A stretch of 45,509 nt of DNA from an uncultured bacterium (lineage in GTDB: Bacteria; Verrucomicrobiota; Lentisphaeria; Victivallales; UBA1829), in the NCBI GenBank assembly GCA_949290385.1, contig CASERY010000024.1:1-45509 (forward strand), written 5' to 3'. A program made the translations under genes and the position numbers. Under the pieces are notes generated by a model. The model was not told the origin of the DNA, ran no database searches, and worked only from the letters and a program-made list of their open reading frames with translations. Positions 1 through 45,509 of this stretch are shown here, in pieces (the first letter of the stretch is position 1; every line of letters begins with the position of its first letter).

Positions 1-223
1 TTCTCTATTACGTGCAATAGATGCTGCAAGGATACAATTATAGCAAATCCAGTCTTTTCCTTCATAAGTCTTATGTTGCTGGGGAAAAGAGAACAGAACC
101 GGATGCGCCTTGCTGCGTTGATATTCCAAAATCACAGCATAGGATAGATTCTTTCTTTGTACAAATGAATTTTCCGGGTAAAAGAAAGTCCAGGTATTTG
201 TTTTTTTAGAATATTATGTATAT
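1..223. other. Left-edge stretch with no gene called
   Basis: No convincing reading frame was found on either strand. Short open frames exist but resemble no family and lack a ribosome binding site. It lies beyond the terminator of the leftward ABC/rnf group, so it may be the edge of a neighbouring transcription unit cut by the window. Confidence 0.4.
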
Positions 224-275
224 AAAAAAATTCCGTTTCCAATTTTCTTCTATACAAAAGATCAGAAACGGAATT
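224..275 (-). terminator. Intrinsic terminator of the ABC ATPase gene
   Basis: An 11-bp inverted repeat (229-239 AATTCCGTTTC with 265-275 GAAACGGAATT) is flanked on its left by seven A residues at 224-230. Read leftward this is a stem followed by a U-run. It sits about 90 bases past the stop of the leftward ABC gene. Confidence 0.75.
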
Positions 276-366
276 GCTCAGTTGACCAGCATTTAACACA
301 GCCAAGTGTCAAAAAAGAGTATTTCTGCAAAAACTGGACTTGATAATATACGGGGGGGAGGCAGAA

Positions 367-1170
367 TCAATGGACCGGCAGTGGCCAGAGTCTGCCTTTG
401 GGGCCAGGCATGAGCTTCAGTTCCATTCCATTAAATGCCAGCTTCAAATTTTCCGGTGTCAGAATTTCTTCACGTTTTCCCTGAACGGTGATTTTCCCAC
501 CGCCAAGGATCATACCCTGCTCAAAGGTCTGTGTGATTTCTTCAATTCGCTGCGTAATGAAAACCATCGTGGTTTCAGGGGAATTCCGGGCAATGGAATC
601 AATGGAATCCAGCAGGATTTCTCGGCTCTGAAGGTCCAGATGAACACAGGTTTCGTCCAGAATCAGCAATTCCGGTTTGGCAATCAGTGTCCTTCCGATG
701 AGTGCTTTAACCTGTTCGCCGGAAGAGACTCTGGCAAACAGTCTGTCACGGATTTTTTCAGCGTGAAGAATCGCCAGCACCTCATCAGCTTTCTTCAGTT
801 CCTCCGGAGTTGGATCCCGATAAAATCCAATGGTTGATTCAAGACCGGAGAGCACCACATCCAGAACGGTCAGGGAGGCATTCAGGGTGTCATTGGTCCA
901 AGCCTGCATGAAAGGACTGGCCCATGCAATTTTTTTACGGACTTCAAACAGATTTGAATGACCGTAAAGATTCCCGAGAATACAGACTCTTGCTCCGAAA
1001 AGAGGCCAGATCAATCCTAGAATCATTTTGACTAAAGTCGTTTTTCCTGCTCCGTTAGGCCCCAGAATAAACCAGTGTTCTCCGCGGTTGACGCTCCAGG
1101 AGAGATCGTGGAGGATTTCATGATTTTCAATTTTCAGCGTGGCATGTTGAATATCAATGGCACTGCCCAT
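367..1170 (-). CDS. ABC transporter ATP-binding protein (YlmA/ModF-like)
   Basis: Predicted 267-residue cytoplasmic ABC ATPase. Visible motifs are Walker A GPNGAGKTT, a degenerate signature (VSSGEQ rather than LSGGQ), and Walker B ELLILDE with the catalytic Glu. At the usual H-switch position the sequence is FITQRIEEI, with Gln where family members usually have His. No permease lies beside it. I chose the ATG at 1170, where homology begins, with AAGGAA about 10 bases upstream; the frame stays open to 1302 but that extension has no domain. It follows rnfE on the same strand after a 232-base gap, so it may be cotranscribed. The soluble, permease-less type resembles YlmA/ModF proteins, but the substrate or role cannot be told from sequence. 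Stop is TGA. Confidence 0.8.
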   Translation of the reverse strand: MGSAIDIQHATLKIENHEILHDLSWSVNRGEHWFILGPNGAGKTTLVKMILGLIWPLFGARVCILGNLYGHSNLFEVRKKIAWASPFMQAWTNDTLNASLTVLDVVLSGLESTIGFYRDPTPEELKKADEVLAILHAEKIRDRLFARVSSGEQVKALIGRTLIAKPELLILDETCVHLDLQSREILLDSIDSIARNSPETTMVFITQRIEEITQTFEQGMILGGGKITVQGKREEILTPENLKLAFNGMELKLMPGPKGRLWPLPVH

Positions 1171-1402
1171 AATGCGTTTATTCCTTATGTATGATGTATG
1201 TGTTCCTTTCCCAGCAGATGGTGAAGAAGAAGTGAACTTCTGGTTTCCTTTCTGCTGAGAAAATGCTGTTGCTGCTGTATTTTCCACTTCATGCCGGACC
1301 ACTCAGGCAAGGGTTATCAGGATGATTCCTGAAACAAAGAATGAATTACTGGTTTCAATCATGGACCCTTTTTGCGGAGGATGCTCCAGAATGAGTGATT
1401 CC

Positions 1403-2101
1403 TTACTGTTCCTGACTGTCTTTGAAACTGCAAATAGCGCAGTGTTTGCAGTCCATTTCAGCGGGTGGCTCATAACGGACTCCGGCTTTTTTAGCTTTGC
1501 GCATATTCAAGAGATTCATAAGTGCAAGAATGAAGCCAAGAATAATAAATCCGCCTGGAGCCTGTCCCATCAAAGCAAATCCGCTGCTCCAGCATTGCAT
1601 GTCCACATTAAAGAGGGTTCCGGCAGAGAGAAATTCGCGGATGGCTCCCAGAATGACAAGTGCAAGCGTGAATCCAAGCCCCATTCCAAGGCCGTCGCAG
1701 AAGGAGTTTAGAAGTCCGTTTTTAGAAGCGAATGCTTCCGCCCGTCCGAGGACAATGCAGTTGACTACAATCAGGGGCAGGAAAATACCCAGCGCCTGGT
1801 AAATGGCGGCAGGAGCATATGCCTGCATCAGAAGATCAACCACAGTCACAAATGTGGCAATAATAACGATATAACATGGAATTCTGATTTTTCCGGGCAC
1901 AATCTTGCGAACCATGGATATAACCAGATTGCTGCAGAACAACACAAATGTTGTAGCCAGTCCCATTGCAAGGGCGTTGGATGCATTGGACGTTGTTGCC
2001 AGGGTAGGGCACATACCCAGAGAAAGTACAAGCACTGGATTTTCTTTCCAGAGACCTTTTGTTACATTTTTTATTGGTGAAAGCTCAGCCATATGAATCA
2101 C
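1403..2101 (-). CDS. rnfE: Rnf complex subunit RnfE
   Basis: Integral membrane subunit of the Rnf ferredoxin:NAD oxidoreductase, which couples electron transfer to sodium or proton pumping. About 232 residues with several hydrophobic segments. Typical motifs are ENPVLVLSLGMCPTLA near the N terminus and IVVNCIVLGRAEAFA in the middle; RnfE and RnfA are paralogous. The tail is unusual: about 30 hydrophilic residues ending in a Cys/His-containing stretch (DCKHCAICSF) that may bind a metal. The GTG at 2101 overlaps the rnfG stop (GTGA), suggesting translational coupling; an ATG at 2092 is the alternative start. It is the last gene of rnfABCDGE. Stop TAA. Confidence 0.92.
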   Translation of the reverse strand: MIHMAELSPIKNVTKGLWKENPVLVLSLGMCPTLATTSNASNALAMGLATTFVLFCSNLVISMVRKIVPGKIRIPCYIVIIATFVTVVDLLMQAYAPAAIYQALGIFLPLIVVNCIVLGRAEAFASKNGLLNSFCDGLGMGLGFTLALVILGAIREFLSAGTLFNVDMQCWSSGFALMGQAPGGFIILGFILALMNLLNMRKAKKAGVRYEPPAEMDCKHCAICSFKDSQEQ

Positions 2102-2856
2102 ATATCCTTTCCGGATTCCAGATTTTCAGGGAATTCCTTGCTGTGTTTGGAAAGCATGACGGCCGCTCTCCAGGCGAGATCGGCAGATGCCATGGAGCTA
2201 ATCGTTGCCCCTGTTACAAAATGAACGTCTTTGCCGGACCATTTTTTCAGATGCGGGGCATCCGGATTTGAAGTGGCGGAAGAAACCATGTCAACATTTT
2301 CTGCGCGGTATTTTTCCGAAGACTGTGCATCGGATGTACCAACTTTCAAGCCTTCATAGGAATCAAGTGTGGCATTGGGCGGAAGACTGGAATCGGCCGC
2401 TTTTCCTGTGAGAATATCGGTAAGTTTGCGCTTGCGGACGCGGTCTGTGACTTTTGTACCGATACCCGGAGTTTCACGGTGATCCGTAATGATGTATTTA
2501 CGGATGGAAAGATCCTTGTTGAATCCGATGAGTCCTTCCATATGCCCTCCATAGCCGGACTCTGTGGAAGCGGAAACTGCAAAGCCTGCAAGGTGTCCCG
2601 CCTGACGGAGCGGATAGATTGTTACAGTGGACCCGTTTCTTGAACGGTATTCCTTTTTTTCAGCAAAAGGATCATTGTCAAAATCGGGCATTACAATGCG
2701 CAGTCCTTCTGCTGTTTTGGCCATTTTTGCCTGCTGGATCGGCTTTTCTGTGAGAAGAGCCACAGGTGCCATAATGGCAGTGGCAACAGCACAGACTGCC
2801 AACAGGAACAGTGAAAGATAAAGGATTCCAGATTTTTTAGTCAAATCTTCTTTCAT
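2098..2856 (-). CDS. rnfG: Rnf complex subunit RnfG (flavoprotein)
   Basis: Membrane-anchored FMN-carrying subunit of Rnf, 252 residues. One N-terminal transmembrane helix (about residues 10-32) precedes an extracytoplasmic FMN-binding domain. The covalent flavinylation motif is visible as TGATISS (VTGAT, Thr is the attachment residue) about 40 residues from the C terminus. The motif DHRETPGIGTKV is also typical of RnfG/NqrC. The start overlaps the rnfD stop by one base (TAATG) and the stop overlaps the rnfE start, indicating a tightly coupled operon. There is no TAG in this gene. Stop TGA. Confidence 0.93.
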   Translation of the reverse strand: MKEDLTKKSGILYLSLFLLAVCAVATAIMAPVALLTEKPIQQAKMAKTAEGLRIVMPDFDNDPFAEKKEYRSRNGSTVTIYPLRQAGHLAGFAVSASTESGYGGHMEGLIGFNKDLSIRKYIITDHRETPGIGTKVTDRVRKRKLTDILTGKAADSSLPPNATLDSYEGLKVGTSDAQSSEKYRAENVDMVSSATSNPDAPHLKKWSGKDVHFVTGATISSMASADLAWRAAVMLSKHSKEFPENLESGKDM

Positions 2857-3947
2857 TATTTAATCTCCCCTCTGCGCATATTGAGTGCTGATGCGCTGGT
2901 GGATGTCCATCCAAACGGATGTTTATAGCAGAGTTTATCAATGAATGGAACCAGCGCATTCATAATCAGAATAGCAAAGCTTACACCTTCAGGATAGCTT
3001 CCCCAGATGCGGATGATACAGGCAATCAGTGCAATGGCCGCCCCAAAAAGCAAGGATCCAAGTGTGGTCATGGGCGATGTTACCATATCCGTGGCCATGA
3101 AGAATGCTCCAATCATCATGCCGCCTGAAAGGATGTGGAAGGTCGGTCCCGGAGTCAGTTCCGGATATGCCAGATGGATAATTCCTGTGAATAGCCACGC
3201 TGTAAGCAGCATTGCCGCAGGAACCTGCCATTTGATAAGCCTGAAACAAATAAGTCCGATGCCTCCGATCAGAATTGCCAACGCGCATGTTTCACCAAGG
3301 GACCCTCCGGTATATCCGATGAAAGCATGCCAGATGGTTGTATCAGATGCTGCTTCTGCCATTTTTTCAGCGGATCCCTTGGCAGCTGCAGCAATACCGA
3401 GAGGCGTTGCTCCGGTGATGATATCGGGTGCTTTCGCTCCAAACCAGAGGCCTGGATTCCGCCAGGTTGTCATGGGGCCGGCAAAACCGATGAGCAGGGC
3501 CACACGGGCAACCGCAGCCGGGTTGAATGGATTCTGTCCAAGACCGCCGAAGATCTGTTTTGCAATAATAATGGCAATGAAGGAACCTGTGATGCAGAGC
3601 CACCAGGGGGCTCCCGGAGGAAGATTCATTGCAAGAATGACGCCGGTCACCAGTGCACTACCATCAAAAATGGTCATTTTCTGATGAAGGAGTCTGCACC
3701 AGATCTATTCAAAAAGCACAGCGGATATGCCGCACCAGATATAAACCGAGAGTGCATAGACCCCAAAATAAAACAGTGATGCCAGGATTGCCGGCAGAAG
3801 ACAAAGCAGAACTTTGCCCATGATTTTAGAGATGGAATCATGATCCTGAATATGAGGAGAAGTGCTCAAGATCAGATGTTCAGGATTGGGAAGTCTTACT
3901 GCGACTTCCTGATCATGATTTTCAGTAAGATTTTTTTGCTCAGACAT
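2856..3947 (-). CDS. rnfD: Rnf complex subunit RnfD, with one in-frame TAG
   Basis: Polytopic membrane subunit of Rnf, 363 residues when TAG is read through. Codon 81 (3705-3707) is TAG. Upstream is the N-terminal soluble segment plus the first helices (LPNPEHLILSTSPHI is typical). Downstream, in the same frame, follow MTIFDGSALVTG, FGGLGQNPFNPAAVAR, the flavinylation motif TGATPLG and DMVTSPMT. All are expected in RnfD and in the right order. Termination at the TAG would leave only 80 residues and no flavin site. It starts 19 bases after the rnfC stop. The TAG is followed by IWCRLLHQK; in the family this position after Glu is variable. True stop is TAA at 2856-2858. Confidence 0.93.
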
Positions 3948-3965
3948 ATCAATCAGGTCTCCCGG

Positions 3966-5306
3966 TTATTTGCTTGCTCTGCGCATTGCGTTGATTTCAG
4001 CTTTAGCTCTGCGGAAATGTTGGACCAGCGGCCGTTTTGCAGGACATACATAGGTACAAACTCCGCATTCCATACAGTCCATAACATAGGATTTTTCCGC
4101 TTCATGGTAATTTTCATTTTCCACGAAAACACTGATGGGACCCGGTAAAAGTTTCATGGGGCAGGCATCTACGCACCGTCCGCACCGAATGCATGGCTAA
4201 GATGTATAATGACACGTTTCCGAGTCTTTCAGCAGCAGAATTCCGGATGTGTTTTTCATAATGGACGAATTCAGTGTTGCCTGTGCAAAGCCCATCATCG
4301 GACCCCCGGAAATCAGTTTGGCCGGTTCGCAGGTTACACCTCCGGCAAATTCCAGAGCCTTGGATACCGGTGTTCCAATCCGGAGAATCCACGTGGACGG
4401 ATTTTTTACAGGTGTTCCTGTGATGGTGGAATACCTTTCAATGAGAGGATGCCCTAAAACAACTGCATCGTAGATTGCCGCACAACTTCCCACGTTCTGC
4501 ACTACGCAGCCGACATCCATAGGAAGACCGCCAGCAAGAACCTGACGACCTGTAATAGCATAGATAAGCTGCTTTTCAGCACCTTGCGGATAGCGGACCC
4601 GAAGCGGGACTACTTGGACACCGTGTTTGTCTGCAATCGCGGAAAGAGCCTGAATGGCATCGGGCTTGTTCTTTTCAATTCCAAGATAAACTCGTTTAAG
4701 TTTCAGTATTTTTGCTGCGATCTCAGCACCTGTAAGAACTGCTTCCGTACGTTCGAGCATCAATCGATGGTCTGCTGTGAGGAAGGGTTCGCATTCTGCT
4801 CCGTTGAGGATCAGAAAATCGATGTTCTTTTCCGGAGGAGGAGAAAGTTTTACATGCGCAGGGAATGCTGCTCCCCCCATACCGACAATGCCGGCATCCA
4901 GAACTCTTTTTTTCAGAATTTCACGGTCGATATCCTTCCAGTTTTCCAGCGGCTCCAGACCGGATCCCCATTCGTCTTTTCCATCGGAGATGATTTCAAC
5001 AGCGGGAACAGCGGCACCGTTTGCACCCATAATTTCTGTGAACTCGCCGATTGTTCCGCTGGTGGGAGCATGGAGCGGTACAGAAACAAATCCGCCGGGT
5101 TCAGCTATGACTTGTCCTTTTTTGACAAGGTCACCTTTCTTTACAATCCATTTCGGCGGGGCACCAATATTCTGCTGGAGTGCCACAATATATTTGTCCA
5201 GAAGAGGAGGAATGCCTGCGGCTTTGCCGGAGGAAAGATTTTTTCCATCCAGATGCGGATGAATTCCGCCCTGGAAATAATGCTGTGCCTTTTGAATCAG
5301 ACTCAT
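3966..5306 (-). CDS. rnfC: Rnf complex subunit RnfC, with one in-frame TAG
   Basis: Peripheral NADH/FMN-binding subunit of Rnf, 446 residues when TAG is read through. N-terminal motifs GGIHPHLDGKNLS and GMGGAAFPAHVKL and the NQO1-like core (LILNGAECEPF) are clear. Codon 370 (4197-4199) is TAG. It is followed at once by the first 4Fe-4S motif PCIRCGRCVDACP and then by the second, CMECGVCTYVCP. Stopping at TAG would remove both iron-sulfur clusters and inactivate the complex. The residue before PCIRCG is polar and variable in relatives; Gln would fit. The ATG at 5306 overlaps the end of rnfB. Stop TAA. Confidence 0.94.
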
Positions 5307-6151
5307 GCTTCAGTCTCCTTCTTCTTCAGATCATTCTCATTTCTGCGGTCGATTTCGCGGGAGAGACACCCTGTAGGACATCCAGCCTTTTCCACAACAC
5401 TTTCATCCGGTGGATTAGCATAATTAATTCGAATCATAAATCCCTGAGATGAAAAATGTTCTTCACCTGCTGCCTTGATACATTTTCTGCAGGCAAGGCA
5501 GGCACTGGAACAGACTTTTCTCCTCTGAACAGGTTTGTCCAGTGAATTACAGTAAATATGCACTTTAGCTGAGGCCGGAACCAGTTTAATCAATTTCCTT
5601 GGACAGACCTGCTCGCATTTACCGCATCCGACGCACAATTCAGAATGCACTACAGCGAGGCCGTTCCGAATCTCTATGGCGCCGAAGGGGCATGCATGTG
5701 CACATGTGCCATATCCGAGACAGCCGAACCGGCATCCTTTTCCACCTCCATTGGCTACCAGTTGTGCGGAACGGCAGTCCAGAATTCCGTTGTACTGAGC
5801 ATTGCGCACCGCTTTGTCATTGCCTCCGGAACAAAGAACTACAGCCACTTTCTTTTCTGTTTTTTCACTGGCAGCTTTTCCTGTGATTTTTGCAATAGCT
5901 TCACAGGCTTCCTGAGTGATTGCAGCACATTTGGAAGGGTCTTCTCCTTTCAGAACTATGGCCTGCGCCAGATCAGAACATCCTGCAAAACCACATCCTC
6001 CACAGTTTGCGCCTGGAAGCTGTGCCAGGACGTCGTCGATTCTGGGATCGGATTCAACTTCAAATTTTTTAGCGGTAAAAGCAATAACTGCGCCGAGGAT
6101 AAGACCAACAAGCGCAAGAATTGCAATAGAAATAAGTATTGTCTGAAGCAT
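5303..6151 (-). CDS. rnfB: Rnf complex subunit RnfB (ferredoxin-type)
   Basis: Electron-entry subunit of Rnf, 282 residues. An N-terminal membrane anchor (residues about 3-27) is followed by the 4Fe-4S domain with motif GANCGGCGFAGCSD. Two further ferredoxin-type clusters follow (CPFGAIEI context and CVGCGKCEQVCP), then an additional Cys-rich stretch CSSACLACRKC near the C terminus. The C terminus is hydrophilic and ends by overlapping the rnfC start (4 bases). Position between rnfA and rnfC matches the classical order. No TAG inside; stop TGA. Confidence 0.94.
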   Translation of the reverse strand: MLQTILISIAILALVGLILGAVIAFTAKKFEVESDPRIDDVLAQLPGANCGGCGFAGCSDLAQAIVLKGEDPSKCAAITQEACEAIAKITGKAASEKTEKKVAVVLCSGGNDKAVRNAQYNGILDCRSAQLVANGGGKGCRFGCLGYGTCAHACPFGAIEIRNGLAVVHSELCVGCGKCEQVCPRKLIKLVPASAKVHIYCNSLDKPVQRRKVCSSACLACRKCIKAAGEEHFSSQGFMIRINYANPPDESVVEKAGCPTGCLSREIDRRNENDLKKKETEA

Positions 6152-6177
6152 AAATGAAACTCCTGTATCTCAAAACA

Positions 6178-6798
6178 TCATTTTACGAGCCCGCTGAATC
6201 CCATGAACGCCATGGCAAGAATTCCTGCGGTAATCAGTGCTATGGCTGTGCCCTGAAATGCTTTGGGAATCCTGGAAAATTCAAGGCGCTCCCGGAGACT
6301 GGCAAACAGAAGAAGCGCCAGACCGAATCCAATGCCAGTAGCAATTCCAAAAACTGTCGAATCCAGAATTCCGCGGTTGGCGGACGCGTTGATTTCGGCG
6401 GTTCCCAATACTGCACAGTTGGTTGTGATGAGCGGAAGATAAATGCCGAGTGCGGCATAAAGGGCAGGACTGAATTTTTTCAGAAGAATTTCTACAATCT
6501 GCACAAGAGATGCAATCACTGCAATAAAAAGCAGAATCCGTGTGAAGCCCAGATTGACAACTGCATCAAAACTGCCGATATGCAGGTGCAGACTTCCAGC
6601 CAGAAGCAGCTTGTAAAGGACTGCAGTGACAAAAGAGGAAATCCCCATCACAAAAACCACTGCGCCGGACATGCCCAGTGCTGTTTCGATTTTTTTGGAA
6701 ACGCCCAGGAATGGACAGATTCCAAGGATACGTGAGAGTACCACATTGTTGACCAAAATTGCGCCCACAGTAATGAGCAGCCATTCGTTTGACGGCAT
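6178..6798 (-). CDS. rnfA: Rnf complex subunit RnfA
   Basis: Integral membrane subunit, 206 residues, first gene of the rnfABCDGE group. Motifs VNNVVLSRILGICPFLGVSKK (shown in part: NNVVLSRILGICPFLG) and LITTNCAVLGTAE are diagnostic of RnfA/NqrE, and about six hydrophobic helices are visible. An upstream GGAGGCT precedes the ATG by a short spacer. The promoter should lie in the AT-rich region to the right (6800-6900) but I could not identify it with certainty. Stop TGA. Confidence 0.94.
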   Translation of the reverse strand: MPSNEWLLITVGAILVNNVVLSRILGICPFLGVSKKIETALGMSGAVVFVMGISSFVTAVLYKLLLAGSLHLHIGSFDAVVNLGFTRILLFIAVIASLVQIVEILLKKFSPALYAALGIYLPLITTNCAVLGTAEINASANRGILDSTVFGIATGIGFGLALLLFASLRERLEFSRIPKAFQGTAIALITAGILAMAFMGFSGLVK

Positions 6799-8036
6799 GA
6801 CATAGCCTCCTGATATTTTATTCTGAAATACAAAAGTTAACAGAAAACAATTTTATAATATACAGCAGCAGCTTTGGAAAATCCAGTGCAGAATACAGGT
6901 CTTGAACAGGATTTCAGGAGACATCGTTTTCCATAAGAGTATCCAGCCGTCTATATTCTTACATTTTATCTCATATTTTTGAAAATCTGGAATAATATTG
7001 TGCGTGAAAAATAGCTTTTCGTATGGGGGGCGAGACAGCTGAAAGCCTCTTCTGAATATGATTTGTAAAAAGATTTTTCTGATTTAGCCAGGCATAAAAA
7101 TAAAACCGGAAAGAAAATGATTCCGAATCAGCTCCTTTTGTTTTGTCATTCCTCTACTTGTGACGCAGAAGAGTGAGAAAAAAAGCAGAAAAAGAACACA
7201 TAGGATAAATACTTTTCCAATTGCTTTGGATATTTTATTATATAACTTTTACAGAGAATTCATTGCTATATCCTTATTCTGTATATTCCATCTCCATATA
7301 GTTTATCTTATTATCTATATTAAATAATATTCTTTGTAGAGATTTTTTGCCTTCTACTATTTCTATTTTGATTTTTTCACAACAAGATGGAAAATCAAGT
7401 CAGGAAGTCTCTTTGATTCAATTGAACGACATTTTGAAAGTGTTATGTCAGATCAGATTGTTTTCCGTTTCCCTTTTTTCGGGAAGGATGGGGCAGTAAA
7501 TCCATTAAATTCTATCATTGTTTTTCTGTTTTTCCCCATCATTCTTCTTCCTAAAGGATAAAACTATGGTAGAATTATAGACCAAACAGTTCAGAAAGAA
7601 TCAAGCATCTCTGTACCAGGGAAAAACGCTGAATACAGTACCCCAGTCCACATCCTTTGGATCCTCTTTTGCCTCCAGAAAAAACGGGAGCAGTTGCATT
7701 TTGATTTAAAAACAATTTGATAGCAGACGGGCTGTGAAAGATTTGCGAACAGGAAACTTGCTTGTCTGGATCCGGCCATCCCAATAAAAAACACATGAAA
7801 ATACTCATTTTTCGAATATCTCTCTCTGAAGCTGGATTGACAACAATTCAGAACGGAGTATATTTACACGAGAGGTTTCAGATCGGCCATTTTTCAAACT
7901 CTTTTTCTGAAAGAGTTTTTTGAGAAGAAGCAGAGTCTGTTGATATTCAAAAAGGATCAAAATACATTTCATGAAAGATCCGGCTGCAGGAAGATTTTTC
8001 TTCTTTCAGCCTGTCCAGTTTATTTGGAGAGTGAAA
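6799..8036. other. 1.2-kb stretch without a recognised gene
   Basis: This AT-rich region separates the leftward rnf operon from the rightward TPR gene, so it should carry both divergent promoters. I looked at both strands, also allowing TAG as sense, and found no frame with family resemblance and a ribosome binding site. A leftward frame of 77 codons at 7575-7808 has no recognisable motif and I did not call it. An untranslated RNA or decayed gene cannot be excluded. Confidence 0.5.
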
Positions 8037-8777
8037 ATGCCCAAGAAAACGATTCCGCAAATACCCAGGGAGCAGCCTAAAAACTATAAAGCAAAAACTG
8101 TTACGAGAAAGAAAGCCACTGCTGAAGATTTATCCGATCAGTTTGATTCTTTTGAAACATTCCTGATGAAAAACTGGAAAGTCATTGCCGGATGTTTTGC
8201 GCTGATCCTTGTGGTTGTTTTAATCGTATGCATTACCGCAGAAGTTCAGAAAAGATCGGATATGAAGGCCAGAACTGCTTTTGCCAATGCCGCTTCGGAA
8301 GATGAACTCGTTGAAGCGCTGGATCAGTATGGTTCCAAAAATATTGCGGCGGCAGCGCGTCTGCGTCTGGCTGGAATGTATGCCGATCATGAGAAGTATC
8401 CGGAAGCTGCAGAGCAGCTGAGACTTGTTTCAGAGGATTCCGGAGCGGACTGGTTTATTCGTGCAAGAGCGGCTTTGGATGCAGGATATCTCTGCGAGAA
8501 AGCTGGAAAAAATGATGAGGCTTTGAAACTGTACAATACTGTAAGCTCCAATATGGATATGCCGGAAGCTCTTCAGGCGGAAGCATCTTATGCACAGACT
8601 TGCGTGCTCTTGTCTATGAACAAGGAGCCTGAGGCACTGGAGGCTTTGGGAAAGATCAACCAGACGCGCATTGGTTCCCTGACAGATCCCGAGTATGCAT
8701 ACTGGGCACAGAAAGCACAGACCCTTGAAAACCGTATTCAAAGCGGAAAAGCTGCTGTTTCGGAAAAAGCGCTGTAA
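8037..8777 (+). CDS. Single-pass membrane protein with TPR-like domain (YfgM-like)
   Basis: Predicted 246-residue inner-membrane protein. A basic N-terminal region (residues 1-40, PKKTIPQ...KKATAED) precedes one transmembrane helix (about 56-78, VIAGCFALILVVVLIVCI). A helical-repeat domain rich in Ala, Leu and Glu follows (AAAARLRLAGMYAD, DAGYLCEKAGKNDEALKLY). This is the layout of YfgM/TPR_21 proteins, which assist protein translocation or chaperone periplasmic folding; here that role is inference. I chose ATG 8037 because GGAGAG lies six bases upstream; an upstream ATG at 7971 has a poorer site. Stop TAA. Confidence 0.75.
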   Translation: MPKKTIPQIPREQPKNYKAKTVTRKKATAEDLSDQFDSFETFLMKNWKVIAGCFALILVVVLIVCITAEVQKRSDMKARTAFANAASEDELVEALDQYGSKNIAAAARLRLAGMYADHEKYPEAAEQLRLVSEDSGADWFIRARAALDAGYLCEKAGKNDEALKLYNTVSSNMDMPEALQAEASYAQTCVLLSMNKEPEALEALGKINQTRIGSLTDPEYAYWAQKAQTLENRIQSGKAAVSEKAL

Positions 8778-8920
8778 CAGGATTTTAAAAATTTGTGTTT
8801 CTTGAGAATTTGGTATTGTTGACACAGGAAACATGGATGATTGGCGGACGCTTCTGTGTAGAGAAAGTCTATCCGGAAGCGTTTGTTTTTTAAAAGCGGG
8901 ATGGATGAAGGAGAAGGAAC

Positions 8921-9682
8921 ATGGGAGCTTTAAGCAGAAGACAGGAGTCTCTGGTTCGGGCGCTCCGGCAGAGACATGGACGCAGAGAGAGCGAGCTGTG
9001 TCTTTGTGACGGTCTCCGCTCAGGATCGGAAATTATTTCCCTGCGTCCGGATCTTCTGGAAATGGTCATTCTGCGTTCCGGTGTTTCCCTTGATTTGAAT
9101 CTGCCGATTGAGCCGGTGATTTTATCTCCGGAAGAGTTTGACCGCGTGGCTGCCTGTGTCCATTCCCAGGGAATTCTTGTTATTGCCAGAAGACCGGCTT
9201 TAAAGGCGCTAGACGAACCCGTTAAAGATCCGTTTGTCCTGGTGCTGGATCGGGTTGGAGATCCCGGAAATTTCGGAACGATTATCCGTACAGCCAGAGC
9301 TGTCGGCTTGCACGACTTATGGCTGACAAAGGGATGTGTAGATCCTTTTTCCGACAAAGTTCTGCGTTCCGCTTCCGGAGCACAGTTTGCCTTAAGTATT
9401 CGTGTTGCTGATAACCTTGAATCGTTGGCAAAGAGCCTTCATGCGAATGGAATCCATACTGTATTCCGGACGCTTCCGGCCGGAGGCGAAAATGTCTTTT
9501 GCGTGAAAGATCTTTTTGAAAGATCTGCAATTGTACTGGGATGTGAAGCTACCGGCGTAGCGGAAATGGATCACTCCAGATCTTTGAATATACCGATGCC
9601 GGGTTCTGCGGAATCTTTGAATGTTGCCCAGGCGGCGACGGTTATTTTATTTGAATATGTGCGGAGGATGACCGCAGTCTGA
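8921..9682 (+). CDS. TrmH/SpoU family RNA 2'-O-methyltransferase
   Basis: Predicted 253-residue SPOUT methyltransferase acting on rRNA or tRNA ribose with S-adenosylmethionine. The three SpoU motifs are visible: motif 1 around DRVGDPGNFGTIIRTA (the Asn and Arg contact RNA/SAM), motif 2 around VLGCEATGV, and motif 3 IPMPGSAESLNVAQA. The N-terminal 90 residues form the usual substrate-binding domain. A strong site GAAGGAGAAGGAAC lies just before the ATG at 8921. It sits 144 bases after the TPR gene and 37 bases before the EIIA gene. The exact target nucleotide cannot be assigned. Stop TGA. Confidence 0.9.
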   Translation: MGALSRRQESLVRALRQRHGRRESELCLCDGLRSGSEIISLRPDLLEMVILRSGVSLDLNLPIEPVILSPEEFDRVAACVHSQGILVIARRPALKALDEPVKDPFVLVLDRVGDPGNFGTIIRTARAVGLHDLWLTKGCVDPFSDKVLRSASGAQFALSIRVADNLESLAKSLHANGIHTVFRTLPAGGENVFCVKDLFERSAIVLGCEATGVAEMDHSRSLNIPMPGSAESLNVAQAATVILFEYVRRMTAV

Positions 9683-9719
9683 GTCCTTATTTCAGATGAT
9701 GAAGGAAAAGAGGTGTGCC

Positions 9720-10205
9720 ATGTCAAATGAAGAACAACAGGAAATAAAAATCAGCAGCTTTCTGTCCGAGGACAGAATTCTGATCCTGCATGGACGTCAG
9801 AACAAGGAAGATGTGCTGAATGCTCTGATTGATCTTTTTGCCAAAGTGCCGGATATCGGTGCGAGGGATGATATTGCATGGGGCATTTTTCATAGGGAAG
9901 GACTGATGACCACTGGAATCGGGAACGGTATTGCTGTACCGCATTTCCGGCTTCCTGCATTGGATGAGAGTTATTTGGCAATAGCGGTTTGTCCGGATGG
10001 GATTCGAGATTATCATACGCCGGATGGTCAGATTGTAAAGCTTGTTTTTATGATTATTGCGGGTAAAAAACAGAAAACACTTCATGTACAAATGGTTGCC
10101 CGGATTGCCAAAACCTTTTTTGATGGACGCCTGAAGGCTGCATTTCTGGCATGCAGTGAACCAGAGAACTGCATGAAAATTCTTCTGCATGAGGAAGAGG
10201 CTTAA
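9720..10205 (+). CDS. Orphan PTS EIIA domain protein (PtsN-like)
   Basis: A 161-residue single-domain PTS EIIA of the fructose/mannitol/nitrogen (PTS_EIIA_2) type. The phosphorylatable His is His75 in the motif GIAVPHFRLPA, preceded by MTTGIGNG. No EIIB or EIIC gene is adjacent, so it is likely regulatory, as for PtsN, rather than sugar-transporting. The ATG at 9720 has GAGGTG five bases upstream; an upstream ATG in the same frame has no better site. A second EIIA domain, fused to CBS domains, is encoded at 34719 and shares the His-motif context. Stop TAA. Confidence 0.85.
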   Translation: MSNEEQQEIKISSFLSEDRILILHGRQNKEDVLNALIDLFAKVPDIGARDDIAWGIFHREGLMTTGIGNGIAVPHFRLPALDESYLAIAVCPDGIRDYHTPDGQIVKLVFMIIAGKKQKTLHVQMVARIAKTFFDGRLKAAFLACSEPENCMKILLHEEEA

Positions 10206-10530
10206 GTTTTTCCTTGACCATTTTTCCTGAGTGTTTGTACTTGAATTTCCAGCGTTTTTTCGAATGAATCCAGTTCTTGTTTGCCGCCGGTGAAAAGTCG
10301 GTCCAGATTATGTCCTGCATTGAGATGTGATCTGGAGGAACGGGCAGAAACGGTCCTCCAGTGAACTGGCTCAGATGTAGAAACGGCTTATGTCATGAAG
10401 GTATTTTCCACCGAAGAGCCAAAGCTGGATCAAGTCGATCAGGTCTGGCTCCGCTCTTCCCAATAAGAAGATCTGCTGTAACACAAAACTCTGGATAGCG
10501 TAAATTTGCTTCAAGGGAAGGTTCGCTGAT
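10206..10530. other. Intergenic stretch with an 8-bp stem-loop
   Basis: No gene is seen between the EIIA and methyltransferase genes. An inverted repeat CTGGAGGA (10332-10339) with TCCTCCAG (10354-10361) could form a stem with a 14-base loop. It lacks a following T-run, so it is not a typical intrinsic terminator. Its role is unknown. Confidence 0.4.
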
Positions 10531-11148
10531 ATGCTTGTTGATTCTGCTGCCTGTTATTATGATTTTCTTGCAAAAGAGAATCACGATCCTGTTTATGACC
10601 CGGAAGTCCTTCGTACTTATATGGACCAGTGGGATGGCCCGGAGTTTATAGAACGGATGGACCTGAATCCGGCGAAATCGGTCCTTGAAATTGGCGTTGG
10701 TACAGGACGTTTGGCATTGAGAACGGCTTCCCTATGTGGCGATTTTACAGGGATTGATCCTTCTCCTGAAACGCTTAAAAAAGCATAGAAAAATCTGGCT
10801 CATCTGGATAGAGTGCATTTAATCTGCGGAGATTTTCTGAACTATCCTTTTTCCCGAACCTTTGATGTTATTTATTCGTCTTTGACTTTAATGCATATAC
10901 AGGATAAGGCTTTTGCGATCCGAAAAGCTGCATCTTTACTGAAAAAGAATGGCAGATTCCTTCTTTCCATTGATAAGAGCCGCAGTGAATGGCTTGACTA
11001 TGGTTCTGTCCGTATCCGGATTTACCCGGATGATCCCTGGAGAATAAAGGGATATCTAATATCTGCCGGTCTGGCATTGGAGTAGGAATACGAAACTGTA
11101 CTGGCATGGATTTTTTCTGTGAGAAAAGAAAATCTGAAGCTCGTTTGA
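10531..11148 (+). CDS. Class I SAM-dependent methyltransferase, with two in-frame TAGs
   Basis: Predicted 205-residue methyltransferase when two TAG codons are read through. Motif I is VLEIGVGTGRLAL and motif II ends at GIDPSPETLKKA. Codon 86 (10786-10788) is TAG, and the next residues KNLAHLDRVHLICGDF give the expected acidic-loop motif (CGDF). Motif FDVIYSSLTLMHI follows. Codon 185 (11083-11085) is also TAG, between LALE and EYETVLAWIF, close to the C terminus. The context LKKA-x-KNL strongly favours a polar residue such as Gln. SD GGAAGG lies nine bases before ATG 10531. True stop TGA at 11146. The substrate is unknown. Confidence 0.88.
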
Positions 11149-11398
11149 TTTTTAGACACTTCTGAAGGAAACGCTTTGTATTTTCCCCTGTTTTTTTAAA
11201 AAAACAATGAGTAGGAAAAAAGCACTTTTGTTATGGATAAAATCAGTAGTAGTCTGATGATTTTAATACTTTTACCCTTCGTATTCAGAGAATTGCATGC
11301 AATGCAGTGCTGGCAAAGACAAGTCGTCTTTGACCGGAGAGAAAAAATTCTTTATTTTTGCTGGTTCTAATGCTGAAAATTTACAGGTCCCTGAATTT

Positions 11399-12499
11399 TT
11401 ACAGTGCATCGGATGTCGTGAGTTTGGAGGCCAGTCGTTCAAATCGTTCAATGGTATGCGAATAGAACAACTTCCAGTCATTACAAAGTACACTGCCTGT
11501 GGAAAGCCTGTTTTTAGGACAATCTCCCATACAGAGCGGCAACCAGCGGCAGTCCAGGCATTTTTCTGAATGCGGATCTTTCGTCTGGCCCCATTTTCTG
11601 TATTCCGATGAGTTCCAGAACGTTTGAAAATTCGTCTTGCAAATATTTCCAAGGCAGTATTCCGGACGAACATGGAAATCGCAGGGATAAATATTGCCAT
11701 TATGTTCTGCAACCAGATAATTGCAGCAGTTTCCTCCCATAGGACAAACCGTCGGAATTCCAGTAGTCAGTCGCGAAAGAATTGAGTCGAAAAGACGAAT
11801 GGATATTCTTTGTGTGTCCTCCCGATACCATTCGTCGAACAGCCGACAGAGAAATTCTCCCCATTTCCCGGGAGAAAGCGCAAAAGACTGCAATTCCCCA
11901 GATTCATTGAACTCAGCACACTCAATATACTGCTGATACCGGATCCCAAGTTCCTTTAAATAACGGTAGACCTCTTCAGGATGATTCTGATTGGCCGCGG
12001 ATACCAGAGTCAGTGAATTAAATTCCACTCGAAACTTCTTTAATATGCCAAGTCCGCGCATGACTTCCCGATAAGTTCCTCGGTTGTTTGCGTACCGGCG
12101 GAAACGGTCGTGCAGACTTTTAGGCCCGTCAATACTGATTCCGGTCAGGAAGTGATTTTCATGTAGAAATTTTCCCCATTCATCATTCAGCAAGGTGCCA
12201 TTGGTCTGGAGAATGTTGTGGATGATTCTGCCTTCAGCGGAATACCTTTGCTGAAGCTGTACAGCTTTACGAAAGAAATGAATTCCCATGAGGGTCGGTT
12301 CGCCTCCTTGCCAGGCAAAAAGATACTGTTCCATTGGGATGGCAAGGTAACTGCGGGTCAATACTTCAAGTGTTTCCTGGCTCATTCGGTGAATGCCGGA
12401 ACCGAAGAACTTTTCTTTGGGCAGATAAAAACAGTAACGGCAGTGTAAATTGCAGTTGAATGAGGCGGGTTTTACCAAAATCGGGAAGAATTCATTCAT
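11399..12499 (-). CDS. Anaerobic sulfatase-maturating radical SAM enzyme (anSME)
   Basis: A 366-residue radical SAM/SPASM enzyme that converts the active-site Cys (or Ser) of sulfatases to formylglycine without oxygen. The radical SAM cluster motif CNLHCRYCFY (CxxxCxxC) lies near residue 15, followed by the FAWQGGEPTLMG motif typical of anSMEs. The C-terminal SPASM auxiliary cluster ligands are seen in CPMGGNCCNY, CLDCRWLPLCMGDC and neighbouring residues. It lies 307 bases downstream of the sulfatase gene on the same strand, its likely client. No in-frame TAG; stop TAA. Confidence 0.92.
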   Translation of the reverse strand: MNEFFPILVKPASFNCNLHCRYCFYLPKEKFFGSGIHRMSQETLEVLTRSYLAIPMEQYLFAWQGGEPTLMGIHFFRKAVQLQQRYSAEGRIIHNILQTNGTLLNDEWGKFLHENHFLTGISIDGPKSLHDRFRRYANNRGTYREVMRGLGILKKFRVEFNSLTLVSAANQNHPEEVYRYLKELGIRYQQYIECAEFNESGELQSFALSPGKWGEFLCRLFDEWYREDTQRISIRLFDSILSRLTTGIPTVCPMGGNCCNYLVAEHNGNIYPCDFHVRPEYCLGNICKTNFQTFWNSSEYRKWGQTKDPHSEKCLDCRWLPLCMGDCPKNRLSTGSVLCNDWKLFYSHTIERFERLASKLTTSDAL

Positions 12500-12806
12500 T
12501 CGAATTTCTCCGGATATATTATTGATCGGCTATGGGATGGCATTATCATCCTGTTTTGCAGGGACATCTCTTGAAGGAGAGAAAAGGTCCTTTGGAGACA
12601 ATACAGGGAATCCAGATTTTTGAAAAATGGCGGGAAAGAAGCCCCCTGAAAAGGTAAGGGTGCATTTTTTTCAGGAACTCTTTTTTTCAAGCGGCTTCTG
12701 CCTTTTTCCTATGCAAGGTACTGGAATAGTAGAACCTTACACAGGGTGCCTGCTCCTGGAATAAACAATGGAGAGACAGAAAGACAGAGAATTTTAAAAA
12801 TTTATC
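12500..12806. other. Gap between sulfatase and maturase genes
   Basis: No gene is supported here. A leftward frame of 64 codons has no recognisable domain. T-rich tracts near 12665-12690 might contribute to termination or promoter structure, but I see no clean hairpin. Confidence 0.4.
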
Positions 12807-14246
12807 TTAATAACATTCTACCTCTTTTTTCCCGATTCCGGCCCAGGGTTGAGAGGATCGCGGTTCACAGCCGATACAGAGTTTTCCGTCTTGAACATAT
12901 CCTTCCTGGCGTCCGACAAGTTCTTTGATTAACCGTTCTCTCCAGAAAGCAGTTCGTTCCGGCCGTTCCAGGGAGAGATCGTGCACTTCCTGCGGATCGG
13001 AATGGAGATCGAAGAGCAGTTCCCGTCCGTTCTGACTGAACCAGCAGTATTTCTCATTGCCGTCTGTAAGCCACTGGTTGGAAAGCCCGCCATTGGTGTG
13101 TTCCCCATGAATATACTCTCTGGGAAATTCTTTGGCGAGAAGACTCATTCCGTCGAGTCCGGGAGGTGGCTCTATGCCGCAGACATCGCAGATTGTCGGG
13201 AAAATATCCCGCAATTCAGCCAGCCGACAGTCTGTAATGCCAGTGCGTCCCTTTCTCATGGACCATGGAAGGCGCAGGAACAGTGGAATTCCGGCGCTTC
13301 CTTCAAAGGGCATGGATTTGCGGACTAGCCGATGATCGTAGAGCATATCCCCGTGATCTGAAACAAAAACAATCAGCAGGTCTTCCCATAGATTCAAATC
13401 GCCGAGTGCAATGAAAAGCCGGTTCAGTTCATAATCTATTTACGTAACCAATGCACAGTAAGCGCGTCGGGCACGTTCCTGGAAATACGGTTCTTCCGGG
13501 ACCGGATTTTCCGCATTGACATAATTCTCCATAAATTCATCCCATTCCCCTTTGACAGGTTCTGGCATCGGCCGTCCTTCATACATGGAAAAATAGGATG
13601 GCGGCGGATCCAGCGGAGAATGCGGCCGGTGATAGGAAACCTTCAGGAAAAAGGGCTTTGTTGTATCCCGTCTTCGCAGAAATTCAATACTTTTCGTAGT
13701 TACCCAACTGGTGGGATGAAGTCGTTCATCCCATGGCCAGCAACGGACAGTATATCCATTGCAACCCAGTGTACAGTCACTGATATCTGCATCGTGGCCC
13801 AGTTTATTGCGTATGTCCGGCAAATAATCGTCATAGTCAATCGGGTCGCGGTATTTTCTCCTCTTGTCATGCAGAAAACCGTCGTGAAGTACCACATTAT
13901 GGAATCCCATCAGTGCCCGGGCCGGTTCCACATGCATTTTCCCGACACACTGTGTATGGTAGCCAGCCTGGGCAAGGACTCCCGGCAAGGTAACAGGATA
14001 TTTCCATTCCGGAGCAGAATCATACCCGGTAAAACCATGATTTTCATGTTTCTGACCAGTCAGCAGGGTAGCCCTGGCAGCAATACAGCTCGGACAGGCG
14101 GAATAAGCTCGTGTAAAGTTGATTCCTTCTCGTGCGAGTCGGTCAAGATGCGGTGTATGTGCGAATCCGGGCCGGTTCAGCCCCAGTGCATCCCTGCGCA
14201 TTTGATCTGTAACGATCATGAGCACATTTGGTTGTCCATTGTTCAT
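12807..14246 (-). pseudogene. Formylglycine-dependent sulfatase interrupted by an in-frame TAA
   Basis: The complete sulfatase frame spans 480 codons. The start ATG at 14246 has AAAGGAG six bases upstream. Early motifs are NVLMIVTDQMRRDALG (metal-binding Asp) and CIAARATLLTG, the CxAxR-type active site with a Cys that anSME would convert to formylglycine. The frame meets TAA at 13440-13442 after YCALVT, then continues in phase with IDYELNRLF, FVSDHGDMLYDH (metal ligands) and the C-terminal domain. This is the only gene here broken by a stop other than TAG. It may be a real nonsense mutation, a sequencing error, or a rare UAA reading; CAA-to-TAA is one base. The final stop is TAA at 12807. Sulfated glycans are the usual substrates. 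Confidence 0.75.
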
Positions 14247-14659
14247 CCGATTCTCCTTTATCGTCTGGAAAGGGTGGTGCCGCAACAGTGTTTTTACAGT
14301 ATCCGGCGCATTCTGCGGTAAAATAAGTCTGAGATATGCGCTTTTCAATCCCGTGAACGTATAAACTTTCTCTGTTTTTCAGAAAGAGATTTCTGTCCTA
14401 AAGATTCAGGCATTATACAAGTATGAATTAGAGCGGCTGTCGAGTGGAATGTGGAATCATGAAAAAAAGGAAGGAAAAGCTGGAAATGTCTACGACAGCA
14501 TCATCGTTATTGAGCTGAATATAGAATTATGAAAAAAGGGGGGAGGGAGATTGTAAAAAATGTATTTTTTGATTTAATCAATTTGAATTTTTTAATAATT
14601 ATAGTATTATAAGCATGCTTTGATTCCAAAATAAAAAGGACAGAGAAGGTTTAGATAAA
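14247..14659. other. Divergent promoter region, sulfatase / MATE
   Basis: No gene is supported. An AT-rich segment at about 14583-14613 (TTGAAT followed by TATAGTATTAT) resembles a sigma-70 promoter for the rightward MATE gene, though AT-richness makes this uncertain. The leftward sulfatase promoter was not identified. Confidence 0.4.
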
Positions 14660-16039
14660 ATGAAATTGTCAGGAAGTATGGATTTGACCCGGGGAAATGC
14701 GGCTGCCAATCTTTTGAAATTTGCACTGCCTTTTTTGCTTGCATACTTTATGCAGGTGCTTTACAGCGCTGTGGATTTTATGGTAGTAGGGCATTTCTGC
14801 GATGGAAGCGCAGGGGTTTCAGCAGTGGCTAATGGAAGCGAAGTGATGAATTTAATCATGTCCCTGATCCTGGGATTGACGACAGGTGCAACGGTTTTAA
14901 TAGGACGCTATTACGGGGCAAAAAATATGGAGAAAGTAAATGCGAGCATTGGCATGGTGCTCAGTTTATCGACTCTGATTGCTCTGGGAATGACTGCTGT
15001 AGTAGTACCATGCATTCCATTCATTGTCCATTGTCTTAAAACACCCCCGGAAGCTGTCCGGGAAACCGCATCCTATGCGGGAATCTGTTCCTTGGGGATT
15101 TTCTTTATTTTTGGATACAATGCACTTTCCGCTATTTTCAGAGGATTTGGAAACTCCACGGCTCCATTGATTTTTGTTGGAATTGCCTGTATAATCAATG
15201 TGATTGGAGATCTTTTGTTCGTTGCTGTTTTTAACATGGGTGTTCCTGGAACGGCATTGGCAACTGTGCTTTCTCAGGCGTGCAGCATGTTTTTTGCACT
15301 GTATTATCTGCGAAAGGGCCCGGTTCGCTATCAATTTAAAAGGGAAAATTTCAGGATTCCATGGAATCTTGCCAGGGACTATATAAAAATCGGAATCCCT
15401 ATTGGCATTCAGGGAATCATGGTAAGTCTTTCTTTCCTTTTCATTTTTACGATTGTGAATTCCATGGGCGTTTCGGCTTCCGCAGGATACGGCATTTGTG
15501 CAAAGATCAATGGCTTTGCCATGTTGCCTGCCATGGCGTTTTCCATGGCGCTTTCAGCTACTACCGCCCAGAATATGGGTGCAGGGAAGCCTCATCGTGC
15601 CATCCATACGTTATGGCTTGGAATCGGGTATACTTTTTCCTTCGGGGCGGTGGCACTTTAGCTGCTACAGCTTTTCCCGGAGTTTTTTATATCAATTTTC
15701 ATCAGTTCTGACGGGAAGGGGGCTGAGGATGCTGTATTGGAGGCAGTCCGATACATCAGAAGTTTCAGCTGGGAATTTATTCTGGTACCGATTGTTTTCT
15801 GTACCAATGGATTTTTCAATGGCTGCGGGCATTCTTTTTTTTCAATGTGCAATAATCTTGGATCCACGTTTATCATCCGGGTTCCCTGTTCCTATGTATT
15901 GAGCATTCTGCCCGGGGCTACATTGTTTGAAGTGGGATTTGCAGCACCACTGGCTTCGTTCTGTTCAAATATCGTGGCCCTGTATTATCTTTTCAGCGGA
16001 AAATGGAAGAGAAAATCTTCCGCTCTGCATCGTGCATGA
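14660..16039 (+). CDS. MATE family efflux transporter, with one in-frame TAG
   Basis: A 459-residue polytopic exporter when TAG is read through, matching the usual MATE length. The N-terminal half shows MDLTRGNAAANLLKFALP, AVDFMVVGHFCDG and the second-half repeat begins around GIPIGIQGIMVSLSF. Codon 334 (15659-15661) is TAG between FSFGAVAL and LLQLFPEFFISIF. The rest (helices 9-12: SWEFILVPIVFCTNGFFNG, CGHSFFSMCNNL, PLASFCSNIVALYY) follows in frame. MATE proteins use sodium or proton gradients to export cationic compounds. The ATG has GAAGG about ten bases upstream. Stop TGA. Confidence 0.92.
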
Positions 16040-16234
16040 CCGAAAAGAAAACGGCAGATGAAAATCTTATGTGAAAGCCTGAATTGCATTTTCCCTTTTC
16101 TCCTTTGGTAAAACATCTTTTGCAACTTTTATCACCGGACGAAAAAGTTTTTTGTTGGAGCGTGCGTTATAAAAAAAGCCGAAAAAGTCTTTCCTGGAAG
16201 AGAAAAGTTGATGTTCAGCCAATCAAGAAAAGAA

Positions 16235-16272
16235 AAAAGTCTTCCAGATTCTAAAGAATAGGGAAGACTTTT
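16235..16272 (-). terminator. Bidirectional terminator between MATE and TM1266-type genes
   Basis: An 11-bp stem, AAAAGTCTTCC (16235-16245) with GGAAGACTTTT (16262-16272). Read leftward the stem is followed by a T-run (A-rich stretch at 16233-16238 on the plus strand). It lies between converging genes and could serve both. Confidence 0.75.
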
Positions 16273-16325
16273 GACTTGAATTGAATAAGATAAATGAATG
16301 TTTTTCAAAGATCCGACAAAGTCCG

Positions 16326-16562
16326 TTATTCCTTGACAAATTTTACCTGAACGCCAGGAAGTTTGTCAAGAGACTCTACAAGTGCATTCAGGTGTTCTTC
16401 ACAGGTTTCAATCACAATGCTGATAATGGACAGATCATGTGCTTTAATTGGAAGTCCCATGCGTCCCAGAATGTCATCACCAGCTTCATGAAGAAGTTTG
16501 TTGACGGCTTCCACACTGGATTTATCCTTGATCATGATAGAAAGAACTGCAATTTTTTTCAT
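16326..16562 (-). CDS. TM1266-type iron-only hydrogenase system regulator
   Basis: A 78-residue ACT-like/NikR C-terminal-like small protein. The sequence begins MKKIAVLSIMIKD and contains GDDILGRMGLPIKAHDLSII and LDKLPGVQVKFV, the pattern of the 'iron-only hydrogenase system regulator' family named after Thermotoga TM1266. The family is usually found near [FeFe]-hydrogenase genes; none lies in this window. AAGGGG precedes the ATG by seven bases. It follows the NifX-like gene on the same strand after 110 bases, probably as part of one transcript. Stop TAA. Confidence 0.82.
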   Translation of the reverse strand: MKKIAVLSIMIKDKSSVEAVNKLLHEAGDDILGRMGLPIKAHDLSIISIVIETCEEHLNALVESLDKLPGVQVKFVKE

Positions 16563-16672
16563 GTTTCAAACCCCTTTTGTATATTTGTTTTGTGTAAAGT
16601 ATTGCAATTATTTTTTTTCTGAAATGCAAGCGATTACGTCTTCCTTCAGAATCTGAAATAGAAAACCGCGGA

Positions 16673-17086
16673 TTAATCAGATGTTTTGGAGCAATGGTTT
16701 CCGCAGGAGTGTTCATGATGACTTCCACAGGAATGCTCATGTTCTCCGTCATGGTGATGGCAGGTAAAGTTCGGGTTGAGTTTGAGTTCTCCACGTAGAT
16801 AACTGCCAACGCTCTGAACAACATCACCGGATGCTCCCCCGAGTACTTGAATTCCTGCTTCATCCAGAGCTATGCGGGCGCCATTGCCGATTCCTCCGCA
16901 AATCAAAAGATTGATACCACGTTCCTGAAGCCATTGCGCCAGGGCCCCATGACCTGTGCCATTGGTGGGTTCATTGCACATGGCGGTAATCTTGCCATCT
17001 TCAACGTCGAAAATGGAGAATTCCGGAGTTTTTCCAAAATGCTGGAAAACCATTCCGTTTTCGTCACTTGTAACCGCAATTTTCAT
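16673..17086 (-). CDS. NifX/NifB-type dinitrogenase cofactor-binding domain protein with His/Cys tail
   Basis: A 137-residue protein of the Nitro_FeMo-Co (MTH1175-like) family. It starts MKIAVTSDENGMVFQHFGK, includes LLICGGIGNGARIALDEAG, and matches the domain to about residue 105. The final 30 residues are a metal-binding tail rich in His and Cys (CHHHDGEHEHSCGSHHEH). Such stand-alone domains are found with and without nitrogenase and may handle Fe-S or Mo/Fe clusters. Start ATG 17086 has AGGAG eight bases upstream. Upstream in-frame sequence to 17206 lacks homology and was left out. Neighbours are larE and a TM1266-type gene. Stop TAA. Confidence 0.85.
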   Translation of the reverse strand: MKIAVTSDENGMVFQHFGKTPEFSIFDVEDGKITAMCNEPTNGTGHGALAQWLQERGINLLICGGIGNGARIALDEAGIQVLGGASGDVVQSVGSYLRGELKLNPNFTCHHHDGEHEHSCGSHHEHSCGNHCSKTSD

Positions 17087-17417
17087 ATAGAAATCTCCTG
17101 TTTCAATAATCATTCCGTTTTTGGGAAACTGTATCCAATACGTTTTGTTTGTACAAAAGACAGCATATCGTTTAATTGAAGTCTTTTTTGACTGCTGTGA
17201 TTCCATATCCCAGCTATGAAAATGTTCCTTCCAGCCTCGTGGGATTTTTATTCAAGCGCAGGATTGAAAGAGAATTCTACAATGCAGGAAAGTATTTTCT
17301 TTCGAGAGGGGCTGTGTATGATTCTCCTTCTTTTCCGTCTGATCCTTTTCCTCCTGACTTTTACAATATAAGGGGCAGGAAAAAATTGTCAAGCAGGAAA
17401 GTAGATGAATGACCTCG

Positions 17418-18287
17418 TTAGACTTGCGAAACAAATCTGGAAGCGTCTGTTTTTACCTTTTCGGAAAGAACTTCATCCATGCTTCCAGAGCGAAAACCGG
17501 CAAGATCCAGACAAACATAGCGGAATCCATATTTTGAAAGATGTTCTGTAATGGCCTGTCTTTTTTCCAACGCCAATGGCATCAAAGATGGCGGAACTTC
17601 AATTCGGGCGAGGAGGAGATTGCCGTGTACTCTCAGGCGAAAATCTGTATGCGGGGGAAAAATTCCAGATAGAAATGTTTCAGCCGATTGAATCCGTCTG
17701 ATTTTATCTGAAGAAAGTTCAGTCCCGTATTCGAACCTCGAAGCGGAACAGGGGACAGATGGAATCTATGCGGTCGGAAGATGCAGTTCTGCTGAATACT
17801 GCCGGATATCTTTTTTTGTCATTCCCGCCTCTGCCAGAGGAGAGAACACTGAAAGCTCCTTTAAAGCGCGCAATCCTGGACGAAAATGGTTCAAATCTTC
17901 TGAATTTGTTCCATCTGCAAGAGTGGCAATGTGCTTTTGTCGAGTATATTCCAGGAACTTTGTAAAAATATTTTTTTTGCAGAAATAGCACCGATCCGGT
18001 GGATTATTTTTGATCTCAGGAATTTCCTGAATAGGATCCATGGAAAAAATCTTGAGTGGGACTCCAAATTCAGTGGCAAGCTCCTGCACAGCGTGAAGTT
18101 CCTGTTCCGTTTGAAAAATAGAATGCATGTAGAGCGCTTCCAGATGAAAAAACTGTTCCTGCTGCAACTGTGCAAGTATTTTTAAAAGAAAGGTGCTGTC
18201 TGTACCTCCGGAAAACGCAACAGCAATGCCGTTAGCAGTATGCTGTTTTAAAATTTGTAAAAGAGTTGCGGACTTTTGGTCATTCAT
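17418..18287 (-). CDS. larE: LarE-type ATP-dependent sulfur transferase, with one in-frame TAG
   Basis: A 289-residue PP-loop enzyme when TAG is read through. The PP-loop AVAFSGGTDSTFLLK is near residue 30. The central part has DPIQEIPEIKNNPPDRCYFCK and LADGTNSEDL. Codon 174 (17766-17768) is TAG after ELHLPTA, and the frame continues IPSVPCSASRFEYGTEL, RRIQSAETFL, RVHGNLLLARIEV and CLDLAGFRSGSMDE. This is the expected LarE order; the SASRFEYG motif is diagnostic. In relatives the residue after LPTA is polar. LarE sacrifices a Cys sulfur to build the nickel-pincer cofactor, but larB/larC are not visible. ATG 18287 has GGAG seven bases upstream. Stop TAA. Confidence 0.9.
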
Positions 18288-18521
18288 AAATGGCTCCATG
18301 AAATCTTGCAGCAGAGAAAGAGAAAATGATAAGGAAGGAGGATATCCTTTCCTATTTTTTTTGAGGGACTGGTGCCGGGACCGGAATTTTTCAATTTTGT
18401 GGTCTTCTGGGCTCCCAGTAATATAACGCATTCGGACTTTTTATCGAGAGGATTTCCCTGTTCAGCTGGAAAAAAAGTCTGATTTCTGCTTGCAGTTTTT
18501 TTCATTGCATTGTAAATTAAA

Positions 18522-18661
18522 GGAATTCGGGGGTGCTGGAAACAACGGAGTTTCCGGCTGAGAATATACCCATTGAACCTGAACCGGGTAATGCCGGCGG
18601 AGGAAATCGGACCGCATTTTTATTCTGCCCCCGAACAACAGTTTTTGCGGTTTTTGATTTC
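18522..18661 (+). promoter_or_regulatory. TPP riboswitch (THI element) and expression platform
   Basis: The thiamin pyrophosphate aptamer is clear at about 18522-18610: GGGGGTGCT, CTGAGAATATACCC, GAACCTGAACCGGGTAATGC and GGAGGAAA in the correct order. Downstream, CCCCCGAA (18628-18635) is complementary to TTCGGGGG of the aptamer 5' strand (18526-18533). A second pair, ACCGCA (18611-18616) with TGCGGT (18646-18651), is followed by T residues. These suggest alternative pairing that ends transcription when TPP is bound. It precedes thi4 by about 30 bases. Confidence 0.93.
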
Positions 18662-18689
18662 CTGCTTATAGGAAAGGATTTTCTGTCTT

Positions 18690-19475
18690 ATGTCCGCAGA
18701 AAATATGATTTCACGCGCCATTGTCGACACCTTCAGTAAAAAATTCATGGATTATCTGGAAGTGGATGTAGCCATCGTCGGTGCCGGTCCATCCGCACTG
18801 GTTGCTGCGCGTTATCTTGCTGATGCTGGAAAAAAAGTTGCCATTTTTGAACGCAAACTTGCACCGGGCGGCGGAACCTGGGGCGGCGGTATGCTTTTCA
18901 ATGAAGTGGTTGTTCAGGATGACGCTCTTGCCATTCTGGACGATTTCCATATTGACCATAAACCGATTGCAGATGCCGCAGGTTTCCATACATTGGATTC
19001 CGTGGAAATGGCAAGCGGACTTATTTTCGGTGCGATGAAGTCAGGCGCAAAAATGTTCAATGCTGTAAGCGTGGAAGATATTGTATTCAAAGAAGGCAAA
19101 GTAAACGGCCTTGTGATTCTCTGGACTCCGGTGCAGAGACTTGGAATGCATGTGGATCCCCTGACTGTTATTTCAAAATGTGTTCTGGACGGAACCGGTC
19201 ACCCCAGCGAAATCATGAATCTTGCGGTCAACAAGGCCCAGATTCAGCTGAGCACTCCGACTGGAGGAATTCTTGGTGAAAAACCCATGTGGGTCAACAG
19301 TGGAGAAGCTTCCACCGTGGAAAATACCCGTGAATTTTATCCGGGGCTCTTTGCCTGTGGCATGAGTGCAAACAACGTAATGGGTGGTTACCGTATGGGC
19401 CCGATTTTTGGCGGCATGCTTAAATCCGGAAAGAAAGTGGCATCTCTGATTCTGGAAAAACTTGCAGAAAAGTAA
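18690..19475 (+). CDS. thi4: Thi4-type thiazole synthase (ribose-1,5-bisphosphate/NAD-derived)
   Basis: A 261-residue Thi4-family enzyme making the thiazole half of thiamine from NAD and glycine. The dinucleotide-binding motif [17 protein letters not shown] is followed by [18 protein letters not shown]. Residue 154 in GMHVDPLT is His, where the yeast suicidal enzyme has the sulfur-donor Cys; family knowledge links His to reuse of the enzyme with free sulfide. The C-terminal [17 protein letters not shown] is typical. It is directly under a TPP riboswitch. ATG 18690 has a GGAAAGG upstream. A hairpin terminator lies just downstream, before thiE. Stop TAA. Confidence 0.93.
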
Positions 19476-19527
19476 TAGCATTTCTGCATTGGTGCCATGT
19501 GGCCAGGAGAAACGCTGTTGTTTAATA

Positions 19528-19559
19528 CCGTGCAGGATGGCCTTCCTGCACGGCTTTTT
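19528..19559 (+). terminator. Intrinsic terminator between thi4 and thiE
   Basis: A 10-bp perfect stem, CCGTGCAGGA (19528-19537) and TCCTGCACGG (19544-19553), is followed by CTTTTT. It lies 20 bases before the thiE start, so thiE may receive only read-through transcription from the riboswitch promoter or have its own start. Confidence 0.85.
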
Positions 19560-19578
19560 CATGGAGACGTTTTGAAGA

Positions 19579-20250
19579 ATGATGACCGATATTCCGAGCT
19601 GTTTCAAAAATCGGGAAGAAAGAAGAGAAGCTTTTGAAAAATCAGGGCTTTATCCGGTGGTTTCCTCCGAATTCTGTGCCGGACGCAATCCTTATGAGGT
19701 TCTCTGCAGAATTGCAGAGGGCGGGGCACGGATTGTCCAGATCCGTGAGAAAAATATGGATAAGCGTGCTATTTACGAACTTGCTGTAAAATTCCGCCCG
19801 GTAGCCAATCAGTACGGCGTTCTTGTGATGATTGACGACCATGCCGATGTGGCTCTTGCTGCGCATGCTGACGGTGTTCACTGCGGCCAGACAGACCTTC
19901 CGGTGTCCGAAGTCCGGAAATTTGCTCCTGAGCTTCTTCTCGGCGTTTCAACACACAATCCTGTGGAAATTCGCGAGGCATGTGCTTCAGATGCGGATTA
20001 CCTGAACATCGGTCCGATTTATCCTACTTCTACAAAATCGGTGTCCTATCCTGTTGTGGGAGTGGAACATTTGAAAGAATGGATGAAACAGGCTTCTATT
20101 CCTTTTTCAGTCATGGGCGGAATCAAGGAAAAACAGATCCAGGAACTGCTCAGAATGGGAGTTCGGCATATTGCCATGGTCACTGAAATTACACAGGCAC
20201 CGGATATCGCCACTCATACGGCAGAGCTTGTCCGGAACTGGCTCGTATGA
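19579..20250 (+). CDS. thiE: Thiamine-phosphate synthase ThiE
   Basis: A 223-residue TIM-barrel enzyme joining the thiazole and pyrimidine parts of thiamine. Motifs include VQIREKNM (pyrophosphate-binding), DDHADVALAAHADGVHCGQTDLP, GVSTHN, YLNIGPIYPTSTK and VMGGIKEKQI. The N-terminal 25 residues before YPVVSSEFCAG are an extension relative to minimal ThiE. It follows thi4 in the same direction. I kept the first ATG (19579); the second codon is also ATG. Stop TGA. Confidence 0.92.
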   Translation: MMTDIPSCFKNREERREAFEKSGLYPVVSSEFCAGRNPYEVLCRIAEGGARIVQIREKNMDKRAIYELAVKFRPVANQYGVLVMIDDHADVALAAHADGVHCGQTDLPVSEVRKFAPELLLGVSTHNPVEIREACASDADYLNIGPIYPTSTKSVSYPVVGVEHLKEWMKQASIPFSVMGGIKEKQIQELLRMGVRHIAMVTEITQAPDIATHTAELVRNWLV

Positions 20251-20328
20251 TTTTCTGTTTAAGATTTGTACAGCACAGTGCATTCAAAAACACTTTTTGC
20301 AGTTTGCATATTAATTGTAAATATTAAT

Positions 20329-20357
20329 AAAAAAGCCGTTCTTAAAGAAGAACGGCT
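20329..20357 (-). terminator. Leftward terminator of glnK-amtB
   Basis: A 10-bp stem AGCCGTTCTT (20334-20343) with AAGAACGGCT (20348-20357) has an A-run on its left (20329-20334), which is a U-run for leftward transcription. It lies past the amtB stop. Confidence 0.8.
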
Positions 20358-20362
20358 CTCAG

Positions 20363-20395
20363 GCAGGATTCCTATGAATCCTGCATTATTTTTTT
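20363..20395 (+). terminator. Rightward terminator of thiE
   Basis: A 9-bp stem GCAGGATTC (20363-20371) and GAATCCTGC (20376-20384) is followed by ATTATTTTTTT. It is back to back with the leftward terminator of the converging amtB transcript. Confidence 0.85.
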
Positions 20396-20402
20396 AGAGT
20401 GT

Positions 20403-21755
20403 TTATTCATTTGGGAAAATCTGGAATCCCGAGTATGCGTCATTTCCGTGTTCTGCAATATCAAGACCTTTGAGTTCTTCCTCTTCGGTGACACGCAGTC
20501 CGATTGTTTTCTTCATAATGTAGAACATCTAGAATCCAAGTCCGAAAGCCCACGCGGCATATACAGCGACACCCAGAAGCTGGATCCCAAGCTGATGAAA
20601 TCCGCCGCCATAGAAAAGTCCGGTACTCTTATCGGAAAGTTTCAGCACTGCTTCTGCATTGAAAAGTCCGCAGGCTATGGTCCCCCAGACTCCATTCAGA
20701 CAGTGGACACTGACTGCTCCTACCGGGTCGTCAATGTGAATTTTGTCAAGGGTAAGGACACCCAGAATAACCAGAACACCTCCGATACCACCAATAATCA
20801 ATGCGCCTACTGGTGTAATTGTATTACATGGAGCGGTTACTGCAACAAGTCCTGCCAGGCAACCGTTCAGCGTCATGGAAAGATCTGGCTTTCCCATGAT
20901 AATACAGGCTGTAATCATGGCACAGACTGTACCGGCAACAGCGCCCATATTGGTAATCATGGCAATTCGTCCGATATCCCCGACTCCGGATGTAGTAGAC
21001 CCGGGGTTGAATCCGAACCATCCTATCCAGAGAATCAGAACACCCAGCGTGGCTATGACGAGGTTATGACCAGGAATGGAATTGGCTTTTCCGTCTTCCA
21101 TATATTTGCCGATACGGGGTCCCAGCACAATAGCTCCTGCCAGAGCAAGCCATCCACCGACGGAGTGAACAACAGTAGATCCCGCAAAATCACAGAATCC
21201 CAGATTTCCCAGCCATCCTGCTGCATCGGGATTGAAGAGACCGCCCCAGGCCCATTTACCAGAAATCGGGTAAATGATTGCACTTACAATAATGGAATAG
21301 ATCAGATAGGAAGAAAAGCGAATGCGTTCAGCAACTGCGCCGGAAACAATGGTGGCGGATGTCGCGCAGAACATGGTCTGGAAAAACATAAATGTCCAGT
21401 TCCAGTTGGATGCATCTTCAAATACTTTCATGAAAAAACCGTCTGTTCCAATCAGACCCCAGGCAGATTTACCAAACATGAAGGCAGATCCTACAAGGAA
21501 AAAGGCAATGCTTCCTACTGCAAAGTCCATAACATTTTTCATCATGATATTGGCTGCATTTTTTGCACGTGTAAAGCCTGTTTCAACCATGGCAAATCCA
21601 GTCTGCATGAAGAAGACCAGAATTCCAGCCACCAGAGTCCAGACAATATTCAGGTTCTGTTGAACAGCCTCTGCAGATGCGGAGTCTTGTGCAAAAGCAC
21701 TGGCTGAACTCAGAAAAGCAATGGCAAAAACGATATAAAAAACTTTAGAAATCAT
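20403..21755 (-). CDS. amtB: Ammonium transporter AmtB, with one in-frame TAG
   Basis: A 450-residue ammonium channel when TAG is read through. A signal peptide (to about residue 23, SSASAFAQ) precedes eleven helices. Motifs [40 protein letters not shown] (first pore His) and [10 protein letters not shown] (second pore His) are visible. Codon 409 (20529-20531) is TAG, in the last helix. It is followed by [18 protein letters not shown], the conserved cytoplasmic tail that contacts GlnK, ending at FPNE. Stopping at TAG would remove the tail. The ATG at 21755 has GGAG ten bases upstream and lies 25 bases after the glnK stop. Stop TAA. Confidence 0.93.
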
Positions 21756-21779
21756 CTTGATCTTACTCCGTTTCAAAAA

Positions 21780-22121
21780 TTACCCAATGGCTTCCGGACC
21801 GCGTTCACCCGTCCGGATGCGTACGCATTCTTCCATGGGAAGAACAAAAATTTTACCGTCACCGATATGTCCTGTTCTGGCGCCTTCGCAGATTGCTTCA
21901 ATGGTCTGTTCTACAAAATGATCGTTTACCCCGATGGCAAGCCGCATTTTCTTATTCAGATTGACCTCTTTTAAGACACCCCGGTACTGTTCCACGTAAC
22001 CTTTCTGCTGTCCGCATCCCAGAGCCGTTGTTACGGAGAGTTTAAAGATTTCTCTTTTGAACAGGGCCTGCTTTACAGCGTTGAGCCGTTCGGGTTTGAT
22101 GTAGGCGATAATTAATTTCAT
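21780..22121 (-). CDS. glnK: PII nitrogen regulatory protein GlnK
   Basis: A 113-residue PII signal protein that binds 2-oxoglutarate and ATP/ADP and gates AmtB. It starts MKLIIAYIKPERLNAVK and has the C-terminal signature GHIGDGKIFVLPMEE. The T-loop reads QKGYVEQYRGVLKEV. At the position of Tyr51 of E. coli GlnB/GlnK (RGAEY) there is Lys, so uridylylation at that Tyr is not possible. AGGAG lies six bases before the ATG. A sigma-54 promoter lies about 50 bases upstream, and amtB follows directly. Stop TAA. Confidence 0.92.
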   Translation of the reverse strand: MKLIIAYIKPERLNAVKQALFKREIFKLSVTTALGCGQQKGYVEQYRGVLKEVNLNKKMRLAIGVNDHFVEQTIEAICEGARTGHIGDGKIFVLPMEECVRIRTGERGPEAIG

Positions 22122-22170
22122 AAATCACTCCTGTCGTTGATTGAATAATGAAATATTCTGCCAGCCTTAA

Positions 22171-22186
22171 AGCAAATGCCGTGCCA
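22171..22186 (-). promoter_or_regulatory. Sigma-54 promoter of glnK-amtB
   Basis: On the minus strand the sequence reads TGGCACGGCATTTGCT, matching TGGCAC-N5-TTGC with the invariant -24 GG and -12 GC. Transcription would start near 22160, about 40 bases before the glnK ATG. This implies RpoN and an NtrC-type activator; no clear activator site was found in the AT-rich DNA upstream. Confidence 0.88.
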
Positions 22187-22654
22187 AGAGAGTAAACAGG
22201 GTTGTTCTACACTCAAACTATATTCTCTCCGGGGTGAAATCTTACAAGGTCAGGTAAAAAGATGAAAAGAAAACCGTCTTATTATTTCATAAAATGTAAA
22301 ATAAGGTGTTATTTCAAAAAATGAAAAACGGATGTATTGAAGAAAGTGTTGTTCAAATACTGCTACAGAGTTTTGTATTTTGAATGGATTTTTGATGAAG
22401 CAAAAACGATTGAAATTTTTTACGGACTGGATCATAGGAATGGAAAGAATGTTTTTTTATTTTATATTTTATATTTTATATTGAAAATCAGAAGAATAAA
22501 GAATTTTTTGAAAGAAAATAAAACGCTGGATTTTCTGGAAGTGAAATCAAAGGAAAATCCATTTTAAATAAAGCGTGATAGTATGAGAAAGAAGCGAGGA
22601 AAGCAAATTGAAAGAAAAATACTATGAAAAGAAGAGAATCAATGAAAATAAAAA
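22187..22654. other. AT-rich upstream region of glnK without a gene
   Basis: No gene is supported. Short frames on both strands (for example 22337-22567) consist of AT-biased codons without motifs. The region probably hosts enhancer sites for the sigma-54 promoter, but I cannot point to one. Confidence 0.45.
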
Positions 22655-22682
22655 ACACTGGATATATTTTTACATCCAGTGT
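22655..22682 (-). terminator. Terminator of the exported coiled-coil protein gene
   Basis: A 9-bp stem ACACTGGAT (22655-22663) with ATCCAGTGT (22674-22682). Read leftward it is followed by TTTTTTATTTT. It lies about 95 bases past the stop at 22778, supporting the longer frame that includes two TAG codons. Confidence 0.8.
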
Positions 22683-22777
22683 ATAAATGTTGCGGAGTTG
22701 TTCCACGGAACCTGAAATGGTTGTCTGAGGAACAGGATTAGCAGAGTCAAAAACAGAATTAACTGTTTTTTCTCTTT

Positions 22778-23737
22778 TTATTCAGCAAGTTCTGCCTGCA
22801 GTTCCTGTCTGCGGTTTAGAAGAGTTTCTTTCAACTGCAGATCTTCTTCGGATGCTTTTTCCCCAAGAAGTTCAATCTTAGCAATTTTCAGGTCAATCTG
22901 ATCCAGTTCAATCGCGAGGAAGGTCTATGGAGCAAGATGATTGGTTTTGTCCAGTTCCTTAAGATTGGCATAGTTCTCTTCAAGTTCGGCGAGTTTCTAA
23001 TCATAGAGACTTGTCAGAGTCTGCAGAATAGCATCTCCACTTGCTTCAGATTCTGCAGCAAGCATCATCAGACTTTCTTTCAGCTGAAGAATTTCTCCAG
23101 CCTTATCCTGAATGCCTCCGACTGTTTCACTGACCTGGGTTTTAATGGAGCGCAGTTTACCCAGTGTTTCTTCCTGAAGTTCAATCGATTCATTAAAGAT
23201 GGAATCCTGCTGTGCTTTAAGAACGTCGATATATTGGGATGTTAAATCGGCAAAGGTATTTTTGAGTGTGAGGGATTCTGCTGTCTGATCCTTGGCGGTT
23301 TGCAGAGACAGACGATAGGCATTGACTGCCGTCTGAACTTTTTCCAGAGATTCTTTTGCAGATTTTCTGGCCTTTTCAACAGAAGAGGATCCATTTACAT
23401 TTTCCTGGATCTTCTGAATTTCATCCAGAATCAAAATGATTTTCTCATCGGTTCCCCCTTCTGTGAGGGTTTTTCGAATGTCTTGGATTTTTGCATGTTT
23501 GTCCCGGAGACTCTTGTCCAGAGTATTGAGTTTTTCTGAAAGTTCATTTTCGAGTTCTTCTTTTTCTTCCTGAAGTTTACCCAGCTCGGAGGATTCATTG
23601 TCCGTCGAAATGGAAATGCCAATGGATTTTGAAATGGGAATATGAATTTTCCGTTGGCTGGAAGATTCATTGTCTTCAGCCTGCACAGAAACCAGAACGG
23701 CGGAAAGAAGAGCCGCAGTTAAAAGACTTTTTTTCAT
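22778..23737 (-). CDS. Exported coiled-coil protein of unknown function, with two in-frame TAGs
   Basis: A 319-residue protein when TAG is read through. A signal peptide (MKKSLLTAALLSAVLVSVQA) is followed by a polar linker and long heptad-like stretches rich in Glu, Lys, Leu and Gln. Codons 247 (22997-22999) and 271 (22925-22927) are TAG, after TSLYD and NHLAP. The frame continues in the same coiled-coil style: KLAELEENYANLKEL and then LDQIDLKIAKIELLGEKA, ending QELQAELAE. Gln would fit both sites. I do not recognise the family. AAAGGA lies before the ATG at 23737; an upstream ATG at 23773 would spoil the signal peptide. A terminator follows. Stop TAA. Confidence 0.82.
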
Positions 23738-23989
23738 GGCAGATTCCTTTCTTTTATTTTCTCTATAATACAATATACTGATTCCATTTGATTTTGCAAC
23801 CCCCTTTTTTGCTTCAGAGACGTACTGGTTTATTGATATTCAGATGGTTGTGTTTTTTAGACTTTTCAAATTCAATACAAAATACGCATGTATGCGGATC
23901 CTGGAATCCACAAAATTGAAGTGCAAAAACCACCGGGAAGTGATTTTATAGGGGGAAAAAAGATGGTGGCTGGTTTCCGGCATGCTTGG

Positions 23990-24742
23990 TTATGTCTGCT
24001 GAAAGGTAAGAAGCAAAAGTGCTGCAAGGTTGAAAAGATTGAAGAGCATATGTATGGCAATGGGGGCAAGAAGGCTTCTGTTATGAATGTAAGAAAGTTG
24101 AAGCATGAATGCGAGACAGAACAGGGACGGTGCCGAAAACCAGTTCATGTGAATAGCCGAAAATATCGCGGATGTAATGACAGCGCTTGTCATAACATTT
24201 GTAACAAGAGCCAGTCTATTGAAAAGAATATGTCTGAAAATGAGTTCCTCGCTCAAGGGCGCAAGAAGAATGGCTGAAATTGCGATCAACAGTTTGTCTG
24301 TCAGTGTCGACTGCTGGAAGATCAGGATGAGATCCTGCGGGGGCAGCTCAATGCCCAGATATCTGCTGATTTGATCTACCAGGTTGGACAGGACAAGTGT
24401 AAGGACAAAAGTGAAAAGAAAAACAAGAACTGTATTTTTCCAGGAAAATGGAAATTCCGTATGAAGCATCAGTTTTTCTTTGAACTCTTTCCAGCGACTG
24501 CCATGATCGGCAGTATTGCTGGCTGCTGCTGACGTAAGAATTATCAGGGAGACCACGGGAAAGCTGAAAAGAACCATGGCCAGGCGAAATCCTGCAGATG
24601 GATGCAGAATGGTAAAAAATATATTCAAAAAGAAGGGGAAGAAAAAAATGAAAAAGAGAGAAAGCAAAACAGCCGGAAGAAATGTTTTCCGGATGTAAGG
24701 AATTATTTCCTGCGGAATCTGGTAATGATAGGGGGAAAGCAT
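23990..24742 (-). CDS. CPBP family intramembrane metalloprotease
   Basis: A 250-residue polytopic membrane protein. The CPBP (CAAX protease/bacteriocin-processing) motifs are visible: PLSEELIFRHILFNRL (EExxxR-like Glu pair), FSAIHMNWF (His) and LAPIAIHMLFNL (HxxxN). There are about seven hydrophobic segments. Such proteases are linked to prenyl-protein-like processing or bacteriocin self-immunity; the substrate is unknown. It lies upstream of the coiled-coil gene on the same strand with a 252-base gap, so cotranscription is uncertain. No in-frame TAG. Stop TAA. Confidence 0.85.
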   Translation of the reverse strand: MLSPYHYQIPQEIIPYIRKTFLPAVLLSLFFIFFFPFFLNIFFTILHPSAGFRLAMVLFSFPVVSLIILTSAAASNTADHGSRWKEFKEKLMLHTEFPFSWKNTVLVFLFTFVLTLVLSNLVDQISRYLGIELPPQDLILIFQQSTLTDKLLIAISAILLAPLSEELIFRHILFNRLALVTNVMTSAVITSAIFSAIHMNWFSAPSLFCLAFMLQLSYIHNRSLLAPIAIHMLFNLFNLAALLLLTFQQT

Positions 24743-24874
24743 TGACGGGGACCTTTTTTTACAGCTGGAATTAAAAAAATTTTTCTAAATCAGTTTTGGT
24801 TTTCTGATTTTCGATATATTATACATCAGCAATTGTCTTTTTGCATGACTGTCAGAAGTTTTTTCAGGAACTTT

Positions 24875-24906
24875 TTGAATCTGCTTCTGTCTATATATAC
24901 TATAAT
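24875..24906 (+). promoter_or_regulatory. Possible sigma-70 promoter of the moxR operon
   Basis: TTGAAT (24875-24880) and TATAAT (24901-24906) lie 44 bases before the moxR start. The spacer is 20 bases to TATAAT or 15 to an overlapping TATACT, so the pairing is not ideal. Confidence 0.4.
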
Positions 24907-24950
24907 CGGTAAAGAATGACACAATTCATGAATATCGGGAGGCTTGTTTT

Positions 24951-25973
24951 ATGAAACAGGAAGAATTGCAGGAAATTCAGTAGGGCATATCAGAAGCATC
25001 CGCTTTTATCCGGCCACTGAAAGCTGAGATCGGAAGATTCCTTTCCGGTCAGGAAATTCTTGTAGAGCGTCTTATCCTTGCTCTGATTTCCGATGGCCAC
25101 GTTCTTCTGGAAGGTGTACCGGGGCTTGCCAAGACCCTTCTGGTTAAAACCCTGGCTCAGACTCTTGACGGGTCTTTTTCAAGAATTCAGTTTACACCGG
25201 ATCTTCTGCCTGCAGATGTGATAGGAACAACCATTTACAACCCGCAGGAACACTCTTTCAGTGTCAAACGCGGTCCTGTATTTGCAAATCTCGTTCTCGC
25301 GGATGAAATCAATCGTGCCCCTGCAAAAGTGCAGAGTGCCTTGCTCGAATGCATGCAGGAGCGGCAGGTGACGATTGCCGGTGAGACCCAGAAAATGCCG
25401 GCTCCATTCCTGGTGCTGGCAACTCAGAATCCCATTGAACAAGAAGGCACCTATCCGCTTCCTGAGGCGCAGGTTGATCGTTTCATGTTTAAACTGCTGG
25501 TGAGTTATCCTGCTCGCGAGGCAGAGCGTACCGTAATTGACCGCATGGCGCATCCGGAACTTGAACTGAAAGCTCTGCCGGTTGCCAAACTTTCCGATAT
25601 TATGGAAGCGCGCAAATGGGTGGACAAAGTGTACATGGATGAAAAGATTGTAGACTATATTCTGGATATTGTGATTGCAACAAGACCCGGCCATCTGTCT
25701 GAGCTGTCTGCCCGCCAGAGCGGGGCAGGTCTGGAAAGTCTTGCAGACCTGATCCAGGTGGGAGCTTCTCCCCGTGCATGTATTGCACTTGCGCTGGCGG
25801 CAAAGGGGCAGGCATTCCTGGAAGGCCGTGCGTATGTAACGCCTCAGGATGTTAAATCTCTGGTTCCGGATGTCCTGCGTCACCGAATTATGCTCTCTTT
25901 TGAGGCTGAGGCTGAAGGCTTGACTCCTGATACTGTAATCGATCGCATCCTGAAAGAACTGAGAACACCCTGA
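24951..25973 (+). CDS. MoxR-family AAA ATPase, with an in-frame TAG at codon 11
   Basis: A 340-residue MoxR chaperone-type ATPase, first gene of a Bat-like operon. Codon 11 (24981-24983) is TAG, after MKQEELQEIQ. The frame then continues with FLSGQEILVERLILAL, Walker A GVPGLAKT, the typical TPDLLPADVIGT and Walker B LVLADEINRAP. No start codon with a ribosome site lies between TAG and Walker A, whereas GGGAGG lies nine bases before ATG 24951. Reading through TAG is therefore needed for translation from the evident start. MoxR proteins help fold or metallate vWA partners such as those encoded downstream. Stop TGA. Confidence 0.92.
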
Positions 25974-26004
25974 GAAACTTGCGGGAGATCGGAGAAAAAT
26001 CACT

Positions 26005-26889
26005 ATGGAAACGCGTGAACTGATCTCAAAAGTCCGGAAAATTGAAATCAAGACCAGACGTCTCGTGGATGAAATCACAGGTGGAGCCTATCACAGTGTG
26101 TTCAAGGGGCGGGGAATTGAATTCAGTGAAGTCCGTGAATATATCCCCGGTGATGACGTCCGGGATATTGACTGGAATGTTACAGCCCGTTCCGGTGCTG
26201 TGCATATCAAGAAATATACAGAGGAGCGGGAACTCACTGTGATTCTTGCTGTGGATGTATCCGCCTCCAGTCTTTTCGGGACAGATCCCCGGGAAAACAA
26301 GCGGGAGAAAATGGCCGAGTGCGCCGCACTTCTTGCATTCAGTGCCATCCGCAATAATGACAAAGTAGGGCTTTTGCTTTTTTCCGATCGGACGGAATTG
26401 TATCTTCCGCCGCGCTCCGGCCGCGGCCATGCACTGCGCTTGATTCGTGAAATGGTTGCCTGCGAACCGAAAGGGAAGGGCACAGATTTGAATGCAGCGC
26501 TGCATTATCTTGCGATGGTTCAGAAAAAGCGTTCTGTGATTTTTCTGATCAGCGATTTTCTGGAATGTGGAGATTTTGAAAAAAATCTGAAGTATTTAAG
26601 CCGCCGTCACGATACTGCCGCCTTCCGGGTTCAGGATCCGCTGGAATACGAAATACCCTGTTTCCCCGGGACGGTGCTCACGGACTTGGAAACTGGAGAA
26701 AAAATATCCTTTCACGGGTCGAGAGCTGCTGTGCGGCTTTACAGCGATGCCTCAGGAAGCATCCGGAAGTCATCAGAGGATTTGTTTAAACGGTCCAAGG
26801 TGGATATGATTGATTTTGTCTGCGGGGAAGATCCTGTGAAACCTATGATGAAATTCTTCCGGACTCGTCAAATGCGGAAGTCCAACTGA
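26005..26889 (+). CDS. DUF58 protein (vWA-like, Bat operon)
   Basis: A 294-residue DUF58 protein. The diagnostic motif GRGIEFSEVREYIPGDDVRDIDWN is present (EFSEVREYIPGDDVRDID), followed by a vWA-like fold with AVDVSASSLFG and ALHYLAMVQKKRSVIFLISDF. It is the second gene of the moxR-DUF58-membrane protein-vWA cluster, 31 bases after moxR. The function in this organism is not known; in other bacteria the set is tied to stress tolerance or envelope integrity. No in-frame TAG. Stop TGA. Confidence 0.9.
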   Translation: METRELISKVRKIEIKTRRLVDEITGGAYHSVFKGRGIEFSEVREYIPGDDVRDIDWNVTARSGAVHIKKYTEERELTVILAVDVSASSLFGTDPRENKREKMAECAALLAFSAIRNNDKVGLLLFSDRTELYLPPRSGRGHALRLIREMVACEPKGKGTDLNAALHYLAMVQKKRSVIFLISDFLECGDFEKNLKYLSRRHDTAAFRVQDPLEYEIPCFPGTVLTDLETGEKISFHGSRAAVRLYSDASGSIRKSSEDLFKRSKVDMIDFVCGEDPVKPMMKFFRTRQMRKSN

Positions 26890-26918
26890 CAGACGGGAAG
26901 AAAGTGAGCTTTGAAGCT

Positions 26919-28007
26919 ATGAATGATTCTAATCAAATATCTTTACCGGCACGGCTGACTCAGATTGTTTTGGGATAGGCTCTTGCTGTCCTGATTGTGG
27001 TGGCTGTGGCAGTCTGTATATTTGCTGTGAAATATTATCTGGTATCCAGAGCGGACCTTCAGCCTGGTGAGTTCAGTGAAGTCATCCTGACTCCTTCTGA
27101 AGGGGCGAATATCGGAGAAATTATTACAGCAAGAGCTTCCATTGAAGCCCCGTGGAACTGGCGTCCCGGGATGAACGTCCAAGTACAGCTGAACGGGCAG
27201 AACGGCATTCAGCTGCATCAGGATGCTCATGTAGTCCGGAATCGGATTCTGTGGGGAAAATATCGGTGGACTGTCGAAGCAGAATTCCAGGCATTGCAGT
27301 ATAAGACTTTTGAAGGAATCACGTTGGAAGTCGATTTTTCCAATGGTTCAGAAAATCGTTCATTTGTTTTGAACGTGCCGCCCATTCGGGTTGAGGAAAC
27401 AGAGGAAGAGCAGAGTGAAGAGCCTGCTTCCTCATTAGAGCCTGAATATGCTTTAGCGGTTCCCCTGGTGCGGGAAGATAACTTCTGGGGAAGAATTTTT
27501 GCCGCTGTGCTGGGACTGCTTGTGATTGGTCTTGTGCTTTTTTCTGTAAGGGATTTGCTTTTTGGCGGAAGAAAAAAGAAAACAGAAAAGCCGTACTGGA
27601 TGTTGTCTATTGAAAAAATTGAACAGCTGAAGACCAGAACTGCGGCGCATGAGCTTTCTCTGGAACGGGCCGTTGCCAGACTGACGGATATTGTACGTCA
27701 GTATCTGGAGCAACGTTTTTTGCTGCCGGCAGCTCATCTGACAACGGAAGAATTCATGAAGAATTTGGAAGCAGATGGAAAATCGCCTTTGCGGGAACAG
27801 GACCGCAAATTCCTGAAATCCTTCCTGAATGCAGCTGATTATGTAAAATTTGCTGGAGTTTCTGCAGAGGCCTCCATGTTTCAGAATGCGGCTGATAAGG
27901 CAGAGCAATTGATCCGGGAATCCTCTGAAGGCACTGCTTTCAATGAAAATGAAGGGCAGGAGAATGCCGTAAGAAATGGTGGAGGAGGAATGAAAAATGG
28001 AATTTGA
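26919..28007 (+). CDS. Bat-operon membrane protein (DUF4381-like C terminus), with one in-frame TAG
   Basis: A 362-residue membrane protein when TAG is read through. Codon 20 (26976-26978) is TAG, right at the start of the first helix: ARLTQIVLG then ALAVLIVVAVAVCIF. An extracytoplasmic domain follows, then a second helix (about 190-210, IFAAVLGLLVIGLVLF). The C-terminal region (IVRQYLEQRFLLPAAHLTTEEFMKNL ... FLNAADYVKFA) matches the pattern common in proteins encoded between DUF58 and BatA. ATG 26919 lies 30 bases after the DUF58 stop; a GTG at 26904 in frame is an alternative. The last bases overlap the vWA gene start. Stop TGA. Confidence 0.82.
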
Positions 28008-29037
28008 ATACCCTTGGCTTCTGCTTTTAATTTTTCTGGTGGCGGCTGCTGCCTGGGCGGCATGGATGATGGTGTCTCCATCCATAAAAGTCTCTTCAAC
28101 AGAGGCTTTTGTTCGGGTACGGAAACACCTTCGGGAGTCTTTTGACTGGAAAAAATGTCTGACACTTTTGTGTTTCTTTCTGGCAGGATGTGCCATTGTA
28201 GTGGTGCTGGCCGGACCGAGAGAAGGATCCGAACGGGTCAGAATAAAAAGTGACGGTATAGATATTATCCTGGTGCTGGATCTTTCCGGAAGTATGAATG
28301 CACTGGATGTTCCGAGTGATGTGCGCAGTGTTTCAGAACTGTCTTCCATGCTGAAAAACGGAGAGCTCAAGAACCGACTTGAAACAGCCAAAGATGAAAT
28401 CAGCCGTTTTGTGGAAGCCCGTCCGAATGACCGCATTGGATTGATTGTTTTTGCGGATCTGCCGTATTCCGTGTGTCCGCCGACGCTGGACCACAGTTTC
28501 CTTCTGGCCAATTTGAAACGCTGGGAAGCAGGGGCCATTGGTGACGGAACAGGCATAGCCTCTCCTCTTGCCAGTGCTGTAAACAGGCTGCGCAGCTCGG
28601 ATGCAAAAAGTAGAATTGTGGTACTTTTTACCGATGGTGCAGACAATGTGGCTGCCAAAGTGTCCCCACGAGATGCGTCCAGGATTGCAGATCAGTTCGG
28701 CATCCGGATCTATACAGTTGGAATTGGCGGAAACAATGCGGTATGGCCTCAGACGAATATGTTCGGACAGACAGGTTTTGTTCCGTATCCCTCCGAATAC
28801 GATGAGGGGTTGCTGAAAGATATTGCCGCTTTTTCCGGAGGCCGTTATTATCATGCTCAGGATGCGGACAGCATGGCTCAAGCAATGGATGACATCAATC
28901 AGCTGGAACGTACCAGCATGGAACAGATGGTGTCGATCAACTGGAAAGAATTATATCCTGTTTTCTGCTATATTGCCATTGGATTCCTTCTCGCAGGCTG
29001 GCTTCTTCAGGAAAGGATCTTTTTGCGTATCCCTTGA
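27997..29037 (+). CDS. batA: von Willebrand factor A domain membrane protein (BatA-like)
   Basis: A 346-residue BatA-type protein. Two N-terminal helices (residues about 5-25 and 50-65) precede a vWA domain. The MIDAS motif is IILVLDLSGSMNALD, and later GDGTGIASPLASAVNRL (Thr) and VVLFTDGADN complete it. A C-terminal helix (VFCYIAIGFLLAGWLL) follows. The order moxR-DUF58-membrane protein-BatA is typical, but a second vWA gene (batB) does not follow. It overlaps the preceding gene by 11 bases. Stop TGA. Confidence 0.9.
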   Translation: MEFEYPWLLLLIFLVAAAAWAAWMMVSPSIKVSSTEAFVRVRKHLRESFDWKKCLTLLCFFLAGCAIVVVLAGPREGSERVRIKSDGIDIILVLDLSGSMNALDVPSDVRSVSELSSMLKNGELKNRLETAKDEISRFVEARPNDRIGLIVFADLPYSVCPPTLDHSFLLANLKRWEAGAIGDGTGIASPLASAVNRLRSSDAKSRIVVLFTDGADNVAAKVSPRDASRIADQFGIRIYTVGIGGNNAVWPQTNMFGQTGFVPYPSEYDEGLLKDIAAFSGGRYYHAQDADSMAQAMDDINQLERTSMEQMVSINWKELYPVFCYIAIGFLLAGWLLQERIFLRIP

Positions 29038-29180
29038 TCAATTATAAGGGGCTGGAAGTTTATCCTGACCCGTTCCAGAAGTTTGCAAATGTGCTGCATT
29101 CCTTGATCAATTATAAGGGAGGGGAAGGCTTGGAATTCAGGTGTGAGATAGAGCCAGCAATCATTGATTCCTTGATCAAT
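29032..29180. repeat. Three copies of a near-palindromic 19-mer at exact 69-base spacing
   Basis: CCTTGATCAATTATAAGGG occurs at 29032-29050 and again at 29101-29119; a partial third copy, CCTTGATCAAT, starts at 29170. The starts are exactly 69 bases apart. Between copies the DNA differs. Each copy contains the palindrome TTGATCAA and has CCTT/AAGG ends, like an operator. The first overlaps the batA stop. Confidence 0.7.
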
Positions 29181-29666
29181 CCTAAAAGATAAGAGAACAG
29201 AGAGAGGGAGAGAAAGATGTTATTGGGTATCTATCCGGTGTTTTCGAGTCGTAGAATATTGTTTTGCAAAGAAACAGCCGGAAAGAACACAGATATCTTT
29301 CACAATCTTTCAGTCTCTGTTTTTCTTTATTTTTTTCCGGGTTGAAATAATGTGCCTGTTTTTTGAACGGGACGGGAAGAGCACTTTGTTTTTCCTGCCT
29401 AATTTTTCTTCGTTTTGGAAGAATCACTGCATAAAATGCCTGCTTTGCGGCTGGGGGAGTGAAGGGGCAGTGAAGGGGCTTGGTCTGGAAAAAAGGAAAA
29501 AGAAAGCCAAGCAGAAGATAGATAGGACTTTTTCCAGTTTCACAAGATATTTCTTATATTGCAGTGTGGTCTTTGGAGAAAAAAAGATGGGTTCATTTCC
29601 CTTTGATAATTTTTTTCTCCATTCCATCCTGTATGCTGTACAGTAAAAAGAATGCCGTTTACGGGA

Positions 29667-29759
29667 TTTTTTCCTGTATTATCCATCGATAAGTATCCAG
29701 GAATCTGCCGACAATACTGAGGGTGCATGATTTTTTTCCTGTATTATCCATGGATAAGT
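29667..29759. repeat. Pair of 28-base repeats with a TTATCCAT-G/C-GATAA core, 65 bases apart
   Basis: The two copies, at 29667-29694 and 29732-29759, are identical except for one base. The second contains the perfect 14-base palindrome TTATCCATGGATAA; the first has one mismatch in it (TTATCCATCGATAA). This looks like a pair of operators, about 470 bases upstream of the symporter gene. Confidence 0.7.
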
Positions 29760-30036
29760 TATTTCCTGTACTCTTTCCAAGAATAGGCAAACTTGCAGTT
29801 TTTTCCTGATTTGAGAATGTTGACCCGCATGACAAAAGTTCCCTTTAAAAAAAGGATCGTTGAAATACCATCAGTTTGCAGATTTTATACAGATACAGAT
29901 TTGAATGGGCCCTAAAAAGAAATGGAGTTTTTCAAAAAATGAATTCTTTTTTAATTAAAAAATAGTAAAGATCAATAAAAATTCCTGAAAAATTAAAAAA
30001 TTCTCAAGAATTATACATTCTCTGTGAAGTTTTAAT

Positions 30037-30066
30037 TTGCATATTGCTAAAAAAATGTTATATAAA
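30037..30066 (+). promoter_or_regulatory. Possible sigma-70 promoter of the SSS symporter
   Basis: TTGCAT (30037-30042) and TATAAA (30061-30066) are separated by 18 bases, about 160 bases before the start codon. The surrounding DNA is AT-rich, so chance matches are common. Confidence 0.4.
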
Positions 30067-30226
30067 TAGCAATCAAAATACCCATTCTCCAATCTCTGAT
30101 CTGAAATGATTTTTTACGGTGTAAGGAATGAGTTTTTCGCTGGAGAGAATGGTCCCGAAATGAAAACATATGAGAAAAAATCAATAAAAATAGCAACAAC
30201 AGAGATAAGTAAGGAGAAAAAAGAAT

Positions 30227-31939
30227 ATGGATTCTGTACTCACAATCACCTCATTTGCTTTTTTCACAATCCTTGTGGCTGTTCTCACATGGGTGCTGAC
30301 AAAAGAAACTGAGTTGAACAGCAATGAAGGTTTCTTCCTGGCGGGACGTTCCCTGACATTCCCGTTCATTGCCGGGTCACTTCTGCTGACCAATCTTTCC
30401 ACGGAACAGATGGTAGGCTTGAATGGATCTGCCTTCATTTCAGGACTTTCTGTGATGGCATGGGAAGTCGTTGCCGTGATAACGCTTGTTTTAATGGCGC
30501 TGTTTTTCCTGCCGCGTTTTCTGCGGGCTGGAATTACGACTGTTCCTGAATATTTGCGGATGCGTTTTGACGGCCCTACAGAACTGATCTGCAGCATTAT
30601 TTTTCTGGCGGCATATGCTGTGATTCTTCTGCCGATTATTCTTTATACAGGTGCACGGGGACTGCTGGATGTGCTGGATCTGCAGAAACTGCTGGGCCTT
30701 TCTCCTACTTAGTCCATGTGGGTCGTTGTGATTGCCGTAGGCTTGATCGGATCCATTTATGCGATTTGGGGTGGCCTGAAATCCTGCGCAGTTTCCGATA
30801 CGCTGAATGGTATTGGTCTTCTGGTCGGTGGTTTTTTAATTACTTATTTTGCCTTCCGAGTTCTGGGAGATGGCAGTTTTGCTGAAGGAGTTTCCATCTT
30901 TGGCAAGGAAGCATCTGAGGCACATCGTTTGAATTCCATTGGTGCCAACGATGCTGAAGCGCCTTTTACTTCGCTTTTTACTGGAATCCTGATTATTAAT
31001 GCTTTCTACTGGTGTACGAACCAGCAGATTATTCAGCGCACTTTTGGGGCAAAAGGGCTTGCAGAAGGGCAGAAAGGAGTTCTGCTGACTGCCGGACTCA
31101 AGCTGATCGGACCATTGTATCTGGTCCTTCCGGGACTGATTGCCGCAGTTATGGTGACAAAAGGCATTATGACAATTCCCGCAGATCCAGACAGTTTGAA
31201 TTATTCAGACTTTGCCTATGGAACACTGGTAAGCTTTGTTCTGCCCAAATGGCTGACAGGATTTTTTGCAGCGGTGCTGCTGGGTGCCATCTTATCCAGT
31301 TTTAATTCTGCACTGAACAGTACATGTACCATTTTCAGCTTAGGAATTTACAAACGTCTGATCAATCCTGAAGCATCGGACAAACGGGTGGTTTACATTG
31401 GTCGTATTTTCGGTTGCATTCTGGCTGCAGCCGCAGTCATTGTTGCTCCTCTTCTGAGCAGTACAGGAGGTATTTTCTCTTATCTTCAGAAGATGAACGC
31501 CATTTATTTTATTCCTATTTTTTCTGTAGTTCTGATGGGTATGCTGAGTACAAAAGTACCGCCTGCAGCTGCAAAATTCGGGCTGATTGGCGGTGTGGTA
31601 TTGATTGCTCTTGGATATTTTGTGCCGCCTTTCAATATCGTTACAGATTCTGCCAGACTCGGATTTAAAGGGGAATATCATTTTGTAGCTGCTGTTTTTG
31701 TTCTCCTGATGGTTGTGATGTATGTAATCGGGCGTATTTGTCCGCGTGAAACGATTGTGCCGGATGCCAAGGCTACAGATATGACTCCATGGAAACATGC
31801 AACTTAGGCATCGGTTATCCTGATTTTAATTGTGATTGTGATTTACGCTGCATTCGCGGACTTTTCTTCCATTGCAAAAAATGATGTACCGCGTCCAGTA
31901 CCTCCGGCTTCTGCTGCAGTAAGTGCTGTGGTTGAGTAA
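30227..31939 (+). CDS. Sodium:solute symporter (SSS, YidK-like), with two in-frame TAGs
   Basis: A 570-residue polytopic transporter when TAG is read through. The N terminus (TSFAFFTILVAVLTW, NEGFFLAGRSLTFPFI, TNLSTEQMVGLNG) is typical of sugar-type SSS members. Codon 162 (30710-30712) is TAG after LLGLSPT. It is followed by SMWVVVIAVGLIGSIYAIWGGL and SDTLNGIGLLVGG. From memory, relatives carry Gln-Ala-Leu-Trp here, so Gln fits. Codon 527 (31805-31807) is TAG after TPWKHAT, before ASVILILIVIVIYAAF, the last helix. Sodium-site motif AAVLLGAILSSFNSALNS is present. AAGGAG precedes ATG. A terminator follows, and a glycosidase gene converges. Stop TAA at 31937. Confidence 0.93.
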
Positions 31940-32007
31940 GGAGGAATACTGAAAGGTTTTGAGTTTTTATTTTTGATGTCTGTGTAAAAATCGATACCGC
32001 TTAAGAG

Positions 32008-32055
32008 AAAATCTCCCGGTTCAGAAAAATCATACTGAGTCGGGAGATTTTTGTT
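32008..32055 (+). terminator. Intrinsic terminator of the SSS symporter
   Basis: An 11-bp stem AAAATCTCCCG (32008-32018) and CGGGAGATTTT (32041-32051) is followed by TTGTT and sits 70 bases after the TAA of the symporter. This supports the frame that reads through both TAG codons. Confidence 0.85.
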
Positions 32056-32814
32056 GTCCATAAATTATAAATTTATCCAGCTTGGATACGAGACTGTAAA
32101 AGGTTATATTTTTACTATTTATTAAAATAAGAATACTTTATTGATTTCTAAAGAGTTTGTTTCGATTCACTTGAAGACAGACTGGCTCTTTTGATTGTAT
32201 CCTGTGGTACAGGATTTCAAAAAGAATTTATGATCCATTTTTATGCAGTAAAAGAATCGGGAAAGAAAAAGTTGGCTTTCAAGAAAGGTTTATCTTTTTC
32301 TCTGTGTTTGATGGGTGAATAGGTATGATGATGCCATTTGGATAAAGAATCATAGGTGAATCTATGAAAATGATTTTTATCTGTTCCATTGTCCATCGCT
32401 TTGTAAATTTTGAAAAGAAGAAGTCTGGGAATATTTTTTAGAGAGAAAGAAAAAAAAAAGGTTACAGAATCTTTCAGAATAAATTCTGGGAATTTTGATT
32501 CCATGGAATTGGAAAAAGAATATGAAATTGCTAAAAAAATAGCATAGATACATTTTTCCCTTTTATGCTGCCTTGCTTCCTTGGATATAGCAACATTTCG
32601 CGTTTGAATAAATAAAAATCCTGACTGAAAACGGCGGAGGATAACAGGGAATAAGGTGCTTTTTTCCAGAGGATCAGAAAAATACAAGGAGCTGGAACAA
32701 ACAGCAAAAATATAAAAATGAATCGGGTTGCAGTGAAGAAGACAACCCGATTCATTTACGAAAAATATCAAGACTGCAGTTGCGTATTTTTTTTTAGCGC
32801 TTTATTTCCTGAAT
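32056..32814. other. Stretch between converging symporter and glycosidase genes, no gene called
   Basis: A leftward frame of 176 codons (32241-32771) exists, but its composition (Phe/Ser/Lys rich, AT-biased) matches no family and there is no clear ribosome site, so I left it out. Nothing else was recognised. Confidence 0.45.
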
Positions 32815-34479
32815 TTATCTTTTGAATTGAATCATGCAACCTGTTTCAGCTGCAGAACCCGATGGTTCTCCTGCGTAGGAAAAAGCTTTGGCATCTGGAA
32901 TGCCCGTGATGGGGTCATCAGACATATTGAGGGCAATACAGCTGCCATGGAAGGAGCCGAATGCCTTGTCGAGTTTGTCTGCTTCCAGCAGGATTGCAAT
33001 TTTTTCGCTGGCATTTTCCACCGTGAGCCAGGATGGACTGTTGTAATTGTACATGACAGTCCAGTGTCCGTGTGCAAATGTTTCCAGATGCTCCATATAG
33101 AAGTCGAGCCAGAACTTGACAATTTTGGATTGCTCATCCGATAGAGTCCGCAGATCCATGGAAAACATGGGTACCCCTGCAAGTGCGGCAATCATATGTC
33201 TGGCTACATTTTTAGGAAGTTCGTGCTCATTGAAGTAAATTGGATCTGCATGGCATGGGATATGGTCGCCAAGAACAATGCGAATCTGGGAAAGACGGTT
33301 GATGTTTTCATTGAAATCAAAGGGCACATCACCGGCACGGAACTGTGTACCGTATTCCAGCATGGATGGAGTTGCGTAATGCTGTCGGAATTCAATCAGT
33401 GCGTCGGGTTTGAGGGAGCGGATACCTCCGATGAGTTCGTCAAAATAATGCCTGCAAATACGGCCTCTGGGTTTATGGACGTCCTGAGGAATATAATCAA
33501 GGAAGTCTATTTTCAAGCCATCGAGTTTCAGATCCCGGACCAGATCAATGAGTTTCTGTTTTGTGCTTTGTGCCAGAGGCGGATACGCTGGATCGATGAT
33601 GGCATGGGAATCGCCTGCAATTTGAATCAGAGCTTCTGGATTTGTCTCATACTGATGGAATTCTTTGCTGCTTGTTCCCAGGAAGAATGGGGCGGTCCAC
33701 AGCAGATAGCGGAGTCCGAGACTCTGTGCATAGGCAATATGTTTTTTGAAGTCAGGTAGTTTTTTTTCTGAGTAGGTCCAGTTTCCGATGTCATGATACC
33801 AGTTGCCTATGGTTTTCGGAGAAACGCGCTTCATTTCATCGAAACACCAGCCGTCATCCACGATAAAGGTCCGGAATCCGAGTCTGGCGGCTATTTCGGC
33901 ACTGCTGTCCAGGTAGTCCAGGGTAAGCGCTGCATGGGCGGCGTACCAGGTGCAGTAGACCGGAAGAAATGCCGCACGGGCAAAGTCCGGCTTGAAATCT
34001 GGAATAACAAGTTTGCGGTAATCATTCAAGAGTTCGTGCCAGATTTTTCTGCAGATGGAATAACAGAAGTCAAAAGGTTCGGTTTCCTCAGTTACAGCAA
34101 TTTTGATCTCATACATGTAGCAGCAGGCTTCCTGATTCATTTTTACCAGAAAGTTTACATCGTCATAAAGACAGGTCAGGGCAACTGTGACAGCATTCTT
34201 CTGATCGGTACTCAGCATGGCCATGTATGGAAAATTTCTCTGCGTGGCGGAATTAAAAGAAATCACCCATTCATGCTTGATTGCAGGACTGAACATTTCA
34301 GGTGTCCAGAACCCCTGAATATTAATAATGGGCACATTGAAGCGTAATGTCAGAATTCCATCCGACGCCTCCAGATCCTTGCGTGTTACAGTGAACTCCG
34401 AAAATATTTCCTTTTCAGAAGGAGTGAAGGAGATGGAACGGATCGGGTGGTCATGTCTGTCGAAAATATGAATGTCCAT
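32815..34479 (-). CDS. GH36-like glycoside hydrolase (alpha-galactosidase-type)
   Basis: A 554-residue cytoplasmic enzyme, no signal peptide seen. The TIM-barrel motifs of the GH36/melibiase clan are visible: FRTFIVDDGWCFDE, GLRYLLWTAPFF, and the nucleophile motif LKIDFLDYIPQD (Asp of KxD). Later PDALIEFRQHYATPSM probably supplies acid/base region residues, and an N-terminal beta-sandwich precedes the barrel (about residues 1-150). The exact sugar cannot be assigned. It converges with the YidK-like sodium symporter, so the two probably form a sugar-uptake and cleavage pair. GAGG lies ten bases before the ATG. No in-frame TAG in 554 codons. Stop TAA. Confidence 0.82.
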   Translation of the reverse strand: MDIHIFDRHDHPIRSISFTPSEKEIFSEFTVTRKDLEASDGILTLRFNVPIINIQGFWTPEMFSPAIKHEWVISFNSATQRNFPYMAMLSTDQKNAVTVALTCLYDDVNFLVKMNQEACCYMYEIKIAVTEETEPFDFCYSICRKIWHELLNDYRKLVIPDFKPDFARAAFLPVYCTWYAAHAALTLDYLDSSAEIAARLGFRTFIVDDGWCFDEMKRVSPKTIGNWYHDIGNWTYSEKKLPDFKKHIAYAQSLGLRYLLWTAPFFLGTSSKEFHQYETNPEALIQIAGDSHAIIDPAYPPLAQSTKQKLIDLVRDLKLDGLKIDFLDYIPQDVHKPRGRICRHYFDELIGGIRSLKPDALIEFRQHYATPSMLEYGTQFRAGDVPFDFNENINRLSQIRIVLGDHIPCHADPIYFNEHELPKNVARHMIAALAGVPMFSMDLRTLSDEQSKIVKFWLDFYMEHLETFAHGHWTVMYNYNSPSWLTVENASEKIAILLEADKLDKAFGSFHGSCIALNMSDDPITGIPDAKAFSYAGEPSGSAAETGCMIQFKR

Positions 34480-34718
34480 GATGAATAATCCTCTGCACGG
34501 AATACTTTTTGAAATCCCGTGTCCTTTTTATATAATGTAAAGATTTTATAGAGCCGACAAGCATTAATGTAATAAATCCAGCGTCCGTTTCAATTTAAAA
34601 ATGGAAGAGATGCTAAAAAAACGGCTTTTTCAGTTCATTCTGTTTGAAAAAACGGATTCTGCTGTTAGTTTTTTAACAACGCTCAACGCTTGTTTGAAAA
34701 GAAAGGAGAATTGCAAAA

Positions 34719-35657
34719 ATGAAACTGAGCTTTTTGCTTCCCCGAGAGTGCGTCGTTCCCGGAATCCGGGGCGGAGAACGGAGCAAGCGGGATCTTTTAA
34801 ATGAGCTGACCGATGTGCTTTTTCGTGAGACATCTCTGAAGGATGAGGGATTTTCCCGGGAAGAGATTGTGGAAACCCTTCTGGCCAGAGAAAATGAACT
34901 TTCCACCGGGGTGGGAGATGGATTTGCTTTTCCTCATGCCCGGCTGAAAGATTTAAAAGGGGCCTATCTGCTGTTTGCCACGTGTCCTTCCGGTGTCAGC
35001 TATGCAAGTCCGGACAACAATCCGGTTCATTTCTTTTTTCTGACCGTTGTTTCTGAGGATCATGCGAATTTGCTTCTACAGTCGAGAGCAGCACTTATGC
35101 GCTGTCTGCTGCCGCTTGCTGCCAGACAACAGGCTTTAGCGTGTTCAACACGGGATGAACTGTGGAAAATGATTGACCGGAGTGGCAGCATGATCAGCCG
35201 AGATATTGTTGCCAGAGATATCATGTGTCCGCAGATTGGAGTTTTGCGGGAAGACATGACAATTGCCGAAGCTGCCACAGCTATGCATAAATAGCATTCG
35301 GATTTAATGCCCGTGGTGGATGAAGATGGCTGTCTTGTCAAAGTCCTTTCCTGCAGGGATCTTTTCCGCCATACATTGCCGGAGATGTTTTTTACCATGA
35401 AAACATTGTCATTTGCAAGGTATATGGATCCATTTTCGCTGAACTTAAACAGAAACGGCATTTTTGTCCGGGATATCCGGACAGACAGGAAAACTGCTCT
35501 TCCTGTTGCAGAAGTCGATTCAACGCTGACAGAACTGATCTTCCAGATGTGTGCCTGCCAGTTTGATACTCTGTTTATTGTGGATAGAAAAAAACTGAAG
35601 GGTGTGATTAACCGGTATGCTCTGGTGGATAAAATTTTAATTGGAATGGAGCACTGA
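34719..35657 (+). CDS. PTS EIIA domain fused to two CBS domains, with one in-frame TAG
   Basis: A 312-residue regulatory protein when TAG is read through. Residues 1-145 form an EIIA_2 domain with the phosphorylatable His73 in GDGFAFPHARLKD. Two CBS domains follow. The first starts at ARDIMCPQIGVLRED; codon 192 (35292-35294) is TAG in MHK-x-HSDLMPVVDEDG, an exposed CBS position. The second CBS (GIFVRDIRTDRK ... FDTLFIVDRKKLKGVI) follows in frame. AAAGGAG precedes ATG 34719. It is upstream of two ion transporters, so it may sense phosphorylation state and adenylate levels and regulate them; this is inference. Stop TGA. Confidence 0.88.
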
Positions 35658-35932
35658 ACTGCCGGATCTGTACTGTTCGCTGCAATGCCGACTGTTCCTG
35701 AGGTTAGGGGGAGTATATATGCAGGCTGGGGTCATCTAAAAAACTTCATGCTGTCTTTTATCTCGATTGAATTGGATTGGATGAAAGACTGAAAAGGAAA
35801 TACAGATGAAAAAAGCTGGAGCAGAAAGGCTCTGACGAGAACTGCATCTTCCAACCGGATTTCTGGATGGCCTGCAGAAAGAGAACTGATGGCGAACGGA
35901 TTGTAACTGTAAGAGAAAGGTTAATTTCCAGA

Positions 35933-37309
35933 ATGATTTGTCATTTGCTAGCAAATATTGAAAATTCAGGTGCTGTACAGGAACTTCCATTTCTCGCAGA
36001 AAAAATGGGGGTTGAGCTTCACGGGCGCTTTGCATTGTGGGGGGCGCCGATACTTCTGCTGATCGTGCTGATTTTGTTCTGGTTCAGGGATAGGATTGCA
36101 TCTTCTGTTACTGTGCTGATCGGTGTTGCAGTGGCACTTCTTTGCGGATTTACAACATTTGACCGGGCATCGGCGTCCATTGATTTGAATGCCTTATTTT
36201 TAATTATGAGTATGATGATCTGCACGCATATCCTGTCTGAAAGCGGATTTTTTGAATGGGCTGTTATCGGAATGACGAAGCTGCTGAAAGGAAATGTACT
36301 GCTGATTTTGTTCTTCCTGCTGTTCCTGTGTATGCTGTTTTCCGCATTTCTGGATAACGTGACAACGGTTGTGCTGATGATTCCATTGGCAATTATCATA
36401 GCTCGGGTTCTGGAAATTCCTGTGGAGGCAACGCTTTTGTCTGTGCTCCTTTCGGCAAATATTGGAAGCATGGCAACGTTGCTCGGGAGTCCGGCTAATA
36501 TGATCCTAGGAGCCCAGACAGAACTGACGTTTAATGACTTCTTGTTGAATGCACTACCGTGTGCGGTGGGATTGACGGCAGTTTTTTTTGTTTTTGTTGT
36601 TTTCAGAATGTCTGGGAAACTTTTGCCGCCGGCAGTAATCCGTACAAGAGTGTCTGATTTCTGTCCATCCGGAGCAATTGTGAATTTAAAACGCATGCGT
36701 TCTGCGTTTGCAGTTTTCCTCCTGATGATTTAGGGCTTTGTCCTTCAGCCGCTGATTGGAATCGAACCCGGGGTGATTGGTGTAATAGGAATGGCTTGTA
36801 TGCTGGCACTATATCGTCCTGAGACAAAGAAACTTATGAGTTATTTCCTTTGGGATGCCATCCTGGAGCTGGTGGGACTGTTCATCCTGTGCGGCGCATT
36901 GAAAGATGCCGGATCGCTGAATTATCTTGGAACATGGATTCTTGAGCTTTGCAGAGACAATGCTTTTGCGGTCTGCATGGTTCTGCTGTGGGGGACGGCT
37001 CTGCTGTCCATGTTGATGGACAGCATTCCATTGGCGCTTTGTCTGATTCCTGTTCTGGCCGGCCAGCTGATTCCGGGGGTAAATCTACCCGAATCTCACA
37101 GCAATCCATTGTACTGGGCGTTGCTTTTTGGCCTTTGTCTGGGCGGATGCGGATCTCTGCTGGGATCTCCGGCAAACAGCGCTATGAAGAGACTGGCTGA
37201 GGGAAATGGATATCAAATTACTGCGGCACAATTTTTTATGCGAGGATTTCCGCAGATGCTGATTCAGCTGGCATTCTGTACGCTTTATCTGTGGATGCGG
37301 TATTTCTGA
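35933..37309 (+). CDS. ArsB/NhaD/SLC13-type ion transporter, with one in-frame TAG
   Basis: A 458-residue polytopic protein when TAG is read through. The first half has SAFLDNVTTVVLMIPLAIIIA and SANIGSMATLLGSPANMILG, the conserved hairpin motif (SNxGGxATLIGDPPN-like). Codon 267 (36731-36733) is TAG after AVFLLMI, before GFVLQPLIGIEPGVIGVIG. The second half has a matching hairpin, DSIPLALCLIPV and GGCGSLLGSPANS. Both halves are needed for transport. Substrate could be sodium/proton, arsenite or a dicarboxylate. The ATG at 35933 has GAAAGG 12 bases upstream; ATG 35867 in frame is an alternative. It sits between EIIA-CBS and an SLC12-like gene. Stop TGA. Confidence 0.86.
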
Positions 37310-37435
37310 AAAAGAAGGTTGTTTTTTATTGGGATGGAACTTGATTTTTGCTGTTTTTGAAGGATATTGGAACAGCAGATTTTTCAGTTCGTTAGAAGAA
37401 GCGCAAGTGGAAACAGACAGGATCGGCGGAGATTT

Positions 37436-39724
37436 ATGACAGACCCTATCAATGGCATTGCCGCGCCGGCGGAAACAGAACAGGAAAGCGGACACGCGTT
37501 CGGTACCTTCAACGGGGTATTTCTTCCTTCGATTTTGACCATGCTGGGTGCAATCATGTTTCTCCGTGTCAACTATGTTACCGGGACCGGAGGCATTGCG
37601 GGGGCTCTTCTGATCCTGGTTGCCGGAGTGTCGATTGTGTTGGCAACGGCGTTGTCCATTTCGGCGATATCCACGAATACACCGGTGAAAAGCGGTGGGG
37701 TTTACTTCCTGATTTCAAGAACATTAGGACCTGGATTCGGCGGATCTATCGGAATCACGCTTTTTTTTGCCCAGGGAATTTCCATACCATTCAATATTCT
37801 GGGTTTTGCAGAGGCGGTTTGCACGGATTATCCTGTCCTTGCACCTTATTACTTTTACCTTTCTCTCGGGACAGGTATTGTGTTGCTGCTGGTGACATTT
37901 TCCGGAGCGGATTTTGCGATGAAGTTCCAGTTCGGTATATTTATTGCATTGCTTCTGGGAATCCTTACCATGTATCTGGGATCTGCCTTGCATTTTTCGC
38001 CGGCATCTTTTGCATCCAACTTCAAAGGATAGGAAAATGCCGGGTATGGAGCATTGTTTGCATTGTTCTTTCCTGCTTTGACAGGCATTATGGCAGGGGT
38101 GAATATGTCCGGAGACCTGAAGAACCCATCCAAGTCCATTCCGAAGGGCATTCTCTACACAATTCTGGCGGGTTTTGTTTTGTATGCGCTTGAGATTCTG
38201 ATTTGCGGAGGAGCGTTTAAAAGAGAAGTCTTGATTAATGAACCGTATAAAGTCCTGGTAAATTCCGCCCCATGGAATTCTGGATTCCTTTTGACAATCG
38301 GCGTGGCTGCTGCAACGCTTTCAACAGGACTAGGACTTTTTGTCTGTGCGCCAAGAGTTCTTCAGGCTTTGGCGAATGATCATATTATTCCGTGTCTGGC
38401 TGTGTTTGGGAAAGGCAGAGGTGCTCATCACGAACCTTTTGCTGCAACGGTGCTTCTGGGGGGGATTGTGCTTGGAATTATCGCGGCTGCCTCCTGGAAG
38501 GGATTGAGTCCCTCTGGTATGAGCGCCGGAATGAATCAGGTGGCGGAAATTGCATCCATGTGCTTTCTGCTGACCTATACCATGGTGAATCTGGCGGCTT
38601 TTGTGGAATCATATGGAAAGAATCCATCATTCAGGCCGCGCTTTAAATTTTTTCACTGGTCTGTGGCTTTGTATGGTTTTTTAGCGTGTCTTGCTGTTTC
38701 ATTTTATATTAACTTCTGGTCGGCGGGGATTGCGCTCCTGGTGGTATGGGGATTGTTCATCGTCATCAAGAGGAGAAAATTTCAGGCGGCTTTCGGGGAT
38801 GCCCGGAGAGGTTTTCTGTATTCGAGAATTCGGGAAAATCTTCTGGCACTGGCAAGACTGCCGTATGATCCCAAAAACTGGCGTCCGACAATTTCAATTT
38901 TATCTGGAAAACCTGAAGAACAGCTTTACATGCCGTATTTCGCGTCTATTCTGGAGGCGGACCGGGGAATTGTAAGTCTGGTTAAATTTGTGGAATACGG
39001 TCCGGGTGAAAGTGCTCAGGGACTTTCGGAACATCAGGAAGAGGTCCGGAAGTTATATGATCTGCTCTGGACGCAGAACGGACTTTACAATGTATTTCCG
39101 GAAGCCGTTGTGTGTTCCGATTATGACCGTTCTCTTCAAGTTTTTCTGCAGGCGCATCTGATAGGACCGCTGAAACCTAATATTGTCATGATGAATTATC
39201 CGGAGAATCCCATGCGCGTGGAACAGAATATACGGCATCTGCATACGATTCAGGCTTTGAACATGAGTGCTCTGATGATGATGAATTTTGGAGGGTATAC
39301 TGTGAATCCGGACCGTATGATCCGCGGGACAATCGACGTCTGGTGGCGTGGAACTCCGAATTTGTCGGTGATGCTGATTCTTGCCAATATTTTGCGTTCG
39401 GATCCGTTGTGGCTTGGAACGGAGCTTCGGATTCTGCGGGTTACACGTAAAGAGGAGGATATTTCCTCATAGGAAAGAGAGATGCAGGATTTAGTGGAAT
39501 CTTCTCGTATTGAAGCATGCATTGAAATTATTCGAACGGATGATCCGTTTAAAAGTGTCATGCGTGAGAAGTCTGCCTCTGCTGCTGCACTGTTTCTGGG
39601 TTTTCTACTTCGGGAGGATGATGCGGAGAATCGCAGAAGTTTTGAACGGCTTTCTGAATTTCTGGCAGGAATGCCGCCGGCCTTTATTGTCTGTGGAACG
39701 GGAGGGGCGGACTTCCGGGCATGA
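37436..39724 (+). CDS. SLC12-like (Na-K-Cl cotransporter type) permease, with two in-frame TAGs
   Basis: A 762-residue protein when TAG is read through. The APC-fold membrane part starts FGTFNGVFLPSILTMLGAIMFLR, a hallmark of SLC12-like cotransporters. Codon 199 (38030-38032) is TAG in NFKG-x-ENAGYG, followed by ALFALFFPALTGIMAGVNMSGDLKNPSKSIPKG, the family's strongest motif (in parts). A cytoplasmic C-terminal domain follows from about residue 450. Codon 679 (39470-39472) is TAG after EDISS, and 83 more residues continue (MQDLVESSRIEACIEIIR ...), ending at TGA 39722. GGAG precedes ATG 37436 by five bases. The ion carried cannot be told, though potassium is plausible given the EIIA-CBS neighbour. 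Confidence 0.9.
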
Positions 39725-39790
39725 TAAAAAGAAAATAGACAGAAAATACAATCAAGGAACTACTATTCAGGAAAAGAAAGTGAGAAAAAA

Positions 39791-40348
39791 ATGAATACGG
39801 ATGAAATTAAAAATTTTATAGCGGAAAAAGTTGATGAAGGTCTTTCTCTTTCACAGATTCAGGATCTTCTGAACGAAAAGAATGTAAAGCTTACTTTTAT
39901 GGAATTGCGTCTGATTGCTTCTGAAATTGAAAGTGGTGTATTCAAAAAACAGGAATCTGCCCACTCTTCCGCAGCCAAGAACGCGCCTTCCGGGGGAGAG
40001 ACTGCTCCGGAAGCGGAGAATATCCGTGAAAAAATGGCTGACAATACAGAAGACGGTTTTTCACAGGAGGATACTTCAGCAGATTTGATGGATGATGATC
40101 CATCTGCTTCTGATGGCAGTCGTGGAAATGAGGGGGGAATCCGTGGTAAGACATCTGTTACCGTCAGTCCTATTCAGCGTCCTGGCTTTGCTGCGTGCGG
40201 GTCAGTCAGTTTTGGTTCCGGTGTGACTGCCGAGTGGTTCCTGGATCAGACGGGGCGCCTTGGACTTGACAATGTCAAAGGAGGAAAGCCGGACCAACAG
40301 GATATTGTGGAATTTCAGAAAGAGCTGCAGAAGGCATTTGGCGCATAA
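39791..40348 (+). CDS. Conserved protein of unknown function (PVC-type C-terminal domain)
   Basis: A 185-residue soluble protein. The N-terminal 55 residues are helical (DEIKNFIAEKVDEGLSLSQI), a low-complexity acidic linker rich in Ser, Asp and Glu spans about 55-115, and the C-terminal 60 residues (PGFAACGSVSFGSGVTAEWF, then LDQTGRLGLD and QQDIVEFQKEL) look conserved. I recall this C-terminal pattern from hypothetical proteins of Verrucomicrobiota, but have no function for it. It lies between the SLC12-like gene and the methionine synthase genes on the same strand. No in-frame TAG. Stop TAA. Confidence 0.75.
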   Translation: MNTDEIKNFIAEKVDEGLSLSQIQDLLNEKNVKLTFMELRLIASEIESGVFKKQESAHSSAAKNAPSGGETAPEAENIREKMADNTEDGFSQEDTSADLMDDDPSASDGSRGNEGGIRGKTSVTVSPIQRPGFAACGSVSFGSGVTAEWFLDQTGRLGLDNVKGGKPDQQDIVEFQKELQKAFGA

Positions 40349-40504
40349 AGCAATTCTTGTTTTCTGTGGAGAGAATGAGAAAAAAGATGAGCTATGTTCC
40401 AGGACTGTTGTTCTGAAGTCTTCTGGCTCCTGGAGGAAGGAGATTTCAAAGGATTCTGATTCTGGATTCTGTGGCGGGATTGTGTGTGATTCTGGAGGTA
40501 TTGA

Positions 40505-41149
40505 TTGATCGGTGATATTCATTGTTTCAGCCGTATGAGCCTGGAATATCCGGAAAAAATGGTTTTTGCACGTTTAGGCGGACATTTACATAAAACCATT
40601 CTGGAGGGTTCTGCAGCGGAGAAGGTAAGACATGCTGCGATTCATGCATTTTCTCTGTGCAGGCCTCAGGGGCGTTATTGTGTTCTTCCTGTACGGGAAG
40701 TATCTGAAACTGGAATCCTTCTAACGGATGGCAGTGCGGTGTCTTCCTGCGATTTTGCCAGAAAGTGCAAAAACATTACACATCTCTGGTGTGCAGCGGT
40801 AACCGTCGGGGTTGATATTACGGAAGCCAGAGATTCTCTTGAGTCTGTAGCAGAGCGGGCCGTGTATGATGCCGTGGGGGGGGAAACAGCGGATGCCGCT
40901 ATGGAATTCATGCACCGGAAATGTTGCCGGGATCTGTTGAGTCGTGGACTGAATCTTTCGGAACGCCGTTTTTCTCCGGGATATGGAGATATGCCGCTTG
41001 AACTTCAGTTTTTTTTGTACAATCTTTTAAAAATGAATGAAATGGGTATAACACTATCTGACCGGTGCTTTATGACGCCTGAGAAATCGGTAACGGCATT
41101 TGCCGGAATTACCTCAATTCAAGGATCTGTTTTTTATGACACGAAATGA
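40505..41149 (+). CDS. Stand-alone methionine synthase reactivation (B12 activation) domain protein
   Basis: A 214-residue protein of the Met_synt_B12 activation type, which rebinds S-adenosylmethionine and reductively remethylates cob(II)alamin in MetH. Motifs include the YDAVGGETADAAMEFMH helix and RFSPGYGDMPLELQ, the typical SAM-loop RxSPGYxD/E. In most MetH this domain is fused at the C terminus; here it is separate. The start is probably TTG 40505, with GGAGG six bases upstream; an ATG in frame lies 30 bases further. Its end overlaps the metH start by 14 bases. Stop TGA. Confidence 0.85.
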   Translation: MIGDIHCFSRMSLEYPEKMVFARLGGHLHKTILEGSAAEKVRHAAIHAFSLCRPQGRYCVLPVREVSETGILLTDGSAVSSCDFARKCKNITHLWCAAVTVGVDITEARDSLESVAERAVYDAVGGETADAAMEFMHRKCCRDLLSRGLNLSERRFSPGYGDMPLELQFFLYNLLKMNEMGITLSDRCFMTPEKSVTAFAGITSIQGSVFYDTK

Positions 41150-43571
41150 ATTTCAAGAATATGCCGGATCTCAGTGTCTGATTCTGGATGGGGCTACCGG
41201 TACAGAGCTGATTAAACGTGGAATGCCGGGAGGAGTCTGTCCGGAACTGTGGGTTTATGAGCACCCGGAGGTCATCTTGGATGTTCATACAGCCTATCGT
41301 GAAGCCGGAAGCCATATTGTTTATGCTCCGACCTTTGGAGGAAATCGTTGCAAACTGGAAGAATTTCATCTGGCAGACCGTCTTCATGAAATTGTCAGTG
41401 GACTTGTACGAATGACACGGAGAAAGTCGTCGGATTCCTCCTAGCTGGTTTTTGGAGATATTGCGCCAACAGGACGTTTTGTTGAACCCTATGGAGATTT
41501 GCCGTTTGAGGAGGCCGTGGAGATTTTTCGGGAAACTGCGGCTGCGATGGCTGAAGGCGGCGTGGATGGTTTTGCCATTGAGACCATGATGGATCTTCAG
41601 GAAGCCCGTGCTGCACTGCTGGGGGTTCGGGAAGCGGCTCCGGATTTGCCGGTTCTTGTGACCATGACGTTTGAGCCATCTGGAAGAACCTTGACAGGTG
41701 TTCATCCTGTCTGTGCATTGAATGCTCTTCAGGCACTGGGGGCGGATGCCTTCGGATGTAACTGTTCCACAGGACCTGCTGAAATGGCGGAAATCCTTGC
41801 TGAAATAAAGCCGTTTGCAAAAATTCCTCTGATTGCAAAACCGAATGCCGGATTGCCGAGAATGGAACAGGGGAGAACTATTTTCCCGATGGGTCCGGAG
41901 GAATTTGCTTCATATGCAGACCGTCTTTTTGAATCTGGTGCATCCATTTTCGGGGGATGCTGCGGCACAACGCCAGAGCATATCCGATGTCTTTCAAACG
42001 CTGTGAAGAAATGTGGAAAACCAGAGAAAAGAAAACCGGTTTCAGGTGTTGTATCCTCTGTTTCTGAGTATCGCAGATTATCTGTGGATCAGCTATTCAC
42101 AGTTATTGGCGAACGCATTAACCCAACTGGAAAGAAGGCGCTGCAGGCGGAGCTCCGGGCTGGAAAAACAGATTTGATTTTTGATTTTGCTTTACAGCAG
42201 ACTTCAGCAGGAGCTTCTATTCTGGATGTCAATATGGGGCTTTCAGGTATTCAGGAGTCGGAAATGATGCGAAAAGCTCTGTGCCGTTTGCTGCATTGCA
42301 CAGCAGCGCCGCTCTGTATAGATTCAACAGATCCGGATACGGTAGAACAGGCACTGCGTCTGTATCCGGGACGAGCACTTCTGAATTCCATCTCAGCTGA
42401 AGAGAAGCGTCTGAAACAGATTCTTCCCATTGCAGCAAAATACGGGGCAATGCTGATTCTTCTTCCATTGACGGACGATGGCATACCCGCCACAGCCGAG
42501 GAACGGATGAAGGTGGTAGATCTTATTCTAAAAGAGGCTGCACAGTACGGTTATACCGTGGAAGATGTGTGTGTGGATGCCTTGATTATGACAGTTTCAG
42601 CAAATCCTGAGGCAGCAAAAGTATCTCTGGAGTTAATCCGCCGCTGTACAGAACGTGGAATGAATACTGTTTGCGGACTCTCTAATGTGAGTTTTGGTCT
42701 TCCGTCGCGGCCCCTGCTGAATCAGACATTTTTAGGGATGGCAATGGGGCATGGCCTGAATATGGCGATTGCCAATCCCCTGTCAGAAGAACTGATGAAT
42801 ATGATTGCAGCTGGAGATGTCCTTTCCGGAAGAGATAGACAGATGAAAAACTTCCTGTCAAAGTTTGCGAATTCTGCCCAGACAGGAAAACCGGAGCAGG
42901 GACATGGCAGATCATCATCCGCTATGCGGAATCTGACCCCGGATGAGCAGGTCTTTCAATGTGTTCTCCTGGGGGATGCTGAGGGAATTGTCAAACGGAT
43001 TGATGCACTGCTTGCAGCGGGCAGGGATCCTTCAGACATAATCAGCGATATTTTAATCCCAGCCATTACAGAAGTGGGAAAGAAATATGAAAGCAAGGAG
43101 TATTTTCTTCCTCAGTTGATTATGAGCGCAGAGGCCATGGAGAAAGCGTCAAAATATCTGGAGCCGTTGCTTTTGAAAGAGAAAGGTCCGGGTGGCCAGA
43201 AGACAAAAATGATCTTAGCGACGGTGAAAGGGGATATTCATGATATCGGGAAAAATATTGTAGGTGTCATGTTTCGCAATTACGACTTTGACGTGATTGA
43301 TTTGGGAAAAGATGTTCCGCCGGAACGGATTCTGGATACTGCTGTACGGGAGAACGTTACCTTGATAGGACTTTCGGCACTGATGACAACCACAATGAAT
43401 TCCATGCGGGATGTCATTAACCTTGCAAAAGCGCGCGGGTTAACCCATTTAAAATTCATGATCGGTGGAGCTGTTGTGGATCAGAATTTTGCGGATGAGA
43501 TTGGAGCCTATTATGCGCCTGACCCCATGAGTGCGGTACGACTGGCAAAAAAACTGCTGAATCTTGAATGA
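41136..43571 (+). CDS. metH: Cobalamin-dependent methionine synthase core (MetH), with one in-frame TAG
   Basis: An 811-residue MetH lacking the C-terminal activation domain. The homocysteine domain starts with LILDGATGTELIKRG. Codon 103 (41442-41444) is TAG after RRKSSDSS, before LVFGDIAPTGRFVEPYGDL. Zinc-ligand Cys motifs GCNCSTGP and GGCCGTTPEH follow, then the pterin domain (VIGERINPTGKK), the B12 cap and the cobalamin-binding domain with GDIHDIGKNIVG (His ligand). Terminating at TAG would give a 102-residue fragment. No start with ribosome site follows the TAG at once. The reactivation domain is encoded just upstream. Stop TGA. Confidence 0.94.
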
Positions 43572-43936
43572 ACTGTTGGTCTTTCATATCTGGCTTTGAA
43601 ACACTCATAAAAAGCATAACTACAAATCTATTTACAGCTTCAACCTATTCTAATGTTTGAGGTGTCGTAGACTGGATCCGGCATATGCTTAAGCTGGAGA
43701 TGTGTGATGAAAGGCATTGGATTTGTCATTATTCTGATGATGAAAGAGAAAGCCTGAATTCATCGAATGTGCTTATATATAAGTTTATAATAAAATAGGA
43801 TCAGGAAGATCCATAGTAACTTATATAAGGAATCGTTGTTTCGCAGAATATGGGAAAAGAAATAAAAAAATCAATGTGTTTCTTTTACGAATGGATGGAT
43901 TGCTGAATTTTGTCCGTTTTTTTAGCTAACTGCGGG
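43572..43936. other. Stretch without a supported gene
   Basis: Only short frames are present. One plus-strand frame from ATG 43686 runs 37 codons, then through two TAG codons to TAA at about 43822, but it has no homology or ribosome site, so I did not call it. No clear terminator for metH was found. Confidence 0.4.
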
Positions 43937-44338
43937 TTAGGACAGAGATGATAAACAGAACTATGTAAAGATCAGTAGAATCATTAAATGTCCTCCCATA
44001 TCCAGTACGCACAGCATTCTGATATGAGTCCAGAGAATGGAACTTTTCCAGAAAACAAAAAGAAGCCCTCTGTACACAGTTTCTGCAATAAAAGCATATG
44101 CAATGAAGTTTGTCAGAGGGTTCAGTCTTTGCGATGAAAAAGAAAAAATATTCCAAAAATCTCTGGTTACGCCACATAAAGGGCATTCCTGTCCGGTAAC
44201 TCGTTTGTATGGACAGGAAAACTGGATTCCATATCCTTCCAACTATTTTGCCGCAAAAAGATAAATTAGGAAATACAAGCCAAAAGAAATGATTGTCCAG
44301 TGATAAATTTTAAAAAACGTTGTTTCTTTTTCTTGCAT
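43937..44338 (-). CDS. DUF2752 membrane protein, with two in-frame TAGs
   Basis: A 133-residue membrane protein when TAG is read through. The N terminus MQEKETTFFKIYHW leads into a first helix (FGLYFLIYLFAAK). Codon 32 (44243-44245) is TAG. The diagnostic DUF2752 motif follows: CPYKRVTGQECPLCGVTRDF (Cys pair CPLCG and TR). Two further helices follow. Codon 126 (43961-43963) is TAG, with FCLSSLS before TAA at 43937. Without read-through, the first helix would be missed and the C terminus shortened. DUF2752 function is unknown. The ribosome site before ATG 44338 is weak. Confidence 0.78.
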
Positions 44339-44374
44339 TGTGTTTTCAGTAAAAAAAAGAGATATTCCGTTTCA

Positions 44375-44638
44375 TTAGATTTCCGTGCTTACACTTGTAG
44401 TTGCTGCAGCTGCAAAAACAAAACACCAGAAAATGATAATGATAAGGGCAATTGCATTCGTCACAATGCCGGCAATTCCACATCCTTTAGGTTTCTGCTC
44501 TTTACTTTTCAGTACAACATCAACAATGCCTAGAGCCAATCCTACTAATACAGGGACAAATAATAAAATTGCCGTCGGACATGGAATAAATGCTAAGATA
44601 ACAGCGATAATACCAATAACCATTGATGCAATTCCCAT
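44375..44638 (-). CDS. Small membrane protein, DUF4190-like
   Basis: An 87-residue protein with two or three hydrophobic helices (MVIGIIAVILAFIPCP, LLFVPVLVGLALGIVDVVL, AIALIIIIFWCFVFA) and a small polar loop KSKEQKPKGCGIAGIV. The layout matches DUF4190-type proteins, which often sit near DUF2752 genes as here. AAGGAG lies eight bases before ATG 44638. No in-frame TAG. Stop TAA. Confidence 0.72.
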   Translation of the reverse strand: MGIASMVIGIIAVILAFIPCPTAILLFVPVLVGLALGIVDVVLKSKEQKPKGCGIAGIVTNAIALIIIIFWCFVFAAAATTSVSTEI

Positions 44639-44678
44639 AAGAATACTCCTTTTTGGTTCGTATTTCTGGTACTGTAGT

Positions 44679-44840
44679 TCAACGTCTTTTTTTAATCCAT
44701 TTAAACAGATGAGACAAGAGAGAGATAATCAAAATTATTCCGCGGACAATAGCAGTTCCAACTGCATCCCGAGCAGTTTTTATTGGAAAATCCCTATGGA
44801 TGTCTTCATTACCATTATATCCATTATCAGATAATTGCAA
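44679..44840 (-). CDS. Possible small membrane protein (53 residues), start uncertain
   Basis: A leftward frame with a polar N terminus (SDNGYNGNEDIHRD), one hydrophobic helix (VRGIILIISLLSHLF) and a basic tail (KWIKKRR) ends at TGA 44679, 41 bases before the DUF4190-like gene. Upstream stops force a TTG start at 44840 with no clear ribosome site, so it may instead be the tail of a broken gene. Confidence 0.3.
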   Translation of the reverse strand: MQLSDNGYNGNEDIHRDFPIKTARDAVGTAIVRGIILIISLLSHLFKWIKKRR

Positions 44841-45060
44841 ATCTTTGCTTAGATTTTATTATCGTTTTTTGAGAAGAATATCGTCAATGGTTACAACTAT
44901 ATTCTGTTTTAATTCCCCTTGTAAAAAAGAACAAGTTTTTATAAAAGAAAATAAAATTCATTTTTTTGAGTTCAGTATTTCTCTGTCACACTCGAAAACG
45001 GGATAACTAGACTTGGTGTAAAAGGCCCGTTAAATGAATCAGAAAATAAAGGATGTTTTT

Positions 45061-45283
45061 ATGAAAAAGTCATAGTATAACTCCAAATTCAAAAGCCGTG
45101 CGGAGCTTGAAGCTCTGTACATGGATTTGGCCGAGTCTGAGATCGCGGACAATTATCAGTTTATTTATCCGTGATCAGGTTCAACAGGAAAAAAAGAAAC
45201 TCATGGAAGGCGCTTTCGCGATTTTCCAGTCCAAGACAACAGAGCTGGAAGAAAGGAAGAATCGTATACTGAAGACGATCTGA
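45061..45283 (+). pseudogene. Frameshifted IS3-family orfA remnant
   Basis: Starts MKKS, has TAG at codon 5 (45073-45075), then YNSKFKSRAELEALYMDLAE, the helix-turn-helix part of IS3 OrfA. Near 45165 the frame shifts, and the coiled-coil part continues in another frame (DQVQQEKKKLMEGAFAIF, then QSKTTELEERKNRILKTI) to TGA at 45281. The TAG is compatible with the sense reading seen elsewhere, but the frameshift means the gene is dead in any case. Confidence 0.7.
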
Positions 45284-45382
45284 TGAGGAAATCGGAGGTT
45301 TTGAAATCAAGAATGAATTTTTATGAAGTTACGTCCCTGACCAGTGCGACTTGAATGTGGAAAAGCTTAAATAAGCGATCAG

Positions 45383-45509
45383 AATCCGGCTTTAAGCGTG
45401 AGTCGTCAGTTGAAGCTGCTTCAGGTTCCTCATTCGAGCTTTTATTACAAAAGCCAAAGGGAGATTTCCCGGACAGCTTCCGGCGAGCGGGTCAAGGACG
45501 AAATGATGG
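45383..45509 (+). pseudogene. IS3-family orfB (transposase) N-terminal fragment
   Basis: About 42 residues (ALSVSRQLKLLQVPHSSFYY, then KSQREISRTASGERVKDEM) match the N-terminal part of IS3-family OrfB and run off the window edge. No start codon is seen in frame nearby, and the sequence between orfA and here contains stops. The DDE catalytic core lies outside the window. Confidence 0.6.

Follow-up and report, generated by a model that had tools for sequence, protein, structure and literature searches.

The window (the whole stretch of DNA analysed, 45,509 nucleotides) contains a series of genes, such as rnfD, rnfC, amtB, moxR and a metH-like gene, that are traversed by in-frame TAG codons (Table 1). 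It is derived from an uncultured Lentisphaeria bacterium, whose assembly (GCA_949290385.1; 2.7 Mb) is fragmented into 168 contigs and is 78.5% complete; the G+C content of the window is 41 to 49%. The original prediction, according to which TAG is a sense codon in this chromosome segment, named 20 such codons in the window, and all 20 were relocated. The frames of the window end in TAA or TGA by construction, since TAG was read through.

Table 1. In-frame TAG codons of the window and the genes or frames that contain them.
Feature	TAG position	Residue	Gene or frame	Strand	Observation
rnfD	3705..3707	81	2856-3947	-	NQR2_RnfD_RnfE, 362.9 bits, residues 27-346
rnfC	4197..4199	370	3966-5306	-	between SLBB and first 4Fe-4S match (from 372)
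methyltransferase, TAG 1	10786..10788	95	10504-11148	+	inside Methyltransf_25 match
methyltransferase, TAG 2	11083..11085	194	10504-11148	+	outside Methyltransf_25 match
MATE-family transporter	15659..15661	334	14660-16039	+	two MatE stretches, the first 24-184
larE-like PP-loop gene	17766..17768	222	17418-18431	-	weak Pfam match
amtB	20529..20531	416	20403-21776	-	Ammonium_transp, 422.8 bits, 45-448
coiled-coil frame, two TAGs	22997-22999 and 22925-22927		22778-23773	-	no Pfam match
moxR	24981..24983	11	24951-25973	+	upstream of AAA_3 match
Bat-like membrane protein	26976..26978	25	26904-28007	+	no Pfam match; name from the original prediction
sodium:solute symporter, TAG 1	30710..30712	162	30227-31939	+	Gln in G008
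sodium:solute symporter, TAG 2	31805..31807	527	30227-31939	+	Tyr in G008
EIIA-CBS gene	35292..35294	192	34719-35657	+	inside CBS match
ArsB/CitMHS transporter	36731..36733	289	35867-37309	+	CitMHS score with Ala 182.5, Ser 181.7, Gln 180.7 bits
SLC12-like transporter, TAG 1	38030..38032	222	37367-39724	+	homologues Ala 18/87, Ser 17/87
SLC12-like transporter, TAG 2	39470..39472	702	37367-39724	+	homologues Ala 76/108
metH-like gene	41442..41444	115	41100-43571	+	homologues Ala 33/64
DUF2752-like frame, two TAGs	44243-44245 and 43961-43963		43937-44338	-	translation only; name from the original prediction

A Pfam search was performed with 20 TAG-bearing frames of the window, comprising 14 of the 15 genes of the original prediction, one frame mistaken for the DUF2752-like one, and five others, including rSAM, Thi4 and CAAX frames in which the TAG precedes the domain. 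Fifteen of these frames match a family and five match none. Of the 20 predicted TAGs, 10 lie inside the spans of Pfam matches (RnfD, the first TAG of the methyltransferase, LarE (weakly), AmtB, the first TAG of the SSF protein, CBS, CitMHS, both TAGs of the SLC12-like transporter, and MetH), while the others fall outside a match, in the gap separating two matches, or in a frame for which no family was matched. A database protein fragment (P0243) stops one residue short of the TAG at residue 702 of the SLC12-like gene. It is itself marked as a protein encoded by the window, and its five member sequences are located on two contigs (the longest of 12,511 bases), neither of which is that of the window; that other contigs bear the same TAGs is thus only an inference.

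A sample of the study assembly (743,747 bp in 42 stretches, 28% of the assembly) was compared with 1,949,943 bp of DNA from G008, a relative that carries release factor RF1. Over 111,964 aligned codons, the in-frame stops of the study genome comprised 105 TAG, 21 TGA and 8 TAA. When at least 12 columns and 4/12 identities were required on each side of the codon, 58 TAG, 7 TGA and no TAA were retained, so that TAG accounts for 58 of 65. The seven TGAs belong to five alignments, four of which contain at least two stops and the fifth of which, judged by eye, is antisense to another gene; a few of the 58 TAGs also sit in doubtful frames. The filtered TAGs are distributed over 48 frames and 26 of the 42 stretches. 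In the reverse control, in which the study genome's own frames were compared with the DNA of G008 (142,261 codons), the same filter left 2 TAG, 3 TGA and 1 TAA, neither of the TAGs being convincing. With 58 TAGs against seven TGAs and no TAA, the sense use of TAG extends beyond the window to the sampled 28% of the genome. It is also a rare codon there, as had been proposed, although its rate of 0.94 per 1000 aligned codons is lower than the predicted 1.7 per 1000.

Core functions are affected, as the original prediction had it. Pfam identifies TAG-bearing frames as RpoC, RpoA, SecY, RF2, AlaRS, MreB, RuvA, MiaA and DapA, and the core genes with an internal TAG include rpoC, rpoA, secY, prfB, mreB, alaS and ruvA; six TAGs were found within one protein of 1042 residues. 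With translation table 11, gene calling would truncate at least 48 of the 319 compared genes, and the completeness estimated for assemblies of this kind may be too low. A scan of DnaE in 148 genomes detected TAG, among the matches listed, only in the study genome and in G098, and the 33 closest RF2 genes of other Lentisphaeria (one of them cut) are all free of TAG.

Genes that end in TAG, which in large numbers would speak against a sense codon, are few in the sample: the 228 gene ends compared comprise 118 TAA, 93 TGA, at most five TAG and 12 undecided ones. Behind each of the five TAGs there is a TAA or TGA within 2 to 14 further codons, and up to three of the five could be real stops. The 228 corresponding ends in G008 are TGA (119), TAA (107) and TAG (2). 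Since this relative has RF1, the scarcity of TAG at gene ends does not by itself separate the study genome from it.

The study genome encodes RF2 (523 bits), whose gene contains a TAG. RF1 was probably lost: no match above the cut-off was found in the study assembly, and within the family 33 of 36 genomes have a near full-length match. Taken alone, this absence carries little weight, because the assembly is incomplete and G016 (72% complete) is likewise without an RF1 match. In G008, a glnN-like gene runs directly into prfA; neither of the two glnN-like copies of the study genome is followed by prfA, but the contig of one copy ends 67 bases past the gene, which leaves a deletion of prfA suggestive only.

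The study assembly was also searched for a tRNA with a CUA anticodon. There was none among its 46 tRNA matches, as searched with RF00005 (E cut-offs of 0.001 and 10) and with ARAGORN run over the tRNA loci, and several ordinary tRNAs are missing as well. ARAGORN applied to the sample at lowered thresholds gave, at the lowest, just noise-level CUA calls, which were obtained in G008 too; pattern and tRNA-Sec searches for a CUA tRNA provided no accepted candidate. On contig C164, the triplet CUA occupies the loop of a tRNA-like element that scores 19.4 bits, with a genome-wide E of 0.375. Neither its anticodon stem nor its T stem is properly formed, the compared DNA contains no clear relative of it, and it is not claimed here as a tRNA. 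No anticodon-stem changes were seen in the Gln, Tyr, Trp and Lys tRNAs, the stems of which are regular according to ARAGORN.

Sequence comparison points, with moderate confidence, to alanine as the amino acid inserted at UAG. Ten TAG columns in four proteins have many near homologues, and over these the log-likelihood is +8.8 for Ala, -0.8 for Ser and -5.1 for Gln, which places Ala ahead of Ser by 9.6 nats and of Gln by 13.9 nats. A check with ten residue types showed that the method identifies the correct one in 99% of draws or more; neither with Gln columns nor with non-Ala columns of any kind did a single one of 5000 draws attain the Ala score. The mean Ala fraction of the ten columns is 0.42 (background 0.11); one column, for instance, contains Ala 25 and Thr 3, and another Ala 20, Ser 7 and Gly 1. 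Six of the ten belong to one protein, and omitting any single protein leaves Ala in the lead. Two columns favour other residues (Gln 16/28; Lys 13/28 with Arg 9/28), and the TAG of DnaE, which lies in a gapped insert and was left out of the count, is aligned with Ala 1, Gln 3, Glu 3, Asp 2 and Asn 2.

The residues of G008 at 57 TAG sites provide a second comparison. They include 8 Gln and 12 Ala, whereas 24.6 Gln and 3.0 Ala are expected if TAG behaves like CAG; in 4000 draws under this model neither the Gln count nor the Ala count was reached once. This deficit is equally unfavourable to Lys, Glu, Ser, Leu, Trp and Tyr, which have codons one step from TAG. TAG is also unlike the genome's own Ala codons, for which 33.6 Ala of 57 are expected (12 were seen).

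It is possible, though unlikely, that UAG encodes glutamine, as in genetic code 15, through a CUA Gln tRNA or a near-cognate Gln tRNA. A simple likelihood calculated from the 57 residues of the single genome G008 ranks Gln first (Gln -1.7, Lys -16.8, Ser -19.2, Ala -20.7; Gln first in 823 and Ala in 86 of 1000 bootstraps), the eight Gln that G008 has at the filtered sites are all encoded by CAG, and among the natural meanings of UAG in phages and nuclear codes glutamine is a common one. The summed Pfam scores of 20 proteins are tied (Ala 5399.5, Gln 5398.3, Ser 5396.3 bits), with Gln ahead in the first set (2763.6 vs 2760.9 for Ala) and Ala in the second (2638.6 vs 2634.7 for Gln). However, a Gln codon should face Gln at about 25 of the 57 sites, because a CAG to TAG change would be silent, and just eight were found. 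This comparison and the ten deep columns led us to drop glutamine as the straightforward meaning of UAG, with one test still in its favour and one tied.

Less probable still is a genome in which RF1 was lost and UAG has yet to acquire a meaning, being poorly read by near-cognate tRNAs and tolerated at unconstrained sites alone. The lack of a CUA tRNA among the matches fits such a state, as do the greater variability of the TAG columns (entropy 1.59 vs 1.09) and the position of the 96 unfiltered TAGs in less conserved stretches (local identity 0.469, compared with 0.566 for CAG; the 57 filtered TAGs have 0.561, under a filter that itself demands identity). RF1-free recoded Escherichia coli is reported to read UAG variously (PMC6207430). 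Neither the TAGs within the essential genes rpoC, rpoA, secY, prfB and mreB nor the clustering of six of them in a single protein agrees with this state, and the preference of TAG for Ala/Ser columns, some nearly invariant, is unexpected for an unassigned codon.

Proteome-wide pyrrolysine is very improbable. It is the known bacterial sense use of UAG and would fit the site pattern in that no synonymous codon would lie one step away, but such a bulky residue appears ill-suited to Ala-conserved columns, and no PylS match above the cut-off was found in the study genome (where the gene could sit in the missing part) or in any of 148 genomes (E 1e-10), the Methanosarcina control being positive. Sequencing or assembly error, pseudogenes or contamination, conceivable for a single assembly in this many contigs, would hardly produce filtered stops so dominated by TAG, in core genes and across 26 of 42 stretches, nor database fragments, probably from other contigs, that stop or start around these TAGs, and is the least credible explanation.

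On balance, we favour the reading of TAG as a sense codon, likely for alanine, following a probable loss of RF1. We lean, to a slightly lesser degree, towards a complete scenario in which a chromosome of ordinary size gave up UAG as a stop, lost RF1 and assigned UAG to alanine by codon capture, with G008 as a TAG-poor relative that kept RF1. TAG would have fallen from use as a stop in an ancestor, RF1 would then have become dispensable and been lost, and the freed UAG would have been taken over by an alanine-charged tRNA whose anticodon is CUA; this tRNA is presumed to be encoded in the part of the genome that the assembly misses. Alanyl-tRNA synthetase ignores the anticodon (the alanine identity pair of the tRNA is G3:U70), and an alanine tRNA could therefore take UAG by an anticodon change alone; if alanine is right, an anticodon-blind synthetase may represent an easy route to a new code. 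New TAGs may have arisen from CAG, AAG, GAG and TCG by single base changes wherever alanine was tolerated, which would account for the Ala, Gln, Lys, Glu and Ser that G008 shows at these places. With RF1 retained and almost no TAG stops, G008 looks like the starting point of codon capture, the step preceding the code change. Codon capture, usually argued from endpoints, would therefore be testable within one family.

The stop codon changes known in bacteria concern UGA, as far as the part of PMC8629427 considered here extends, and neither this source nor a literature search pointed to a bacterial chromosome in which UAG stands for a standard amino acid, pyrrolysine users apart, in agreement with the novelty claimed in the original prediction. 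Several known systems share single features with the study genome. In RF1-free recoded E. coli, UAG is likewise read through, as Gln, Tyr, Asp or Val, with frameshifting and rescue (PMC6207430, in part); that strain is man-made and its genome was purged of UAG, whereas the study genome has TAG inside essential genes. Marine Deltaproteobacteria with a code expanded by pyrrolysine (PMC8318568, in part) also contain in-frame TAG; the study genome differs in that no PylS match was found in it or in its relatives and in that its TAGs occur in general core genes. The crAss-like gut phages, described as using genetic code 15 with UAG as glutamine (PMC9523058, in part), share a UAG sense codon in gut-associated genomes, but they are phages and not a chromosome, and in the study genome glutamine fails the CAG comparison, though not every test. 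Both codon and proposed amino acid are shared with mitochondria of the green algal Hydrodictyaceae, for which the consulted portion of PMC6821328 describes UAG as alanine, read by a CUA tRNA of the alanine type, with a changed release factor and with UAG scarce in relatives before its return as a sense codon; the differences are that this is an organelle, that its release factor is changed, and that its CUA tRNA has no counterpart found in the study assembly. Finally, the bacterial UGA reassignments (UGA to Trp in Mycoplasmatales and insect symbionts, UGA to Gly in Absconditabacteria and Gracilibacteria) are, like the present case, chromosome-wide changes from stop to sense for which codon capture was proposed (PMC8629427, in part). 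In the study genome the codon is UAG and the release factor concerned is RF1, and the assembly measures 2.7 Mb, with 41-49% G+C over the window; if true, the assignment of UAG to a standard amino acid would add a new code to those of bacteria, in a genome neither reduced nor AT-rich.

The 20 in-frame TAG codons that the original prediction, reading TAG as a sense codon, had placed in 15 genes of the window are all present in the sequence at those positions. In a Pfam scan of 20 TAG-bearing frames from the window, 15 matched a family and 5 matched none; judged by the match spans, 10 of the 20 predicted codons fall within a match. We also compared 42 stretches of the genome carrying the window (743,747 bases) with 1,949,943 bases of G008, a relative of the same family (97% complete), which retains release factor RF1. 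Across 111,964 aligned codons, this analysis revealed 105 TAG, 21 TGA and 8 TAA codons in frame. When each side of the stop was required to have 12 aligned columns with 4 identities among the 12, 58 TAG, 7 TGA and no TAA codons remained. The seven TGAs lie in five alignments, four of which contain at least two stops, while the fifth, on inspection by eye, is antisense to another gene; a few of the 58 TAGs (e.g. on stretches L144 and L142) may lie in similarly doubtful frames. The reverse comparison, of the genome's own frames with G008 DNA (142,261 codons), left 2 TAG, 3 TGA and 1 TAA after filtering, both TAGs being in doubtful frames.

The 58 filtered TAGs are distributed over 48 frames (among 319 query genes compared) and 26 of the 42 stretches. 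The TAG-bearing frames include Pfam matches to the beta prime and alpha subunits of RNA polymerase, SecY, RF2, alanyl-tRNA synthetase, MreB, RuvA, IPP transferase (MiaA) and dihydrodipicolinate synthase, as well as an AcrB-family protein with six TAGs. Gene decay is not expected in such genes.

Gene ends were examined in 228 genes aligned to near the C terminus in both genomes. In the genome carrying the window, 118 end with TAA, 93 with TGA and 5 with TAG (12 undecided), and each of the five TAG ends is followed, 2 to 14 codons further on, by TAA or TGA; as many as three of these may be genuine stops, backed up by the codon that follows. The tag frame of the tmRNA ends with TAA. The same genes of G008 use TGA (119), TAA (107) and, in two cases, TAG, and the RF1 match of this relative scores 458 bits; G008 has thus nearly abandoned TAG as a stop while retaining RF1.

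The assembly carrying the window as its contig C24 (2,680,693 bases in 168 contigs) is estimated to be 78.5% complete and 2% contaminated, although the completeness figure may be too low if marker genes were cut at TAG. In this assembly the RF1 model matched only RF2 and, elsewhere, a piece of 58 positions, an absence that alone proves little, because the assembly is 78% complete. The RF2 match (523 bits) lies in a gene that itself has an in-frame TAG; its product is nearest to proteins of Lentisphaeria, Lentisphaerae or Victivallales assemblies, many of them, judging by title, of rumen, cecum or colon, and stands at 84% to that of isolate SIG77. RF1 exceeded the cut-off in 32 of the 36 genomes of the family, and G001 came near it (415.8); below it were the present genome, G016 and G034, the last perhaps with a fragment. 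G016, of the same genus as G008 and 72% complete, has no stop inside its RF2 match. In G008 the end of a glnN-like gene (named by eye) overlaps the start of prfA. Two glnN-like genes occur in the present genome, and within the extent of the contigs prfA follows neither of them: the first is followed by another gene, and the 67 bases after the second, where the locus and apparently the contig stop, contain no prfA-like start.

Locations of the features discussed (G000, genome carrying the window; L, stretch of genomic DNA; C, contig)
Feature	Genome	Location	Strand
tRNA-like element with CUA in the loop	G000	L133:65-149 (C164)	minus
tRNA-Gln(UUG)	G000	L260:6011-6084 (C83)	
tRNA-Gly/tRNA-Tyr pair	G000	C5:12990-13170	
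tRNA-Gly/tRNA-Tyr pair	G000	C158:16900-17076	
glnN-like genes (two)	G000	L282; L283	
EpmA/GenX-like gene	G000	L047 (C16)	
glnN-like gene and prfA	G008	L155:9259-12530	
DnaE gene with one in-frame TAG	G098	C100:9621-12818	

None of the 46 tRNA matches over the cut-off, one of which is a piece at a contig end, has a CUA anticodon. Ordinary tRNAs found in G008 are also missing from this assembly (Ser GGA, GCT and CGA, Ala CGC, Arg CCG), so a CUA tRNA may be located in the unassembled portion. One tRNA-like element carries CUA in its loop; its match to tRNA-Sec scored 19.4 bits (genome-wide E 0.375), and it was not counted. Its variable arm is long and its acceptor stem has 9 pairs, one of them mismatched, but the anticodon and T stems are poor. 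The tRNA-Gln(UUG) differs from its G008 counterpart in the acceptor and anticodon stems, and tRNA-Gln(CUG) diverges less. A tRNA-Gly/tRNA-Tyr pair occurs with equal scores on two contigs.

As to the amino acid, 57 of the 58 TAGs face a residue in G008 and one faces a gap. Ala is the most frequent of these residues (12), ahead of Gln (8), Lys (6), Glu (5), Ser (4) and many others. If TAG is modeled as a settled codon, glutamine leads by about 13 to 15 nats against this one genome; every value lies below zero, however, so the model suits none of the amino acids well. We then compared TAG with the genome's own codons matched for local conservation (4000 draws each). A codon behaving like CAG should face 24.6 Gln and 3.0 Ala, and the observed 8 and 12 were each reached in 0 of 4000 draws; AAG, GAG, TCG, TTG, TGG and TAC failed likewise, each on its own residue. 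A codon behaving like the genome's Ala codons should face 33.6 Ala, and with 12 observed TAG does not resemble these either. TAGs returning to the genome would arise mostly by one base change; for an amino acid with a codon one step from TAG, most new TAGs would be silent and the residue kept. The deficit of residues therefore disfavors Gln, Lys, Glu, Ser, Leu, Trp and Tyr and favors an amino acid that lacks a one-step codon. Alanine has none and is also the commonest G008 residue at these sites; its own shortfall would fit what a one-step origin predicts. This whole line of argument draws on one relative.

Ten TAG columns with many near homologs, from MetH, an RND protein, the SLC12-like transporter and RF2, gave log-likelihoods of +8.8 nats for Ala, -0.8 for Ser and -5.1 for Gln; the four proteins were picked non-randomly, for their TAGs and the homologs at hand, and the RND protein supplies six of the columns. 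Alanine stays first when any one protein is left out. Two of the RND columns favor other residues (Gln in 16 of 28; Lys in 13 and Arg in 9 of 28), and the column from RF2 holds a mixture of residues. In ten-column draws of ten known residue types the method made the right call in at least 99%. Whether sets were drawn from Gln columns or from any non-Ala columns of similar entropy, 0 of 5000 reached the Ala score; the Ala-minus-Gln difference was reached by 1 to 2% of mixed column sets. An eleventh TAG, in a gapped insert of DnaE where relatives have Ala 1, Gln 3, Glu 3, Asp 2 and Asn 2, was excluded by the gap rule and speaks rather against alanine.

For 20 proteins, different residues were substituted at TAG and the scores of one varying Pfam family per protein were added up by hand: alanine (5399.5 bits) and glutamine (5398.3) tied, with Ser at 5396.3; over the first ten proteins the sums were Gln 2763.6, Ala 2760.9, Lys 2759.2, Glu 2759.0, Arg 2758.7 and Tyr 2743.7. 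Taking all these sequence-based tests together, we consider it fairly probable that UAG encodes alanine; glutamine seems an unlikely assignment.

DnaE was scanned in 148 genomes, 137 of them, including the present one, of the same order. Among the genomes listed, only the present one and G098 have a TAG inside this gene; the latter, with one TAG and an RF1 match over the cut-off, is either an error or a second case. This coarse scan of one gene gives no apparent sign of a code change elsewhere in the family. PylS was found in none of the 148 genomes at E 1e-10. A weak PylS match in the present genome is an EpmA/GenX-like gene near one resembling elongation factor P (both named by eye).

Among their listed results, searches of an open library that lacks most subscription journals turned up no bacterial chromosome in which UAG is assigned a standard amino acid. 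According to one account, the bacterial stop-codon changes then known concern UGA, and codon capture is described there (PMC8629427). The nearest parallel to the proposed UAG=Ala is that of Hydrodictyaceae mitochondria, in which UAG is reported to have come to encode alanine after it had grown scarce (PMC6821328).
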